Below, piece after piece: positions 1 through 64,000 of a stretch of 64,000 bases of DNA. The notes under the pieces were generated by a model. It was given only the letters and a program-made list of their open reading frames with translations. It had not been told where the DNA came from and made no database searches. A program made the position numbers and the translations under genes. Origin of the DNA: Schaalia sp. ZJ405 (GTDB lineage Bacteria; Actinomycetota; Actinomycetes; Actinomycetales; Actinomycetaceae). Location of the stretch: the NCBI RefSeq assembly GCF_011038885.2, contig NZ_CP064952.1:1984001-2048000 (forward strand), written 5' to 3'. Each line of letters opens with the position of its first letter. Positions within the stretch are counted from its first letter, which is position 1.

Positions 1-1
1 A

Positions 2-577
2 CTCGGCGTCACCACCGTCTACGTCACCCACGACCAGACTGAAGCGTTGACAATGGGTGACCGCATCGCTGTTCTCAAGGATGGCCTACTTCAGCAGGTT
101 GGCACACCTCGCGAAATGTACGACACCCCTGCGAATGTGTTTGTTGCCGGATTCATTGGCTCACCCGCCATGAATCTTGGACAGTTCACCGTTGACGGCG
201 ACGTGGCAACGATCGGTGCGGCAAAAATTCAGCTGTCGAAGACCACGCTCGATGCAATCACCGCCGAAGACAAGGGCAAGGTGACGATCGGCTTTAGGCC
301 CGAATCTCTTGACGTTGTCCCCTCAACAGATGAGCACTCAATTCCGGTGCGCATCTCCTTCGTTGAAGAACTCGGCTCCGACGCGTTCATCTACGGTGAG
401 CTTGTTGGTTCAGAGGCCAACGATGAGAAGCTTGGATCCGGTGAGGGTTCCAGCCAGATCATCGTCCGCGTTGCCCCGCGTACCGCACCCAACCCCGGCG
501 AAACAATCCACGTGCGTATTCGCCCCGGCGAGGAGCATATCTTCTCCGCATCGACAGGACAGCGTCTTCCTGCCTAA
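2..577 (+). CDS. Sugar-type ABC transporter ATP-binding protein, C-terminal part (5' end outside window)
   Basis: The frame is open from base 2 and has no start in the window. The first visible residues, [20 protein letters not shown], are the H-loop region of an ABC ATPase of the MalK/MsmK/UgpC group, which energises uptake of sugars or glycerol-3-phosphate from the cytoplasmic face of the membrane. The rest, with [10 protein letters not shown] and a late beta-rich tail ending near [18 protein letters not shown], fits the TOBE/OB regulatory domain typical of this group. Walker A and the signature motif lie upstream of the window. A strong hairpin terminator follows. A glycerophosphodiesterase lies 1.5 kb downstream, which would suit a Ugp-like role, but the DUF4032 gene separates them and the substrate cannot be told from this fragment. 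Confidence 0.9.
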
Positions 578-620
578 TCGTTGCACTGATCAACCGCGAT
601 CCTCGTCGCACTAACGACGT

Positions 621-664
621 CTGTGGGCCTCACTGCTGTCCCTCCTCTGGGGTGAGGCCCACAG
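621..664 (+). terminator. Hairpin terminator after the ABC ATPase
   Basis: Perfect 13-bp inverted repeat CTGTGGGCCTCAC / GTGAGGCCCACAG (621-633 and 652-664) with an 18-base loop, 44 bases after the ABC ATPase stop. There is no long T run after it. It probably ends the transporter transcript. Confidence 0.7.
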
Positions 665-691
665 TCATCTCAACCGCATTTACGTGGAAGA

Positions 692-1966
692 ATGACACCC
701 ATGCCTCACGCAATGGACATTACCGCGGCAACCGTTGACCCTGCGCTCTTTGACCTGCCGTGGGAACTGCCCCTGGAAGAATGGCCAAGCAGCATTCTCG
801 CCGCACTTCCCCGAGGGATCTCCCGGCATGTCGTCCGCTTTGTTCACCTCTCAGACCGCGTCATCGCCGTCAAGGAAATCGGTGAAAGCGTTGCCCACCG
901 TGAGTATCAGCTCCTGCGTGACCTCACGCGCATGGACGCCCCCTCGGTCACTCCGACAGCCGTCATTACCGGTCGCCGGTCAGCAACCGGTGAGGAACTC
1001 AACGGCGTCCTCGTTACCGAACACCTGCAATTCTCACTGCCTTACCGCGCCCTTTTCTCCCGGCACATGACCGAAGACACCGCAACACGACTCATCGACG
1101 CCCTCGCTGTTCTCCTTGTCCGCCTCCACCTGCACGGTTTCTACTGGGGAGATGTCTCGTTATCCAACACCCTCTTCCGGCGCGACGCCGGCGCTTTCAG
1201 CGCCTACCTCGTGGACGCGGAAACAGGGGAACTCCACCCGAAACTCACCGACGGGCAACGCACCTACGACGTTGATCTGGCCCGCACCAACATCATTGGT
1301 GAGCTCATGGATCTTCAGGCCGGAACCTACTTCCCTGCTGACTCTGATCCTGTCATGGTGGGCGACCGCATTCGGAGCCGTTACGAGGACCTCTGGGGCG
1401 AGCTCACCAGCACGGAAACAATCGATGACAATCAGCGGTATCGAGTTGTCGATCGGATTCGCCGCCTCAACGACCTCGGATTCGACGTCGGTGAACTCCA
1501 GATGACCTCCGACGAATCGGGGCGACGCCTGCATATTCAACCAAAGGTGGTCGACGCCGGTCATCACCATCGCAAGCTCATGCGCCTGACCGGAATGGAT
1601 GTTGGTGAGCACCAGGCACAACGCCTACTGAACGACATCGACACCTACCGTGCGATCACCGGAAAGTCGCACCTTCCCCTGGAGATTGTGGCCCACGACT
1701 GGCTGACGAATGTGTTCGAACCCGTCATCGAGGCGATTCCACCGCAGCTTGCTCTCAAGCTCGAACCCGCGCAGATATTCCACGAGTTCCTCGATCATCG
1801 GTGGTTCCTTGGGAAGGAAAAACACACTGACCCGTCGTTCGACGAAGCAATCCGTTCCTATGTCGAAACCGTTCTTCCGCAAAAACGCGACGAGGCCGTC
1901 CTCGTTGATACAGAACTGAACAACGGCACACATTCCACCGCTGCGGTGTCTGAGGATCTCTGGTAG
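692..1966 (+). CDS. DUF4032 family protein with a kinase-like fold
   Basis: A 424-residue protein that I place in the actinobacterial DUF4032 family. Residues 55-180 look like a lipopolysaccharide-kinase/RIO-type fold. AVKE carries K61 where the ATP lysine would be, REY has E71, HGFYWGDVSLSN (148-159) has D154 and N159 in the catalytic-loop position, and LVDAE has D175 where DFG would be. The C-terminal half is the DUF4032 part and contains a helical segment HHHRKLMRLTG. The substrate is unknown. Start: ATG 692 follows GGAAG closely; ATGs at 701 and 713 are alternatives. Two copies of the dispersed CGTCCTCGT word (1006, 1897) lie inside the gene. The next gene follows on the same strand after 94 bases. 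Confidence 0.8.
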   Translation: MTPMPHAMDITAATVDPALFDLPWELPLEEWPSSILAALPRGISRHVVRFVHLSDRVIAVKEIGESVAHREYQLLRDLTRMDAPSVTPTAVITGRRSATGEELNGVLVTEHLQFSLPYRALFSRHMTEDTATRLIDALAVLLVRLHLHGFYWGDVSLSNTLFRRDAGAFSAYLVDAETGELHPKLTDGQRTYDVDLARTNIIGELMDLQAGTYFPADSDPVMVGDRIRSRYEDLWGELTSTETIDDNQRYRVVDRIRRLNDLGFDVGELQMTSDESGRRLHIQPKVVDAGHHHRKLMRLTGMDVGEHQAQRLLNDIDTYRAITGKSHLPLEIVAHDWLTNVFEPVIEAIPPQLALKLEPAQIFHEFLDHRWFLGKEKHTDPSFDEAIRSYVETVLPQKRDEAVLVDTELNNGTHSTAAVSEDLW

Positions 1967-2015
1967 AAACCGGACGCCCGGCGGTGGGATAATCGCACGG
2001 AGAAAAGCGCCACCT

Positions 2016-2024
2016 CGTCCTCGT
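2016..2024 (-). repeat. Dispersed word CGTCCTCGT, intergenic copy
   Basis: Copy in the form CCTCGTCCTCGTTC between the DUF4032 gene and the glycerophosphodiesterase gene, 37 bases before the latter's start. Confidence 0.75.
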
Positions 2025-2060
2025 TCATCACGACGGCGGTCCCCACGAAGGAGCCCCACC

Positions 2061-2813
2061 ATGCCGAACTATCCGCGAATTTTTGCCCACCGAGGGGCAT
2101 CATCGCTGGCCCCCGAAAACACCATTGCCTCATTCTCAAAGGCAATGGAAGTGGGAGCCTCTTGGATCGAATTCGACGTTGACGTCATCGGCGACGGGTC
2201 ACTCATCGTCATCCACGATGATCAACTCGACCGCACAACGAACGGAAAAGGTGGCTACTACACCCTCGGATTCTCCGACATTCGCACACTCGATGCGGGC
2301 TCATGGTTCTCCGATACGTATCGTTTTGAGCGTATCCCCGAGGCCCTCGACGTCGTCGAATTTGCAAATACCGCCTCCCTGGGGATGAACCTCGAAATCA
2401 AGCCGTGCCGAGGGGGAACACACCTGCGCGAAACACTCATTGAGAACCTCGCCGTTGTTGTTGACCGCGTTGCTACCCCCGATCGCTTCATCGTGTCGTC
2501 CTTCGACCACGACGCTCTTGCGGCGTTCCACAACGCATACCCCGACGTTGCTCTCGGATGGCTTTTCGATCGCGACAACCAACCCGGACCCACGTGGGAA
2601 GAGGGCGCCGGAAAGATCGGATGCCGCGCAATCCACCCCGACAACGAGGGGCTCACACGGGACGAGGTCGGGCGTATGCGCGACGCTGGTTTCGATGTCA
2701 ATGTGTGGACCGTCAACACCGTTGAGCGCGCAGAAGAACTGGCTGACTGGGGAGTGACCGGGATTTTCACCGACTACCCCCAGATTTTCCCAGCCGACGC
2801 CCTCCGGAAGTAG
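2061..2813 (+). CDS. Glycerophosphodiester phosphodiesterase
   Basis: A 250-residue cytoplasmic-type GDPD (UgpQ/GlpQ family), which hydrolyses deacylated phospholipid head groups to glycerol-3-phosphate and an alcohol. The catalytic signature is complete: AHRGASSLAPENT (H10, R11), WIEFDV (E37, D39) and IHDDQLDRTTNG (H52). Later strands EIKP, SSFD and VNVWTVN complete the TIM barrel. No signal peptide is present, so it acts inside the cell like UgpQ. The start ATG is preceded by GAAGGAG at good spacing. The end lies close to a double hairpin shared with the convergent gene. Confidence 0.92.
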   Translation: MPNYPRIFAHRGASSLAPENTIASFSKAMEVGASWIEFDVDVIGDGSLIVIHDDQLDRTTNGKGGYYTLGFSDIRTLDAGSWFSDTYRFERIPEALDVVEFANTASLGMNLEIKPCRGGTHLRETLIENLAVVVDRVATPDRFIVSSFDHDALAAFHNAYPDVALGWLFDRDNQPGPTWEEGAGKIGCRAIHPDNEGLTRDEVGRMRDAGFDVNVWTVNTVERAEELADWGVTGIFTDYPQIFPADALRK

Positions 2814-2844
2814 GAATCAGCCCACGACAATAGGCGCTGCGGCC

Positions 2845-2917
2845 TCGCCTCGTCAGGTACGGCCAACGAGGCGAATCCGACAGCGTTCTGGGTGTCTAGA
2901 TCCAGGGGCGCTGTCGG
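2845..2917. terminator. Two hairpins between convergent genes
   Basis: First hairpin: TCGCCTCGT (2845-2853) pairs with ACGAGGCGA (2866-2874). Second hairpin: CCGACAGCG (2877-2885) pairs with CGCTGTCGG (2909-2917). They lie between the glycerophosphodiesterase gene and the convergent hypothetical gene and probably end both transcripts. Confidence 0.6.
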
Positions 2918-2939
2918 GGCGATAAATGGGGGCCTTGCC

Positions 2940-4139
2940 TCAGTCCTCGGGGCTATTGCGCCGACGGCGGCGCGCAACGTACTTCGCCAGCGACAGCTCC
3001 GCCAGGGAATCAACGATCATCAGCGAACCGGCGATACCTGCAAAGACGGTCAGACCCGAGCGTGGTTTCTTTGCTCGGACGGCTGACACCAGGAGCCCCG
3101 ATCCGATAATTGCCTCAAATGTTGCCGCGCAGTGAATGAGCCACGGACGCTGAACGGCGATGTTTTCGTACGAGTTCCACAGCGGCTGCATCCGCGACTC
3201 AGGTTCACCGAGCATGATGTCAACGCTGCGGCCAATCGCATTGGAGACCCCGCGGGCGCGGTGCACGGTGACCTCTTCAACGTGATCGATGTCGAGTGCG
3301 CCTAAAAGGAAGCCCGCGACACCCGAGGGAAGTCCGAGGGCGTGAACGACCTTCCAGACCGCATCTTCACCGGATGTCTTCGTGGAGTCAACGAGGGCGT
3401 CAACATCGGCTCCCGGAACATATGTGGCAATCTGACGAAGATCCGGCCGGTCACCCACGAGGTCAATTGTTTCGGCGGCAACCGCGTCGGGGGATTCGTT
3501 CCCGCCTGCGACGATCAGGGAATCCATATCCCAGTTATGGGCAACGATATGCTCTAGGTGATCATCGGTAACGAGGAAGACTTGGAATTCCCCATCGGTC
3601 ATCGACAGGGTCACCAGCGGAACATCACCGAAGTTCCAGCCGGCCTTTTCTGGGGGAAGTTCCGCAAGTAGCGCACGGTGGTCGTCACTGAGTTCGAGGC
3701 TCCCCAGGTCGATCCCTTCCAGGGCGGCCAGCAGAGGAACGGACGAGGCCGGGGTCCGTCCAATCTCAACGATTCGCGATACTGGCTCTTCTTGGTCCTC
3801 AATCTCATCAGCAGGCCAGGCATCCGCCAGTGGGGATTCACCTTGAGGGAGGTGATCAACGCTGTGCGTCCCAATCCGTACCTCCGCGTCATAGAGCACG
3901 GCGATCTCTTCGGCCAGGTCTTCCACGGAGGGTCCCGATGTGACTTCCGATTCCCCTGCCGCAACCGTCGCGACAGCGCCATCGGCAACCGCGACGTTCA
4001 GTCCCAGGAGCTGAGGCGAGGACGAGAACCATTCAAGCTGGGCAAGGATCTGACTTTCCCGGAGATGCTGTGCGACCTTCATTGGATCGAGATCGCGCCC
4101 GATGATCATGCCTTCAACTCGGGTCCACACTGGTTCCAT
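2940..4139 (-). CDS. Uncharacterised protein with C-terminal membrane segments
   Basis: Not recognised. The frame opens at 4223, but I prefer the ATG at 4139 (MEPVWTRVEGMIIG) because AAGAAGGGG lies about 8 bases before it; this gives 399 residues. The N-terminal two-thirds are soluble, acidic and rich in D/E loops. Near the C-terminus two hydrophobic stretches (around LIHCAATFEAIIGSGLLVSA and TVFAGIAGSLMIVDSLAEL) could be membrane helices, followed by a basic tail with RRRRR. No catalytic motif stands out. It is monocistronic, between the convergent glycerophosphodiesterase gene and the terminator region of fba. Confidence 0.75.
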   Translation of the reverse strand: MEPVWTRVEGMIIGRDLDPMKVAQHLRESQILAQLEWFSSSPQLLGLNVAVADGAVATVAAGESEVTSGPSVEDLAEEIAVLYDAEVRIGTHSVDHLPQGESPLADAWPADEIEDQEEPVSRIVEIGRTPASSVPLLAALEGIDLGSLELSDDHRALLAELPPEKAGWNFGDVPLVTLSMTDGEFQVFLVTDDHLEHIVAHNWDMDSLIVAGGNESPDAVAAETIDLVGDRPDLRQIATYVPGADVDALVDSTKTSGEDAVWKVVHALGLPSGVAGFLLGALDIDHVEEVTVHRARGVSNAIGRSVDIMLGEPESRMQPLWNSYENIAVQRPWLIHCAATFEAIIGSGLLVSAVRAKKPRSGLTVFAGIAGSLMIVDSLAELSLAKYVARRRRRNSPED

Positions 4140-4315
4140 CGTTCGCATCCCCTTCTTTGTGAATGTCCACTGAGTCCTTGAGTGATACGGAACTGGCTTA
4201 ATCACATCACGAACTTGTGTCACTTGTCCCGTTTTAGAGTGAATTTCGCTGAAAACGTCAACGGGTGTGGGCAGTCCTCAACTCATCACAATACGCACTG
4301 ATGGGATGCCTGCCT

Positions 4316-4324
4316 CGTCCTCGT
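4316..4324 (-). repeat. Dispersed word CGTCCTCGT, full 14-mer, intergenic
   Basis: Exact GCCTCGTCCTCGTT, between the fba terminator and the start of the minus-strand hypothetical gene. It is followed directly by the GC-rich fba terminator area. Confidence 0.8.
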
Positions 4325-4356
4325 TAAGGCGCGCGGCGCTGTTCTGCGCGCACGAA

Positions 4357-4416
4357 AGGGCCCGTCGCGCGGGTGCGTGACGGGCCCTCCAGTCTCAGTC
4401 AGCGAAGGACTGAGAC
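4357..4416 (-). terminator. fba terminator, two stacked hairpins
   Basis: AGGGCCCGTC (4357-4366) pairs with GACGGGCCCT (4379-4388). On the minus strand the stem is followed by TTCG. A second hairpin, GTCTCAGTC (4392-4400) with GACTGAGAC (4408-4416), lies between it and the fba stop. Confidence 0.75.
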
Positions 4417-4434
4417 AAATTCGTGTTCAGCAGC

Positions 4435-5463
4435 TCACTTCATCTTGGTGCCGACGGAGCCCAGGCGCTCACAGGCCTCAACAACACGAGCAGCCATACC
4501 AGCTTCAGCGGCCTTGCCCCACGAACGCGGGTCGTACATCTTCTTGTTACCGACTTCCTGGTCGACCTTGAGCACGCCGTCGTAGTTGCGGAACATGTGG
4601 TCAACAACCGGGCGGGAGAATGCGTACTGCGTGTCTGTATCAACGTTCATCTTGATCACACCGTTGGCAACAGCCAGGGCGATCTCATCAGCCGTCGAAC
4701 CAGAACCACCGTGCATCACGAGGTCGAAGGGACGGTCATTCTTCCAACCAACCTTGGCCGCAACCTCTTCCTGAATGGTTCCGAGGATCTCAGGACGCAG
4801 CTTGACGTGTCCGGGCTTGTACACGCCGTGGACGTTACCGAAAGTCAGAGCCGTCAGGTAACGGCCATTCTCACCCAGGCCAAGAGCCTCAACGGTCTTG
4901 AGCGCGTCTTCAGTGGTGGTGTACAGCTTCTCGTTGATTTCACCAACGACGCCGTCTTCTTCGCCACCGACAACACCGATCTCAATCTCGAGGATCGTGT
5001 TGGCCTTGACCGACAGAGCAAGCAGCTCCTTCGCAATCTCAAGGTTCTCATCAAGGAGAACAGCCGAGCCGTCCCACATGTGCGACTGGAAGGTCGGGTT
5101 TTCACCGCGAGCGTGCTGCTCGGCTTCAAGCTCCAGAAGCGGGCGAACCCAGGAGTCAATGTTCTGCTTGGCGCAGTGGTCGGTGTGCAGGGCAATTGTC
5201 ACGCCGTAGTTCTTCGCAACCTCATGGGCGTAGGCAGCAAGAGCGAGAGAACCAGTGACACGATTCTTAATCGTCGAACCGGAAGCGTATTCAGCGCCAC
5301 CGACGGAAACCTGGATGATGCCGTCGGACTCGGCCTCGGCGAAGCCCTGGATAGCAGCGGTAACGGTCTGGGACGAGGTCACGTTAATCGCGGGGTAGGC
5401 GAACTTGCCTTCCTTCGCACGATTGAGCATTTCACCGTAGACCTCAGGGGTTGCGATAGGCAC
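4435..5463 (-). CDS. fba: Class II fructose-bisphosphate aldolase
   Basis: A 342-residue metal-dependent aldolase that splits fructose-1,6-bisphosphate into DHAP and glyceraldehyde-3-phosphate in glycolysis and runs in reverse in gluconeogenesis. Class II marks are clear: ALHTDHC (catalytic D and zinc H), the QSHMWDGSA loop, EIEIGVVGGEEDG, NVHGVYKPG (zinc H) and MHGGSGST (zinc H and phosphate loop), then KMNVDTD. The start codon is GTG, with AGGAGG five bases before it. It stands alone with its own terminator. The upstream gap to the SpoU methyltransferase gene is 161 bases and shows no clear operator. Confidence 0.97.
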   Translation of the reverse strand: MPIATPEVYGEMLNRAKEGKFAYPAINVTSSQTVTAAIQGFAEAESDGIIQVSVGGAEYASGSTIKNRVTGSLALAAYAHEVAKNYGVTIALHTDHCAKQNIDSWVRPLLELEAEQHARGENPTFQSHMWDGSAVLLDENLEIAKELLALSVKANTILEIEIGVVGGEEDGVVGEINEKLYTTTEDALKTVEALGLGENGRYLTALTFGNVHGVYKPGHVKLRPEILGTIQEEVAAKVGWKNDRPFDLVMHGGSGSTADEIALAVANGVIKMNVDTDTQYAFSRPVVDHMFRNYDGVLKVDQEVGNKKMYDPRSWGKAAEAGMAARVVEACERLGSVGTKMK

Positions 5464-5624
5464 AGGAGCCTCCTAATCGAATGACAGTTTTGCCATTGAC
5501 CATTCTCCCACACTCCACAGAATCCGGTCACAGCGTGAACAAGCACACCATCGCAATACACACATGTGCGCACACAGCTAGCGACCACACGCAAGAAAAC
5601 ACGGGACCATCGGCCCGCACGATC

Positions 5625-6350
5625 TCACGAACCGCTGCCCACAGCCCGCTGTGCCTGTACCCACATGACAATCGCCGCAGCATGACCAACATTCATTGAC
5701 CGCGTTGACCCGCGCTGCGTAATCGCCACAATCATCTCGCAGGCCTCGATCATGTCCTCGCTCAGGCCACCTGATTCCTCACCGAAGACGAGACATGCAT
5801 GCTCAGGAAGCTCCGCTTCCTCCACCGCAACCGATCCGTCCACGTTATCGACCCCAACGAGGACAAGACCCGACCTTTGGCAGTACTCAGCAAGAGCGCG
5901 CGCATCGGGAAGATGATCAACCGACATGTATCGATCTGTCACCATTGCGCCGCGACGATTCCATCGTTTACGCCCAACGATGTGAACGGCACGAGCACCC
6001 AAGGCATTCGCCGTGCGCACAATCGACCCGATGTTGAAGTCGTGAGCCAGGTTCTCAACGGCAATCTCAAAGGGAAGCGAATGTTCAGCGATATCCCGAC
6101 GGATCGCTTCCATCGTCCAATACCGGTATCGATCCTCGACGTTGCGCGAATCCCCGTGCTCCAAAAGCTCAGGGTCGTACCGGGTGTCTGTTGGCCATGC
6201 GTCGCGACCACCTGGCCACGGGCCAACACCCCTGACAGCGTCCGGCATTCCCTCGCTCCCTCCAGGGGACGAGGACGTCGCCGCCTTCACTTGAGATTCT
6301 GATTCACGGAGTGAGCGCCCACCGCTGCCTGACCGCGACTCCGTTTCCAC
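5625..6350 (-). CDS. SpoU/TrmH family RNA 2'-O-methyltransferase
   Basis: A SPOUT methyltransferase that transfers a methyl group from SAM to a ribose 2'-OH of tRNA or rRNA; the target base is not evident. All three SpoU motifs are present: NIGSIVRTANALGA (from N106), VFGEESGGLS, and the C-terminal knot STRSMNVGHAAAIVMW. The first 50 or so residues are low-complexity (S/G/P rich) and carry the dispersed repeat (6269), read there as TSSSP. Start is uncertain: GTG 6350 is the long form; ATG 6248 (MPDAVRG) has a purine-rich GGAGGGAGCGAGGGA before it and would leave the repeat outside the gene. Confidence 0.9.
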   Translation of the reverse strand: METESRSGSGGRSLRESESQVKAATSSSPGGSEGMPDAVRGVGPWPGGRDAWPTDTRYDPELLEHGDSRNVEDRYRYWTMEAIRRDIAEHSLPFEIAVENLAHDFNIGSIVRTANALGARAVHIVGRKRWNRRGAMVTDRYMSVDHLPDARALAEYCQRSGLVLVGVDNVDGSVAVEEAELPEHACLVFGEESGGLSEDMIEACEMIVAITQRGSTRSMNVGHAAAIVMWVQAQRAVGSGS

Positions 6351-6392
6351 AACTCCCCCTGATCAGCCACAAGTCCCATTGATGGAACCTCG

Positions 6393-6421
6393 GGCCGGCC
6401 AAGGGCCGGCCTCGTCCTCGT
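6393..6421. repeat. GGCCGGCC hairpin joined to a dispersed-repeat copy in a divergent promoter gap
   Basis: GGCCGGCC (6393-6400), three-base loop, GGCCGGCC (6404-6411), then TCGTCCTCGTT (core 6413-6421). It lies in the 142-base gap between the divergent SpoU and PH-domain genes. No T run follows, so it does not look like a simple terminator. Confidence 0.6.
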
Positions 6422-6492
6422 TAATAACGGAAAATCCACAACTATCGGGCCTCACCTTAGTGCCCGCAGCAAAGTAATGGCACCATTAAGGT

Positions 6493-7074
6493 ATGGGAAT
6501 GCCACAGAAGCTGCTCAGTCGTGACGAAATCATCGTCCGACACATGCGCACGCATATCAAATCGATCCTCGGCAATATCTTCATCGCCGTCCTCCTTGTG
6601 GCGCTCGGAATCATCAGCTCCGTGCTTCTGCCCGCGGATTGGGCGCCGGCAAGCCACATCGTCACGTGGAGTGTTGTCGTTATTCTCCTCTTCCCGTCGT
6701 TCATTCTTCCGTTCGTCCGATGGGCCACATCGACCTACACGATCACAACGAAACGCGTGATCACACGGCATGGAATCCTCACGAAACGCGGCCACGACCT
6801 GCCGCTGTCGCGAATCTCCAATGTCACTCATGAAAGCTCGCTGTCAGATCGATTCTTCGGGTGCGGCACGCTCACGCTTGAAACTTCATCGAACGATCCG
6901 CTGACTCTCACGGATATCCCGAAAATCCACACCGTTCAGGTCGAAATCACCGACCTAATTTTCAACGATGTCCAGGGCGCGGTGGACGCAGATCCCACGG
7001 ACACTCCTCAGGCCCTTCACACAGGTACACCCCAGGGACCATCCCAGCCACCGACCAACAACTCACCCGCGTGA
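6493..7074 (+). CDS. PH-domain (bPH2, YdbS-like) membrane protein
   Basis: A 193-residue membrane protein. Two hydrophobic helices (roughly residues 20-42, IFIAVLLVALGIISSVLL, and 54-76, WSVVVILLFPSFILPF) are followed by a bacterial pleckstrin-like domain: TITTKRVITRHGILTKR, then LPLSRISNVTHESSLSDRFFGCGTLTLET, the usual bPH2 pattern. The C-terminal 35 residues are proline/threonine rich and probably disordered. Function within the family is poorly known. Start ATG 6493 has TAAGG nearby; ATG 6499 is possible. The next gene starts 47 bases later on the same strand. Confidence 0.85.
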   Translation: MGMPQKLLSRDEIIVRHMRTHIKSILGNIFIAVLLVALGIISSVLLPADWAPASHIVTWSVVVILLFPSFILPFVRWATSTYTITTKRVITRHGILTKRGHDLPLSRISNVTHESSLSDRFFGCGTLTLETSSNDPLTLTDIPKIHTVQVEITDLIFNDVQGAVDADPTDTPQALHTGTPQGPSQPPTNNSPA

Positions 7075-7121
7075 CACATTCCCACCGACGTCTCATATAC
7101 CCCACCACGAAAGGTTGATCC

Positions 7122-7946
7122 ATGATTTCACCTGCCGCAGAGCCTCTCCCCCTTGAAGATATGCCCCCAATTTCCGCCTGGATGACGGACATGGACGGTG
7201 TGCTTGTCAAGGAAAATCGCGCCCTCCCCGGAGCTACCGAATTCCTCGGTGCACTACGAGAGTACGGCTGCCCCTTCCTCGTCTTGACGAATAATTCGAT
7301 CTTCACTAATCGCGACCTGTCTGCCCGTCTCGCACGCTCTGGACTTGACGTTCCCGAAGACCACATCTGGACCAGCGCTAACGCCACCGCGGCGTTCCTC
7401 AAGCAGCAGTCACCAAACTCATCGGCGTTCGTCATCGGTGAAGCCGGACTGACAACCGCTTTGCACGGCGCCGGATACATCATGACTGACACCGACCCCG
7501 AGTACGTTGTCCTCGGTGAGGTGCGTTCCTACGATTTTGTTGCCCTCACCCACGCGGTTCGTCTCATTGAAAAAGGCGCGAAGTTCATCGCGACAAACCC
7601 CGACGTGTCCGGACCGTCAGATCAGGGAACCCTGCCGGCAACCGGGTCGATCGCGGCGATGATTTCCGCTGCAACGGGTAAGCGCCCCTACTTCGTGGGT
7701 AAGCCGAATCCGGTGATGATTCGGGCGGGTCTGAATAAGATCGGCGTTCACTCCGAAGACGCCGCAATGGTCGGAGACCGTATGGACACCGACGTTCAAG
7801 CTGGTGTTGAAGCTGGTTTGCGGACCTTCCTTGTTCTGTCGGGTTCAACATCGCGCGACCATATCGAGGAGTATCCTTTCCGTCCCTTCGATGTGTACGA
7901 CGGCATCGGCAATCTCGTTCCGCTGGTCACCGGCGAGGAAGGCTAA
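7122..7946 (+). CDS. HAD-IIA phosphatase, NagD-like
   Basis: A 274-residue member of the HAD superfamily, subclass IIA (NagD/PGP type), which dephosphorylates small phosphorylated metabolites or nucleotides. Motif I is DMDGV (D23, D25), motif II LTNNS, the motif III lysine is in FVGKPNP, and motif IV is MVGDRMDTD. The cap domain between motifs II and III carries the substrate site and does not tell which substrate is used. The stop lies 10 bases before pyrE, so the two are probably cotranscribed; a nucleotide-related role is plausible but inferred only from position. RBS GAAAGG precedes the ATG. Confidence 0.9.
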   Translation: MISPAAEPLPLEDMPPISAWMTDMDGVLVKENRALPGATEFLGALREYGCPFLVLTNNSIFTNRDLSARLARSGLDVPEDHIWTSANATAAFLKQQSPNSSAFVIGEAGLTTALHGAGYIMTDTDPEYVVLGEVRSYDFVALTHAVRLIEKGAKFIATNPDVSGPSDQGTLPATGSIAAMISAATGKRPYFVGKPNPVMIRAGLNKIGVHSEDAAMVGDRMDTDVQAGVEAGLRTFLVLSGSTSRDHIEEYPFRPFDVYDGIGNLVPLVTGEEG

Positions 7947-7956
7947 GCTGAATCCC

Positions 7957-8526
7957 ATGACACACGACTCGCATAAAGCTCGCCTTGCTGAGCTGGTCAA
8001 GGAACTTGCCGTTATTCATGAGAAAGTCACTTTGGCATCGGGACGTGAATCTGATTTCTACGTCGACATGCGCCGGGCAACGCTTCACCACGAGGCTGCA
8101 CCTCTGATCGGACATGTCATGCTGGACCTGCTTGAAGAGTCCGGTTTCGCCCCCGGTGAAGACTATGACGCTGCCGGTGGACTGACGATGGGTGCGGATC
8201 CTGTTGCCGCTGCAATGCTTCATGCTGCCGCGTCACGTGGTCTTTGTCTGGATGCCTTCGTTGTGCGTAAGGCTGCGAAGGATCACGGAATGAAGCGCCG
8301 CATTGAGGGCCCCGATGTTGCCGGACGCAAAGTTGTTGTTCTGGAGGATACCTCGACAACCGGCGGTTCCCCCCTTGAGGCCGCGAAAGCTCTTCGCGAG
8401 GCCGGCGCAGAAGTTGTTGCCGTCGCGGTGATCGTCGACCGGGCAACGGGTGCGAAGGAAAAAATTGAGGCTGAGGGATTCCCGTATTTTTACGCCCTCG
8501 GCCTCGAAGATCTCGGCCTCGCCTAG
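7957..8526 (+). CDS. pyrE: Orotate phosphoribosyltransferase
   Basis: Joins orotate to PRPP to form OMP in pyrimidine synthesis. I start it at ATG 7957 (MTHDSHKARLAEL), just after the stop of the HAD gene, giving 189 residues. The frame is open further upstream but overlaps the HAD gene. Family signs are KVTLASGRESDFYVDMRRATL, the DAAGGLTMGADPVA segment, FVVRKAAKDHG with its basic active-site residues, and the PRPP loop VVVLEDTSTTGGS. Other pyr genes are not nearby. The gene ends at a hairpin made from the dispersed repeat. Confidence 0.95.
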   Translation: MTHDSHKARLAELVKELAVIHEKVTLASGRESDFYVDMRRATLHHEAAPLIGHVMLDLLEESGFAPGEDYDAAGGLTMGADPVAAAMLHAAASRGLCLDAFVVRKAAKDHGMKRRIEGPDVAGRKVVVLEDTSTTGGSPLEAAKALREAGAEVVAVAVIVDRATGAKEKIEAEGFPYFYALGLEDLGLA

Positions 8527-8562
8527 GCTCGACGAAAATCACCGCCTAGCCGCGCCAATCTC

Positions 8563-8603
8563 ATCGCCTCGTCTCGTCAGAAATGCCACGAGGACGAGGC
8601 GAT
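8563..8603. terminator. Hairpin built from a pair of dispersed-repeat copies
   Basis: ATCGCCTCGTCTCGT (8563-8577) pairs with ACGAGGACGAGGCGAT (8588-8603) with a single unpaired base and a 10-base loop. The right arm contains the exact core ACGAGGACG (8588-8596). It lies between the convergent pyrE and dehydrogenase genes. The use of an inverted repeat pair as a terminator is like that of uptake sequences in Neisseria and Haemophilus. Confidence 0.7.
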
Positions 8604-8611
8604 GACAGTCG

Positions 8612-9373
8612 CTACATGTGCGGAACCGACCGCATTGCGCGACGCACAAGCCAACGCGGTGACACTTTCATCGCACCCATCGCCACCTTGTACAGCGGGG
8701 ACGGAGTGACAAGCACTCTGCCTCGCGACACGGCATCCAAGGCCTCAGAAACAACCTGCTCCGACGTCAGCATGGCCCACGGCGGGGTCTGACCCATATC
8801 AACTCCGGCATTATCGAAGAACTGCGTCCGCGTTGGCCCCGGGCACACAGCGGTTGCCGTAACAGGCGTTCCACGCAGCTCCTGCGAAAGACCCTCGGTG
8901 AACGCCACAACCCACGCTTTGTGTGCGGAGTAGGTTCCAGCTCCGGTGAGCGAAGCTACCGACGCAACGTTGAGGATCGCTCCGTGTCCGCGCTCGCGCA
9001 TCGCGCGTGCAGCACAATGACTGAGCTCCATGACGGCCTCAACCATGACTGTGAGCGCGTTCTTCTCATTCTCAAGGGAGTTGTCAACGAAGGGACGCCC
9101 CAGGCCAAAACCCGCGTTGTTGACAAGTAAACCAATGGGAGCTTCCGGCGACTGGAGTCGTTCGCCCACGCGGGCACGGCCCTGCGACTGGGCAAGATCC
9201 GCAACGATCACTTCCGTGCGAACACCCGTGACGTTGTGTAGACGTGAGGCGATCTCCGCCAGGAGTTCACCACGCCGAGCAACGAGGACGAGGTTGTGGC
9301 CTGCCGCTGCCAGTTGCCAACAGAATTCTTCACCGAGGCCAGAGGTGGCTCCAGTCACAAGTGCCGTTCCCAT
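8612..9373 (-). CDS. Short-chain dehydrogenase/reductase
   Basis: A 253-residue classical SDR that uses NAD(P)H to reduce or oxidise an unknown small substrate. The Rossmann signature is TGATSGLG (residues 7-14), with VARR after beta-2 suggesting NADP preference. NNAG is at 85-88 and the catalytic triad is S138, Y148 and K152 in YSAHK. The usual PG motif is present as CPGPTRTQF. The C-terminus (residues 225-253) is basic and may associate with membrane. It is monocistronic and convergent with pyrE. One repeat copy (9282) codes for LVLVAR in beta-2. Confidence 0.9.
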   Translation of the reverse strand: MGTALVTGATSGLGEEFCWQLAAAGHNLVLVARRGELLAEIASRLHNVTGVRTEVIVADLAQSQGRARVGERLQSPEAPIGLLVNNAGFGLGRPFVDNSLENEKNALTVMVEAVMELSHCAARAMRERGHGAILNVASVASLTGAGTYSAHKAWVVAFTEGLSQELRGTPVTATAVCPGPTRTQFFDNAGVDMGQTPPWAMLTSEQVVSEALDAVSRGRVLVTPSPLYKVAMGAMKVSPRWLVRRAMRSVPHM

Positions 9374-9540
9374 GAGACCACCCTAAAACACCGGGGTATT
9401 CGTCGCAGGACCACGAAGCCACCCCGGCATTTCGGCACGCGCGCTCTAGACGGCACCGTCGCAGTCATCGCATGCCCCGACCACGAAACCACCGCCGCCT
9501 CGTAGCGCGCCGACCGCCCCTCCACCGATAGGCTGATCCC

Positions 9541-10419
9541 ATGAGATTTGCCTCCTGGAACGTCAATTCGATCCGCACCCGCATCGACCGCGTCATTGCT
9601 TTCCTTGAACGCTCACAGGTTGATGTCCTGGCTCTGCAGGAAATTAAGTGCCGTCCCGACCAATTCCCCGTTGAAGCATTCACGCAGGCAGGCTACGACG
9701 TTCATGCTCTCGGGCTCAATCAATGGAACGGCGTAGCGGTTGTCTCACGGCTCCCAATTCTCAACGTGACTGAGAATTTCCCTGATCAGCCAGCCTTTGG
9801 TGACCCGGGCGTCGTGGAGGCTCGCGCTTTGGGCGTCACGGTCCGTCTTCGTGATGCTCTGGACGCAGCCTCGTCCTCGTCCCCTGAGAATCCCGGGAAC
9901 ACAGGTGAGGACGCGGAGGAACCCAGCATCCCCGCGCAGGCAGAGAAACTCACAGTGTGGAGCCTCTACGTGCCCAACGGGCGCGAGCTTGACCACCCGC
10001 ATTACGCGTACAAGCTCGACTGGTTGGACAAACTTCGCGTATGCGCGAAAGGGTGGTTGGCCGACGATCCGGAGGCGTTGATTGCGCTGGTCGGAGACTG
10101 GAATGTTGCGCCCCAAGACTCCGACGTGTGGGACATCAAGGCCTTTGAGGGGGCAACTCACGTGTCCGCGCCCGAACGCGCCGCTTTCGCCGCTTTCGCT
10201 GACGACGGTTGGGTCGAAGTCACCCGCGACCGCGTTGACCAGTACACCTACTGGGACTATCAAAAGCTCCGCTTCCCCAAGAACGAAGGAATGCGCATCG
10301 ACTTTGCCTACTGCTCACCCGCGTTGGCTGCGCGCGTCGATGGCGCCGCAATTGACCGCAACGAACGCAAGGGCAAAGGCGCGTCAGATCATGTTCCGAT
10401 CATCGTTGATATTCATTAA
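9541..10419 (+). CDS. xth: Exodeoxyribonuclease III
   Basis: A 292-residue AP endonuclease/3'-5' exonuclease of the ExoIII type, used in base-excision repair. Visible catalytic residues are N7 (SWNVNSIR), E34 (LQEIKCRPDQF), the YVPNGRE tyrosine loop, GDWNVAPQDSDVWD and the C-terminal SDHVPI. It is about 30 residues longer than usual because of an acidic, serine-rich insertion at about 105-136 (SSSSPENPGNTGEDAEEP) that begins with a dispersed repeat copy (9872). The insertion lies between two core strands, so it is probably a surface loop. The stop codon overlaps the next repeat copy (10419). Confidence 0.95.
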   Translation: MRFASWNVNSIRTRIDRVIAFLERSQVDVLALQEIKCRPDQFPVEAFTQAGYDVHALGLNQWNGVAVVSRLPILNVTENFPDQPAFGDPGVVEARALGVTVRLRDALDAASSSSPENPGNTGEDAEEPSIPAQAEKLTVWSLYVPNGRELDHPHYAYKLDWLDKLRVCAKGWLADDPEALIALVGDWNVAPQDSDVWDIKAFEGATHVSAPERAAFAAFADDGWVEVTRDRVDQYTYWDYQKLRFPKNEGMRIDFAYCSPALAARVDGAAIDRNERKGKGASDHVPIIVDIH

Positions 10420-10427
10420 CGAGGACG
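10419..10427 (+). repeat. Dispersed word ACGAGGACG, at the xth stop codon
   Basis: AACGAGGACGATGCC starts on the last base of the xth TAA and fills most of the 14-base gap to the convergent serine hydrolase. Confidence 0.7.
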
Positions 10428-10433
10428 ATGCCG

Positions 10434-11249
10434 TCAGTTCTCCCGGGCGGCCTCGTCAATCTGGGTGATCAGTTCGTCATTGAAGAGATGCCAGTGTTCC
10501 TGGTGCCACGCGCCGAAAGGTTCCTCTCCAAGGAAAACTGCCGCCGCGTCGCGATCGGGATCAACCCACAGGAAGGAACCGGACACGCCGAAATGTCCGT
10601 AGGCGTGCTGCGATGCCTGAGGTGACATCCAGTGCGGGGATTTATTTCCGTGGATCTCCGGTCCAAGACCCCACGGACAGGGATTATGCCGCCCATAGCC
10701 GGGGACAATGCCAACGAGGTCGGGGAATTGGGCTCGGGTGGCTTCTCGGGCAAGGTCGGGCGACACCAGGGTGGGAGCGGCAAGTTCGTTCGCTAGGAGG
10801 ACGAGGTCGTTGACGCTACCAACACCTGAGTTCGCGGGGGAGCCGGCGACCTCGGCACGTGACATCCCCAGCGGACCCAAAAGCCGCGTATCGATCCACT
10901 CGCTCAGTGTCCACCCCGTGGCTTTTTCGACGATGCTGCCCAGAAGGTCGTAGCCCGCGTTGGAATAGACGCGACGTTTTTCCGCTGAGAACTGGGGGGT
11001 CTGCGAATCGAAAGGAAGGCCCGAGGCGTGGCTGAGCAGGTGACGCACCGTCGCACCGGGGATCTCCACCGGATCATCGAGGCCAAGATATCCCTGGTCA
11101 ATCGCGATGAGTGTCGACCACGCCGCGAGGAGTTTCGTCACCGACTGGAGGGGGTAGACCTCGGTGGTGTCGCCCGCAGAATCACTAACTGTTCCGTGAT
11201 GGATCAGCGCCCAGCTATGCGTGAAAGGAATGTTCTCACGAACAGTCAC
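10434..11249 (-). CDS. Serine hydrolase of the class C beta-lactamase family
   Basis: A 271-residue penicillin-binding-protein-like serine hydrolase. SVTK (S36, K39) gives the SxxK nucleophile motif and YSNAGY the YxN motif (Y95, N97). A late HFGVSGSF segment corresponds to the HxG/KTG strand. No signal peptide is visible, so it may be a cytoplasmic esterase-type member rather than a true beta-lactamase. Its start overlaps the TetR-family stop by 4 bases, so the regulator and hydrolase are translationally coupled. Confidence 0.85.
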   Translation of the reverse strand: MTVRENIPFTHSWALIHHGTVSDSAGDTTEVYPLQSVTKLLAAWSTLIAIDQGYLGLDDPVEIPGATVRHLLSHASGLPFDSQTPQFSAEKRRVYSNAGYDLLGSIVEKATGWTLSEWIDTRLLGPLGMSRAEVAGSPANSGVGSVNDLVLLANELAAPTLVSPDLAREATRAQFPDLVGIVPGYGRHNPCPWGLGPEIHGNKSPHWMSPQASQHAYGHFGVSGSFLWVDPDRDAAAVFLGEEPFGAWHQEHWHLFNDELITQIDEAAREN

Positions 11250-12001
11250 TGCTTATGTCCCATTGATTGACGCAGAGCACGAGCATAGACATCAACGATG
11301 TCATCCGGAATGGAATTCGACAGTCCCAAGAGGTAATCCGAGGTGATTCCGAGGGAATACGAGGCGAGAGCGCAGAACTCTGCAATGGTGTCGCGAGCAT
11401 CAGCGCCTTGCTTACCGAAGCGCGCTTCAATGACCGTTCCACACCAGTGATGAATGATCGTCCGGGCAAGGATGTCGGACTGCGTTGCCCTCTCAATCGC
11501 CCCCTGCGCTTTGAGAATGTCAACTTTTTCCTTGTAGAAGTCCTGCAAAACCCTCATACGTTCAACGAAATAGGCATGAGCGGGATGTTCGGCATTTGAT
11601 GCTTCAACGTAAAGCATGGCTTGAAGATTGAGGACCGTTGAGGCATCCGGACTCTTGGAAAATTGCATGAGTTTGACGACGCTCTCCTCGAATGTGTCCA
11701 TCGTCAAACGAACAAGTCGAAGCCCTCCGGGAACTTCGTCATCAATCTCGATGTCACACAGACCAAGAACGTCCTCGAACTTCTTGACGACTGCGAGCAT
11801 GAGGGCGTCTTTGGACGGGTAGTGGTAGATCACTGCCGGGTGTGAGACCCCGACCTCACGTCCCAGATCTCGAAGAGAGAATCCGTGGTATCCAGAATCG
11901 GAAATAAGGCGCATCGCAGCATTGAGGATCGCTTCGCGACGGGCCTTCCCGACCGAATATCCCCCGCGCTCGCTTCGCTGATCCCCCATACGTTTTTCCA
12001 T
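11246..12001 (-). CDS. TetR/AcrR family transcriptional regulator
   Basis: About 250 residues. The N-terminal DNA-binding domain shows the TetR pattern: REAILNAAMRLISDSGYHGFSLRDLGREVGVSHPAVIYHYPSKD is present in sequence (recognition part GVSHPAVIYHYP, about residues 50-61). The C-terminal ligand domain is unlike any named subgroup I know. It is the first gene of a two-gene unit with the serine hydrolase and may autoregulate it. Start could be ATG 12001 or ATG 11989 (MGDQRSERG). Confidence 0.88.
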   Translation of the reverse strand: MEKRMGDQRSERGGYSVGKARREAILNAAMRLISDSGYHGFSLRDLGREVGVSHPAVIYHYPSKDALMLAVVKKFEDVLGLCDIEIDDEVPGGLRLVRLTMDTFEESVVKLMQFSKSPDASTVLNLQAMLYVEASNAEHPAHAYFVERMRVLQDFYKEKVDILKAQGAIERATQSDILARTIIHHWCGTVIEARFGKQGADARDTIAEFCALASYSLGITSDYLLGLSNSIPDDIVDVYARALRQSMGHKQ

Positions 12002-12204
12002 CCTTGAAACTCAACACCGCTCGTCGGTCCGAGATCCCTCATTAGGCTTTTTAAGATTATCGCATATCGCATTCATTTGCACATTACTGAGTACGCGGTT
12101 AATTTTGAGGGGGCCTAGAAGGGCACCCCCCCCCCCGGAGCCTTGTGAGGGACCGGCGGCGTCACTTCACCAGTCTTCCTGACAATTCCGTCAAAAAGAC
12201 GCTG
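12002..12204. other. Gap between tetR promoter and clpB 3' end, with an 11-base C run
   Basis: A 203-base non-coding stretch holding the TetR-gene promoter and the end of the clpB transcript. It contains an uninterrupted run of 11 C (12126-12136) that can pair with GAGGGGGCC just before it (around 12107-12115). The region from 12055 to 12105 is AT-rich. No gene is seen. Confidence 0.6.
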
Positions 12205-14823
12205 TCACCGCCTAGGATTAACCGACATATCCACTCCGTCAAAATTCGCGTTGATCTCCACAAATACCGTCTGCCCATCAGTGACCTCACCGGCGAGAAG
12301 CATGCGCGCCAAGCGATCCCCCACTTCGCGTTGAATAACACGACGCAGCGGACGGGCACCAAAGGCCGGATCTTGACCGGCTCTCGTGAGCCAGCCTCGT
12401 GCCGGCTGCGATACCTCAAGATTGATTCGGCGCGGTTCCAAGCGTTTGCCCAGGTCAGCGACCATCAGATCGACGATCTGAGAGAGGTCATCCGTGCTCA
12501 GCGGCTCGAACATCACCATGTCATCCAAGCGATTAAGAAACTCGGGCTTAAACGCGTGCCTGACAACATTCATCACCGCCGAATCCTTGTCTTGCGCACT
12601 CAGTTCCCCGTCGGCAAGAAATTGAGATCCGAGGTTAGATGTAAGGATCAGGAGGGTATTCCGAAAATCAACGTTCCGTCCTTGACCATCTGTTAAGCGT
12701 CCATCGTCGAGCACCTGGAGGAGAATATCGAAGACTTCCGGATCAGCCTTTTCGACCTCGTCAAGAAGAATCACTGAATAGGGGCGACGGCGAATCGCCT
12801 CGGTGAGCTGTCCGCCCTGCTCATAACCGACATACCCCGGAGGGGCACCAACGAGGCGAGCAACCGAATGCTTTTCGGAATACTCAGACATGTCGATACG
12901 GACCATCGCACGCTCGTCGTCGAAAAGGAATTCAGCGAGAGACTTCGCCAGCTCAGTTTTCCCCACCCCCGTTGGACCAAGGAAAAGGAAAGAGCCGGTT
13001 GGCCGATTCGGATCAGAGATTCCCGCGCGCGAACGACGCACCGCATCAGACACCGCATGCACGGCTTTCTTCTGACCGATGAGGCGTTGCCCAATAACCT
13101 CCTCCATGTGAAGGAGCTTTTCGGACTCTGTTTGGAGGAGCTTCCCCGTGGGAATCCCCGTCCATGCTTCAACGACTTCAGCGATCTCCGATGGGCCAAC
13201 TTTCTCAGCGATCATCGGCTCTTGAGCAAGCGCCGCTGCATCTTCAAGCTGCGCACGCTGTTCCTCTTGGGCGATCTGTCTCTCAATCGCCGGAATCTCT
13301 CCGTTTTGCAGACGTCCGGCCTCGTCCCAGCGGTTCTCACGAATCGCCAACTCAAGGTTGGTGCGCAATTCATCAAGCTGTACACGCAGGTCACCCACCC
13401 TGTTGTGCCCGGCCTTCTCGGTTTCCCACCTGGCCGTCAGTGCGTCAAGATCTTCCTGGGCGTTCGCAAGCTCAGCGCGCAACTTACCGAGGCGGTCTTG
13501 CGTTGCCTCATCTGTCGACTCAGGATCAGATTCCGTCAGGTAGGACTCTTCCATCCGCATGCGGTCAACGCTGCGACGCAGCTCGTCGATTTCAACCGGA
13601 CTGGAATCCAGTTCCATGCGCAGCCGCGAGGCGGCCTCGTCAATGAGATCAATGGCTTTGTCGGGCAGTTGACGTCCGGGAATGTAGCGGTTCGACAGCT
13701 CGGCGGCGGCTACCAACGCTCCGTCAGAAATCGTCACCTTATGGTGGGCCTCGTATTTCGGGGCGATTCCCCTCAGGATCGCGATCGTGTCTTCCACCGA
13801 GGGTTCACCAACGAAGACCTGCTGGAAGCGCCGCTCAAGTGCCGGATCCTTTTCAATATTCTCGCGATACTCATCCAAGGTCGTCGCGCCAACAAGCCGC
13901 AGCTCCCCGCGGGCAAGCATCGGCTTGAGCATATTGCCCGCGTCCATCGCACCCTCGGAGCCACCACCGGCACCGACCACCGTGTGCAACTCGTCAATAA
14001 AGCTGATAATCTGCCCATCGGAACGTTCAATCTCCGCAAGCACAGCCTTGAGGCGCTCCTCAAATTCCCCGCGGTACTTCGCACCGGCAACCATTGACGC
14101 AATGTCTAAGGCGATGAGTTTCTTGTCGCGCAGGGAATCGGGAACGTCTCCGGCCACAATACGCAGCGCGAGACCCTCAACAACAGCGGTTTTACCGACG
14201 CCGGGCTCACCAATGAGGACGGGGTTATTCTTCGTGCGCCGAGACAATACCTGAATCACTCGGCGAATCTCAGAATCACGACCAATGACCGGGTCCAATT
14301 TGCCTTCGCGGGCAACGTCCGTCAGATCACGCCCATATTTCTTCAGCGCCTCAAAAGATCCCTCGGGATCAGCGGAGGTAATGGGATCGGGGCGTAGCTG
14401 TGCGAGCGCTTGCGTCAGGCTCTGAGCATCTGCTCCACTCTCACGGAGAATACGTCCGGCTTGCGATTCGGACTCGGCAAGCGCAATGAGCAGGTGTTCC
14501 GTGGAGACATACTGATCACCGGCTTTCTGAGCGCGGCTTTGAGCGTTCGTGATCGCCTGAACGAGGTCGGGGGCGGTCTGCGGCTGGGTGTTCCCGCCGC
14601 CAGTAGCCGATGGGAGATGAACGAGGGCGGAGCGGGTTCGCGCTCCGATTTGCGAACGCTGCGCGCCAACGCTTTCGAGCAGCGCGAGCGAGATCCCTCC
14701 GTCTTGTTCAAGAAGAGCGTTCAACAGGTGAAGCGTATCCACCTGCGGGTTCCTGGCTGCCTGGGCAGTGTGAAGTGCGGAAGCGATGGCTTCCTGCGCC
14801 TTTGTGGTGAATTCTGAAGACAT
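12205..14823 (-). CDS. clpB: ATP-dependent disaggregase ClpB
   Basis: Hexameric AAA+ chaperone that pulls proteins out of aggregates together with DnaK-DnaJ-GrpE. Chosen start ATG 14823 ([12 protein letters not shown]) has GGGAGGA five bases upstream; this gives 872 residues. N-domain repeats cover 1-145, NBD1 has Walker A GEPGVGKT (205-212), the coiled-coil M domain runs about 395-525 ([13 protein letters not shown] to AQLEDAAAL), and NBD2 has GPTGVGKTE and a typical C-domain. Order and length are those of a full ClpB. An HspR operator (14901-14921) lies 78 bases before the start, matching known HspR control of clpB in actinobacteria. Confidence 0.97.
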
Positions 14824-14900
14824 ATGTCCTCCCGAACGTCTCAACGTCGATGGTCATGTCAGCCGAAGCTGATCTCTACGCTTATCTCAACGACACCAAC

Positions 14901-14921
14901 ATTGAGTCTATTCCACTCAAC
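14901..14921 (-). promoter_or_regulatory. HAIR operator (HspR binding site) of clpB
   Basis: ATTGAGT-N7-ACTCAAC, one mismatch in the first arm from the CTTGAGT-N7-ACTCAAG HAIR consensus known from Streptomyces and mycobacteria. It is 78 bases before the clpB start and matches the two sites upstream of dnaK. Confidence 0.85.
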
Positions 14922-15034
14922 TTCACATATTCTTCACAGGGCACTCACCAATTCGCCGCTCCCCCAGACGACTTTCGCACGCCTCGCCTCACGGCCGTCT
15001 CTTTCACGGCTTCTCAATACGCGGTGTGGCCGTG

Positions 15035-15628
15035 TTATTCCTCGTCATCTCGAGAGTCAGGAATCACCTCGAAGTTCTCGTTGATCTGGGTAAAAAGCTG
15101 AATAGACGTGGATACCGCACACATGCACTGCTGGAACAGCTGGTCATCCGTTGCCCCGTGTTCAAGGTCAACATTGTGTTCGGTGACCACACGTAGCCCA
15201 TTTTCCTCCGGCTGGATGAACGCCTTCGGGAACAGTTTCATTCTCATCCACTCTTCGAGAGCCCCAAGCAGCTCATTCTCCCGCTCAGCGGCAATGGTTC
15301 CCCGGTGTAAACCGACAACTGAGAGGACCTCATGTTGGTTGCCAACGAAGCGGAAAATAAAACCAGCCTGTTCCCAGCCGGCCCGCAACTCACCTTCGCT
15401 GTCGGTCTCCCAGAGGATCTGGTGCTGATCAAAGATCGCGCACAATCGCTCGCGACCAATGGGACGAACCGCATCCAGCGCGAGCGTGACTTCCTTGATT
15501 TCCGGTGACGACGACTCCGAGGAAGCCACCTCGGGTTGGAGTTCACGGTCGGATTCCACCGCGTGATCGCTGCGACCCTTATCTCGCGCGTCCTGATCTC
15601 GTCCCAACCATCGTGACAGCCATCCCAT
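15035..15628 (-). CDS. YbjN domain protein, longer paralogue
   Basis: A 197-residue protein. Start ATG 15628 (MGWLSRWLGRD) has AAGGGAG before it; the open frame extends further upstream without support. After a short basic N-terminus and an acidic, serine-rich linker (about 20-45), residues 50-190 form a YbjN-type domain of the actinobacterial kind (RLCAIFDQHQILWETDSEGEL, then FVGNQHEVLSVVG, and TDDQLFQQCMCAVSTSIQLF). YbjN proteins resemble type III secretion chaperones, but the partner is unknown. It lies 11 bases after the shorter paralogue and follows it in the same operon. Confidence 0.8.
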   Translation of the reverse strand: MGWLSRWLGRDQDARDKGRSDHAVESDRELQPEVASSESSSPEIKEVTLALDAVRPIGRERLCAIFDQHQILWETDSEGELRAGWEQAGFIFRFVGNQHEVLSVVGLHRGTIAAERENELLGALEEWMRMKLFPKAFIQPEENGLRVVTEHNVDLEHGATDDQLFQQCMCAVSTSIQLFTQINENFEVIPDSRDDEE

Positions 15629-15639
15629 TGCGTACTCCC

Positions 15640-16071
15640 TTAATTTTCGCCGAGGAACTCTTCGAGAGAGCGGAAGAAATCCAGTGCCGTTGATATCGCA
15701 CAATCGATCTGCTGAAGCAGCTGCGCGTCGGTCGCGCCCTGCTCCCAATCGACAACATTGTCGCAGATCACCCGAACTTCACCCTCGTCATCGATTCGGT
15801 GATAGCACTTGGGCCACAGGCGTTCACGGTGCCACCGCGTAATGAAGCCTCGAATATCGTCGAGTCGCTCACTGGGGGCTGTCTTGTTCCACGACCCCAT
15901 GATCTGGAGCATTTCCTGCGAGTCACCGACCGGCATGAAATAGAACTGCCCTCTGCCCCAGTTTCCACCCAGATCACCGTCTTTATCGATGAACCAATGC
16001 CAACCGCGCACATCAAGAAGCCCACTGAGGCGGTCACGACTCAGTGGTCGCAGTACGTTGTCCGTCGACAT
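15640..16071 (-). CDS. YbjN domain protein, shorter paralogue
   Basis: A 143-residue protein made almost only of one YbjN-like domain. It shares its layout with the next gene: a RLSGLLDVRGWHWFIDKDGDL start, a GDSQEMLQIMGSW middle and a TDAQLLQQIDCAISTALDFF end. The two are tandem paralogues, presumably from duplication. The upstream gap contains an ATGATCC/GGATCAT inverted pair (around 16101-16136) of unknown meaning. No catalytic residues are evident. Confidence 0.8.
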   Translation of the reverse strand: MSTDNVLRPLSRDRLSGLLDVRGWHWFIDKDGDLGGNWGRGQFYFMPVGDSQEMLQIMGSWNKTAPSERLDDIRGFITRWHRERLWPKCYHRIDDEGEVRVICDNVVDWEQGATDAQLLQQIDCAISTALDFFRSLEEFLGEN

Positions 16072-16154
16072 AGTTTCCTCCTCGATATCGATCGGCTCAC
16101 TATGATCCTCTCACAGCCCACCTGCAACTGGGATCATCCGCAATGTTGCACAGC

Positions 16155-16985
16155 TCAGCGCATCGGCGGCTGGACACCGTGTACGTAGAGATTGATGAAG
16201 TATTCGCGCCGGCGGCGATTCGCCTTCACCAGCAGAACAATGCCGATAATCGCCAGAATCACTCCGCCGATACCGAGCAGCGTGCCAATACCGAATGACC
16301 AGAGAACAGCCGACGTGAGGGCACTGGGATCTGCTCCTGTGAATCCATACATCGTCAGGCCCGTCGCGCCAGTGCAGGTCAGGGTGTAGTCGCCGGCCTC
16401 AAGTCCCATACCGTAGGACACCCCATCACCCATCGGATCCATTGGATGCTCACCCGTGTCATTCGACAGTGTGCATGCGACGTCGCGTCCGTTGGGGGCA
16501 ACAACCATGTAGGTTCCCGTTGAGTCCACAGTCACCGTATCTCCTGAAGTCACGGGTAGAGCAGAGGACATCACGCCCGAGTTACCTAGCGCCCCGAAGA
16601 GAATCCCGAAAAAAGCGATGGGAGCCACGACCACAGACAGAAGGATTCCCACAATCAGCGTCGTGATCGCCGGAGCTCGTGAGGGCGCCTTACCCGGCGT
16701 CATCGGGGCACCGGCCGGGCCAGTCCCGGGGTATCCGCCCGGGACAGTTGCCGCCTGTCCGGGATATCCTTGCGCGGCCGCGTTGGTACCTGTGGCATAC
16801 GGGGATCCCGAAGCCGAGCCGTTGGTGCTCCCCGTACCTCCGTGCATTCCCGAATTTTCAGGGAACGAGGACGAGGACGTTTGCGCGTGAAAATCCCCAG
16901 CCGATGACTCCGATGACGACAGCTCACCGTAGCGTGGCCACGGGGTATCACCGGAGGATTCATGAGGGTGAAATGTCTCAGGCAT
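16155..16985 (-). CDS. Uncharacterised membrane protein, P/G-rich N-terminus
   Basis: Not recognised. 276 residues. Residues 1-105 are disordered and rich in S, G, P and A, and contain SSSSFP coded by a double copy of the dispersed repeat (16865/16871). A hydrophobic stretch around 108-135 (LIVGILLSVVVAPIAFFGIL) and another near 235-260 (IGTLLGIGGVILAIIGIVLL) flank a beta-rich, two-cysteine domain (ACTLSNDTGE, LTCTGATG) that would face outside. The C-terminal tail is basic. Its start overlaps the gatD stop by 8 bases, so translation is coupled to gatD. A cell-wall role is suggested only by position. Confidence 0.75.
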   Translation of the reverse strand: MPETFHPHESSGDTPWPRYGELSSSESSAGDFHAQTSSSSFPENSGMHGGTGSTNGSASGSPYATGTNAAAQGYPGQAATVPGGYPGTGPAGAPMTPGKAPSRAPAITTLIVGILLSVVVAPIAFFGILFGALGNSGVMSSALPVTSGDTVTVDSTGTYMVVAPNGRDVACTLSNDTGEHPMDPMGDGVSYGMGLEAGDYTLTCTGATGLTMYGFTGADPSALTSAVLWSFGIGTLLGIGGVILAIIGIVLLVKANRRRREYFINLYVHGVQPPMR

Positions 16986-17760
16986 GGGGGTCTTCCTTTG
17001 CTGGTGTCGTCGGCGAGGTCAGACCGGCATCGAGGCGTTCGCGACGCAGCGCGTCGATGCTCGGAATGTTTAATTCTTTCAGATCTGTTGGAGATATGCC
17101 CATCGCTTGGGCAATGAGGTAATCAGCCAGTTCGGGGTTCCTGGCGAGCACAGGTCCGTGCATGTACGTTGCAATGATTGATCCTTGAACAACCCCATCA
17201 ACGGGTGTGGCCGGAGCCGGATCACCGGGAAGAACACCGTTGCCGCTGCCGGAAATCACCGCACCAAGAGGCCGCGCATTCGGCCCGAGAATCGTTGCAC
17301 CACCGTGGTTCTCAAAACCCGTCAGACGCTGCGTCAGGCCCTCGATCAGAGGTTCCGTGATCAATTCACCAATCGACCGACGCCCCTGCGGTTCCGTGGT
17401 GACATCAAGGATGCCCAAGCCCGGAACGCGCACATTGCGCGCATCCCGATATGAGTGCCCAAGCACCTGAAGAGACGCACAGATCGCAAGCAGCGGATGC
17501 TCAGCTTCGACAGCGCGCACAAGGCCGTCATCGTCGCGCAGTTTCGAGGCCGCAAGAGATTGTGCGACGTCCTCGCCTCCCCCGAGAGTGTAGATGTCAA
17601 GCCCAGAGGGAATCGGATCAGCCAACGACACCGTGACAATGGTGGCATCAATCCCACGGCGCCGAGCTCGTTCACGCAAAACCACAGCGTTACCCGTATC
17701 CCCGTAGGTTCCCAGAACCTCAGGGAGAAGAACACCGATCGAGAGTGTCGAGTCACTCAT
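16978..17760 (-). CDS. gatD: Lipid II isoglutaminyl synthase, glutaminase subunit GatD
   Basis: The glutamine amidotransferase partner of MurT. It releases ammonia from glutamine so that MurT can amidate the D-glutamate of lipid II. 260 residues with a CobB/CobQ-type class I glutaminase fold. The nucleophile is C94 in LAICASLQVLG and the catalytic H is H201 in YMHGPVLARNPELADYL. The GGGEDVAQ loop (59-66) and YGDTGN start are typical. A short extra loop PGDPAPATP (178-186) is present. It overlaps murT by 8 bases, as coupled murT-gatD pairs commonly do. Confidence 0.93.
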   Translation of the reverse strand: MSDSTLSIGVLLPEVLGTYGDTGNAVVLRERARRRGIDATIVTVSLADPIPSGLDIYTLGGGEDVAQSLAASKLRDDDGLVRAVEAEHPLLAICASLQVLGHSYRDARNVRVPGLGILDVTTEPQGRRSIGELITEPLIEGLTQRLTGFENHGGATILGPNARPLGAVISGSGNGVLPGDPAPATPVDGVVQGSIIATYMHGPVLARNPELADYLIAQAMGISPTDLKELNIPSIDALRRERLDAGLTSPTTPAKEDPHA

Positions 17761-19168
17761 GCCTCGTCCTCGTTCCTTGTGACGTCGATTCTGCGTATCC
17801 GCGAGCGTGAAGAAGCGCCGTGAAATCTCTCAGGGCCGTGTAATTCACCAGAACCTCCACAGGACCCGCGTCCATTCTTTCGATCGCTTCCATCGGTGTG
17901 CTCACAAGCTCACACTTAATTCCCGCATACTCCAGACGTACCGCAAGATCGGCTCCTCGTTCACCGCAGGCAATGATCCGACGTTGAGCCCCCGCCTCGT
18001 CCTCGTTCCCAGAAATGGGGGGAACAGAACCCAGGAGAGAAAATTCAACATCCCACAACCACGACAAATCTTGCCCATCAGGAACCTGACCGTTGACACC
18101 GATGACAATCTGACGCGCTAAGGGGTCAATCATCGACAGCGTTTCCTGCCAACCCGCGGGATTCTTTGCAAGAATCAGCCGGGCCTTCCGACCGGAAATA
18201 TCGTGAGTGGAATACCGTCCGGCCACCTCCGTGACCTCTGCGACGGCCTTCGCCGCAACCTCGGCTGGCACACCGAGCGCAACCGCTGCGGCCACAGCCT
18301 GCGCAGCATTCCCCAAATTTGCTCGTCCCGGAAGACGCAGATTTACGGCAACATCAATCCCACCGGGCCCATGCAGGCGGGCACGCGAACCTGAAATATC
18401 AACGCTCACATCGCTGAGCCACCAGTGCGGCTGCGGACGACGCGAAAGCTCTGGAAGTGTTTCATCCGGCTTCGACGCAACGAGATGCCATCCGTCCTCG
18501 TCATAGATCACCCGTCCACCCCGCGGATACGCCGCGGCATCATGGGTCCATCCCGAACCAGCGGACACCCACTGAACATTGGGTGAATCGCAGGCAGCAG
18601 AAACAACCAGCGGGTCATCGCAGTTCGCCACGACAACAGCGTGGGGAGAGTCATTGACCGCTTGGCGGAGCCGCTGCTCAACGGCCCCAATTTCACCAAC
18701 GCGATCAAGCTGATCACGCGACACGTTGAGCAACACAATCGCCGATGGCTTTGCTTGGGCCGCCACCGATGGAACGTGCATTTCGTCAACCTCAAGGGAG
18801 GCGAAGCGTGCCGAGGGGGACGCAATGAGCGCCGAGACAATTCCGGCGGTCATATTGTCACCATTCGTATTTGACGTCACTGTGCCCGCTGTCGCCAGCG
18901 CGTGAGACACCATCCGAGTCGTTGTTGACTTGCCATTCGTTCCCGAGACAATCACCGAACTCACGTGGGTTCCCAGGTCAGCCAAGACATCGGGACTCAG
19001 ACGCAGAGCAATCTGCCCGCCGATCATTCCACCCGAGCCTCGTCCCAGAGTCCGTGAAGCCCAGCGCGCAAGACGACCGCCGCTCACGGCGACACGCGAA
19101 CGAAAAGGAAGAGCCGCTCGGCGACGCGCGGGGGCGTTACCGGGCGGTGTCAGTTGAGCCTCAGTCAT
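17753..19168 (-). CDS. murT: Lipid II isoglutaminyl synthase, ligase subunit MurT
   Basis: Mur-ligase-like enzyme that activates the D-Glu carboxylate of lipid II with ATP for amidation by GatD ammonia. 471 residues: P-loop VSGTNGKSTTT (75-84), LEVDE (125-129), LNVSRDQLDR, then the C-terminal domain and the MurT-type end LVNYTALRDF. In known MurT proteins the middle insert carries a Cys4 zinc ribbon. Here the matching stretch (about 200-250, AAYPRGGRVIYDEDGWH to RRPQPHWW) keeps the frame residues but has no cysteine. Repeat copies code for DEDG there and for NEDEAG and RTR near the C-terminus. It starts 18 bases after hspR. Confidence 0.93.
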   Translation of the reverse strand: MTEAQLTPPGNAPARRRAALPFRSRVAVSGGRLARWASRTLGRGSGGMIGGQIALRLSPDVLADLGTHVSSVIVSGTNGKSTTTRMVSHALATAGTVTSNTNGDNMTAGIVSALIASPSARFASLEVDEMHVPSVAAQAKPSAIVLLNVSRDQLDRVGEIGAVEQRLRQAVNDSPHAVVVANCDDPLVVSAACDSPNVQWVSAGSGWTHDAAAYPRGGRVIYDEDGWHLVASKPDETLPELSRRPQPHWWLSDVSVDISGSRARLHGPGGIDVAVNLRLPGRANLGNAAQAVAAAVALGVPAEVAAKAVAEVTEVAGRYSTHDISGRKARLILAKNPAGWQETLSMIDPLARQIVIGVNGQVPDGQDLSWLWDVEFSLLGSVPPISGNEDEAGAQRRIIACGERGADLAVRLEYAGIKCELVSTPMEAIERMDAGPVEVLVNYTALRDFTALLHARGYAESTSQGTRTRHE

Positions 19169-19186
19169 AGTGTCACGATAGCGCGC

Positions 19187-19735
19187 TCAGTCTTCAACAA
19201 CCGACACCGTACCCTCGATGACACGAACTCCCGCGGGACCAGCCTCGATGACGGCGCGTACGCGTCTCGTCGGTCTGACCCCATTTCCGCGCCACGGCTG
19301 CCACACGGTGACCTCCGCATTGGCAGAGTCCGGCGAGGTGGCCGACCACGGTCGTTGACCTCGGCGTATTGGCGACACCACACCCGTTGGCGACGCCGCA
19401 AACACACGATTTCGCCGGCCCTCCACCTCGCGCAGACGCTGTTCGAGGACGAGTTTCTCCGCTTCAAGGCGTTCAACCTCGCGCTCGAGATCAAGAATCC
19501 GTTGAATACCGGCAAGGTTAATGCCCTCATCCTGACTCATGCGCTGAACGTCACGCAGGCGCTGGACGTCACGCAGCGAATACCGCCTGCCGCGCCCGCG
19601 GGTGCGGGCGGGAGTCACCAAGCCAAGACGGTCGTATTGACGAAGCGTCTGAGGGTGCATTCCCGCAAGTTCCGCCGCAACCGAGATCACGAAGGTGACA
19701 TCCGGGTCATCGATGTTCACAGGTTTGCGCGCCAT
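19187..19735 (-). CDS. hspR: Heat-shock repressor HspR (MerR family)
   Basis: 182 residues. The MerR winged helix is clear: FVISVAAELAGMHPQTLRQYDRLGLVTPARTRGRGRRY (in pieces, residues 15-52), followed by LRDVQRLRDVQRM and a coiled coil (LDLEREVERLEAEKLVLEQ, about 82-100). HspR represses the dnaK operon and clpB by binding HAIR sites, with DnaK as co-repressor; such sites are present in front of both here. The C-terminal 80 residues are longer and more basic than in many HspR proteins and are not conserved-looking. It sits 6 bases after dnaJ. Confidence 0.95.
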   Translation of the reverse strand: MARKPVNIDDPDVTFVISVAAELAGMHPQTLRQYDRLGLVTPARTRGRGRRYSLRDVQRLRDVQRMSQDEGINLAGIQRILDLEREVERLEAEKLVLEQRLREVEGRRNRVFAASPTGVVSPIRRGQRPWSATSPDSANAEVTVWQPWRGNGVRPTRRVRAVIEAGPAGVRVIEGTVSVVED

Positions 19736-19741
19736 CGGTCA

Positions 19742-20794
19742 TCACTCCCCTGCGCGTTGCGCAAGTTGGGCTCGCGGATCGGGTTGAGCAAGCACGTCGC
19801 TCAACTGACGCACGGCCTCGGCCTGCTCCTCGGTGACGGATTGAGGAACAACGATTTCAACGGTCACCAGCAAATCTCCGGTGGTCGTTGCAGTTTTGAC
19901 GCCGCGCCCGCGCACACGCAGAACCGTTCCCGATGACGTCCCCGCAGCGACCTTGACCTTCACTGAAGATCCGTCGATCAGCGGCACAGGGATCGTTGCT
20001 CCCAGTACGGCCTCGTCAAAGGTCACCGGGAGAATCATCGTCAAGTTGGAACCCTCGCGACCGTACACGGGATGAGATTCAACGTGAATCGTCACCTCGA
20101 GGTCACCGGGCTGACCTCCATCACTGCTCGGGTTGCCCTTGCCGCGCAATCGGATCTTCTGCCCGTCCTTAACACCGGCAGGGACCTTCACCGTGATTTT
20201 TTTCGCGTCAACGGTGATCTTGAGTTTTGCCCCGTCAAGCGCCTCCCTGAACGTGATCGTCATGGATGCGCGGCGATTCGTTCCTCGATGTGGGCCGCCG
20301 TATCCCGGCTGCGCACCGACGTCACCGGGAGCAAATCCGGGGCCACCGCCGTAGCCGCCGAACGGGGGTGCGCCGCTACCGAACGAGGCGCCACGCCCTG
20401 AGCCACCCATCCCGTTAAAGAGTCCGGAGAAGAGATCGTTGAGGTTTGCGTTGGATCCCCCACCCGACGTGGAGAATCGGATATTCGACCCGTTGGGAAA
20501 TGCCCCTCCGAAGAGGTCGTCGAATCCGCCGCTTCCGGGGGTGAATCGCGCTCCTCCTCCGGCCATTGACCTCAGTGCGTCGTAGCGTCTGCGCTGGTCA
20601 GGGTTGGAGAGGACGGAGTATGCCTCGCCAATGTCCTTGAACTTTGCTTCCGCCGCAGCATCGCCGGGGTTTTGGTCCGGGTGCCAGGTGCGTGCGAGCT
20701 TCCGGTACGCCTTCTTGATCGCCGCTTGGTCGGCATCTTTTGCAACGCCAAGCGTCGTGTAGAAATCCTTTTCCAACCAGTCTTGTTCACTCAT
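19742..20794 (-). CDS. dnaJ: DnaJ-family co-chaperone without zinc finger
   Basis: 350 residues. The J domain (10-75) has HPD at 38-40. It is followed by a long G/F-rich linker (about 80-175) and the two C-terminal beta-sandwich client-binding domains (from MTITFREALDGAK). The four CxxCxGxG repeats of type I DnaJ are absent, so this is a type II (CbpA/DnaJ1-like) protein, as is usual for the copy linked to dnaK-grpE-hspR in actinobacteria. It stimulates DnaK ATPase and delivers clients. A 74-base gap separates it from grpE. Confidence 0.93.
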   Translation of the reverse strand: MSEQDWLEKDFYTTLGVAKDADQAAIKKAYRKLARTWHPDQNPGDAAAEAKFKDIGEAYSVLSNPDQRRRYDALRSMAGGGARFTPGSGGFDDLFGGAFPNGSNIRFSTSGGGSNANLNDLFSGLFNGMGGSGRGASFGSGAPPFGGYGGGPGFAPGDVGAQPGYGGPHRGTNRRASMTITFREALDGAKLKITVDAKKITVKVPAGVKDGQKIRLRGKGNPSSDGGQPGDLEVTIHVESHPVYGREGSNLTMILPVTFDEAVLGATIPVPLIDGSSVKVKVAAGTSSGTVLRVRGRGVKTATTTGDLLVTVEIVVPQSVTEEQAEAVRQLSDVLAQPDPRAQLAQRAGE

Positions 20795-20868
20795 TGCGTG
20801 TCACCTCCTCTGGTGCTGTGTCTCATGCAGGGACGTTGATACCGTGGTGTTCTCCTGGCGATCAGTGG

Positions 20869-21566
20869 TTATTCAGGGTTATTCACCATGACTTTTGTTG
20901 CGCGAAGCACGTGATCTGCGCGCTTATACCCCGGCTGCACGACCTGTCCGATGACGGGATGATCAACATCCGCACTGGTGTTGGCCATCAGCGCGTCGTG
21001 GAGCATCGGGTCAAAATCGTCTCCGACTTGACCGTAACGTTCCATCTGAAAACGCGTTTTGAGCGTCTCTTCCAGTTTCGTTGCGATCGCAGCGAAAGGC
21101 CCGTCGTCTAAGTCTCCGTGCTGACGTGCGGCGTCGATATCGTCAAGAACCGAGATCAGCGCGTCCATGACGTCATTTTGTCCGGTGTCACGGTGCCCGG
21201 GAATAGCTTCTTTCGAGCGGCGCACGAAGTTCGCGTATTCCTGGTTGAGGTTGTACAGGTCGGCGTTGGCGTGAGCGAGCTGATCCTCGAGCTGAGCGAT
21301 TTTCTCCAGGGCTTTCGCCAAGTCAGAATCTTCGATCTGCTCCTCGAAACTCGTCATGTCCACGGCGGCGTCGCTTCCGTCGGTGTCCGTCGCCTCGTCA
21401 TCGGAAGGCATTTCAGGGGACGAGGACGAGGCCGCGTGCGCGTCCGAATCCCCCTGCCCCCCGGACTCCGGGGTCGGTTCGGCATTCGAGCCGACCCCGG
21501 AAGTTCCAGCGCCTGAGGCTGTGACATCGTCGGATTCAGGCACGAGGCCGTGGTTGTCGGCATCCG

Positions 21567-21570
<4 letters not shown>
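20869..21570 (-). CDS. grpE: Nucleotide exchange factor GrpE
   Basis: 233 residues. The first 85 are acidic and disordered, including SSSSPEMP coded by a dispersed repeat copy (21420). A long coiled coil ([23 protein letters not shown]) leads to the conserved core: [22 protein letters not shown], and the beta-domain with DPMLHDAL and [20 protein letters not shown]. It drives ADP release from DnaK. ATG overlaps the dnaK stop by 4 bases. Confidence 0.96.
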
Positions 21571-23426
<1,856 letters not shown>

Positions 23427-23517
23427 AGTTCATGTCCTTTCGTCCGGCCAGTGATCTTTTCCGACGCCGGGTCAGAGCTGGTCCGGTCTCAGTGCTGGGC
23501 TTCACCCCACACACTTC

Positions 23518-23538
23518 CTTGAGTCTGTTGCACTCAAC
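23518..23538 (-). promoter_or_regulatory. HAIR operator 1 upstream of dnaK
   Basis: CTTGAGT-N7-ACTCAAC, 92 bases before the dnaK start, one base short of the perfect HspR inverted repeat. Confidence 0.92.
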
Positions 23539-23581
23539 TCTAGAGCGCCTGCGTTTTCTTCGCAATTCGTCGCGCCCAAAA

Positions 23582-23602
23582 CTTGAGTCTGACATACTCA
23601 AC
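23582..23602 (-). promoter_or_regulatory. HAIR operator 2 upstream of dnaK
   Basis: CTTGAGT-N7-ACTCAAC, identical arms to operator 1 and 64 bases further upstream. The rest of the 324-base gap (23427-23750) is AT-rich and holds the divergent rlmC promoter and one dispersed-repeat copy (23685). Confidence 0.92.
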
Positions 23603-23684
23603 TCTTTTTTCGCTCGCGATATTCCCTCCCAAAAAACTCCGCCCAAACTCCCCGAAAACCACCGTAATTTCAGGGCTTTTCTTC

Positions 23685-23693
23685 ACGAGGACG
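23685..23693 (+). repeat. Dispersed word ACGAGGACG, intergenic copy
   Basis: Copy with a degenerate left flank (TTCACGAGGACGACC) in the dnaK-rlmC divergent gap. Confidence 0.6.
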
Positions 23694-23750
23694 ACCACGC
23701 ACCTTGATCCCTCGCGTGACTGTCTGGCCAAAACATGACACGATCAGCCC

Positions 23751-25082
23751 ATGTACTGCGAGCATTTCGAGTCCGAAATCTGCCACTCCTGTCCACTGAT
23801 CCGCATGCCCTACGACGACCAGATTGATCAGAAACAATCCGCCGTCGCCCACGTCCTCGACCCCGTCCTCGTTCATGGACCCGGCACGCGGTGGCTGGCT
23901 CCCGCCCTCTCCCCCGAACGCGGCTTCCGCACAAGCGCAAAACTCGTTGTCGGCGGCACAAGGCGCCGCCCCACTCTGGGGATCCTCGGAGCCCATCGCC
24001 GCGGCATCGACCTGCCCGGCTGCCCCATTCAACACCCCGCGATCAACGCGGCAACTCCGCGACTTAAACGCTTCATCAGGATGCTCGACCTCACCCCCTA
24101 CGATGTCCCCACGCGAAACGGGGAACTCAAGAACATCCTCATCACCGTCGGCGCCAACGACCAGCTGATGATCCGATTCGTTCTGCGCTCACGCGACCGT
24201 GTTGCCAACATTCGTCGCTCGCTCGGTGCCCTCCAGGACCTCGTTCCAGGCGCCACCGTCGTCACCGCAAATATCCACCCCACCCACGAAGCCCTCCCCG
24301 AGGGTCCCGACGAGATCATCCTGACGAAATCTCGACGAATTCCCCTGGATTTTGGGGATGTGAGGCTCGCCGCCGGCCCCCAGTCCTTCGTCCAAACCAA
24401 TACGACGATCGCCCGCGACCTCTACCGCCAGGTCGCACAGTGGGCGAGCCTCCCCATTGACGAGGGCGAGCACGTTGACGAAGGCGAATACGCGGACGCG
24501 ACGCGGAAAAACACCGACGGCAAAAACCCTGCGGCCCACACTGCACCACCCACTGCCGACATGACGAATGAGGGTAGCCACGGCCTCTCCACCAGCTCCA
24601 CCGCCAGGACCCCCGAGCCGCGAGCGCCCCGCTCGCTCTGGGATCTCTACTGCGGCGTCGGAGGTTTTGCCATGCACGCAGCCAGTGCGCAGATCCCTCA
24701 GGTCACCGGCATCGAAGTCAGTGACCAGGCAATCGCCTGCGCAAAGACCGCCGCTCATGCGATGGGACTGAGCAAAGACCACGTGACGTTCCTCAGCGCC
24801 GACGCCACACAGTGGGTGAGGTCGCGCGACGTCACCGCCCCGGATGTCATCGTCGTCAATCCGCCACGACGCGGCATCGGAAAGGAACTGGCCAACTGGA
24901 TCAACGCCAGCGGGGTTCCGCGGGTGATCTATTCGTCGTGCAACCCAGATTCCCTGGTCAAGGACCTTACGCACCTCGGAAATTACACGGTGGAGCAGGC
25001 CCGACTTTTCGACATGTTTCCGCACACGCAACACGCCGAAGTCGCCGTACTGTTGAAGCGGCGACACGAAAGCACCCTTTAG
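23751..25082 (+). CDS. RlmC/RumA-like 23S rRNA (uracil-C5)-methyltransferase
   Basis: 443 residues. N-terminal cysteines C3, C11, C14 and C91 fit the iron-sulphur cluster of RlmC-type enzymes; there is no TRAM domain, unlike RlmD. The SAM fold appears as DLYCGVGGFAMHAA, VTGIEVSDQAI, ADATQW and VVNPPRRGIG, and the catalytic cysteine as IYSSCNPDSLVKDL. It methylates a uracil of 23S rRNA (U747 in E. coli RlmC); the exact base here is inferred. A low-complexity insertion of about 60 residues (about 225-285, DEGEHVDEGEYADATRK and on) splits the two domains. A repeat copy (23864) codes DPVLV. Confidence 0.88.
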   Translation: MYCEHFESEICHSCPLIRMPYDDQIDQKQSAVAHVLDPVLVHGPGTRWLAPALSPERGFRTSAKLVVGGTRRRPTLGILGAHRRGIDLPGCPIQHPAINAATPRLKRFIRMLDLTPYDVPTRNGELKNILITVGANDQLMIRFVLRSRDRVANIRRSLGALQDLVPGATVVTANIHPTHEALPEGPDEIILTKSRRIPLDFGDVRLAAGPQSFVQTNTTIARDLYRQVAQWASLPIDEGEHVDEGEYADATRKNTDGKNPAAHTAPPTADMTNEGSHGLSTSSTARTPEPRAPRSLWDLYCGVGGFAMHAASAQIPQVTGIEVSDQAIACAKTAAHAMGLSKDHVTFLSADATQWVRSRDVTAPDVIVVNPPRRGIGKELANWINASGVPRVIYSSCNPDSLVKDLTHLGNYTVEQARLFDMFPHTQHAEVAVLLKRRHESTL

Positions 25083-25139
25083 AATCAACCCCGGCACGCG
25101 CGGCGAGGCCGCCGCAGATCACGATCCCCAGGAGTTCCT

Positions 25140-25592
25140 ATGAGCGTTGAAATCCTCAGCGAATCCACCCCCGAGCTTGTTGACGCCATGCAGCGTCTCA
25201 TCCCTCAGCTCTCACGCTCGGCCCAACCGATGGATGCCGACGCATGCGAGCGTTTCGTCGCGCAGCCCGGGGTTTTCCTCTTTGTGTTCCGCCCGGACCA
25301 GCCAGCTTCCGGTCAGACGGACCGTCCGATCCTCGGGATGCTGTCTCTGGCGACCTTTGAGATTCCCACCGGCGTGCGCGCGTGGGTCGAGGACGTTGTT
25401 GTTGACGAGGCCGCCCGCGGTCACGGCGCCGGACAGGCCCTCGTCGAAGCTGCCCTCGCTCAGGCAAAGGAGGTCGGCGCACGTACCGTTGACCTCACGT
25501 CCCGACCATCGCGTGAGGCCGCGAATCGGCTCTACCAGCGTTCAGGTTTCGCCCTGCGAGAGACAAACGTTTATCGCGTTTGCCTCGACTGA
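25140..25592 (+). CDS. GNAT-family N-acetyltransferase
   Basis: 150 residues with the GNAT core: AWVEDVVVDEAARGHGAGQALVEAAL holds the acetyl-CoA loop (RGHGAG) after strand beta-4, and ANRLYQRSGFALRETNVYRV the C-terminal strand pair. Substrate unknown. ATG 25140 has AGGAG before it. It is 57 bases after the methyltransferase gene, likely in the same transcript. Confidence 0.88.
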   Translation: MSVEILSESTPELVDAMQRLIPQLSRSAQPMDADACERFVAQPGVFLFVFRPDQPASGQTDRPILGMLSLATFEIPTGVRAWVEDVVVDEAARGHGAGQALVEAALAQAKEVGARTVDLTSRPSREAANRLYQRSGFALRETNVYRVCLD

Positions 25593-25660
25593 GGTTCTGC
25601 GCCTCATCTCAACGATAAGGTCCCCCGCGCGGCGCTTCAACGCTGCGCGCTCACAGGAAC

Positions 25661-25693
25661 GCCCCCGAAACTCCGCACTGCGCGTTCGGGGGG
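25661..25693. terminator. Hairpin terminator between convergent genes
   Basis: CCCCCGAA (25662-25669) pairs with TTCGGGGG (25685-25692), 15-base loop, just before the aldo/keto reductase stop. It can serve both converging genes. Confidence 0.7.
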
Positions 25694-26545
25694 TTAGAAC
25701 TCCTCGTAGACAGCGGGGTCCTGGTTATTCGAACGCCCATCGGGACGAGCCAAATCCGTCAGTCGCGTCATCTGTTCATCAGACAGCTCGAAACTGAAGA
25801 CGTCAAGATTCGATGCCATGCGCTGTGGGGATGCCGACTTCGGTAGCGGAATAATGCCTTGCTGCACGTGCCATCGGATAATAACCTGACCGACATTGCG
25901 ACCCGTTTCCTCGGCGATCGCGGCAACCACGGGGTCGTCAACAATGCGTAGCTTGCGGCCGAGAGGACTCCATGCTTCGGTGACGATCCCCCTGTCATTG
26001 TGGTAAGCCACCTGCTCGTTTTGCGGGAAATACGGATGCAGCTCAATCTGGTTAACGGATGGCCATTCACCGACGTCGTCGCGAACTCGTTGAAGATGAT
26101 CCGGGAGGAAGTTCGACACCCCCACCGACCGGATCAGCCCTCGTCTCTTCAGATCGACAAGCGCACCGAAGGCTTCAACGTAAAGTTCCTGGCGGGGATT
26201 CGGCCAGTGAATCAGGTACAGATCCCAGTAGTCCAGGCCCGCGCGCATGAGGGATTCCTCGACTGTCCGCACAGCCTCCTCGTAGCGGTGATGACGGCCC
26301 GGGAGCTTCGACGTTAAACGAAGCTCCTCACGGGGAACGCCGCACGCTCGAACGGCTTCGCCTAATGCGCCCTCGTTCTCATAGTTGAACGCCGAATCCA
26401 CGAGACGATACCCTGCGCGGATCCCCGCAACCATCGCGTCAACACCGGCGTAACCATTGAGTCCATATGTTCCCAGCGCAATCCCGGGTACGGTGGTCCC
26501 GTCGTTGAGAGTGTACGTGGGGATCTGTGAAGGCGTCGTTGTCAT
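25694..26545 (-). CDS. Aldo/keto reductase
   Basis: About 283 residues, NADPH-dependent TIM-barrel reductase of the AKR5-like group (2,5-diketogluconate reductase type). The tetrad is visible: D in LVDSAFNY, Y in NYENE, K in LTSKLPG and H in YLIHWPNP. The NADP-binding end IPLPKSASPQRMASNLDVFSFEL is typical. Start ATG 26545 or ATG 26557; neither has a Shine-Dalgarno sequence. It is divergent from the aminopeptidase across only 43 bases. A second, related reductase is at 38080. Confidence 0.93.
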   Translation of the reverse strand: MTTTPSQIPTYTLNDGTTVPGIALGTYGLNGYAGVDAMVAGIRAGYRLVDSAFNYENEGALGEAVRACGVPREELRLTSKLPGRHHRYEEAVRTVEESLMRAGLDYWDLYLIHWPNPRQELYVEAFGALVDLKRRGLIRSVGVSNFLPDHLQRVRDDVGEWPSVNQIELHPYFPQNEQVAYHNDRGIVTEAWSPLGRKLRIVDDPVVAAIAEETGRNVGQVIIRWHVQQGIIPLPKSASPQRMASNLDVFSFELSDEQMTRLTDLARPDGRSNNQDPAVYEEF

Positions 26546-26578
26546 ATGACCGAGCATAACGTGCCGGGCTGAGGCCTA

Positions 26579-26592
26579 CCATAGGTCTATGG
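26579..26592. promoter_or_regulatory. Palindrome over the aminopeptidase start in a 43-base divergent gap
   Basis: CCATAG-GT-CTATGG overlaps the aminopeptidase ATG (26589). TACCAT (26576-26581) could be a -10 box 7 bases before that ATG, which would give a leaderless or nearly leaderless transcript. Weak evidence. Confidence 0.35.
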
Positions 26593-27893
26593 CTTTCCTT
26601 GAACTCACTCCCACCGAATCTCATACCGTTGACTACGAGCACTTCCTTCTCGATTCACCGTCGTCCTACCACGCAGCCGACCTCGTTGCTCAGCGTCTTG
26701 AAGATGCCGGATTCCGCCGTCAGGACGAACACGAACCGTGGGATGCCAGCCCCGGCGGTCACGTCATGGTGCGCGCGGGAGCTGTTGCCGCCTGGTTCGT
26801 TCCCCACGAGGTTCCCACGGATGCCGGATTCCGCATTGTCGGAGCACACACTGACTCCCCCGCGTTCGTTGTCAAACCGTCGGTTGAGTCGCGAACCGCA
26901 GACGGATGGGGACTCATTGATGTTGAGGTGTACGGCGGGATGCTGTGGAATTCGTGGCTTGACCGGGAGTTAGTTGTCGCCGGTCGCGTCATTGATCATT
27001 CCGGGACCTCTCACCTCGTTCGTACGGGTGCTCTTGCACGTATCCCCCAGCTGGCAGTTCACCTTGATCGCGGTGTCAACCCGGATGGCCTGAGGTTGGA
27101 TCCGCAGCGTCATCTTCATCCCGTGTGGACCGTCGATTCCCCTGAGTCCTCACTCATGGACGTTGTTGCCCAATGTGCGGGGTTGTCGGGTGCGCACGAT
27201 ATTGCGTCGAGTGACCTTGTGCTCACAACGGCTCAAGGTCCGGGAGTTTTCGGTGAGAATGCCCAGTTCGTCGCTTCTTCGCGGCAAGATAACCTGTCTT
27301 CGGTTCACGCTGGCCTCACCGCGATGGAACGCCGTGCGGCCTCAGGGATTCCCCAGGCTGGGGACGTGAGCGTGTTCATGTGCTTCGATCATGAGGAAGT
27401 TGGTTCGGCAACGAGGACGGGCGCGGCCGGTCCTATTCTTGAGTCTGTGCTGCGCCGCACCAGCCTCGCCCTCGGAAGGGACGAGGACGGACACGGCCGG
27501 ATGCTGGCATTGTCCTCATGCGTGAGCGCAGATGCCGCCCATTCGGTTCATCCAAACTATTCGGATCGTCACGACCCGAATAATCATCCGGTGATGGGCC
27601 GAGGCCCGATTGTCAAGATCAACGCGAATCAGCACTACGCCACCGACGGCGAAGGCATTGCTCTGTGGAAGCGGGCATGTCGTGACGCGGGCGTTGCAAC
27701 GCAGGATTTCGTGTCGAATAACTCGGTGCCGTGCGGTTCAACGATCGGACCAATTACCGCGACCCGCTTGGGGATTCTCACGGTTGATGTCGGTGTTGGA
27801 TTGCTGTCGATGCATTCGGCTCGGGAGATGAGCCACGTTGACGATCTCTTCGGTCTCTCGCGCGTGCTTGAAAGCTACTGGCGAGGCGCATGA
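26589..27893 (+). CDS. M18 family aminopeptidase
   Basis: 434 residues, zinc aminopeptidase of the aspartyl aminopeptidase type that trims N-terminal residues in the cytoplasm. Metal ligands are in VGAHTDSPAF (H87, D89), CFDHEEVGS (D and the catalytic E pair) and the C-terminal half with AHSVHPNYSDRHDPNNHPVMG and VGLLSMHSAREM. The family-typical ATRTGAAGP is coded by a repeat copy (27411). A second copy (27481) codes RDEDGHG, a small extra acidic loop. No Shine-Dalgarno sequence is visible. Confidence 0.95.
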   Translation: MAFLELTPTESHTVDYEHFLLDSPSSYHAADLVAQRLEDAGFRRQDEHEPWDASPGGHVMVRAGAVAAWFVPHEVPTDAGFRIVGAHTDSPAFVVKPSVESRTADGWGLIDVEVYGGMLWNSWLDRELVVAGRVIDHSGTSHLVRTGALARIPQLAVHLDRGVNPDGLRLDPQRHLHPVWTVDSPESSLMDVVAQCAGLSGAHDIASSDLVLTTAQGPGVFGENAQFVASSRQDNLSSVHAGLTAMERRAASGIPQAGDVSVFMCFDHEEVGSATRTGAAGPILESVLRRTSLALGRDEDGHGRMLALSSCVSADAAHSVHPNYSDRHDPNNHPVMGRGPIVKINANQHYATDGEGIALWKRACRDAGVATQDFVSNNSVPCGSTIGPITATRLGILTVDVGVGLLSMHSAREMSHVDDLFGLSRVLESYWRGA

Positions 27894-27910
27894 CGGTCCT
27901 GGCAGCATGA

Positions 27911-27955
27911 AAACGCGCGGGTGATCCGTAAGGAGAACCGGATCACCCGCGCGTT
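27911..27955. terminator. Strong bidirectional terminator
   Basis: AACGCGCGGGTGATCCG (27912-27928) pairs perfectly with CGGATCACCCGCGCGTT (27939-27955). It lies between the convergent aminopeptidase and Ohr genes. Confidence 0.85.
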
Positions 27956-27963
27956 GGTCGTGA

Positions 27964-28395
27964 TCACAGCGATTCGATGGCGGTCACTGTCACGGGGACA
28001 TTCCCGCGAGTCGCCTTGGAATAGGGGCACAGTTCATGCGTGCGGTCGGCGAGGCGCTGAACCTCATCTCGTGGAACACCGGGAATGTAGACCTCAATAT
28101 TCACGCTGATGGCAAAGGAATCACCTTCGGGACCGATTCCGACGGTGGTGCGAACAACCGAGTCAGTTGTTGACGTTCCAAGTTCCTTCGCGGCAAGACC
28201 CATCGCACCCTGGAAGCACGCTCCATATCCCATAGCGAAAAGCTGCTCGGGGTTTGCGCCTCCACCGGGACCTCCGAGTTCCTGTGGAGCGCGCAGGTCA
28301 AGGGTGAGTTCCGGATCGGTGGTCACGGCCTGTCCGCCGCGGCCTCCGGTTGATTGTGCGGTCACTGAGTATGCGATCGATTGTGGTGTATTCAT
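27964..28395 (-). CDS. Organic hydroperoxide resistance protein (Ohr/OsmC family)
   Basis: 143 residues, thiol peroxidase that reduces organic hydroperoxides. The two reactive cysteines are C60 in MGYGACFQGAM and C123 in LCPYSKATRGNVPV, and the Ohr-specific GGRGG and PEQLFA segments are present. It is monocistronic. The 215-base upstream gap holds its promoter and one repeat copy; no OhrR gene is nearby. Confidence 0.95.
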   Translation of the reverse strand: MNTPQSIAYSVTAQSTGGRGGQAVTTDPELTLDLRAPQELGGPGGGANPEQLFAMGYGACFQGAMGLAAKELGTSTTDSVVRTTVGIGPEGDSFAISVNIEVYIPGVPRDEVQRLADRTHELCPYSKATRGNVPVTVTAIESL

Positions 28396-28521
28396 ACGTC
28401 CATCACACCATCACCCGGTGTTTCCTGCCACTGCTGATCACACATTGGTCGATGAGAAAGCAGGTGATGGATCCTCACATCATCGGGGTGGGCAACGATC
28501 ACCATCGGCGAGAAAACAGCT

Positions 28522-28530
28522 CGTCCTCGT
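28522..28530 (-). repeat. Dispersed word CGTCCTCGT, intergenic copy
   Basis: GCTCGTCCTCGTCCCC, in the gap between Ohr and the AspT-like transporter. Confidence 0.75.
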
Positions 28531-28610
28531 CCCCATTCACGCAGGAAAACGCACCGATCGGCCGGGGACTGTCCGGTGTCAGAGGTGACGGGCCCAATGG
28601 CCCCGCCAGA

Positions 28611-30179
28611 TCACAGGCTCCAGATCAGGGGGACAAGGAAAATTTTGATGATGATTGAAAAGGCGAAGAGCGTCGCATACGCCGCTTCGATGCGTTCGTC
28701 GACAACCCGAGCATCGGCTGCCTGAAGCACAGCCGGCTGGCCGAGGAAACCGGCAACACCTCCGGCGGTGCGCGGCGCAGACAATCCGATGAATTTTCCA
28801 GCAAAGGCCTGTGCGATACAGCAGATCGTCACGATGACCACCGCAAGAACCCCGGCTTTCCACCCGATGTCGGAAGTGAGGATGCCAGCCAGCTCGGGTC
28901 CGGCGTTCAACCCAAGGGCCGCGAGGAACAGCATGAGACCGATCTGTCGGATCGTCAGGTTTGCCGAGGCGGGAAGTGTCCACACGAGAGGGCCTGTCCG
29001 TCGCAGCGCCCCCAGAAGCATCCCGACAACCAGCGGGCCGGCGGCGGACCCCAGTTGGAAGGATTCCCCACCGGGCATCGGGAAGGGGACGGCCCCTAGG
29101 AGCATGCCCAAAACCATGCCGATTCCAAAGGCCATTGCGTCAACCTCAGCGACGCGGCGCTCGGAGTCTCCCAGCCAGTTTTGGATGTCCTCAAGTTCGT
29201 TCGTCGGCACGACCACAGCCAGATGATCCCCCAGCTGAACGGCAAGTTCATCACGGGCAAGAAGGTCGAGGTCTCCGCGTCGCACGCGAGTGATCACCGC
29301 ACCGAATTTCGAGGCGACGTTGAGTTCACTCACTGTGCGTCCCGCGACGTCGGGATTAGACACAAGGATTCGCTCGAAAGCCACATCGGATCGGTCGTCC
29401 TCGAGATGATGTTCAACAGCTTCACCGATGGTTGGTACCGCAACGTCAAGGTTTACTCGGTCGCCCACAAGCAGAACGAAGTCTCCGGTGTAGAGGTCTT
29501 CACCGGGGATCACCACGCGCGTGCGGTCATTGCGACGCAGGTAGGACATCCGGATGCGTTGCTCTTTCCACGCCGGTATGTTGCGGGTGTTGACGTCGCG
29601 GGTGACGCGCACAGTCACGGTGTCCAGTCCCTGACCGGCAAGCGAGGGCGTGTCTTTGGTTCCCACCCATGTCCGCGTGACCGTCATCGTGACAACAAGG
29701 ATTCCCACGATGACACCGATGGGGTATCCGAAGGCATAGCCAACAGCCGCGTTGGGGTCTGCGGTGACTCGGGTCGCGGCGTCGAGCGCGGGGGCGGCGG
29801 TCAAGGACCCCGTGAAAAGTCCCATTGTCAGACCCTTGGGAAGTTCCAAGAGGTGGCCTCCAACGATTGCCACGACGGCCCCAAGGATGCAGACCACTGC
29901 GCAGGACATCAGGAGATTGGTCTGTTTGCGCAGGTCAGCGAAGAATGTTGCCCCCGCTCCGATGCCAACGGTGTACACGAAGAACGCCAGACCGATCTGT
30001 TGAACGATCTCCATTCCGTTGCCGACTTGCGGATTCCATGCCGACACCGCGAGCCCAACGAATAGGGCTCCTGCGGCACCAAATCGCAGCGGACCACAGC
30101 GGATTGCCCCGAGGATCGCGCCGATCCCCACGACAAGGAATAGCGTCAGTAGTGGGTTGCCTGCGAGTACGGATGCCAT
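28611..30179 (-). CDS. AspT/YidE-type transporter with TrkA-C domains
   Basis: 522 residues of the aspartate:alanine exchanger family. Two blocks of five or so membrane helices (about 10-180 and 365-520) flank two cytoplasmic TrkA-C regions (about 190-350, with DTVTVRVTRDVNTRN, GDFVLLVGDRVNLD, FERILVSNPDVAGRTVSELN and LGDHLAVVVPTNELED). The repeat segments LTAAPALDAATRV and LGQPAVLQAADA are the family's duplicated signature. The substrate (dicarboxylate or amino acid exchange) is inferred. It is divergent from the DUF2510 gene. Confidence 0.9.
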   Translation of the reverse strand: MASVLAGNPLLTLFLVVGIGAILGAIRCGPLRFGAAGALFVGLAVSAWNPQVGNGMEIVQQIGLAFFVYTVGIGAGATFFADLRKQTNLLMSCAVVCILGAVVAIVGGHLLELPKGLTMGLFTGSLTAAPALDAATRVTADPNAAVGYAFGYPIGVIVGILVVTMTVTRTWVGTKDTPSLAGQGLDTVTVRVTRDVNTRNIPAWKEQRIRMSYLRRNDRTRVVIPGEDLYTGDFVLLVGDRVNLDVAVPTIGEAVEHHLEDDRSDVAFERILVSNPDVAGRTVSELNVASKFGAVITRVRRGDLDLLARDELAVQLGDHLAVVVPTNELEDIQNWLGDSERRVAEVDAMAFGIGMVLGMLLGAVPFPMPGGESFQLGSAAGPLVVGMLLGALRRTGPLVWTLPASANLTIRQIGLMLFLAALGLNAGPELAGILTSDIGWKAGVLAVVIVTICCIAQAFAGKFIGLSAPRTAGGVAGFLGQPAVLQAADARVVDERIEAAYATLFAFSIIIKIFLVPLIWSL

Positions 30180-30248
30180 GTACTCAGCCTATCGGCTCCT
30201 GAACTTTCGGTCGTCATGCATCCTGATTTCAGGCTAGTGTGAGGACTC

Positions 30249-30665
30249 GTGAGTACACCGGAACGGGGATGGTATCCAGACCCCGAAAATCCCCGGAAGA
30301 TACGCTGGTGGGATGGCGATTCCTGGACGACTCAGGTTGCGGATCTTCCCTCCAGCGCTTCAGCGACCTCGGTGGAGTCCTCATGGGATGGGGACGAGGA
30401 CGAGGCCGCGGCTTTCCTCACGCCCGGAGGCCACGGCGCGTCACCGGTGACTCATCAACGCAGGCGCTCGACCGCAAGCACTGTCATCTGGGTTTTCGCT
30501 GTTTTTTCCCTGGTTGTTGCAGCAGCACTGTGGGGACTGTCCCTCGTTCTTGACTCTCAGATCAGTCGCGCCGAATCTGAGGAAGAAGCGGCACAGTCAG
30601 CGCTCGAAGCCGCTCAGTCTGGACTTGATGCTGTGAAACAGCAGCTAGAAAAGGAACGCCAATGA
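30249..30665 (+). CDS. DUF2510 membrane protein with coiled coil
   Basis: 138 residues from a GTG start. Residues 6-32 are a DUF2510 motif (GWYPDPENPRKIRWWDGDSWT), a small tryptophan-rich module common in actinobacterial membrane proteins. Then comes SSWDGDEDEAAAF coded by a dispersed repeat copy (30394), one membrane helix (about 80-105, VIWVFAVFSLVVAAALWGL) and an alanine/glutamate coiled coil to the end. It overlaps the next gene by 4 bases (ATGA), so the two products are probably partners. Confidence 0.82.
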   Translation: MSTPERGWYPDPENPRKIRWWDGDSWTTQVADLPSSASATSVESSWDGDEDEAAAFLTPGGHGASPVTHQRRRSTASTVIWVFAVFSLVVAAALWGLSLVLDSQISRAESEEEAAQSALEAAQSGLDAVKQQLEKERQ

Positions 30666-31348
30666 GTCGTGCCTTAGGGAATCTGCTTTTGCGGGGATGT
30701 GGCGTGCTCGTCCTCGTCACCGGACTTGGTGCGAGCCTCGTGGGAGGTGCCCGCGTTGCCACGACCTACGCCACGCTCAACGAAGTCACCCAGCGCACAT
30801 CGCAGACCCAGGCGGAAGTGAGGTCACTGACGCAGGAAACAACGCAAGTCCGCGATGAGTTAGCTGACGTGTTAACAACGAAAGCGGCACATCGCTGGTG
30901 CTCGCAGATGACTCGGGAGAATCGCGAGAATCTCGCCGAATTATCTGATGCGTACGCCCGGGCTTCTGACCTTGCGCAGGACCGCACCCAGGAAACCTGT
31001 GCTGATTTAGTGGCTCTCGCACAAGCTGTGATCAAGGCTCCGCTGGAGTCACTGCTCACTCAGGAGATCACCTCATGTCGGCTAACCTCTGACGCAACTG
31101 CGACGATCACCGGGACGGTTTCGGTGCAGACCTCAGATGCGTTCTCACGGTTCACAGCGGTCGATATGTGGGTTGATGCGTTGGTCTTTGCCAGCAACGC
31201 CGACGATACCCCCATTGCGTCGACGACGGTTGAGGTGGATTCAGTTCCTCTCGATGGGACGCCCGTTGCGTGGGAGACACAGATTCCGATGAGCGTCCCC
31301 GAGGCTCGCTACTGTTCGACGAAGCTGTCGTCCTGGTGGCCGCACTAG
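30662..31348 (+). CDS. Uncharacterised membrane-anchored protein
   Basis: Not recognised. 228 residues. One N-terminal helix (LLLRGCGVLVLVTGLGASLV, about 7-26), a coiled coil (about 38-70, LNEVTQRTSQTQAEVRSLTQ), then an extracellular beta-rich domain with cysteines (RWCSQM, ETCADL, SCRLTSDATATITG, RYCSTK). The four cysteines could form two disulphides. A repeat copy (30709) codes VLVLV in the helix. Translation is coupled to the DUF2510 gene. The 115 bases after it contain a run of 8 C and no clear terminator. Confidence 0.75.
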   Translation: MSRALGNLLLRGCGVLVLVTGLGASLVGGARVATTYATLNEVTQRTSQTQAEVRSLTQETTQVRDELADVLTTKAAHRWCSQMTRENRENLAELSDAYARASDLAQDRTQETCADLVALAQAVIKAPLESLLTQEITSCRLTSDATATITGTVSVQTSDAFSRFTAVDMWVDALVFASNADDTPIASTTVEVDSVPLDGTPVAWETQIPMSVPEARYCSTKLSSWWPH

Positions 31349-31463
31349 ACATCCCCCCCCGTCACCCTCAGAGTCGAGGGCGAGCAGCCCCCCGATATTC
31401 CCCACCGGGTCCACTCGGCACAGTCAGTTCTTCGCCCCCTCAAATCCGCAACGAAAGGATGCT

Positions 31464-32435
31464 ATGACCCTCAAAGGCACGATCGGACACATTCAGCCCG
31501 CCGAGGGCGACGTTGACCGCATCGATGCGGCCCTTCGCCTCATCGTCAGCGATCCTCAAAAGGTGCTGGTCCCCGTTGAGCAGTCCTACCCTTCGGCATG
31601 TATTGACGGTCGCCCCATGATCGTGTCCCAGACGTCTGCTTCGGGGGACACCGTGACCAGTCGCGCCGCACTGCGCCCGCGCCTCGCCGGTGGGACGCTG
31701 TCAACGTGGATCGTCGACCTTTTACTCACGCGGGTTTTTCGCCCGTCATCCCTGGCATCCGCGCAGGATCTGACGCGCATCCCCGTGCAACGCGTGTCCC
31801 ATGATTTCGAGCAGTGGAGCCCCTCTTGGTTGTCCATGCTCTGCTCGTCGTTGCGCGAAGCTGGGCACGACGTTTCCTGTCACAGCGCCGACGCCAGCGC
31901 GGGCGATGACTCCGGTTGCGGCGCTCTCGATTCCCTGGCCTCGATCATCGCGATCATCGGGCAAGTTCCCGACGCCGTCGCAGAGCTCATGGCGGCCTGG
32001 GGGATCCCTCTGACGGATGTTCCCGAGCAGGTGTTCACCGCGTGTTCCTCAGTGTCGTTGACTCTTCCCACGGGTGCCGATCTTGCGGGAATCATTTCCG
32101 CCTACGCGTCCACACCGATTCCCGTTGCCGCTGGTCCGCACGCAGAAGTTGCCGTCATTGCGAACCGTATTCCTCGAACAACTGTGAATCCTCAAGCTCT
32201 CCATGAGGTTCTTGGCGGGCAGGCCTTCGTTGTCGACGTGTGGGCGGCCGACGCTATCGCCGATTTCTTCCTGACCGCTCATAGCGCGGATCTCCCGCAG
32301 GGGATGTCGACCGGGGATTCTCATCGGGCAACGCGCAAGGCCATCATCGCGACTGTGTGCGCTTTCAATGCCGCTGCGGTGCTTGCGCTGTCAGGACCCC
32401 GAATGTGTGTGGGGACTCTGAGTCCGCAGATGTGA
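31464..32435 (+). CDS. Uncharacterised protein with a CIDGRP motif
   Basis: Not recognised. 323 residues, ATG with GAAAGGA before it. Features: YPSACIDGRPM (about 42-52) followed by RPRLAGGTLSTWIVDLL, a cysteine pair in LCSSLREAGHDVSCHSAD, GPHAEVAVIANR, and a small hydrophobic end (AIIATVCAFNAAAVLAL). The conserved-looking C/D/R and H residues suggest a metal or active site, but I cannot name a family. No membrane helix or signal peptide at the N-terminus. The S4 gene starts 47 bases downstream. Confidence 0.7.
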   Translation: MTLKGTIGHIQPAEGDVDRIDAALRLIVSDPQKVLVPVEQSYPSACIDGRPMIVSQTSASGDTVTSRAALRPRLAGGTLSTWIVDLLLTRVFRPSSLASAQDLTRIPVQRVSHDFEQWSPSWLSMLCSSLREAGHDVSCHSADASAGDDSGCGALDSLASIIAIIGQVPDAVAELMAAWGIPLTDVPEQVFTACSSVSLTLPTGADLAGIISAYASTPIPVAAGPHAEVAVIANRIPRTTVNPQALHEVLGGQAFVVDVWAADAIADFFLTAHSADLPQGMSTGDSHRATRKAIIATVCAFNAAAVLALSGPRMCVGTLSPQM

Positions 32436-32482
32436 CTTCGCCCCCAAGGACGCGCAGTGGTCGAGTCAACTACGATCAGAGC

Positions 32483-32896
32483 ATGACCTCGGCTTCTCCC
32501 TCGCATCCTCTCCCAACGGGCGATTCCGTGCGTGTCGACACGTGGCTGTGGGCAACGCGGCAGCTGAAGTCTCGATCGCAGGCAACGTCGGCGGCGCGTG
32601 CCGGTCACGTCAAAGTCAACGGAGACACCGCAAAGGCCTCGCAGAAACTCCGCGTCGGTGACGAGGTACGGCTGCGGGTCGACGGTTTTGACAGGGTGTT
32701 GCGCGTCACGGGACTTCTCCTCAAACGCGTCGGAGCACCCCAGGCACGTGAATGCTACGAAGACCTCACTCCCGCTCGCTCGCGTCTGCCCTTCATTCCT
32801 GTGGCGACCCGAGAGCGCGGCACCGGTCGTCCCACGAAGAAAGAACGTCGCGAACTCGATCGCCTCCGTGGGCGCGATTCGCGGCAACGCAGCTAA
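32483..32896 (+). CDS. S4-domain RNA-binding protein (Hsp15/HslR-like)
   Basis: 137 residues from ATG 32483 (MTSASPSHPLPTGDSVRVDTW); the frame opens earlier but without support. Residues 16-75 are an S4 domain (VDTWLWATRQLKSRSQATSA, GHVKVNGDTAKAS, LRVGDEVRLRV), followed by the Hsp15-type basic tail GRPTKKERRELDRL. E. coli Hsp15 rescues stalled 50S subunits that carry nascent chains. The function here is inferred from the family. Confidence 0.88.
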   Translation: MTSASPSHPLPTGDSVRVDTWLWATRQLKSRSQATSAARAGHVKVNGDTAKASQKLRVGDEVRLRVDGFDRVLRVTGLLLKRVGAPQARECYEDLTPARSRLPFIPVATRERGTGRPTKKERRELDRLRGRDSRQRS

Positions 32897-32939
32897 GAAG
32901 AGGTCTCTGCTCACGATCCTCACGCCAGATTCACCGTTC

Positions 32940-32979
32940 CCATCTGCGCAGATGGTGAGTGGTGACGAGGACGAGGACG
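32940..32979. repeat. Palindrome plus double dispersed-repeat copy between convergent genes
   Basis: CCATCTGC/GCAGATGG (32940-32955, perfect 16-base palindrome) followed by GACGAGGACGAGGACGAGG, which holds two overlapping cores (32965-32973 and 32971-32979). It ends 4 bases before the permease stop. Confidence 0.7.
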
Positions 32980-32982
32980 AGG

Positions 32983-35739
32983 CTAGTCCACCCGGCGTTC
33001 GAGGGGCCGGCGACTGGGTGTCAGCACGATCGCAACGAGAGCGGAGAGCACCGGAATTCCCACGAGGAGCGTGGCAAGAATTGACCAGGGAACCACCGGA
33101 ATCATGTCACTGAGCTCGGGGATCAGCCCCGCCCTCGACACCGTGATCGTCGCGAAGAACCCGACGAATAGTCCCGAAACAACGGCCACGGGAATACAGT
33201 TCATCGCAAGAATGAGCCCTTGGAACACCGTCACCTGCTGACGTAACTCGGGGAAGGCCCCGATGACGTCAAGGGTTTCCAAGTGGGTTCTAATGTCCGA
33301 AGCCGCGAGGGTGACAACCAGGGCAATGGTTGATGCCGCTGCAATGATGGCAAGAATAGCCGCGAGATAGGGGACGAGGAATGACAGTGTCGTCGGAGAG
33401 ATCACCGTGACGTCCCCTCCCGGGGATCGGGCTTCAATCATCACCTCGAAAGAGCTGGCAGCAAAAGCACTCACCGGATTGCGCAGCTCAAGCAACTGTC
33501 CCAGAGGGCGTGCCGGAACGCGGAGTTTCGTTGCCGCCTCGGGGGACAGAACCACGACGTTGAGATGGGTGAATACCTGCGCTGGGAATGTCTCTTCCAT
33601 CAGGTGAATGGTCTTAGACTTTGCCTGAATGTCCGTGTGCGCGGTGCTCATCGACATTCCCCGCAGGTTCAGGGATCTCACGCGGGCTCGTCCGTCGCTG
33701 ATCAGGCCGTCTTCTGGGACCAATACACCACCGGAGCGAAGCATCTGGATCGCCTGGGCTTTTTGAGCGCCCCGAGCAATTCCCGAACGTTCCAGGTAGG
33801 TTCCGTCGTCAACGACGTACACCAGGTCGAGTTCGCGCATGGGCGAGGCCTTGGCCGACAGGCTCACCGGTGTTCCACCGTTCGGGGGGATCACTTCGAC
33901 AGCGTACGGTGGTCCGTCGATTCCAGATGTCCACGCCATCCCACGCAGCTCAGTCTGACTGTCAATCTGAGTGACTGCTTCGATTGAGCGGATTGTCCGT
34001 TCCTGCCGTGTCCGCATCCCTGCGACGGTGTCTGATTGGTCGATATCCGACACAAAGACCTCGCCCTGGTGGCCGAGGTGAGCGTCGGAGTTCCACACGG
34101 CGGAATTTGCCGAGTGACAGCCAATGAGCATCGCACATGCAAGGAACACCGTCGTCATCATGGAGGCCATCGCGGGGAAGGTTCGATGACCGTTGCGTAC
34201 TGCGTCGCGGATCGCGATGCGGAAGCCAACGGAGACACGACGCATGCGGAAGCGCCAGCGATTGAAAAGATATGGAATTGAGCCGATGAGACCGGCCTCG
34301 AAAAGGAGAAGCCCGAGAAGGAAGACCCACAGGTTTCCGCACCACGCGGCAATGAGGATAAGGATGATTGCGCCAGATAATGCGATCGGATACCACGCGT
34401 GTCGACGGACGAGACGCGATGGGAACCATGTCCTGCCTGACATGATGCGCGCGGCGTCAATGTGTGAAGCAGAACGCGCCGGACCCACGGATGCAGCCAG
34501 TGAGACTCCAAGCGGAGTCAGCAGAGCGTGGACAGCCGGTGTCCAGTCAATAACGAAGAGACCGACGTGAAGGACCGACGAAATGATGAGCCCTGCGACA
34601 ACGATGAGGAGGAGTGTTACCGCCGAGGCAATGAGTCCGATGAGTAGACCGTAGGTCAGCATCATCCACTGGCGGACCCGTCGGTCACCGCCGTTTGCCG
34701 AAATAATCGCCAGGGTCCGTGTCAAGGACCGCTGTTGAGCGGCGTGGAGGGGAGAGACCAGCATGAATAGTTCAAGGAACAGAAGTGCGAATCCCCCGAT
34801 TTTCAGGGTCCGCGACCACGAGAAGTATTCCGTCCCTCCCGTTGTTGCCTGTCCGAGGCCGTTGGACAGCTCCGAGCGCGGTGGCGGGTTTGTTAGCACA
34901 GCACGGGAGACCACAATGAAGCCGAGCTCATTGAGCGATCGAACGTTTTCCCAGGTGACCGGCGTTCGGCCTTTGACGTACCAGAGGGAGTAGTTTTCGG
35001 CTGCCACCGCCATCGGATCGAGATTGAAGGTGCCGGATCCGAAAGCAAGGATTCGTTCCCCGTCGACGATCTCAGCGATCTGTGCTCGAGTGAGCATACG
35101 TTTAGGCAGTCCCCCAGATTTCACCGTTGCAGACAGATGAATCCGATCTCCCGCGGACACGTTGAGTGCGGCGGCAACGTCCTGCGAAATAATCGCCTCT
35201 CCCGTTGACAGGGATTCCCGGCTCGCCGAAAAGTCGAGACCTGGGACGTTGAGATCCCCCAGCTGAGTTGCCGAGGGGAAAACGAAGGGGTTCTCCGCGT
35301 CTTCGGTTGTCGCTGTGACATGAGATATCACGTCGACTTCGCTGATCGAATTGCTGTGCGGTAGAACGTTGAGCAGGTCCGGCACCGTGAGGTCCACGGG
35401 GAGTCCATTGCGCTGGGACGGGTCAAAATGCATCGAGGAGCGATCCCCTTGTCGCTCCAGCGCAGCTTGGAGCGCCGGGTCGCGACTGAGGAGTTCCGAG
35501 GACACCCGAAGGACCGCGGCCTGTACGTCATTGGAACGGCCCAGCCATTGGGATGAAAGAAAAAGGGGCGAATTCATCGCATCCCAGACAGTGAGGGCAC
35601 CGAAGACGAGAGCGACTGGCACAGCGATGAGGAGGACGACCACGGCCGTGCGTTTCGGGTTCTTGCAGAGGTCGCGTCGGGCAATCCGCGCAACGGCGAC
35701 GTACCGTGAAAAACACGAACGATCACTGCTCATCCGCAT
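32983..35739 (-). CDS. FtsX/MacB-type ABC transporter permease
   Basis: 918 residues. Architecture: an N-terminal cytoplasmic segment, helix at about 30-52 (TAVVVLLIAVPVALVFGALTVW), a large outer domain, a central helix block (about 310-530), a second outer domain, and three C-terminal helices (about 800-905, including VPYLAAILAIIAAASTIALV). This is the FtsX-repeat layout of MacB/LolC-type exporters and antimicrobial-resistance permeases. With the ATPase and PadR genes upstream it forms a three-gene export cassette; substrate unknown, perhaps a peptide or lipid-targeting drug. Confidence 0.88.
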   Translation of the reverse strand: MRMSSDRSCFSRYVAVARIARRDLCKNPKRTAVVVLLIAVPVALVFGALTVWDAMNSPLFLSSQWLGRSNDVQAAVLRVSSELLSRDPALQAALERQGDRSSMHFDPSQRNGLPVDLTVPDLLNVLPHSNSISEVDVISHVTATTEDAENPFVFPSATQLGDLNVPGLDFSASRESLSTGEAIISQDVAAALNVSAGDRIHLSATVKSGGLPKRMLTRAQIAEIVDGERILAFGSGTFNLDPMAVAAENYSLWYVKGRTPVTWENVRSLNELGFIVVSRAVLTNPPPRSELSNGLGQATTGGTEYFSWSRTLKIGGFALLFLELFMLVSPLHAAQQRSLTRTLAIISANGGDRRVRQWMMLTYGLLIGLIASAVTLLLIVVAGLIISSVLHVGLFVIDWTPAVHALLTPLGVSLAASVGPARSASHIDAARIMSGRTWFPSRLVRRHAWYPIALSGAIILILIAAWCGNLWVFLLGLLLFEAGLIGSIPYLFNRWRFRMRRVSVGFRIAIRDAVRNGHRTFPAMASMMTTVFLACAMLIGCHSANSAVWNSDAHLGHQGEVFVSDIDQSDTVAGMRTRQERTIRSIEAVTQIDSQTELRGMAWTSGIDGPPYAVEVIPPNGGTPVSLSAKASPMRELDLVYVVDDGTYLERSGIARGAQKAQAIQMLRSGGVLVPEDGLISDGRARVRSLNLRGMSMSTAHTDIQAKSKTIHLMEETFPAQVFTHLNVVVLSPEAATKLRVPARPLGQLLELRNPVSAFAASSFEVMIEARSPGGDVTVISPTTLSFLVPYLAAILAIIAAASTIALVVTLAASDIRTHLETLDVIGAFPELRQQVTVFQGLILAMNCIPVAVVSGLFVGFFATITVSRAGLIPELSDMIPVVPWSILATLLVGIPVLSALVAIVLTPSRRPLERRVD

Positions 35740-35748
35740 CTCCAGCCC

Positions 35749-36498
35749 TTATTCGCCGTGGCGGAAGCGGCGATCCATTGACTCCAGACGCAGGTTCTCA
35801 AGAGAATCACTGCTTAAACGGTCAACGAAAAGCCCATCCCGCAGGAACACCGTTCTGTCTGCCCACGCCGCATAGCGCGCCTCGTGGGTCACGAGGATTC
35901 CGCCCGCACCACGGTCGATACGCTCACGAAGAAGCCGCATGATCTGCTCTGAGTTGCGTGAGTCTAAAGCGCCCGTGGGCTCATCGGCCAGAATGATCGC
36001 CCGATCACCGACGATCGCTCGGGCGATCGATATTCTCTGGCGTTGTCCGCCCGAAAGGCGATCAGGAAACTCGTGAGCGAGATCCCCAACCCCGACCTCG
36101 TCCAGCGCCGCGAGCGCTTCTTCCCGTGCGCGGCGTCCGGGCACACCGTTGAGCTGCAACGGTATCTCAACGTTTTCAACGGCGGATAGCGACGGAATGA
36201 GGTTGAACTCCTGAAACACATACCCGATCGTGGAACGTCGAAATGCTGCGCGACGCATCGCATCCATGTCGCTGATCTTGTGTCCGCAAATGAACACATC
36301 ACCCCAGCTGGGTTTTTCCAGTCCCCCAACGAGGTTGAGGAGAGTGGATTTTCCAGAACCTGACGGCCCCATGACAGCAACGAACTCTCCCGGAGCCACG
36401 GTGAGATTGATCCCCGTCAAAACGATATTCCGGGTGCGACCGTCCTCATACTCATGGCCAACATCAACGATGCGTACGAGATCCGGGGGAAGAGTCAT
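35749..36498 (-). CDS. LolD/MacB-type ABC transporter ATPase
   Basis: 249 residues with a complete nucleotide-binding domain: Walker A GPSGSGKST (44-52), Q-loop VFQEFNLIPSLSAVENV, signature LSGGQRQRISIARAI, Walker B IILADEPTGALDS and H-loop VTHEARYA. This is the MacB/LolD subclass that works with FtsX-type permeases. The permease gene starts 9 bases after its stop. Confidence 0.95.
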   Translation of the reverse strand: MTLPPDLVRIVDVGHEYEDGRTRNIVLTGINLTVAPGEFVAVMGPSGSGKSTLLNLVGGLEKPSWGDVFICGHKISDMDAMRRAAFRRSTIGYVFQEFNLIPSLSAVENVEIPLQLNGVPGRRAREEALAALDEVGVGDLAHEFPDRLSGGQRQRISIARAIVGDRAIILADEPTGALDSRNSEQIMRLLRERIDRGAGGILVTHEARYAAWADRTVFLRDGLFVDRLSSDSLENLRLESMDRRFRHGE

Positions 36499-37097
36499 CA
36501 GACACCTTGCGACTGCGCGATAACATCCTCAGACCAGGTCTGAGTCCGTCCCTTCGACAAAGCAAACGCCGCCCGACGTGCAGCTTCATTGACTGCACCG
36601 GATTCGATGTGGTCAAGCCAGTGAAGCTCAGCCTCGAGGTCGAAGATGTGGCGCTCAAGGATGAGCTGCCAGGCGAACTCACCCTCATCCGCACTGGCCT
36701 TGAGCCGAGTGACATCGCGCAGAGCCCCCAGCGTTGCACGACGCTGAGTCTGGATGAGACCGGCAACGTCCACAGTGGGGTCAGCTGCGGCGACAGCAAG
36801 CTTCATGACAAGCTCATCTCGCTCGGGCTGATCGCGTGACACCGGGGTGCACCACCATGTTTCCAGCAGCTCGCGCCCCGCATCCGTCAATTCGAACACC
36901 TCGGAGTCACGACCTGCGTTCGTCTCCGCATGTGACGTCACAAGGGAGTCACGTTCGAGTCGGTGCATCGTCTGATACACCTGACCGATGTTCAGGGGCC
37001 ACGCCCCACAGGTCTGTTCCTCGAACCTCTGCTTGAGTCGATACACACCCGCAGGCTGCTGGGCGACAAGTGCAAGGAGGGCGTTTCTCACTGACAT
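36498..37097 (-). CDS. PadR-family transcriptional regulator
   Basis: About 199 residues from ATG 37097 (MSVRNALLALVAQQ) with GGAG before it; ATG 37109 lacks one. The winged helix shows the PadR pattern: LLALVAQQPAGVYRLKQRFEEQ, then NIGQVYQTMHRLERDSLV and FELTDAGRELLETWW. The C-terminal half is helical, for dimerisation. It touches the ATPase start by one base (stop/start overlap) and probably represses its own export operon. Confidence 0.92.
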   Translation of the reverse strand: MSVRNALLALVAQQPAGVYRLKQRFEEQTCGAWPLNIGQVYQTMHRLERDSLVTSHAETNAGRDSEVFELTDAGRELLETWWCTPVSRDQPERDELVMKLAVAAADPTVDVAGLIQTQRRATLGALRDVTRLKASADEGEFAWQLILERHIFDLEAELHWLDHIESGAVNEAARRAAFALSKGRTQTWSEDVIAQSQGV

Positions 37098-37178
37098 TCG
37101 GTACTCCATTTCACGGTGACCATCGCATGCTTGCTGATCAGTTGCGGTACAAGAGTAATTATTTTATCGAATGAATGC

Positions 37179-37871
37179 TCAAGACTCTTGTTGAGAACGA
37201 CACGAAAATTCTTCAAGTTCTTGGAGAGCACGCATCCACGTTCCATAACGCTGTCGAACGCTCGCAAGCGACGGCACCTCCGCACGTCCGCGTTCCCGTT
37301 CACTTCCCGACCAACGTCCGTAGCCATTAAGCGTCACCGGTTCCTGCTGTCGTTGACAAAACTCTAAGAATTCCGCGAATGCCGACCGGAAACTCTCCGA
37401 GGTAAAGCGTCCGCTTCCTCGCTGACGACCAACCGGAGATACGGGGATGTCAAAGCGCCGCAGCGCATCTGCCCAGTTGCCATCACCGAGCCTCACCGCA
37501 ATAGTTCGACTCCTCGGAGGCCACACCAGTGCCCCTCTGTGAGATTCCACTCGCCAACGCGCGAGAATCTCCGCCCTCGCCGCATCAATTTTCCCTACCG
37601 ATACGCTCGGGCATTCTTTCACGGCCGCTGACTGACGTGCCCAGGCGATCAGTGCGAGGATGAGTGCGCGCTCGTCCTCGTCCACCCGGTTCTTTTCACA
37701 CAGCGGAAGGATTGCCTGCTCGTCCTCGTCCCGACGTTCCTGCGTGCGCGCCCAGCTGACGATCTCCTCGCGCTCGGCCGCGCTCGTCCTCGTCCATCCC
37801 ACAAGAAACCAGAATCCCAATTCGATTTGCTGATCCGTAAATGCCGGAACCCGCCCACTCGTTCGTGCCAT
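37179..37871 (-). CDS. Protein with homing-endonuclease-associated repeats, no nuclease domain
   Basis: 230 residues. The C-terminal part resembles two repeats of the type found next to HNH homing endonucleases: PRSRTIAVRLGDGNWADALRRF (about 123-144, split here) and VTLNGYGRW...PSLASVRQRYGTWMRALQEL (about 182-222). No HNH or other nuclease motif is present. The N-terminal half holds three copies of the dispersed repeat (37673, 37721, 37785), read in three ways as VDEDERA, RRDEDEQ and WTRTSAA. This is the densest cluster in the window. Function unknown; DNA binding is plausible. ATG start is at 37871. Confidence 0.6.
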   Translation of the reverse strand: MARTSGRVPAFTDQQIELGFWFLVGWTRTSAAEREEIVSWARTQERRDEDEQAILPLCEKNRVDEDERALILALIAWARQSAAVKECPSVSVGKIDAARAEILARWRVESHRGALVWPPRSRTIAVRLGDGNWADALRRFDIPVSPVGRQRGSGRFTSESFRSAFAEFLEFCQRQQEPVTLNGYGRWSGSERERGRAEVPSLASVRQRYGTWMRALQELEEFSCRSQQES

Positions 37872-38079
37872 AGTTTTACTCTACGCATGTACGCTCCTCG
37901 CCGCCGCACATTGGCGAGCCACTCTCATCCTCAATTCGGATTGACTCCCCATCCCCAGCGCTGCCCGCGACCCCAACGCCACCCGCGACCAGGCTAGGCC
38001 GGTGCTTCGCAGCTATCCTGAGACACAAGCCGCAGCCAGGAAACCCGCAGCCGCGTCAGCCGATCCCCCAAGGAGCCTC

Positions 38080-38925
38080 ATGTCCACGCCGTCGATCCCG
38101 ACACTGCAACTGCCAACAGGGACCCCGATCCCCCAATTCGGTTTCGGCACGTACAAAGTGACCGAGGGCGTGTACGAGGCTGTATCCCACGCCCTGTCTG
38201 TGGGATACCGTCACATCGACACCGCGCAAATGTATGGGAACGAGGCCGAGGTCGGACGAGCGATCGCTGATTCGAGGATCCCTCGCCAGGACCTGTTCAT
38301 CACCTCGAAACTTAACAACGGCAATCATGAGCCCTCCGACGCACGTTCGTCATTTGATCGTACCCTCGCTGATCTTCGGACCGACTACGTTGACCTCTTC
38401 CTCATTCATTGGCCGATGCCCCTGCGATACAACGGCGATGTCGCCTTGCCCTGGCCAGTTCTCGAAGAGTTCTACGACCAGGGGCGAGCCCGCGCCATCG
38501 GGTTGTCAAATTACGAGCCCGAACACATTGATGCCGTCCTTGACATCGCGCGGATCACCCCTCACGTCTTACAGATCGAAGCGCACCCATTCTTCGCGAA
38601 TAACCAGACCCGACACTACGCTCGGCAGCTGGGGATGGTCACCGAGGCGTGGTCTCCCCTGGCACGCGGACGCGCCGCATCGGACCCGACGCTGAGCGAA
38701 ATTGGGAACGCGTACGGGGTGAGTGCAGCTCAGGTTGCTTTACGTTGGGCAATTCAGCGCGGGGATGTTGTCTTCCCCAAGTCCGTCACTCCCAGTCGCC
38801 AGGAACGCAACCTCGATGTCTTTTCTTTCGAGCTCAGCGCAGCCGACATCGCCCGTATTGACGCATTAGACGAGGGAGAAGAGGGGCGAACCGGTTCGCA
38901 TCCACGCACCCTTAACCGCATCTAG
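38080..38925 (+). CDS. Aldo/keto reductase
   Basis: 281 residues from ATG 38080 with AAGGAG upstream. Tetrad: D and Y in HIDTAQMYGNE, K in ITSKLNNG and H in FLIHWPMP. Cofactor end VFPKSVTPSRQERNLDVFSFEL. It resembles the reductase at 25694 in layout but differs clearly in sequence. Monocistronic; a CTGGTC/GACCAG hairpin (38940-38959) follows. Confidence 0.94.
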   Translation: MSTPSIPTLQLPTGTPIPQFGFGTYKVTEGVYEAVSHALSVGYRHIDTAQMYGNEAEVGRAIADSRIPRQDLFITSKLNNGNHEPSDARSSFDRTLADLRTDYVDLFLIHWPMPLRYNGDVALPWPVLEEFYDQGRARAIGLSNYEPEHIDAVLDIARITPHVLQIEAHPFFANNQTRHYARQLGMVTEAWSPLARGRAASDPTLSEIGNAYGVSAAQVALRWAIQRGDVVFPKSVTPSRQERNLDVFSFELSAADIARIDALDEGEEGRTGSHPRTLNRI

Positions 38926-39009
38926 GGATCCATTGTGCGCTGGTCAACATGTGGACCAGAAGAAGTCCCCGAAGCGACTGTGACCCCAAGTCCGCGATAG
39001 AGTCACCAT

Positions 39010-39420
39010 ATGGCTCAATCCCCGGATCTTGATTATGCATTGTCAACTCTTAAAGCAACTCCCGGAGACGAATATGTCTTCGCCCACCTCGATCACGTTC
39101 CCAGCGGAATTGATCCCTTCGCCGTCATTCACGACGACGACGGCTACACCATTGTTGTTGAGAAGTCTCAGGCCCAATCCATTGGCCTTGACGTATCAAA
39201 GACCTACGCGCAGGTCATCCTCGGCCTCGACGCGAACCTGGATTCCATTGGAATCACGGCGACTATCGCGCAGCTGATGACGGCACGCTCGATTGTTGCG
39301 AATATCATTACCTGCGTCCATCACGATCACCTCTTCGTTCAAGCTGATCGGGCGAACGAAGCCGTTGCAACCCTCACCGACCTGGCAAAGAACGCGCAGG
39401 GGTGGCTTCCTCGCGGCTAA
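39010..39420 (+). CDS. ACT-like domain protein
   Basis: 136 residues that look like two small ACT-type alpha-beta units. The first half has DEYVFAHLDHVPSGIDPFAVIHDDDGYTIVV (in pieces) and the second SIGITATIAQLMTARSIVANIITCVHHDHLFVQ. Such proteins usually bind amino acids or other small ligands; the ligand is unknown. It ends 110 bases before the DUF4921 gene, on the same strand. Confidence 0.72.
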   Translation: MAQSPDLDYALSTLKATPGDEYVFAHLDHVPSGIDPFAVIHDDDGYTIVVEKSQAQSIGLDVSKTYAQVILGLDANLDSIGITATIAQLMTARSIVANIITCVHHDHLFVQADRANEAVATLTDLAKNAQGWLPRG

Positions 39421-39530
39421 CGACGCCGCCGCAGTCACGCCCCAAGGAACGCACGTGGCGAATAGGGATCTTCGCGACGGCGGGCAAGAGATCGCAGGAA
39501 ACACCGGAGGGAACGAGTAGGCTGAGGGAT

Positions 39531-40850
39531 ATGGCAAAGGAGCTTTCACGTGCCGACCGTGCGATCGTGCGATTGGCTGACGGAACCGTCAAACAGCAGA
39601 ATCTCCTCACCGGAACAGAGGTGTGGACGGTACCCGGACGCGGACACCGACCACTGTCGACTCCGCATCCAGATCCAGCGCCAATCTCCGCCGATCGTCA
39701 CGGTGAATTCTGCGCGTTCTGTGAGAAAAAGTATCTTGAGACACCTCCGGAGAAGTCTCGGCTGATTACGCGCGAGGACGGATCATGGGAGGAACTCTCT
39801 CACCTACCCGCCGAGCAGCTCTCCCAGACAACAGCGCAGTTCCGCCGCATCCCGAACCTCTTTGAGATCGTGTCGTACAACTACTGGCACCTCAATCACG
39901 GGCACGTTCCCTCCGAGGCAGAGCAGACCCGGATGGCGGAGTACCTCGCCTCCCCCGCCGGTTACGACCACGTCATGCGACTCGTGCGGGCTCGCCTCAT
40001 GGCATCGGGATCCTCCCAGGAAGAATTCGATGCGATGTCTGATTCCCAGAGGCTCAGCCACGCCAACGGTTTCTTCTCCGGGGGACACGACCTCATTGTT
40101 GCGCGGCGTCACTACGTTGACTCAGCTACGGACAACACGCAGCTGGCAAGTTCGGGCACACTGACGCCTGAGGAACACTACTACTACACGGACTACACGG
40201 CCCGCACAATGCAGGACCTGTATTCCCTTGACCCGGCGGTGCGCTACGTCGCGACCTTCCAGAACTGGCTCAAACCCGCAGGAGCTTCCTTCGATCATCT
40301 CCACAAGCAGCTCGTGGCCATTGATGCTCTCGCCGTTCAGACTCAGGCTGAGCTTGACCGACTGCGTTCGGAGCCGGGAATCTACGATGAGATTTTCAAG
40401 GTCGGAGCCACCCGCAAACTCCTCATCGCACAAAACGATCACGCCGTTGCCTTTGCGGGCTTTGGCCATCGTTTCCCAGGGATCGCGGTGTGGCCGCTGG
40501 GAAGCCCCCGCAACCCGTGGGAAGTATCCGACGAGCAGATGCGAGGGATTTCGGACATTCTTCACGCCGCCCACGCTGCCACCGGACACGAGGTTCCGTG
40601 TAACGAAGAGTGGTATCACCGTCCCCCAACGGTTCACACGCCAATGCGGTGGCGGATCCTCCTCAAATGGAGGATCTCAACTCTTGCCGGATTCGAGGGT
40701 GGAACGCGCATCTACCTCAACACAATCGACCCGTGGCAAGTTGTTGAACGCACCGTGCCTCGTCTTCTGCAGATGCGCGAGGCCGGCCTCGTTGCCCCCA
40801 TGCGCATTGGTGAGGAATGCCGCGTGACACCGGAAATGCTCCGCGATTAA
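39531..40850 (+). CDS. DUF4921 family protein, GalT/HIT-like
   Basis: 439 residues from ATG 39531 (MAKELSRADRAIV); the frame is open back to 39402 but overlaps the previous gene. It resembles galactose-1-phosphate uridylyltransferase: a cysteine pair C61/C64 in FCAFCEKKYLE like the GalT metal site, NHGHVPSEAEQ, and SFDHLHKQLVA where GalT has its HPHxQ nucleophile, followed by WRILLKWRISTLAGFEGGTRIYLN (in pieces). The central H of the nucleophile motif is kept. It probably transfers or removes a nucleotide group, but the substrate is not known. Confidence 0.8.
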   Translation: MAKELSRADRAIVRLADGTVKQQNLLTGTEVWTVPGRGHRPLSTPHPDPAPISADRHGEFCAFCEKKYLETPPEKSRLITREDGSWEELSHLPAEQLSQTTAQFRRIPNLFEIVSYNYWHLNHGHVPSEAEQTRMAEYLASPAGYDHVMRLVRARLMASGSSQEEFDAMSDSQRLSHANGFFSGGHDLIVARRHYVDSATDNTQLASSGTLTPEEHYYYTDYTARTMQDLYSLDPAVRYVATFQNWLKPAGASFDHLHKQLVAIDALAVQTQAELDRLRSEPGIYDEIFKVGATRKLLIAQNDHAVAFAGFGHRFPGIAVWPLGSPRNPWEVSDEQMRGISDILHAAHAATGHEVPCNEEWYHRPPTVHTPMRWRILLKWRISTLAGFEGGTRIYLNTIDPWQVVERTVPRLLQMREAGLVAPMRIGEECRVTPEMLRD

Positions 40851-40949
40851 GTCACCGGCAGTACCTGAGCTCTGCGTCTCTTCACCACTTTCAGCTGTGC
40901 GTCCTTCTGCTAGGCGTCGCCCGGGGCGCTGAAACGGGGTCGTTGCGTT

Positions 40950-42263
40950 TTAATGTGCTGCCAGTCCCCTGGCCCACAGTTCACCCCATGTGGCTGTTGC
41001 CTCAATCGCCGCGGAGTCGAGATCGCCAACTGAAGGGTCGGCCGTGAGGAACCACTGCGCGGCGGTATCGGCGCGCACGTCCTCGTTCATTGGATCGATG
41101 GCACCGGCAACGGCGAGGCTTCTTTGCGTTCGCCGAGTACTCAGCCACGCAATGAAAGACTCTGCTCCGTCACTGGCCGCAGGTCCCGATGCGACATACA
41201 GGATGCGCTTGACGCACGTCGCGGGAATCGGCGCGGCAACACTTTCGCTTCCCGAGTTATTGAGTGCGAGGGTCGCAAGCGAACGTGGCGCAACAACAAG
41301 AGGGATTGACGAGGGCGAGGCCGCATCTTCCTCGGCCCGGCTCGAATGTCCGGCGGAGTCACCCTCGGACGTGCTCAAGGCAGGTTTGTCAGATGCAGCC
41401 GTGTCCCCTAAATCTCCGGGGACCGGGGAATCGTGGGCACCGATACCCGGGGTGAGCGCCAGGCGGGTCCAATAGGCTTGAGGAATCACCCGCGCGCCGG
41501 TCCATGCTCGAATCGCATCCGCGGCGGTGGGGGTCACGGTGAGTGCGTGCTGAGCGTTCTTCACCCAGTCGTCGACTGTGCCATTCGTTGCCATCCCAAT
41601 GGATTGGGTGAAAGAACGTCCAATACTTGTCACTTTCGGATCCGGAACACTGAGTTTCGGTGCGTCCGCTGCTGACAGCTCAGCAAGGCTCGTTGGCAGG
41701 GGCAGAGCATTGGCACTAAACCACCGGGAATCAGCGATGACGCACACGTCGTCTCGTCCGTAGGCAACACCGGCGAGAGCCTGCGGGAGTTCAGTGCCTT
41801 CCGGGGTCCGCGTATCCTCGGGTGTCGTTGACGCGATTGTTCCTGCGCTCGCTGCACTTCCCGCATCCGTTGCATCAAGCCCAGCGACGACATCGGCGTG
41901 AGCATGCTCCAGGTCAGCTGCCGATTCCACTTCCACCACCGACAGAGTAAATCCCGTCTCCGCTGTGAATTGTTGAGCGACTTCCTCGGGGAGGCGAGCA
42001 CCACCGATGAGGGCGAGAGTGACCTCACCGTGTCCTTTGCGTGGGTGAGGCTCAGCGGATTGGCCGCTCTGTGCGCCGTCGGATCCCGCTGCATAGCCCC
42101 CGGGAAGGATCGCGTGATCAAAGGGGTTATCGGGGGCGTTCGAGGACACCGACGGGGAGCATCCCGCAACAATAAGGCTCAGGGCCGAGGCCGAGGCGCC
42201 CACACGCAGAACCGACATCGCTCGGAGGCGCTCGGCCAGTGTTTTTAGTGGTTGAGCGATCAT
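40950..42263 (-). CDS. Substrate-binding lipoprotein, thiamine-type (TbpA-like)
   Basis: 437 residues from ATG 42263 with GGGAGGA upstream; the longer open frame has no support. Lipobox LIVAGC puts the lipid on C35. The fold follows family 1/6 periplasmic binding proteins: VTLALIGGARLPEEVAQQFTAETGF, GVAYGRDDVCVIADSRWF, LAELSAADAPKLSVPDP and a late FIAWLSTRRTQRSL. Similar proteins bind thiamine, but no TPP riboswitch is seen upstream and no permease or ATPase is adjacent. Two acidic low-complexity insertions (about 45-75 and 305-345) are unusual. Repeat copies lie in it (41078) and upstream (42346). Confidence 0.75.
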   Translation of the reverse strand: MIAQPLKTLAERLRAMSVLRVGASASALSLIVAGCSPSVSSNAPDNPFDHAILPGGYAAGSDGAQSGQSAEPHPRKGHGEVTLALIGGARLPEEVAQQFTAETGFTLSVVEVESAADLEHAHADVVAGLDATDAGSAASAGTIASTTPEDTRTPEGTELPQALAGVAYGRDDVCVIADSRWFSANALPLPTSLAELSAADAPKLSVPDPKVTSIGRSFTQSIGMATNGTVDDWVKNAQHALTVTPTAADAIRAWTGARVIPQAYWTRLALTPGIGAHDSPVPGDLGDTAASDKPALSTSEGDSAGHSSRAEEDAASPSSIPLVVAPRSLATLALNNSGSESVAAPIPATCVKRILYVASGPAASDGAESFIAWLSTRRTQRSLAVAGAIDPMNEDVRADTAAQWFLTADPSVGDLDSAAIEATATWGELWARGLAAH

Positions 42264-42345
42264 GCCTTTGTCCTCCCTCGGTTCGGTGGTGACAATGCGC
42301 GTTGGGACAGGCGGTCGTGGGGATACCAGAGTGGGCAAACGACCG

Positions 42346-42354
42346 CGTCCTCGT
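42346..42354 (-). repeat. Dispersed word CGTCCTCGT, upstream of the binding-protein gene
   Basis: GCGTCCTCGTCCCTG, 83 bases before the lipoprotein start in the divergent gap to the DUF4235 gene. Confidence 0.7.
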
Positions 42355-42485
42355 CCCTGCCAGGCACAGTGTAGGTGGGAGCTCAGCAAAATCGGCGGAT
42401 CTTCCTCGGCGTGAAGCACTGTGAGCCATATTGCGGCATGATTAGATGACGAAGTGAATTCGTTGGTATTGACGGAAGGAATATC

Positions 42486-42746
42486 ATGGAAGATCTCGGT
42501 TGGAAGATCGCCAGTGCTGCTGCTCTCGGTTTGTCTGCCCTCGTTGCATCGAAAGTAACGGAGTTTGGCTGGAAGGCCGTGACAGGGCACGATATTCCGC
42601 GTGAAGACCAGGATGAGGCGTCGCTGGTCTCCCTCGTCCTTTTCGCTGCTGCCTCCGCCGCAGTTGTTTCCGTTGCGCAGCGTTACGCGATTCGTGGTGC
42701 GAAGAAGTGGTACGGACCGGGTAATCAGCCCGGTATCGAGGCCTAA
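42486..42746 (+). CDS. DUF4235 small membrane protein
   Basis: 86 residues. Two hydrophobic segments (LGWKIASAAALGLSALVASKV, split, and SLVLFAAASAAVVSVAQRYA) and the WKAVTGHDIPREDQDEASL loop are typical of the actinobacterial DUF4235 family. Function unknown. RBS GGAAGGA. It converges on the sterol carrier-like gene, with a GGTGCGC/GCGCACC palindrome (42754-42767) between them. Confidence 0.88.
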   Translation: MEDLGWKIASAAALGLSALVASKVTEFGWKAVTGHDIPREDQDEASLVSLVLFAAASAAVVSVAQRYAIRGAKKWYGPGNQPGIEA

Positions 42747-42788
42747 GCGGTGTGGTGCGCGCGCACCGCACCCACCATCATCGGCCCT

Positions 42789-43211
42789 CTATGCCTTGTG
42801 CTCCCCGGGCACGCCGATGCCGTCGAGGGGAAGGTAAGCGGACAGGTCGGTTCGCTCCCCTGATGCCACGACACGCCCGTTTTTGGTGACTTCCGCCCAG
42901 TCGGTGTGCCCCGTGACCAATTCCAGCCACGTGTGGGGATCCGTTTCGATAACCGCCGGAGGGGTTCCCCTCCGGTGTGTTGTTCCCTGAAGAATCTGGA
43001 CGGCGCCAGCGGGGGGCACGCGAACTTCAACGCTGCGGCCCGGATAGAGGATCCCCAATTCTTCGAGGGTAAAACGCACTGCGGTCGCCAGTGTGCGCCG
43101 AGCAGTGTCGTCCCCTTGCTCAACCCACGCGGCCACAGCCCTCATCCCATCGGCTGGATCAATTTTTCTCTTCGCCACGACTGATCCTTTCGCCACATCC
43201 ACTGACTCCAC
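42789..43211 (-). CDS. Sterol-carrier family protein
   Basis: 140 residues. The beta-strand/helix pattern VRFTLEELGILYPGRSVEVRVPPAG, then PAVIETDPHTWLELVTG, TDWAEVTKNGRV and GERTDLSAYLPL, is that of an actinobacterial SCP2-like group often found near purine genes. It may bind a lipid-like ligand; the role is unknown. A terminator separates it from purL, so it is probably transcribed on its own or by readthrough. Confidence 0.8.
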   Translation of the reverse strand: MESVDVAKGSVVAKRKIDPADGMRAVAAWVEQGDDTARRTLATAVRFTLEELGILYPGRSVEVRVPPAGAVQILQGTTHRRGTPPAVIETDPHTWLELVTGHTDWAEVTKNGRVVASGERTDLSAYLPLDGIGVPGEHKA

Positions 43212-43259
43212 CGCAGGCGCTCATCGCTCCTATGGCATCGCAGCGTAGGGGCGCCAACG

Positions 43260-43299
43260 GTTCGGGGGCCGGGTCACCACACGTGACCAGCCCCCGAAC
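43260..43299 (-). terminator. Terminator after purL
   Basis: GTTCGGGGGC (43260-43269) pairs with GCCCCCGAAC (43290-43299), with a nested GGTCAC/GTGACC stem inside. It lies between purL and the sterol-carrier gene. Confidence 0.8.
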
Positions 43300-43303
43300 T
43301 GTT

Positions 43304-45694
43304 TCAGCGATGAGTGCTCTCTGAGAAGCGAGTGCGCAGCGCAGACTCCGACTGAGAACGCAAGTCCTCGATGGAGACAATCCAGCCGGTCTCGAAACCT
43401 TCCTCTGCCAGGAGGTCGGTGCCGGTCACAGCCAGCATGTCGCCACCGGTCGTTCCGATGCGCTGTGCTGTCACGCCTTCGGCTTCGGCCGCAGCAACGA
43501 CCGCGGGGAGCGCTTCCTCGGCAACAGCAACGATGGCGCGTGCCTGAGATTCGCTGAGCAACTTCTCAAAGTCACCCATGCCGTCAGCGCCGGCGATCTG
43601 CGACAGGTCAAAGGAACCACCGATACCGAAACGTAGGCACGAGTCAACGAGCGTCTGAGCGAGGCCGCCATTTGACAGGTCGTGAGCTGCGCGCACGAGG
43701 GGACGACCATCGGGCCCGTCATGTTCGCTGAGCGCACGGATGACATTGCCCAGGGCAACTTCGGCCTGGAGGTCGACCTTCGGCGGGAGCCCGCCGAGGT
43801 GATCGTGAACGATGCGCGCCCACGCAGACCCATCAAACTCGTCGTACGTGTCTCCCAGGAGGACCACGGCAAGCCCTTCCTCGGTGAAGCCCGAGGGATT
43901 CGCACGGGTCACGTCCTGAAGGATGCCGAGCATACCAACAACCGGCGTGGGGTTAATTGACGAGGTCGGCAGCCCTTTCTCGGTGCCGGATGAGTTGTAC
44001 AGCGAGACGTTACCACCGGTGACCGGGATCCCCAGTTCAACACATCCATCGGACAGGGCGGTCATCGCGGTGACCAACTGCCACATCGCATCCGTATCCT
44101 CGGGGTTACCGAAGTTCAGACAGTCGGTGATCGCCACTGGCTGTGCGCCAACAACGGCGACATTACGGTAGGACTCAGCCAGCGCTTGCTTCGCTCCCTC
44201 AGCCGGATCGAGCTTCGTGTACCAGCCGTTCGCGTCGGTTGAAAGTGCAACACCGAGGCCAGATTCCTCATCAACACGGATCACACCCGCGTCGTCGGGC
44301 TGAGCGAGGGCTGTGTTGCCCTGAACGTAGCGGTCGTACTGGTCGGTAATCCAGCTCTTCGAGGCCTGGTTGACGTTCGAGAGAACAGCGTTGAGATCTT
44401 CGATGAGCTTCACCGCAGTATCCGGGCGAGCCAGTCGCTTCGAGGAATCGTCCTGAAGGGCGTCCTGCCAGGCGGGGCGCGCGTAGGGGCGATCGTAGAC
44501 GGGTCCGTCGTGGGCAACGGTCTTCGGATCGACGTCAACGATGCGCTGACCGAAGTGGTCGATGGTCAGGCGTCCATTTCCCGTGAGGTGACCGATGACG
44601 GCGGCTTCAACATCCCATTTGTCGATGATCTCGAAGAAACGGTCGCGGTCGTCGGGGGTGACGATCGCCATCATGCGTTCCTGGGATTCCGACATGAGGA
44701 TTTCACCGGCGGTCAGCGTCGGGTCACGCAGGAGAACATTTTCGAGGTCGACGTGCATGCCCGAATCACCGTTGGACGCAAGCTCCGAGGTCGCGCAGGA
44801 AATACCTGCGGCACCGAGGTCCTGAATTCCTTGAACAACACCTGCGTGGAAGAGTTCAAGGCAACATTCGATGAGGACTTTCTCCATGAAAGGGTCGCCG
44901 ACCTGCACGGATGGGCGTTTCGCTGGCATCCCGTCTTCGAAAGTTTCCGACGCGAGGATCGACGCACCACCAATGCCGTCGCCGCCGGTGCGCGCTCCGA
45001 ACAGCACAACGAGATTGCCTTCACCGGTGGCGTTCGCCAGGTGAATATCTTCGTGGCGAAGCGTTCCGATGCATAGGGCATTGACCAGGGGGTTGCCCTG
45101 GTAGGACGGGTCAAATTCGGTTTCACCACCGATGTTCGGCAGGCCCAGGCAGTTTCCGTAGCCACCAACACCGGAGACAACGCCGTGGACAACGCGGGCG
45201 GTATCAGGATGATCGACGGCGCCAAAACGCAGCTGATCCATGACGGCAACAGGGCGGGCACCCATCGAGATGATATCGCGGACGATTCCGCCGACACCTG
45301 TGGCTGCACCCTGGTAGGGCTCAACGAAGGACGGGTGGTTATGGGATTCAACCTTGAAGGTCACAGCCCATCCGCGGCCAATGTCAACAACTCCGGCGTT
45401 CTGGCCCATGCCAACGAGGAGGTGACGACGCATCTCATCGGTTGTGCGGGCGCCGAATTGCTCGGCAAGGTGTTTCTTCGATGACTTGTAGGAGCAGTGT
45501 TCCGACCACATCACCGAGTACATGGCGAGCTCGGCGTTCGTCGGACGGCGGCCAAGGATGTGGCAGATCTTGAGATACTCGTCCTCTTTGAGGCCGAGTT
45601 CCTTCCACGGCATGTCCTTGGTTGGGGTTGCTGCGGCATCCTCAACGGTGTCGGGATGCTCGCGTGAAGTAGTGGGGGTGGATTCAACGGTCAT
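43304..45694 (-). CDS. purL: Phosphoribosylformylglycinamidine synthase, large subunit
   Basis: 796 residues, the small-form PurL that works with PurS and PurQ. It converts FGAR to FGAM with ATP and ammonia from PurQ. Marks: [19 protein letters not shown] (H in the active site), [33 protein letters not shown] (in pieces), [13 protein letters not shown], and the second half with [25 protein letters not shown] and [15 protein letters not shown] repeat copy (45722) sits in the 51-base gap to purQ. Length and domain order are normal for the family. Confidence 0.97.
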
Positions 45695-45721
45695 GTGCTT
45701 TCCGTTCGTTTCTACGCGGGG

Positions 45722-45730
45722 ACGAGGACG
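45722..45730 (+). repeat. Dispersed word ACGAGGACG between purQ and purL
   Basis: GGGGACGAGGACGAGGGTT inside the purQ-purL gap, in the middle of an operon. Confidence 0.75.
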
Positions 45731-45745
45731 AGGGTTGGGCAGCGC

Positions 45746-46456
45746 TTAGCCAACAAGAGCATGAAGAACGGACTGGAAGATCTTCAGGCCTTCCGTGCCG
45801 CCGTGCCCGGCGGATGCGCCATGCTCATCGGTACTCAGCGGACCAAAGCCAGCCTCGATCGCATGCTCAGGGTGAGGCATCAGGCCAACGACGTTACCGC
45901 GGTCATTCGTGATTCCGGCGATGTCATTGGCGGAACCGTTGGGGTTGAGATCAACGTATCGAAACACAACGCGTCCTTCACCTTCAAGCCGCTCAAGCTC
46001 CTGAGGCGAAGCCTGGAAGTTTCCTTCGCCGTTTTTCAACGGAACAGTGAGGATCTCATCTCGTTCATAGAGCGCTGTCCACGCAGTATCCGGGTTTTCA
46101 ACGCGAAGAACTTGATCACGGCAGAAGAACTTCTGATGATCGTTGCGAATCAGCGCGCCGGGAAGCAGATGAGATTCACACAGCACCTGGAAGCCGTTGC
46201 AGATCCCCAGAACAGGCATACCTGACTTGGCGGCGCGCACGACCTCCCCCATGACGGGAGCAACCGCGGCGATCGCTCCGCAGCGCAGGTAGTCGCCGTA
46301 GGAGAATCCACCCGGGAGAATCACGGCGTCAACGCCTCTGAGGTCTGCGTCCTTGTGCCACAGGGCAATGGACTCGCCACCTGCGAGTCGAACCGCGCGT
46401 GCCGCGTCGCGGTCATCAAGAGTGCCGGGGAAGGTGACTACACCGATTCGGGTCAC
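45746..46456 (-). CDS. purQ: Phosphoribosylformylglycinamidine synthase, glutaminase subunit
   Basis: 236 residues, class I glutaminase that supplies ammonia to PurL. Nucleophile C86 in [11 protein letters not shown], with H and E in [10 protein letters not shown]. It starts with [18 protein letters not shown] start overlaps the purS stop in GTGA (46453-46456), so the two are translationally coupled. Confidence 0.97.
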
Positions 46457-46734
46457 TTGGTGCCTCCCGCGTAACGCGGGTCGTCCTCGTCAATAGCCTC
46501 AACACGGACGACGTCTTCAATGATCGGGTTGGAGAGAACTTCCTCGGCGGCGCGACGTGCGTCAGCGAGAAGCTCGTCGGTGACGGGGCCGTCCACGGAC
46601 AGGTGGAAGCACTTGCCCTGACGAACGGCAGTGAAGCGAGAAATCCCCAGCCTCGGCAGCGCCGAACTCACTGCTTTCCCCTGCGGGTCTAGGATCTCCG
46701 GCTTCGGCATCACTTCCACGATGATTCGCCCCAC
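46453..46734 (-). CDS. purS: Phosphoribosylformylglycinamidine synthase, PurS subunit
   Basis: 93 residues from GTG 46734 with AAGGAGG seven bases upstream; the longer open frame lacks a ribosome site. PurS pattern: [42 protein letters not shown] and [15 protein letters not shown]. It joins PurL and PurQ into the active complex. A repeat copy (46482) codes the acidic end IDEDDP. Confidence 0.93.
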
Positions 46735-46837
46735 GGCGTTCCTCCTTGTTTTGGTGCTTCCTAATTTCGGTGGTGGTGTTCTTGACCAACAGTCTGATGA
46801 TGTCATCGCCGCCGGCTTTCGGCATGCGGTGTCGGAC

Positions 46838-47800
46838 TCATGAGAGAACCGGCTCTGTGCCGGTAATCCTCTTAAAGGCTTCGATGTAGCGGTCTCGCGT
46901 GGCAGCAACAACGTCTTGAGGTAACTGTGGTGGCTGCTCGGAGCTGGATTTCTCCCACCCGGATGCGGGTGATGTCAACCAGTCACGCAGATACTGCTTA
47001 TCGAAGCTCGGAGTTGCGTGTCCCTCGACCCACTGGTCGGCCGGCCAGAAACGCGAGGAATCGGGGGTGAGGATTTCGTCAGCGAGGACGATCTTTCCGC
47101 TTTCTGGATCGATACCGAACTCGAACTTCGTGTCAGCGAGGATCACCCCACGCTCAGCGGCAATCGATCGCGCTTTGTCGTAAATAGCCAAAGAGAGGTC
47201 GCGGAGCTTCTCGGCAACGTCGCGGCCAACCATCTGTGCGGCGCGGTCAAAGGTAATGTTCTCGTCGTGGTCGCCAACCTCGGCCTTTGCTGCGGGAGTG
47301 AAAACTGGCTGCTCAAGACGGGATGCTTCGGTGAGACCGGGGGGAAGGGGGACGCCGCATACCGCGCGCTTTTCTCGATACTCCACCAGCCCCGACCCGG
47401 TGAGATAGCCGCGAACCACACATTCGATGGGGATCATGTCGAGGGCCTTGCAGACAACCGCACGGCCGGCAACCTGCTCGGGAACATCGGGGGCGTCCGT
47501 CGCAATGAGGTGGTTGTCCACGATGTCGCTCATCTGACCCATCCACCAGATCGCCAACTGGTTGAGGATCTTGCCTTTGTCGGGGATCAGCGTCGGAAGA
47601 ATAACGTCATAGGCGCTGATCCGGTCCGTTGTCACCATGAGGAGACGGTCATGCGCTGCGCGGGGCGCACCGGCGTCCACCGACGTCACGTCCTCGCTGT
47701 GAGACGTGGCCCCCTCAGCGGACGTGCTCGCGGGGACGTAAATCTCACGGACCTTCCCAGCACTCAGATGCGTCCATCCCGATAGTTCCAGATTGTCCAT
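46838..47800 (-). CDS. purC: SAICAR synthase
   Basis: 320 residues from ATG 47800 with AAGGAG upstream; an ATG at 47815 has none. It joins aspartate to CAIR using ATP. Family marks: HLSAGKVREIY, DRLLMVTTDRISAYDVILPT, PIECVVRGYLTGSG, DTKFEFGID, LADEILTPDSSRFW and PSFDKQYLRDWL. It has a 25-residue S/E/A-rich insertion after residue 24 (ASTSAEGATSHSEDVTSVDA), which most PurC proteins lack. 103 bases lie between it and purS. Confidence 0.96.
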   Translation of the reverse strand: MDNLELSGWTHLSAGKVREIYVPASTSAEGATSHSEDVTSVDAGAPRAAHDRLLMVTTDRISAYDVILPTLIPDKGKILNQLAIWWMGQMSDIVDNHLIATDAPDVPEQVAGRAVVCKALDMIPIECVVRGYLTGSGLVEYREKRAVCGVPLPPGLTEASRLEQPVFTPAAKAEVGDHDENITFDRAAQMVGRDVAEKLRDLSLAIYDKARSIAAERGVILADTKFEFGIDPESGKIVLADEILTPDSSRFWPADQWVEGHATPSFDKQYLRDWLTSPASGWEKSSSEQPPQLPQDVVAATRDRYIEAFKRITGTEPVLS

Positions 47801-47847
47801 CGTGCTCTCCTTCACGTCCCTTGCCCCGGTGAGTCTGCGATCTGCGG

Positions 47848-49188
47848 TCAGCTGCGGTTAGCGTTCAGTTCCTCAGGCCACGTTGCGATATCACTGCGAT
47901 GGTGTTCTCCGTCGAAGTGAATAAGCGCAACACCTTCGTAGGCGGTGCGCCGCGCATCCTCGACACTCGAACCGCGCCCAACAACGTCGAGCACGCGACC
48001 TCCCGTGTTCACCAGGCGCACATCGGGCTCGAATCCACAGCACCCCGCGGCAACATCCGCGGGATCCGAAACGATGGTTTCTCCCGTTCCTGCGTGGATC
48101 ACGTGGACACCGGGAAGTGCCTCGGCCTGGGAAATCCCTGAAATTTCATGACCGGTGTCCGTTGGCCCTGGGTATCCACCGGACGCCATGACAACGGTGA
48201 CCGCCGCATCTGAACTCCACACGGGAGCAGGAAGTGAGTCGAGGGCTCCCGTTGCCGCGGCGTACAGCAGCTCACCCAGAGGTGAGTCCAAGCGTTCGAG
48301 GACGACCTGAGTTTCCGGATCGCCGAAACGGACATTGAACTCAACGACGCGGATCCCACGCGATGTCATTGCGAGGCCGCAGTAGAGAAGCCCCACGAAG
48401 GGTGTCCCACGCTGCGCCATGCGGTCGACCGTTGGCTGAGCAACCGTGCGCACAATCTCATCGACAGCGTCCTCGCGCAGCCACGGCAGCGGTGAATATG
48501 CGCCCATGCCTCCCGTGTTCGGTCCCTCGTTGCCATCTGCGACGCGCTTGAAGTCCTGGGCGGGAACCAAAGGAACGACGTTCTGTCCGTCACTGAGACA
48601 GAAGAGAGACACTTCGGGACCGTCAAGGAATTCCTCAACAACCACTTTTCCACCCTCGCGCGTAAGACATGCCTGCGCGTGCGCGCGTGCCGTCTCACGA
48701 TCGGAGGACACAACAACTCCCTTGCCCGCGGCCAGAGCATCATCCTTGACAACAAAGGGGGCTGCGAAGTCATTGAATGCCGCGTCCACCTGGTCAAGAG
48801 TCGTGCATGTGTAGGCGCGCGCCGTCGCGACTCCGGCCTCGATCATGACGTCTTTCGCGAAGGATTTCGAGGCCTCAAGCTCAGCGGCGGCTTTCGTTGG
48901 ACCAAAAACAGGAATTCCGTGGGCGAGGACGGCATCGGCAACACCGGCGACAAGCGGGGCCTCCGGACCAACAACAACGAGGTCGACGTTCTCGCTCGTT
49001 GCACGGAACACGACGTCTTGAGGGTCAAGAGGGTTGAAAACAACGGACCGTCCCAGGGGTTCTAACCCGGGGTTACCCGCCTGAACAACAAGTTCAACGG
49101 GGTTCTGGTCGGTTGACGTACGTACGAGCGCTCGGGCGAGCGCGTGCTCGCGCCCCCCATTTCCTACGAGAAGGACCTTCACACCCAT
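47848..49188 (-). CDS. purD: Phosphoribosylamine-glycine ligase
   Basis: 446 residues, ATP-grasp enzyme that makes GAR. It has [16 protein letters not shown] at the start, [16 protein letters not shown], the ATP-grasp segment [43 protein letters not shown], and [20 protein letters not shown]. It is first in the purine run and is followed by purC after 47 bases. Confidence 0.97.
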
Positions 49189-49501
49189 AGGCTACCTGTG
49201 GCTGGGGCCTCTCCGTGCCGCATGAGACACTTCCCGGCAGACGTCACATTTTATTGGGCACTGCCGACGGCTGTTTTTGCTCGAAAAGCGACGTTCGGCA
49301 TCACTGCGGCACACCGCGAAGGTAGGGCTATAGGCCCGAACGTATGCGACATGCGACGCAGCCCCCGATTCACAAGCAGAGGGCCTGTGGCCGGGTTTCC
49401 CCGGCCACAGGCCCTCTCAGGTGAAACACCTACCCCCTCACGCAGTTACTGTCACGCACATGATGCGCGGCCGCAACCAACAATGTGGGATCGGCAGTCT
49501 C
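49189..49501. other. Gap between purD promoter and pckG terminator
   Basis: 313 non-coding bases. The part near purD should hold the promoter of the purine genes; TAAAAT on the minus strand (around 49252) is a possible -10 box without a good -35. CGAACGT/ACGTTCG elements occur near 49290 and 49337. No riboswitch fold was recognised. The other end is the pckG terminator. Confidence 0.4.
49378..49417 (-). terminator. pckG terminator
   Basis: AGAGGGCCTGTGGCCGGG (49378-49395) pairs perfectly with CCCGGCCACAGGCCCTCT (49400-49417) around a 4-base loop. One of the strongest hairpins in the window. Confidence 0.85.
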
Positions 49502-51337
49502 TCAGGCGCGAGCAGCTTCGATGCGCTCGCGGAACTTCGCCAGCTGCTCGGTGATCGCTGCGGGCAGCTTGTCACCGAACTGCTTGAAGTATTCTTCGGT
49601 GTCGTCCATCTCGTTTGCCCAAGCGTCGGGGTCGATCGCGAAGAGCTTCGCCCACTTGGCTTCGTCGATGTCGAGGCCATCGAGGTTGAAGTCCTCGAAC
49701 TTCGGGTAACGACCGGTCACACCGTCGATCGCCTCAAGTTCGCCAGCTGCGCGGCGGACGATCCAGTCCAGGACGCGGGAGTTGTCGCCGTAACCCGGCC
49801 ACATGAACTTGCCGTCTTCGTCCTTGCGGAACCAGTTGACCTGGTAAACCTTCGGGAACTTCTCGCCGAGTTCTTCCTGCATCTGGAGCCAGTGACCCCA
49901 GTAGTCGGCCATGTTGTAGCCGCAGAACGGCAGCATGGCGAAGGGGTCGTGACGCAGCGAACCGGCCTTGACGTCGGTCGCAGCGGCGGTGACCTCGGAG
50001 GCAACCGAAGCACCAATGAAGACACCGTGAGCGGCTTCGTACTGCTCGGCAACGAGCGGAACGTTCGTTGCGCGGCGGCCACCGAAGAGGATCGCGTCAA
50101 CTGCAACGCCCTGAGGAGCTTCCCAGTCGGGGCAGATGATCGGGCACTGCTCAGCCGGAACGGTGAAGCGGCTGTTGGGGTGCGCAGCCTTCTCGCCGGA
50201 CTCGGGGGTCCAGTCGTTGCCGTGCCAGTCGATGAGGTGAGCGGGAGTTTCGCCGTCAATGCCTTCCCACCAGACGTCGCCGTCATCGGTCAGAGCAACG
50301 TTGGTGAAGATCGAGTTGGCACGCATGGTGTCCATAGCCATCGGGTTCGTATCGTAGGATGTGCCCGGTGCAACACCGAAGAAGCCTGCCTCGGGGTTGA
50401 TCGCGTAGAGACGGCCGTCGGGGCCGGGACGCATCCATGCGATATCGTCGCCCACGGTCTCGACCTTGTAGCCGGGGATCGTTGGCTGGAGCATCGCGAG
50501 GTTCGTCTTGCCACAGGCTGAGGGGAACGCAGCGGTCACGTGGAACTGCTGACCGGTCTCTTCGCGGGTCAGACGGAGGATGAGCATGTGCTCGGCCATC
50601 CAGCCGTCGCGGCGAGCCATCGTCGAGGCGATACGCAGCGCGTAGCACTTCTTTCCAAGCAGCGCGTTGCCGCCGTAGCCGGAGCCGAAGGACCAAATCT
50701 CATTGGTCTCGGGGAAGTGGGTGATGTACTTCTCGTCGTTGCAGGGCCAGTTGTCATCAACGGCGCCATCAACGAGCGGAACACCCACGGAGTGAACGGC
50801 GGGAACCCACGGCTTGCCTTCGGCAATGAGATCCATCGCCTTTTGACCCATGCGGGTCATGATGCGCATGTTGCACACAACGTAGGGGGAGTCGGAGATT
50901 TCAATGCCGAGCTGGGAGATCGGACCACCGAGGGGACCCATCGAGAAGGGGATGACGTACATCGTGCGACCAGCCATCGCACCGGTGAACTTCTCCTTGA
51001 GGATGCCCTTCATTTCCTTCGGGTCAGCCCAGTGGTTCGTGGGGCCTGCGTCCTCTTCCTTTTCGGAGCAGATGAAGGTACGGGACTCAACACGAGCAAC
51101 GTCGGACGGCTTAGAGCGGGCGAGGAAGGAGTTCGGGCGCTTCTCCTCGTTGAGCTTGGTGAACATCCCGTTCTCAACCATGAGCGAGGTGAGACGTTCC
51201 CACTCTTCCTGCGACCCATCGGAGAACTCAATGGCGTCAGGCGTCGTCAACGCGGCGATCTCAGCGACCCACTGAATCACATCTTCGGGAGCGTTTGACG
51301 GAGCGGCTGCGCGCACATCCTGTTCAGTCACGGACAT
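49502..51337 (-). CDS. pckG: Phosphoenolpyruvate carboxykinase (GTP)
   Basis: 611 residues from ATG 51337 with AGGAGG upstream. It converts oxaloacetate to PEP with GTP for gluconeogenesis, or runs in reverse as an anaplerotic step. The kinase loop is [13 protein letters not shown], with [20 protein letters not shown] before it and [31 protein letters not shown] (in pieces) after it. [11 protein letters not shown] and the long helical end are typical. An inverted repeat CAAAGG-N11-CCTTTG (51362-51384) lies in its leader. Confidence 0.97.
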
Positions 51338-51758
51338 TTTGCCTCCTGAGGCACTCGGGATCAAAGGACGCGGATGCGCCTTTGAGGTACGTCTCAATCA
51401 TCCCTGATTTTGCGTCAAAATGCGCGGGCGATTAGTCCCAAGTTCATTCATACCCAAGGAATACGCACAAATGACCACTCATCCAAAACCCGTATTCACA
51501 TGCGTCAACGTCACTTCTCACCCACCGCCCCGGTCACTACCAGCTCAGAACACCGCAAGTGGGACAGACATCACATATCCGGATTCTGAAATTCATCGGT
51601 GGACATTCGGCGCACATTCTTGGGTCCAACGCACACCTCGCCGCAGTGATTCACTCCGAAGATTCTTTCTGAGACCAACAGGGAACGAAAAGTGATCTAC
51701 TCTGTCCTTGCGGCTGGTGAACAGCCGGCTGGACCACTGAATTCATCGGAGGATATCC
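51338..51758. other. Divergent promoter region between pckG and the phosphate transport pair
   Basis: 421 bases without a convincing gene. It contains the CAAAGG-N11-CCTTTG inverted repeat (51362-51384) close to pckG, an AT-rich centre, 11-base-spaced ACATTC direct repeats (51603 and 51614) that faintly resemble Pho boxes, and the word AATTCATCGG twice (near 51590 and 51740), the second running into the ribosome site of the DUF47 gene. A CGGCT/AGCCG stem lies near 51712-51728. Confidence 0.4.
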
Positions 51759-52388
51759 GTGCGCTTGAAAAAGTCTGAAGGCCCATCGTTCTTTGATCTA
51801 TTCTCGCAGCAGGCAGCCAACCTTGTAACTGGCTCCGCGCAGCTCGCCTCACTTCTTAACGCATCCCCAACCGAACGGGTTGCCATTCGCGATCAGCTTC
51901 ACGAAGTCGAACACTCCGGCGACGACATCAACCACACCATCATCCGAAGGATCAACGCATCCTTTGTCACGCCCTTCGACCGCGAAGACCTCAACCGCCT
52001 CGCATCGAACCTCGACGACTGCATGGATCACATCGACGAAGCCGGCGACCTCCTCGTTGTCTACGGAATCGGCGAAATCCCCAGTGCCGTCTCATCGCTG
52101 CTGTCCGAACAGGTGGCCATCATTGCTCGATGCGCTGACCAGACGGCCCAAAATATGCCCAAACTCAAGTCGCCGCTCGATATGCGCGATTTCTGGATTG
52201 AGATCAACCGCCTCGAAAACGAGGGCGACCTTGCCTACCGGCGCACCCTGACCGCGCTCTTCGACTCGGGCCTGGACCCGGTGACAATTATTAAATTCAA
52301 GGACATCATCGAGGTGCTGGAAAAGGCAACGGATGCCTTCGAGGATCTCGCCAACGGAATTGAGACCATCGCGCTGAAGGAGTCCTGA
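51759..52388 (+). CDS. DUF47 (PhoU-like) accessory protein of the Pit transporter
   Basis: 209 residues, all-helical, from GTG 51759 with CGGAGGA upstream. The pattern FFDLFSQQAANLVTGSAQLA, VEHSGDDINHTIIRRINASFVTPFDREDLNRLA (in pieces), and DIIEVLEKATDAFEDLANGIETIAL is that of the DUF47/PhoU-like family, which is nearly always paired with PitA and modulates its activity. Its stop is 3 bases before pit. Confidence 0.93.
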   Translation: MRLKKSEGPSFFDLFSQQAANLVTGSAQLASLLNASPTERVAIRDQLHEVEHSGDDINHTIIRRINASFVTPFDREDLNRLASNLDDCMDHIDEAGDLLVVYGIGEIPSAVSSLLSEQVAIIARCADQTAQNMPKLKSPLDMRDFWIEINRLENEGDLAYRRTLTALFDSGLDPVTIIKFKDIIEVLEKATDAFEDLANGIETIALKES

Positions 52389-52391
52389 GCC

Positions 52392-53456
52392 GTGGATCTC
52401 AACCTGATCCTCGTTGTCCTCGTCATCGTTATTGCCCTGGGCTTCGACTACACCAACGGTTTTCACGACGCGGCGAACGCCATCGCAACATCGGTGTCGA
52501 CGCGTGCTCTGACCCCGCGAGCCGCCCTGCTCATGGCCGCGATCATGAACGTCATCGGTGCTCTTCTGGGAACGGAAGTCGCCAAAACCATCGGCGAAGG
52601 CATTATCGACATCGCCCAGTATTCCGAATCCACCGTGACGAGCGTCCAACGCGAAGGCCTCGTCATCGTCCTCGCCGCTCTTGTGGGTGCGGTCGTGTGG
52701 AACCTCATTACCTGGTGGTTTGGGCTGCCGTCGTCCTCGTCTCACGCACTCATCGGTGGCCTCGTGGGAGCGGGTTTGGCCTCGGCAACAACCGTCAAAT
52801 GGGCCGGCATCCTCGAATCCGTCATCATCCCGATGTTCGTTTCACCATTCATTGGTTTCTTCCTCGGTTTCGTCCTCATGAAAATCCTCATGTGGGCGCT
52901 ACGCAGACTTCCCTACCATCGAACGATGCGAAAATTCCGTATTCTCCAGACAATTTCTGCGGCAGCAATGGCTTTGGGCCACGGCCTCCAGGACGCCCAG
53001 AAAACAATGGGGGTAATCGTCATGGCCCTCGTTGCCGGTGGCTACGGTGAACATCATCAGATTTTCGACCCGGTCACCGGAGACCTCACGATCCCCCTGT
53101 GGGTGAAAATCGCCGCGGCAGGCGCAATTTCGCTGGGGACCTATTCGGGTGGCTGGCGCATCATGCGCACCCTGGGACGCAAAATCATTGATCTTGATCC
53201 CGCGCGTGGTTTCGTTGCCGAATCGGTGTCCGCAGCCGTTCTTTACCTGTCTGCTTTCGCTCTTCACGCCCCTATTTCAACAACCCACACGATCACATCA
53301 GCGATCCTCGGTGTGGGGGCGACAAAGAGATTCTCCGCGGTTCGCTGGGGGGTTGCCGGCAACATCGTTGGCGCGTGGTTCCTCACATTGCCCGCGGCGG
53401 CAGGGGTTGCGGCTGTTTTCTTCTGGCTCATTCACTGGGTAGTTGTCGCCCTCTAG
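52392..53456 (+). CDS. pit: Inorganic phosphate transporter, Pit family
   Basis: 354 residues, about ten membrane helices, from a GTG start. It is a low-affinity, cation- or metal-phosphate-coupled phosphate carrier. The family duplicate signatures are FDYTNGFHDAANAIATSVSTRAL (N-terminal) and AMALGHGLQDAQKTMGVI (middle), with LPSSSSHALIGGLVGAG and the C-terminal APISTTHTITSAILGVGATK. The SSSSH codons overlap a repeat copy (52732). Confidence 0.95.
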   Translation: MDLNLILVVLVIVIALGFDYTNGFHDAANAIATSVSTRALTPRAALLMAAIMNVIGALLGTEVAKTIGEGIIDIAQYSESTVTSVQREGLVIVLAALVGAVVWNLITWWFGLPSSSSHALIGGLVGAGLASATTVKWAGILESVIIPMFVSPFIGFFLGFVLMKILMWALRRLPYHRTMRKFRILQTISAAAMALGHGLQDAQKTMGVIVMALVAGGYGEHHQIFDPVTGDLTIPLWVKIAAAGAISLGTYSGGWRIMRTLGRKIIDLDPARGFVAESVSAAVLYLSAFALHAPISTTHTITSAILGVGATKRFSAVRWGVAGNIVGAWFLTLPAAAGVAAVFFWLIHWVVVAL

Positions 53457-53472
53457 CGGGCATACTAGGGTC

Positions 53473-53985
53473 ATGCTTTCCGTGTGTCACAGTGAATCCT
53501 CCCCCGCGTCGTCCTCGTCCCCATCATTGACGAGGACGAGCGCGCCTTCTCCTCGCCGACGCCTTAGTGTGGCGGGAGTACTTCTCCTTGCGGGAGCGGC
53601 GCTGACGCTTGCGGGGTGCTCGTTTTCATCGGTGATGAAGCTCTCCGCGGGTGACTGCATTGAACTTCCCCAAGACTCAACCGCGGTGACCGTTGACGTG
53701 CGTTCGTGCACGTCGGATCACAATGCTGAGGTGTCGAAGATTGTGTCGGTCAAGGATGACGGGGAGTTCCCGGGGGATGCGGTGCTCAATGAGCGCGCGG
53801 AAAAAGAGTGCGTTGATTCTTTCGAGGACTACGTTGGCACCCCGTACGTGACATCGGCTCTGGATGTGACGTGGCTGATTCCGACAAAGAACTCGTGGGA
53901 GCAGAATGACCGTTCCATTGTGTGTCTCGTTCATGCGATGGATCGTTCTGCGCTGACGCAGTCGGTGAAGGATTCGCAGCTCTAG
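53473..53985 (+). CDS. Septum-formation-family lipoprotein
   Basis: 170 residues from ATG 53473, 16 bases after pit. An S/P/R-rich head (SSPASSSSPSLTRTSAPSP) is coded by two repeat copies in opposite orientation (53510, 53530). Then follow a hydrophobic signal and lipobox LTLAGC. The outer domain has KLSAGDCIELP, VDVRSCTSDHNAEVSKIV, EKECVDSFEDYVG and DRSIVCLVHAMD, the pattern of a four-cysteine domain annotated as septum formation in actinobacteria. Role unknown. Confidence 0.8.
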   Translation: MLSVCHSESSPASSSSPSLTRTSAPSPRRRLSVAGVLLLAGAALTLAGCSFSSVMKLSAGDCIELPQDSTAVTVDVRSCTSDHNAEVSKIVSVKDDGEFPGDAVLNERAEKECVDSFEDYVGTPYVTSALDVTWLIPTKNSWEQNDRSIVCLVHAMDRSALTQSVKDSQL

Positions 53986-54000
53986 GACGAGACCAACGAT

Positions 54001-54047
54001 CAACGCGGGGAGGGAGCGAAGAACACAGGCGCTCCCTCCCCGTGTTG
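54001..54047 (+). terminator. Terminator after the lipoprotein gene
   Basis: CAACGCGGGGAGGGAGCG (54001-54018) pairs with CGCTCCCTCCCCGTGTTG (54030-54047), with one weak pair and an 11-base loop. Confidence 0.8.
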
Positions 54048-54129
54048 CGTGTGCGTGGGGACGATCTCGCATGTTTACGCAGCCGCCAGGTGTGTGGCGC
54101 TTTGGCGCGTGGACGTGCAGATTCGCCCT

Positions 54130-54138
54130 CGTCCTCGT
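54130..54138 (-). repeat. Dispersed word CGTCCTCGT, intergenic copy
   Basis: CCCTCGTCCTCGTCCC, a few bases beyond the stop of the Nudix-phosphatase gene. Confidence 0.75.
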
Positions 54139-54141
54139 CCC

Positions 54142-55203
54142 TTAGAACCCGAGGACATCCTTCGTTCGCGTGCCGTGGCGCTCAACGGCGAGAACGCGAG
54201 GCTCTCCCTGTGTCAACGCAACGTGAACAACGAGGACCTGAGCTGTACGCAGCCACGGACTTGAGCGAGGAAAGTGCGCATGTATGGACGCGGGAGCAGC
54301 GTCAATAAGCGGAGCGAGGCACACGGGGATCGTCGGACGATGAACGCAGATGACTGACGGCACGTGATGCGCAGTGAGCATCGACGCAATGAAATCGCGA
54401 GCATCATCGGGACGGGAATCAACCGCCCATTCGGTGAGCGCAGGAACCTCCGTGACCGAAAGCCCGGCGACACCGGCCCACGGAGCAAGAGTCTGAGCGC
54501 AGCGCTGCCACGGCGACGAATACGCTTTCTCGATGCCGAACGCGGAGAGAATATCCACCAGGTCAAACGCCTGGCGAACTCCCAGACGACTCAGCGGACG
54601 GCTCGCCTCATCACCCAGCCAGCTCTGGCGCGACTCAGCCTTCGCATGACGAGCGAGCATGAGAGTGCTCGTCACCAGAGTGCCGTCCTGCGCACGACTG
54701 AGCAGCTCCGACAGGAGCCGACGGTCCCCGCGCCGAGTAAGCAAACTCTCGGCCTTACGCGGGGATGCCCAACGGTTCGTGTCAATTTCCGAGGACGGAG
54801 CCCGGTGCACCGGGACTCGGGTTCTTCGCGGCGCCCCACCCGAATCCGATGGATCCTCCGGCATGAGGGTTCCCACCCAATACAGGACTTCTTTGGTCTG
54901 CCCCGATCCCAGGCGATAGCGCTGAGTTGTCAGCGGGGCTCCGAGGATCACGGGCAGGCCCGTCTCCTCTTCGACTTCCCGCACAGCAGCCGAAGTAATC
55001 GGCTCGTTAAGTTCAGCTTTCCCTTTGGGCCACGACCAGTCCTTGTACTTGGGACGGTGGACCATGAGAACTTCGATATCGCGCGGATCAATGACCTCAC
55101 CGGGACGGGCAACACGCTGACGATCAACGAAACGCCACACCACTGCTCCGGCGGCGCGCACAAGGCGCGACGGAACGGGCGAGGGGCGAAGCATTCGAGG
55201 CAC
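54142..55203 (-). CDS. Nudix hydrolase fused to histidine phosphatase (MutT1-like)
   Basis: 353 residues with two domains. The N-terminal Nudix box (about 61-83) has GKAELNEPITSAAVREV followed by EEETGLP. The C-terminal histidine-phosphatase domain starts at LARHAKAE (about residue 184), with SSPWQRCAQTL and the catalytic H in VICVHRPTIP. This is the layout of mycobacterial MutT1, which destroys 8-oxo-dGTP and diadenosine polyphosphates. The third conserved H segment is HVPSVICVHR. ATG 55194 is an alternative start. It is 121 bases after ppk on the same strand, as is common for this pair in actinobacteria. Confidence 0.9.
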   Translation of the reverse strand: MPRMLRPSPVPSRLVRAAGAVVWRFVDRQRVARPGEVIDPRDIEVLMVHRPKYKDWSWPKGKAELNEPITSAAVREVEEETGLPVILGAPLTTQRYRLGSGQTKEVLYWVGTLMPEDPSDSGGAPRRTRVPVHRAPSSEIDTNRWASPRKAESLLTRRGDRRLLSELLSRAQDGTLVTSTLMLARHAKAESRQSWLGDEASRPLSRLGVRQAFDLVDILSAFGIEKAYSSPWQRCAQTLAPWAGVAGLSVTEVPALTEWAVDSRPDDARDFIASMLTAHHVPSVICVHRPTIPVCLAPLIDAAPASIHAHFPRSSPWLRTAQVLVVHVALTQGEPRVLAVERHGTRTKDVLGF

Positions 55204-55324
55204 CCTCTAAGCCTACCGGCCAAAGGCCATCTCGACTCATCAACCGTCCACCGGCTCACTCGCATCTCTTCTCAAAGGCCGCGCGTCGCCCTCGTTAATG
55301 ACAACGACCCGTGACGTGAGTGAT

Positions 55325-57763
55325 CTACTCAGCGGAACGGCCAATAACGCGAGACGATGCCTCCTTCATGAGCTGAGTCTGAATGTCGTGGAGCGCAGTA
55401 CCATTCTTGCCGTACTGTCGACGCTTCCACGTGCCATCCTTACGCAGCGCCCACGACGTTGTTGCCGGTGAAACCCCCGTTCGCACGAGGTTTGCAAGGT
55501 AGGAGATGTGCTCGGGATCGGCGATGCGCACAAGAGCCTCAACGCGACGATCAAGATTGCGATGCATCAGGTCGGCAGACCCGATCCACACTTCTTCCTC
55601 ACCGCGCGGCCCGAAAGCATAGATCCGAGAATGTTCAAGGAAACGCCCCAGGATCGAACGAACACGAATGTTGTCCGACAGGCCCGCAACCCCGGCGCGG
55701 ATCGCGCAGATCCCCCGGACCTCAACATCAACACGCACCCCCGCTTGGGATGCGCGGTACAGGGCATCGATGACGGCCTCATCAACCACGGAATTCACTT
55801 TGATTCCGATCCACGCACCCAGCCCGGCTTTCTGGCGTTCGATCTGTCCGTTGATGCGCTCAATCAGGCCATCACGGATCGACAGCGGAGCCACCAGGAG
55901 CCTGTGGAAGGTTGACCTGGGCGCATAGCCGGACAGCTGATTAAACAGGCGCGTGAGATCTTGAGCAACATCGCGATCGCAGGTCAGCAACCCAAGATCT
56001 TCGTATCCGCGAGCAGTCTTGGGATGGTAGTTGCCCGTACCGACGTGGCAGTAGCGCCGAAGCCCGTCAGCTTCCTGACGAACAACAAGCGAGAGCTTGC
56101 AGTGAGTTTTCAACCCAACCATGCCGTAGACAACGTGAACGCCCGCGCGTTCAAGTTTGCGCGCCCACCCGATATTCGCCTCCTCATCGAAACGCGCCTT
56201 GATTTCAACGATGGCGACAACCTGTTTGCCAGATTGAGCCGCCTCGATGAGTGCCGAAACAATCGGAGAATCCCCGGATGTTCGATAGAGAGTCTGCTTC
56301 ATCGCCAGAACGCTCGGGTCGCGCGCTGCCTGCGTGATGAAGGCCTGCACCGAGGTTGCAAACGAGTCGTAGGGATGATGAACGAGGACGTCGTGGGAGC
56401 GGATCGAGGCGAAAATATCGGATGCGCGCGCCGACTCAAACTCTGCCAGGCCCGCAGCGGTGACGGGCACATACTTCGGATATTTGAGGTCGGTGAGTTC
56501 TAGGTCGTGGAGTTCATTGCAGAGCGTGAGGTCAAGGGGAGCGGGCAAGCTAATGACATCCGCGTGCGAAATCTCCAGCTTTTCCACGAGGAACTCACGC
56601 ACGAAGGGAGAAATGGTGTCTTCAACTTCGAGGCGCACAACGGGCCCGAACTTCCGGCGAAGGAGTTCTTCCTCCATCGCGGTCAGAAGGTTTTCGGCGT
56701 CGTCCTCTTCCACCTCGACGTCCTCGTTACGCGTCACCCTGAAGGAATGAGCTTCGACGATCTCAACGCCGGGGAAGAGATGCTCCAGGTGCGCACGAAC
56801 CACATCTTCAAGGGTGACGAAAGTTGCGCCCTGCTCCGTGTCGATGTAGTCCTCGGGAACCCCGCCACCGGCTACGGAATCAACGTTAATCAGGCGAGGA
56901 AGCGAGGGCGGAACCTTGACGCGAGCAAAATGTAATTTCCCGTTCAACGGGTTGCGGACAACGACCGCGAGATTGAGCGACAGTCCTGAAATGTAGGGAA
57001 ACGGGTGCGACGGATCAACAGCTAAGGGCGTGAGCACGGGGAAAATTTGGCGCCGGAAGTAGCGCGTAAGCACCGACTTGTGTTCCTCGCCGAGACTATC
57101 CCAGCGGGTCAGGTGAATACCCGCATCTGCGAGCGCCGGAAGAATCTCCGTCTGAAAGCTCTCCGCTTGACGTGTTGTGAGCTCGCGGGTGCGCGCCTGG
57201 ATTCCCTCAAGGACCTGTCGCGGTTCCAAACCGGAGGCGGATTTCTTCGCGATTCCCGCGGCAATTCGGCGTTTAAGGCCCGCGACGCGCACCATGTAGA
57301 ACTCGTCAAGGTTTGAGGAGAAAATCGCCGAAAACCACGCGCGTTCAAGCAGCGCAAGCTGGGTGTCCTCAGATTGCTCAAGGACCCGCTGGTTGAACGC
57401 CATCCACGAGATTTCTCGGTCCCCGAAGCGTCCCTTGGGCAGGGGTTTGTCCTCTCCGATCGGCTCGGACATGTCAACGCACGGGGTCAGTGGTGGTGTC
57501 TGAGGGAGACGTTCGTTGATGTCGTCGTCGTATTCGGAGTCCTCATGTTCCACGCCAACAAGTTCAGCTTGTTCGGCTCCGCGGACAAACATCTCCTCAG
57601 CACGTGCGCTCTGCATGGATTCGCTTTGCGCATACGGAGTCGCGTACGAGGACGAGGTTGCGTACGAGGACGAGGCCTGGCCCTCGGCCTCGTCAGGCAC
57701 CTGAAGTTCGGGGCCGGGCCACGATTCGTCGGGGGCGGAGAAGTGCTGTTCGTCGGTCGACAT
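55325..57763 (-). CDS. ppk: Polyphosphate kinase 1
   Basis: 812 residues. It makes inorganic polyphosphate from ATP. The core begins near residue 111 ([20 protein letters not shown]). Later marks: [78 protein letters not shown] with an active-site H, and [15 protein letters not shown]. The 110-residue N-terminal extension is acidic and low-complexity ([18 protein letters not shown]), made partly by two repeat copies (57646, 57664). RBS AAAGGGA. Confidence 0.96.
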
Positions 57764-57821
57764 GTGTTCCCTTTCAGGGTGAGGTCGTCATCGGGGTGTT
57801 CGTTCCCAGGCGAGCACTGAC

Positions 57822-57869
57822 GTTCCAGGACGGTCGCTGGAGTTCCAGGACGGTCGCTGGCGGTCCAGG
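57822..57869. repeat. 20-bp tandem repeat upstream of ppk
   Basis: Two units of GTTCCAGGACGGTCGCTGG plus one base (57822-57841 and 57842-57861), then a partial third (GGTCCAGG, 57862-57869). It lies 59 bases before the ppk start and could be a regulator-binding array or recent slippage. Confidence 0.8.
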
Positions 57870-57892
57870 GCGCCGAGGACGAGGACACCACC

Positions 57893-57920
57893 GATGACGG
57901 TCACATTTGTGACCATCATC
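57893..57920. promoter_or_regulatory. Long near-perfect palindrome upstream of ppk
   Basis: GATGACGGTCACA (57893-57905), TT, TGTGACCATCATC (57908-57920): 12 of 13 positions match. The core GGTCACATTTGTGACC is perfect. It is followed by no T run on the ppk strand, so an operator is more likely than a terminator. It is 130 bases before ppk and 37 bases after the end of the upstream gene. Confidence 0.6.
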
Positions 57921-57956
57921 GCAAATTTTTGAGCCCGATACGAGTATCACCGCTCA

Positions 57957-58589
57957 CTAGTTGAGCGTTCCCACTTCCGCTTCTCGCGCAGCCGCATCAA
58001 GTTCGTCAGCGGTCCTGACAAGTGCCTGGATCCGTGTGGTCACGGGATAGGCAAGGGCATCGGAGGGGTCAACGATCCATCGTCCCGAATGGGAATGTCC
58101 GGCTGCGAGGACACGAAGAACGCGGGCTGCTGCGCTGAGAATCCAGTCGAGATCATCGTCGCTCAGATCACCGCGTAAAAGCGCGTCGACCTCGTCAATG
58201 ACACTCTCAAGGAAGCGCACGGCAACGGGAGCCTCCAAGCCGGGAATGTGAGCACTCTGGCTTCCTTCGTCATAGCGACTCTGGACGTCAGCAGGGTGAC
58301 GGTGATACCACGCAGCCAGCAGATAGAGCCGCCACAGCGCACCAGGGAGCGTGAACTCGGGGCTGCGCGACCACACGTGAGCAACAACATCCACTCCCTG
58401 CGAGCGCACAACCTCACGGAGCCGAGCAATCTCAGCCTCCCCGAAAGTGTCGTCTTCAACTCCGAGCAACGCCCACGCCGTCGAATGGGCAACGGCAGAA
58501 AGCTCGGCGGGATCTTCGTCACCGATGATTGCCTCCGCCCGGGCAGCGTCAAGAATCGCGGGGCGACGCGGCGTTCGTGCCTGGCTCAT
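57957..58589 (-). CDS. Uncharacterised helical protein upstream of ppk
   Basis: Not recognised. 210 residues from ATG 58589 (MSQARTPRRPAIL); an earlier start at 58643 is possible. Mostly helical: DAARAEAIIGDEDPAELSAVAHSTAWALLG, LPGALWRLYLLAAWYHRHPADVQ, FLESVIDEVDALLRGDLSDDDLDWILSAAARVLRVLAAGH (each quoted in pieces here). It resembles conserved actinobacterial proteins without known function. It is in line with ppk but separated by a 193-base gap with regulatory-looking repeats. Confidence 0.75.
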   Translation of the reverse strand: MSQARTPRRPAILDAARAEAIIGDEDPAELSAVAHSTAWALLGVEDDTFGEAEIARLREVVRSQGVDVVAHVWSRSPEFTLPGALWRLYLLAAWYHRHPADVQSRYDEGSQSAHIPGLEAPVAVRFLESVIDEVDALLRGDLSDDDLDWILSAAARVLRVLAAGHSHSGRWIVDPSDALAYPVTTRIQALVRTADELDAAAREAEVGTLN

Positions 58590-58755
58590 CACAGTTCCTG
58601 TGGTCGGTGTTTGCGGGTTGCTGCCCGCAGATGGGCTGGGCACATCGAGGCTCCCGCGCAGGTGTCAACGGCGTTTTCGAGATTCATCGGGAAAAATTTC
58701 TGCATTTACTCGTCATTCTCTTACAATAGATGAGGTCCCTGACGCTCAGGGGCTT

Positions 58756-58828
58756 GGGCCTATAGCTCAATTGGCAGAGCAACGGACTTTTAATCCGTGG
58801 GTTCGGGGTTCGATTCCCCGTGGGCCTA
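58756..58828 (+). tRNA. tRNA-Lys (anticodon UUU)
   Basis: 73 bases folding as a normal cloverleaf: acceptor GGGCCTA with TGGGCCT (two G-T pairs), D arm GCTC-GAGC, anticodon stem ACGGA-TCCGT around CTTTTAA, T arm CGGGG-TTCGATT-CCCCG, discriminator A. The 3' CCA is not encoded. TACAAT at 58726 or nearby could be the -10 box. Foreign genes begin directly downstream, so the 3' end is a likely integration site. Confidence 0.95.
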
Positions 58829-58837
58829 CCGCAAATA

Positions 58838-58875
58838 AACGGCCCGGATTCAACGAAAAGTTGGTCCGGGCCGTT
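58838..58875 (+). terminator. Terminator after tRNA-Lys
   Basis: AACGGCCCGGA (58838-58848) pairs perfectly with TCCGGGCCGTT (58865-58875), with a nested small stem in the loop. Confidence 0.85.
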
Positions 58876-59071
58876 GCGCATTTTCGCTAGTTTCTCCCTT
58901 ACTGTAGCCAATGCTGTAGCCATTGGTACCCGATAAAAATGAACCGCCGTTTACCCGTTGAGGTAGCTGGTGAGTCGGTGAGTTGGTCCGCCAATTTAGG
59001 TGTTTCCCTCAGAATGTTTGCGCACCCGGTTAATTTGTGTCAAGCATCACACTTAATGGTAGTGTTCTAGC

Positions 59072-59100
59072 TGTACAGATATGTCCACAGGGTGTACACT
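59072..59100 (+). promoter_or_regulatory. Candidate sigma-70-type promoter
   Basis: TGTACA, 17 bases, TACACT. It lies 32 bases before the first small gene (59132). Moderate match to TTGACA-N17-TATAAT. Confidence 0.5.
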
Positions 59101-59131
59101 TTAGGTATCGACATTGAAAGGGGGAACGAAA

Positions 59132-59473
59132 ATGAACATCGAGCAGACGATCGGCACCTACTACGACGAGCCAGAACTCCTTGACATTTTCACTGCCTTC
59201 GATGACGACGAAGCGGTTGGTTCTATCTACATCAACCGAGACCACAAGGTCATCATGAACATCGAGGTTGATGAGGACCGCCAAGGCGAAGGAATCGCCC
59301 GCGCGCTTTTCGAAGCAGCCGATGAAGCCCTCCGCGGGATCTACCACGCTCCGGCGTGGGCATGCACCGATGAAGGCAGGGGCTTCGCCCTGGCGATGGG
59401 CGGCGACATCATTGACGACGAGACAATGGTGGCCATCACTGGTGCGGATCTCTCAATTTTCGATATCGACTGA
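59132..59473 (+). CDS. Small GNAT-like protein in the prophage edge
   Basis: 113 residues from ATG 59132 with GAAAGGGGG upstream. Acidic N-terminal half, then strand VIMNIEVDEDRQGEGIARALFEAADEAL (in pieces), which contains the GNAT acetyl-CoA loop RQGEGIA. The rest (APAWACTDEGRGFALAMGG) fits the second half of a minimal GNAT fold. It may acetylate a host or phage target, or be a relic of one. It is the first of three small same-strand genes. Confidence 0.7.
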   Translation: MNIEQTIGTYYDEPELLDIFTAFDDDEAVGSIYINRDHKVIMNIEVDEDRQGEGIARALFEAADEALRGIYHAPAWACTDEGRGFALAMGGDIIDDETMVAITGADLSIFDID

Positions 59474-59512
59474 ATTCACAAACCCCACCCACCCAAAGAA
59501 AGGCCTTTGATA

Positions 59513-59884
59513 ATGGAACTTTCACTCGACACCACCGCGTATCTCAACGGCGAGGGCACCGCGACTCAGCAGGAGCTTTTTCAGCGTGCCGCCGATAGGA
59601 TCGTCGAAAGATGGCAGTCCCGCTACCCCAATGACACCGAGCCGGGGGAGCTTGAAGCCGGAATCAGGGATGAGCTTGTGGGGGCGGCGATGTACTGCCT
59701 AGGGGACGCAACAATTGAAGACCTCGCGGCCTCAGAGCAACAAGCCCGCATGGGGTTAGAGGTGAGCGTGGATCGTCTCACCGGGGCGTTAATCGCCGCT
59801 GACATCGACGGGTTGTCAAAAGCGGAACTCACCCGCAAAACAGGCCTGGTGCGGACCACGATTTATAACCGCCTGGGCGAGTAA
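59513..59884 (+). CDS. Small protein with C-terminal helix-turn-helix
   Basis: Not recognised. 123 residues from ATG 59513 with AAAGG upstream. The last 25 residues, GLSKAELTRKTGLVRTTIYN, look like a helix-turn-helix. The rest is helical and acidic (QQELFQRAADRIVERWQSRY). 39 bases after the GNAT-like gene. Confidence 0.65.
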   Translation: MELSLDTTAYLNGEGTATQQELFQRAADRIVERWQSRYPNDTEPGELEAGIRDELVGAAMYCLGDATIEDLAASEQQARMGLEVSVDRLTGALIAADIDGLSKAELTRKTGLVRTTIYNRLGE

Positions 59885-59913
59885 AAATACACTGACTACG
59901 ATTGGAGAAAACG

Positions 59914-60153
59914 ATGCCTACTTCGTATAAGTCAACGGCTGCGCAAGCCGCGTACATCCGGTCCCTTGCTTTGGAGGTTGGGGACATTGCGTTTGAGGCC
60001 GCGTATGCTGAAGCGGCGAAAGTTAATGGTAATCGTCCGTGGGGGCGGGGTACCGAGACTCATACTCAGGCCGCGAGGCGGTTGAGTAAGAAAACCGCCT
60101 CGCAGCTTATCGAAACGCTTTTGAGTATTAAGCGTGGGACTTTTCAGGACTGA
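59914..60153 (+). CDS. Small basic protein, phage-type
   Basis: Not recognised. 79 residues from ATG 59914 with TTGGAGA upstream. Helical, with QAAYIRSLALEVGD and SKKTASQLIETLLSI, a pattern seen in small phage and plasmid proteins whose C-terminal part pairs KASQLI-like residues. It overlaps the end of the convergent gene by 10 bases. Confidence 0.6.
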   Translation: MPTSYKSTAAQAAYIRSLALEVGDIAFEAAYAEAAKVNGNRPWGRGTETHTQAARRLSKKTASQLIETLLSIKRGTFQD

Positions 60154-60581
60154 GGAGCGCCTTTCGCGGTTTTGCGAAGCTCCGCCAAAACCTGCCTCAG
60201 CTGGTTCGTTGGCATCATGTAGAAACCACCGGTGAGGATCCGTTTGACCTGGAAGCCAAGGCCGATCTTGTCTGCCAGCTCATCGGCTTCGCGAATGGCT
60301 GCGTCGAGTTCAACGTCGGTCGGTAAATCCAAGATGACTCCCTGGACGAGAACGGTCTCATACCCCGGGACGGTGACTTCAGTGGTTTCCCCGTTGCGTA
60401 GGAGCGTGAAAACGACGTTTCTTAGTGGAACTTGGCTGGCTGAGTGGAAGCTCTCGCCGTTGTCGTCAACGTTTCGCTGGTCGACCCGGAAGCCTTCGAC
60501 ATCACCGATTTTCATGCTCAGGTCAATTATCGGCTGAGATAAGACCTGCTCGACGGTTCGTTTTACGTAGTTAATTCCCAT
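60144..60581 (-). CDS. Uncharacterised protein, reverse gene in the small-gene cluster
   Basis: Not recognised. 145 residues. A beta-rich N-terminal half (QPIIDLSMKIGDVEGF, VPLRNVVFTLLRNGETTEVTV) and a helical end (TNQLRQVLAELRKTAKG). It is the only minus-strand gene between the tRNA and the lysis genes and is divergent from the EWHHTSK gene. The 186-base gap between them is AT-rich, unlike the host DNA around. Confidence 0.6.
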   Translation of the reverse strand: MGINYVKRTVEQVLSQPIIDLSMKIGDVEGFRVDQRNVDDNGESFHSASQVPLRNVVFTLLRNGETTEVTVPGYETVLVQGVILDLPTDVELDAAIREADELADKIGLGFQVKRILTGGFYMMPTNQLRQVLAELRKTAKGAPQS

Positions 60582-60767
60582 GCTCTGACGCTACACCTAC
60601 CGGGCTTCGAGTGGTGTGGATTTCGGTTTTCACCCCCACACAGCCATGTGTCACACATCACACGGTTAAACCCTCTCCCAATATGCATATTTTTATACAC
60701 CTGTGTTATGCTTAAGCCATTGGAAAAGACACAGGTCTTGACCACCTCAACAAGGAGGATAGAAAAA

Positions 60768-61145
60768 ATGGCCGGATACAACATGATGATGTGGAAATCC
60801 AACAATGCTGTCGCAGCTGAACGCGAAGGCATGGTTGTCGCCTCGAAAATCACGAAGAAATGGCTCGCCGATGCAGGGATCACCGAACCTGTGATGTTCA
60901 TTAAATGGCTGGTACGTATCGGGCTTATCTCTGAAGCTGAGTGGCATCACACCTCGAAGTTCTACAACCGGGTCAACTACTACAGGGCCGAAGATATCGT
61001 CGAAGACCTCAAGCGCCTTAACGAATATGGTCGCCTCGCTGTCTTGCGTCAGATGTTTTCCGAACCCCAATGGCGCAAAGCCCACACGGAAGCTATTCGG
61101 TGGGAAATGATCCACCGTGTCAACGCTGCGAAAGATGAGGTCTGA
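60768..61145 (+). CDS. Small protein with EWHHTSKFYN motif
   Basis: Not recognised. 125 residues from ATG 60768 with AAGGAGG. It has NNAVAAEREGMVVASKITKK, then ISEAEWHHTSKFYNRVNYYR, which I recall only from hypothetical phage and plasmid proteins. Aromatic and histidine residues could form a metal or nucleic-acid site. It overlaps the next gene (ATG 61135) by 11 bases. A toxin-antitoxin or regulator pair is possible but unproven. Confidence 0.65.
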   Translation: MAGYNMMMWKSNNAVAAEREGMVVASKITKKWLADAGITEPVMFIKWLVRIGLISEAEWHHTSKFYNRVNYYRAEDIVEDLKRLNEYGRLAVLRQMFSEPQWRKAHTEAIRWEMIHRVNAAKDEV

Positions 61146-61548
61146 TTTGAACATTTCGTTGACACTCCGGTCGTATCGTGAGGCCCTTGGTCTCACCCAA
61201 GACGAAGCCTCACGATACGTCGGAGTCAAGCAGGCAACATGGTCACGATGGGAGGGCGGCAAAAGCCACCCCCAAGACCCCAACGGGGTGATCGACGATC
61301 TCGAAGACATCATGAATTTTCGAGACGAGATCCTCGATGAACTATGCGAGGTTGTCGAGCACAAGTCTGCTGTTCTCGGGGACCCGACGGTGACTCTAGT
61401 CACCTACCCCACGGATGAAGCCTTCCACGCCGCTAACCCGCGAGCGCGAGAAAAGAACATCCCCTCGGCTATCCATCGAAGCGCCGCGGCCATATGCGCC
61501 CACCTGGCTTCTGAAGACCGGGGGATCACCGTGCGTCTTGTCGAGTGA
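61135..61548 (+). CDS. XRE-family helix-turn-helix protein
   Basis: 137 residues from ATG 61135 (MRSDLNISLTLRSYREALG), which overlaps the end of the previous gene. The helix-turn-helix is LRSYREALGLTQDEASRYVG then VKQATWSRWEGGKSHP. The C-terminal half (SAVLGDPTVTLVTYPTDEAF) is unlike common repressors. It could regulate the small-gene cluster or act as antitoxin to the preceding gene. A strong terminator follows. Confidence 0.8.
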   Translation: MRSDLNISLTLRSYREALGLTQDEASRYVGVKQATWSRWEGGKSHPQDPNGVIDDLEDIMNFRDEILDELCEVVEHKSAVLGDPTVTLVTYPTDEAFHAANPRAREKNIPSAIHRSAAAICAHLASEDRGITVRLVE

Positions 61549-61556
61549 AAACACGA

Positions 61557-61598
61557 AACCCGCCCCACCCAAGCGTTTTGCCTGAGTGGGGCGGGGTT
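61557..61598. terminator. Terminator between small genes and lysis genes
   Basis: AACCCGCCCCAC (61557-61568) pairs with GTGGGGCGGGGTT (61586-61598) with one bulged base. It separates the plus-strand small genes from the convergent phage late genes. Confidence 0.8.
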
Positions 61599-61618
61599 CT
61601 GTGAGTCCGCGAGCGCTG

Positions 61619-61987
61619 TTAGATGTCGTCGCGAATCTTCTCCGGGGGTTCTGGAAGCGGCTGAGCAAACTCACCAGGTACCAGGCTTAAAAGCCGTTCG
61701 ATCAGGCGAACCAGCTCTCGGCAATACTCGATTGCCGCCCGGTACCGGGAGTCCTTGTCTTCTAGCCGAAGCTCAAGGGAATCAACCTTTTTTGTCAGCC
61801 GGTTGACTTCCTCTCGTAGCTCTTTCATCGTGGCTTTCATGACGCTGATCGCCGCGTCTTCTTTTTTCGAGACCCCGGTGAACCAGTGTCCGATGATTGC
61901 TCCGATGCCTCCGATGACCGCGACGGATATCGTCGCAATCGCCGTCACTAAGGCCACGACGATGGGCGTGTCAATCTGTGGGATCAT
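61619..61987 (-). CDS. Small membrane protein with coiled coil, lysis cassette
   Basis: 122 residues from ATG 61987 (MIPQIDTPIVVALVTAIATI). One membrane helix (VVALVTAIATISVAVIGGIG, about 9-28), then a coiled coil (MKATMKELREEVNRLTKKV) and a proline-rich end. Such proteins accompany holins in actinophages and may be a second holin or holin regulator. It overlaps the holin gene by 17 bases. Confidence 0.7.
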   Translation of the reverse strand: MIPQIDTPIVVALVTAIATISVAVIGGIGAIIGHWFTGVSKKEDAAISVMKATMKELREEVNRLTKKVDSLELRLEDKDSRYRAAIEYCRELVRLIERLLSLVPGEFAQPLPEPPEKIRDDI

Positions 61988-62216
61988 CCCAACCACCACC
62001 TCCGGTGGTGATGGCCGTGTCTGTGCGGCGCGGGTCACCAATCGAGGTGAGGACGGATATCAGCATGGCTGTTGCCGCCAGCCCCAGGGCTTGCTTCCAG
62101 TCGAGTCCCCATATGACGGTGCCGGTGGTGATGACCGCGAGAATCGCCTGAGCGGCTGTCTTAATCGCCCGCTCCGCCACGCCGCTCCAAAACGTTTTCG
62201 ACGCGTACTGTTCCAT
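61971..62216 (-). CDS. Holin, r1t-like
   Basis: 81 residues. KTFWSGVAERAIKTAAQAIL, then a helix around AVITTGTVIWGL and a second, ALGLAATAMLISVLTSI, match the small two-helix holins of the r1t type that open the membrane for endolysin. It is 3 bases after the endolysin stop. Confidence 0.85.
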   Translation of the reverse strand: MEQYASKTFWSGVAERAIKTAAQAILAVITTGTVIWGLDWKQALGLAATAMLISVLTSIGDPRRTDTAITTGGGGWDDPTD

Positions 62217-62219
62217 AGG

Positions 62220-62987
62220 TCACTTCACTTTCAATCCGATCTTGCTGGGGTCAACCCCCAGGGCCTTGAGTTCGTTCTCTGGGATGTTGGTGCCCAGGAG
62301 AGCGGCCCTAGCACAGTGGCCCCAGAAGGACTCGTTGGCTAACCATGAGGATCCGCCGATTTGGCGGGCGAATGTATTCGCGGCTTCGGCCCCGGTAAAC
62401 CGGAGGAACATCCCGGGGGCGAACACCCCGTAGACGTACTCCTTGCTGCCGGGCTTTACGGGCATATGGATCATTAACATTTCTGACTGTCCTTTCCTTG
62501 GAGTGGGTGTAGAGGGTGTCGAAGAGGCGGCGGGGTGACCCGCACGGATTTCATCGGCCATGCGGGAGACTGTGGCTAACTGTGTTTTCCATCGACCCGG
62601 ACAGGCCGTAGGGAAGTACTTGTCGTGCGGGTATATTGGGAGCGGCCCGTAGGTTTCACGCAGTTTTGCGATGAGCTCCGCAACGGTCCGCATGTCCCCG
62701 GGCGTCATTTCTGGGCGGCACTCAATACCTATGGTTGTGAGATTTGCTTCCCAGTTCCCTGCGTGCCAAGCGGTGTCAGCAGGGTCAACAATTCGGGTGA
62801 CAAGACCATCAGAGACGATGAAGTGAGCGGAGGTTTGTGCTCCGAGTCGTGTGAGGAACGCTCGCACGCCCGCGTGGCTTTGCCCATCTACTCCCCAGTG
62901 ATGGAGGACTATCGCGAGGATTCTCCGACCTTGGCGACCGGGCGTGAACGCTGGGGATCTATATTGTGTTTCCTCTCGAAAAGCCAT
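62220..62987 (-). CDS. Phage endolysin, N-acetylmuramoyl-L-alanine amidase
   Basis: 255 residues from ATG 62987 with AAAGGAAGGA upstream. Amidase_2 domain (20-140): zinc ligands H29 in VLHHWG, H121 in YPHDKYF, C129 in TACPGRW, with E89 and K134 near the site and AWHAGNWE typical of the family. A T/S/P linker (about 155-172) leads to a C-terminal segment (HMPVKPGSKEYVYGVFAPGM and on) that probably binds the cell wall of the host. Confidence 0.92.
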   Translation of the reverse strand: MAFREETQYRSPAFTPGRQGRRILAIVLHHWGVDGQSHAGVRAFLTRLGAQTSAHFIVSDGLVTRIVDPADTAWHAGNWEANLTTIGIECRPEMTPGDMRTVAELIAKLRETYGPLPIYPHDKYFPTACPGRWKTQLATVSRMADEIRAGHPAASSTPSTPTPRKGQSEMLMIHMPVKPGSKEYVYGVFAPGMFLRFTGAEAANTFARQIGGSSWLANESFWGHCARAALLGTNIPENELKALGVDPSKIGLKVK

Positions 62988-63064
62988 GAAAAGTCCTTCC
63001 TTTGGTGGGTATGGGAAAGCCCCCAACACTGTGGGGGTTGGGGGTGAAACGTGCTGCTGTCGGG

Positions 63065-64000
63065 TTACCTCGGCGCGTAGGTCGCAGTCAGGGAAAAAGA
63101 CCACCCCGAGTTGAATTCAATTCCGGAGTATGAGCCGAGGTAAAGACTTCCTGTCTTGTTGGAAACGTACATGTTTACATGTTTTGGATCGGAATAGTTG
63201 AATAAGGTCCTCGCAATAGTCGAGCCGATGATCTGTTCCCCAGAGGAGGGTCGGTATTTGTAGGGGATTACCGTGATACTGTCAACATCCCCGCCAGATT
63301 CTTGCCTGACCGCGCCTTCAATACACACCAGGCCGCTTACCTTACGGATACGCGGGGTCTGACCGTCTACGGGTACCCAACCGTCGTCTAGCGGCAGGGT
63401 TTCCCACGGTGTGGTTTCCGCCAATGGTCCGAGCGCGTTCTGTATGGCTTCTACTGCTCCTTCTAGGTCCTCTTGTGATGCTGCTCCAATGGCTTGCCGT
63501 GCCATTCGCATTTCCACGGGTGTTTCAGCTCCGAGACCACCACGCGATACCGGGAGCGTCCCAGAGGTAATATCCAAAGCGGAATGCACGTGGGACTTGC
63601 CTGCGAAAATGTTCGTTAGCTTCCTCCACCAGTAGGAAAGACCCGTAAGTGTCAGCACCTGCTCCCCAACAGGGCTGCTGTTGGCGACAACCGAGTCGAT
63701 GGAAGACGTTTTGATTCCCTCAAAATTAGCCGTTGACGCGCCCACCCGCTCGAACTTGCCATTAATCCACATGAACTCGATGTAGGAGTTCCCACCAACC
63801 GCATGAGGGTCTGGCACAAAATACAGTTTCCCTGTTGTCCCGGTGATCGTTGGAACAAGCGTGTGAGCGTGGTATTGGCTTTCTTGGAGGATTTGGACTT
63901 GGAGTCCCTGCGCGGCAAGGTTATTCGCGGCCTGGTCGGCGTTATTGCGCGCTTGCTGTTCATCGCGCAGCCGCTCAGCTGTCGCGCGCGCGGCTTCAGT
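63065..64000 (-). CDS. Phage tail fibre/tip protein, 5' end outside window
   Basis: The frame is open to the right edge of the window, so the gene is partial (about 311 residues visible). Near the edge it reads ATAERLRDEQQARNNADQ, a coiled coil, then TITGTTGKLYFV, a carbohydrate-fibre-like repeat region with SALDITSGTLPVSRGGLG (a phage fibre motif), and a beta-rich receptor-binding end with WSFSLTATYAPR. The GTG at 63817 is internal. It is followed by endolysin, holin, in the usual late-gene order. Confidence 0.85.
   Translation of the reverse strand, partial: TEAARATAERLRDEQQARNNADQAANNLAAQGLQVQILQESQYHAHTLVPTITGTTGKLYFVPDPHAVGGNSYIEFMWINGKFERVGASTANFEGIKTSSIDSVVANSSPVGEQVLTLTGLSYWWRKLTNIFAGKSHVHSALDITSGTLPVSRGGLGAETPVEMRMARQAIGAASQEDLEGAVEAIQNALGPLAETTPWETLPLDDGWVPVDGQTPRIRKVSGLVCIEGAVRQESGGDVDSITVIPYKYRPSSGEQIIGSTIARTLFNYSDPKHVNMYVSNKTGSLYLGSYSGIEFNSGWSFSLTATYAPR

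Follow-up and report, generated by a model that had tools for sequence, protein, structure and literature searches.

The stretch of DNA considered here, referred to below as the window, comprises 64,000 nt of Schaalia sp. ZJ405 (NZ_CP064952.1, assembly GCF_011038885.2, positions 1,984,001-2,048,000 of the forward strand). Towards its right end lie a polyphosphate kinase gene and, to the right of a tRNA-Lys gene (58756-58830), phage-like genes. Scattered over most of the window is a 9-mer, CGTCCTCGT, which is present in 41 exact copies (22 on the plus strand and 19 on the minus strand) spanning positions 1006 to 57672; the recount reproduced exactly the figures of an earlier note on this DNA. 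Shuffling of the window with preservation of dinucleotides yielded 1.40 copies on average and 5 at most, so that none of 100 shuffles reached 41, and the Markov expectation is 2.1 copies at order 3 and 10.2 at order 5. A 14-mer that contains the word, GCCTCGTCCTCGTY, occurs in eight exact copies and never in the shuffles. Genes were delimited in two ways, namely by a simple in-house caller and, conservatively, by stretching the called genes to the longest ORF and taking every ORF >200 aa as a gene; intergenic expectations were derived from a first-order Markov model or from base composition. The copies are arranged along the window as follows:

1006..1014, plus: core copy of CGTCCTCGT, exact match
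1897..1905, plus: core copy, exact match
2016..2024, plus: core copy, exact match, intergenic under both gene limits
4312..4325, plus: core copy in exact 14-mer, intergenic under both gene limits
6269..6277, minus: core copy, intergenic by in-house caller only
6409..6422, plus: core copy in exact 14-mer, intergenic under both gene limits
8588..8596, minus: core copy, intergenic under both gene limits
9282..9290, minus: core copy, exact match
9868..9881, plus: core copy in exact 14-mer
10419..10427, minus: core copy, exact match
16865..16879, minus: two overlapping core copies (16865-16873, 16871-16879), intergenic by in-house caller only
17761..17774, plus: core copy in exact 14-mer
17994..18007, plus: core copy in exact 14-mer
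18493..18501, plus: core copy, exact match
21419..21432, minus: core copy in exact 14-mer
23278..23286, minus: core copy, exact match
23685..23693, minus: core copy, intergenic under both gene limits
23864..23872, plus: core copy, exact match
27411..27419, minus: core copy, exact match
27481..27489, minus: core copy, exact match
28522..28530, plus: core copy, intergenic under both gene limits
30393..30406, minus: core copy in exact 14-mer
30709..30717, plus: core copy, exact match
32965..32983, minus: two overlapping core copies (32965-32973, 32971-32979; the second in exact 14-mer), intergenic under both gene limits
37673..37681, plus: core copy, intergenic by in-house caller only; within 230-aa minus-strand ORF
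37721..37729, plus: core copy, intergenic by in-house caller only; within the 230-aa minus-strand ORF
37785..37793, plus: core copy, intergenic by in-house caller only; within the 230-aa minus-strand ORF
41078..41086, plus: core copy, exact match
42346..42354, plus: core copy, intergenic by in-house caller only; within longest ORF 40950-42590
45722..45730, minus: core copy, intergenic under both gene limits
46482..46490, plus: core copy, exact match
52732..52740, plus: core copy, exact match
53510..53538, no single strand: inverted pair (53510 plus, 53530 minus; gap 11 bp), intergenic by in-house caller only
54130..54138, plus: core copy, intergenic under both gene limits
56382..56390, minus: core copy within polyphosphate kinase gene
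56719..56727, plus: core copy within polyphosphate kinase gene
57646..57672, minus: two core copies (57646-57654, 57664-57672; gap 9 bp) at start of polyphosphate kinase gene
57673..64000, no strand: stretch without exact copies; phage-like genes right of tRNA-Lys

Intergenic DNA carries more than its share of the copies under either set of limits: 19 of the 41 by the in-house caller, with a non-coding share of 11.9% (binomial P 5e-8), and 10 of the 41 by the conservative limits, with a share of 7.5% (P 7.5e-4); the figure of about 12 given earlier falls between the two. Within genes, the word is indeed read in several frames, with SSSS, DEDE, NEDE, VLV, RGR and TRT among the readings. In the whole genome (2,345,961 bp) there are 1,039 copies of CGTCCTCGT as against 45 of the reversed word, that is, one copy per 2.3 kb; hence, the window is richer in the word than the average.

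For a word of this kind in a GC-rich genome, could the abundance be an artefact of codon or codon-pair usage, or of acidic and serine linkers? Such an artefact could explain why coding copies favor the DED/NED, SSS and VLV readings, and why, in most of 22 genomes drawn from the order's remaining families, the word exceeds its reversed control more than twofold (range 0.7x to 4.6x). However, it is already contradicted by a 464-kb sample of the genome, where genes contain 179 copies versus 24.1 after synonymous shuffling (the largest of 40 shuffles gave 34) and intergenic DNA contains 46 versus 0.65 expected, or 31 versus 0.47 with the conservative limits. Since the counts in both compartments exceed the synonymous-shuffle and background expectations, we reject this explanation as barely conceivable. 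The earlier note had listed, as results that would speak against its proposal, counts no higher than a codon-aware model predicts and copies confined to D/E or S runs; instead, the gene count stays far above the shuffles, and all six reading-frame classes are enriched in the window's genome, by 4.5x to 75x, the rarest of them with 3 copies only.

The conserved unit is longer than the 14-mer: it covers ~20 bp, reaching from roughly -7 to +12 relative to the 9-mer, with the consensus gCgnCCT-CGTCCTCGT-CMMY in the window's genome and the heart CG-N-CCTCG, and the flanking bases over this range are alike in intergenic and coding copies. The site is not palindromic, the reverse complement of the word being the different ACGAGGACG. 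One-base changes of the word are enriched within genes when they fall at position 2 or 8 (2.4x to 5.6x), as compared to 0x to 2.3x for the other seven positions.

The strong strand bias that the earlier note held to be indicative of a KOPS- or Chi-like role did not emerge: 127 copies of CGTCCTCGT lie on the leading and 125 on the lagging strand (the confidence interval of the leading share is 0.44-0.57), and the core CG.CCTCG is split likewise, 440 leading versus 439 lagging. The copies are spread in a Poisson-like manner (variance/mean 0.91 over 19 stretches). Near the terminus, as placed by GC skew, three stretches between 1.08 and 1.34 Mb contain 11, 7 and 10 copies per 20 kb, with neither depletion nor rise of copy density in these stretches. 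Close pairs in opposite orientation are rare, with four in 464 kb and ~1 expected by a hand estimate, as counted independently of a terminator map; pairing at terminators was accordingly dropped as a feature of the word. Individual sites appear to turn over: in a comparison with S. cardiffensis that covers only seven aligned blocks, the share of positions kept (1 of 7 and 1 of 18) does not exceed that of the background (30 of 171).

The word is scarce in two phage-like regions. A 20-kb prophage stretch of the genome has no copy of CGTCCTCGT versus 10.2 expected (P 4e-5, or 7e-4 upon correction for the 20 stretches examined) and 5 copies of the core CG.CCTCG versus 36 expected (P 9e-11). The right end of the window, 57673..64000, contains no exact copy versus 3.2 expected (P 0.04) and 3 copies of the core versus 11.5 expected (P 0.003). 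Depletion in recently acquired DNA is thereby seen, in these two regions only.

Relatives of the host spell the site differently. Nine genomes of the same genus contain 738-1,131 copies of CGGCCTCGT and only 161-255 of CGTCCTCGT, whereas the window's genome contains 285 and 1,039, respectively. Across the host and its relatives, position 2 is occupied by T, C or G and the flanks differ, but the core CG-N-CCTCG is retained, a pattern resembling the dialects of Neisseria uptake sequences. In G014, CGCCCTCGT is found 55 times in genes versus 3 expected and 27 times in intergenic DNA versus 0.1 (24 versus 0.12 with the conservative limits), and the footprint is similar but in other letters, GnGCCC-CGCCCTCG-TnAAT. 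In G028, CGGCCTCGT shows 41 versus 11 in genes and 18 versus 0.3 in intergenic DNA (11 versus 0.15 conservatively). In G013, CGCCCTCGT shows 55 versus 22 in genes, and the intergenic excess of 19 versus 0.6 falls to 0 under the conservative limits, which leave just 2.6 kb of non-coding DNA there, too little for this check, which covered four genomes. Enrichment does not extend to every frame class in G028 and G013, where two and one classes, respectively, have 0 copies. The dialect pattern is clear in G000, G014, G028 and the nine CGG genomes (G028 being one of the nine) and weak or absent in others: the motif is weak in G030, G003 and G007, weak or degenerate in G003, G007, G012, G030, G083 and G093, and was not found in G032 or G079.

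What machinery could make use of such a site? The look-up of comEA, comEC and Tad/Flp genes suggested in the earlier note found all of them in the genome, comEA with SLBB and HHH domains, along with dprA, an A24 prepilin peptidase and two clusters, tad-1 and tad-2, the latter in the order tadA-B-C-flp-tadE-F-G. No pilin of the N_methyl type was found in the window's genome, and we know of no pilus type in the host actinobacterium other than the Tad-type clusters. None of eight proteins, ComEA and the pilin-like ones, stands out as basic in its called form (pI 4.2-7.8, with uncertain starts).

We assign a probability of about 0.7 to the reading in which CGTCCTCGT forms the core of a DNA uptake sequence of ~20 bp dispersed through the genome, a candidate self tag that would be preferred by a natural-transformation receptor at the surface or in the cell wall. 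From the above distribution we infer preferential uptake, a receptor responsible for it and an uptake-driven spread of the word, which can be envisaged as follows. Free double-stranded DNA with the tag, whichever way round, would be captured by ComEA or by a Tad/Flp-type minor pilin and drawn to ComEC, entering as a single strand that DprA would pass to RecA for recombination. Because tagged alleles would be caught, imported and recombined preferentially, they would be taken up and fixed more often, so that the word would spread and be maintained where the code allows. DNA arriving by other routes, such as prophages, would lack the tag, and divergence of the receptor would shift the preferred spelling and yield species dialects. 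The earlier note had proposed an uptake signal, and the codon-aware excess, the lack of strand bias, the dialects, the absence from the prophage stretch and the competence genes speak for it; the proposal is nevertheless only partly supported, in part because inverted pairs at short spacing are scarce (4 in 464 kb) and the motif is enriched also in species that lack tad-2 (see below).

Other roles of the site are to be weighed against this one. The 8-bp heart CG-N-CCTCG might act as a Chi-like signal that switches an AdnAB-like or other helicase-nuclease from degradation to recombination loading, which we consider unlikely. The heart is as long as known Chi sites, Chi is also scarcer in foreign DNA, and a helicase-nuclease pair with UvrD-helicase and PD-(D/E)XK nuclease domains, presumably AdnAB, adjoins tad-2 in the genome; well-studied Chi sites, however, are skewed towards the leading strand, unlike the even distribution of the word and its core. 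Although Chi sites, too, vary among bacterial species, as PMC3630211 has it, the ~20-bp footprint with its species-specific flanks speaks against a Chi-like signal, and so does the presence of an AdnA-like protein in 34 of 35 genomes of the genus whatever their dialect, including the motif-less G032.

The Poisson-like spread, the occurrence in both orientations and in genic as well as intergenic DNA, and the absence from the prophage stretch would suit an anchor site for a nucleoid or other chromosome-organising protein, with protein and site co-evolving. This possibility, too, appears improbable: the density remains flat near the terminus, unlike that of Noc, SlmA or MatP sites, orthologous positions are not conserved, and individual selection for about a thousand sites is hard to picture. 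Still less credible is a HIP1-like iterated word that would result from mutation, repair or gene-conversion bias and have no role in uptake. Such a bias would fit the abundance and the site turnover, and its differing strength could account for the weaker forms across the family, but the word is non-palindromic and ~20 bp long, with position 2 and flanks that differ among close relatives, and no mutational process known to us would produce it.

With Chi, KOPS and HIP1, the Schaalia word shares high genomic counts. Chi is biased to the leading strand, KOPS is strongly skewed towards the terminus and HIP1 is palindromic, whereas the Schaalia word shows no strand bias or terminus-directed skew and is no palindrome. 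The uptake sequences (DUS) of Neisseriaceae, 10-12 bp long and read by the minor pilin ComP, resemble it in their thousand or more copies, genic and intergenic, in a core kept across dialects and in the accompanying competence genes; the Schaalia word differs in its unrelated, GC-rich letters without the CTG core, its ~20-bp footprint, the few inverted pairs, the lack of a detected N_methyl pilin and the actinobacterial host. The Pasteurellaceae USS, with AT-tracts and with ComN/PpdA as the predicted receptor, is likewise a dispersed, asymmetric word with a kept inner core and long flanking preferences; the Schaalia word has different letters, no AT-tracts and, again, no N_methyl-type pilin found beside it. 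The sources give eight dialects of Neisseriaceae DUS with variable edges around the invariant CTG, frequent inverted pairs in Neisseria and about 1,900 DUS in 2.2-2.3 Mb in two Neisseria species (PMC3630211), about twice the density of the Schaalia word, as well as an inner core GCGG kept between USS types (PMC12616744). For Haemophilus, sheared genomic DNA has been recovered after its uptake and sequenced (PMC7811141).

In the literature, uptake sequences are on record for Neisseriaceae and Pasteurellaceae, two families of Gram-negative bacteria. Among the matches listed from the open-access literature on Schaalia, Actinomyces, Actinobacteria/Actinomycetota, Gram-positives, Micrococcus luteus and over-represented uptake words, there was neither a report of a word like this one nor an experiment on uptake or transformation in Schaalia; a search by letters matched 456 papers, and none of the ten listed deals, by title or abstract, with a genomic repeat of this kind. 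It seems fairly probable that Actinomycetaceae evolved a self-recognition uptake code independently of Neisseria and Haemophilus, which would be a third origin, in Gram-positive Actinomycetota, with a Tad-pilus or ComEA-type receptor and with dialects built on CG-N-CCTCG. If so, self-tagging of DNA would arise convergently, dialects could draw genetic boundaries between its species and make interspecies gene flow readable, the word would offer a sequence handle for finding the receptor that binds DNA in Tad-based competence, and transformation would become testable in poorly studied genera.

In Micrococcus luteus, according to PMC4322843 and PMC8467076, transformation needs both tad clusters and comEA/EC. 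Schaalia sp. ZJ405 likewise has comEA/EC and two tad clusters, and the gene order of its tad-2 given above is a further likeness; in contrast, the term "uptake sequence" occurs 0 times in the main texts of these two papers, and here the motif is found across the family also where tad-2 is lacking. The tad-2 ATPase orthologue is absent in 7 of 35 genomes of the genus, namely G016, G017 (about 310 contigs), G018, G021 (70% complete), G024, G026 and G032. Low counts of CGTCCTCGT seemed to go with the lack of this ATPase, but scoring the appropriate dialect dissolved most of that link. As a determinant of the motif, tad-2 was rejected: G016, G018, G024 and G026 carry CGGCCTCG (24 versus 2.4 in their pooled intergenic DNA) and 297-379 copies of CGGCCTCGT versus 22-34 of the control, the enrichment in G024, G026 and G018 being mainly within genes, and, in other genera, G123 has the motif without tad-2 (1,528 copies of CGNCCTCGT versus 154), whereas G079 has tad-2 and no motif. 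G032 has neither. Among 151 genomes of the family, tad-2 and word counts disagree both ways, as individual examples rather than a tally indicate. AdnAB was also dismissed as a determinant, the AdnA-like protein being found in genomes with and without the motif. In a 21-genome tree built on LepA, HolA and ComEC, at least one of which is missing in each of G032, G035 and G002, the genomes G016, G018, G024 and G026 form one clade, with an unreliable branch length owing to a LepA match that is a 27%-identity paralogue; because the four form one clade, their lack of tad-2 counts as a single event.

The window contains 41 copies of the word CGTCCTCGT, 22 on the plus strand and 19 on the minus strand, as the earlier note had counted and placed it, compared with a mean of 1.40 and a maximum of 5 copies in 100 dinucleotide-preserving shuffles. 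In the complete genome of strain ZJ405, a single contig of 2,345,961 bp with the window at 1,984,001-2,048,000, there are 551 + 488 copies on the two strands, as against 25 + 20 of the reversed word. Among named species, the closest relative identified is Schaalia cardiffensis, whose polyphosphate kinase is 82% identical, which fits the earlier note's comparison with Schaalia and Actinomyces. Per 20 kb, the copies are distributed in a Poisson-like manner, with a variance/mean ratio of 0.91 (19 stretches, the window and a prophage stretch being excluded).

What is kept is the DNA and not the encoded peptide, as had been claimed from the window. In a 464 kb sample of the genome (the window and 20 further stretches), 179 of the 227 copies are genic, 46 are intergenic and 2 lie across a gene edge; synonymous-codon shuffling leaves 24.1 genic copies (40 shuffles, largest value 34), and base composition predicts 0.65 intergenic ones. 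Since the gene caller was simple, the intergenic counts were redone with conservative limits, extending each called gene to the longest possible ORF and treating all ORFs above 200 aa as genes; the 47.7 kb then left between genes still contained 31 copies, where 0.47 were expected. All six frame/strand classes within genes are enriched, from 4.5-fold (the D-E-D class, 80 copies) to 75-fold (15 copies), the rarest class having 3 copies. Within the window, 19 of the 41 copies are intergenic by the gene caller and 10 by the conservative limits; elsewhere in the sample 28 of 186 copies are intergenic, in line with a non-coding share of 14.7%.

The site is longer than the word. Counting from the first base of the word, G is preferred at -7 and -5, C at -6, -3 and -2, and T at -1, followed on the other side by C at +9, A/C at +10 and +11, and C/T at +12. 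These flank preferences are common to intergenic and coding copies; therefore, the unit is about 20 bp long, and it is non-palindromic. Among genic single-base variants, those at position 2 are enriched 3.9-5.6x with all three bases and those at position 8 2.4-4.0x, as compared to 0-2.3x at the remaining positions; intergenic variants at position 4 are also slightly over-represented (10 vs 2.7). The heart of the site is CG-N-CCTCG.

Only one of the 20 sampled stretches, a prophage, is devoid of the word (0 vs 10.2 expected; P 4e-5, which correction for the 20 stretches raises to 7e-4), and its core CG.CCTCG is found 5 times against 36 expected. Two minus-strand ORFs of this stretch, at 3789-5209, match IS3-family transposase. 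Similarly, the window from 57,673 to its right end contains no copy (3.2 expected, P 0.04) and 3 cores (11.5 expected, P 0.003); the last part of it, 58756-64000, is probably a terminal portion of an integrated prophage or prophage remnant.

Phage-related stretches:
C1:1680001-1700000 (L099), terminase, portal, capsid and tape-measure genes
window 58756-64000, tRNA-Lys, then phage-like genes: repressor-type HTH, amidase/endolysin of phrog_4018, weak minor tail match

Across 35 genus genomes, ZJ405 included, the number of CGTCCTCGT copies falls from 1,039 to background, and when words were counted without bias in stretches of 12 relatives and of five genomes outside the genus, most of these genomes pointed to variants of the same core. 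Specifically, under the codon-aware null, relative G014 has 55 genic CGCCCTCGT against 3 and 27 intergenic against 0.1 (conservative limits, 24 vs 0.12), with a similar footprint in other letters, GnGCCC before the heart and TnAAT after it; G028 has 41 genic CGGCCTCGT against 11 and 18 intergenic against 0.3 (conservative, 11 vs 0.15); and G013 has 55 genic CGCCCTCGT against 22 and 19 intergenic against 0.6 (conservative, 0 in the remaining 2.6 kb of non-coding DNA). Two of the six frame classes lack any copy in G028, and one in G013. Nine genomes (G009, G010, G011, G019, G022, G023, G025, G028, G034) carry 738-1,131 CGGCCTCGT and 161-255 CGTCCTCGT each, as compared to 285 and 1,039 in ZJ405. 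The enrichment is mainly genic in G024, G026 and G018; G012 and G007 (GC near 70%) show a modest excess of the heart, positions 2 and 8 being free; the motif is weak in G003 and G030; and none was found in the sampled stretches of G032 by word counts and the codon-aware null. In S. cardiffensis, 22 kb contain 43 CGNCCTCGN against 1 copy of a scrambled control, the spellings being mixed. In other genera, CG[CT]CCTCG is strong in G133 and G123, weak in G083 and G093, and not enriched in G079.

Several other words were noted in these counts. Unexplained intergenic words are GAACAGAGCGGACTT-like in G013 (L122, L150-L154), CCCCTAGATTTAA in G003 (L120, L155-L159) and GGGGAAAAC in G028 (L121, L145-L149). 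Words like CGACGTCG/CGTCGTCG in G079 (L221-L224) and like ATCGTCGCC in G083 (L205-L208) are more frequent in genes than codon usage would predict, and may be different codes or codon-pair effects. In some family genomes CGNCCTCGT is rarer than the reversed control (G109, 16 vs 132; G085, 9 vs 49), an apparent avoidance. A direct repeat in G016 (L113, L125-L129), with its words in 46-49 copies, is probably a CRISPR array and was masked ahead of later word counts.

What, then, is the word for? Two rivals, a Chi-like recombination signal and a site for chromosome organisation, are in our view improbable, to the same degree; the remaining ones are more improbable still. With the terminus near 1.15 Mb, as judged from the sign change of the GC skew, the leading and lagging strands carry 127 and 125 copies of CGTCCTCGT and 440 and 439 of the core (464 kb sample and two further stretches), and 92 copies are sense and 87 antisense to genes; no orientation is preferred. 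Because the abundance goes beyond codon effects, the long asymmetric site stands in both orientations without replichore bias, one prophage lacks it and the dialects keep a constant heart, it appears likely (probability about 0.7) that CGTCCTCGT is a DNA uptake sequence; these observations bear out the earlier note in part, and from them we infer the function itself. The same combined signature marks the uptake sequences of Neisseria (PMC3630211) and of Pasteurellaceae (PMC12616744), as far as the available parts of these papers describe them; no further type of repeated word known to us combines all of these traits. Among the papers listed by searches of the open-access literature, none describes an uptake sequence in Actinomycetota.

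The genes that the earlier note had named for a check of DNA uptake are present in ZJ405, together with dprA and one A24 prepilin peptidase; an N_methyl-type pilin was looked for in this genome and not found.

Competence and pilus genes of ZJ405:
within L097:10099-12601, comEA (SLBB + HHH domains) and comEC, adjoining
C1:92,541-97,550, first Tad cluster (tad-1)
C1:1,714,686-1,719,775, second Tad cluster (tad-2), tadA, B, C, small Flp-like pilin, tadE, two further pilin-like genes (provisional names, assigned partly by position)

In M. luteus, according to the accessible part of PMC4322843, transformation needs both tad clusters and comEA/EC. The tad-1 ATPase, comEC and comEA occur in every genus genome examined for the motif, including the motif-less G032. 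The gene order of tad-2 is kept in the nine relatives examined, with the TadF-like gene unmatched in one. The presence of tad-2 was rejected as an explanation of the presence of the motif, as the two do not go together. A helicase-nuclease gene pair with UvrD-helicase and PD-(D/E)XK nuclease domains, which we take to be AdnAB-like, adjoins tad-2 (L186:12185-18877), and of the 27 other genus genomes that have this cluster, 13 (G001-G004, G006-G008, G012, G014, G015, G027, G030, G033) carry the AdnA-like gene at most about 5 kb away from it.
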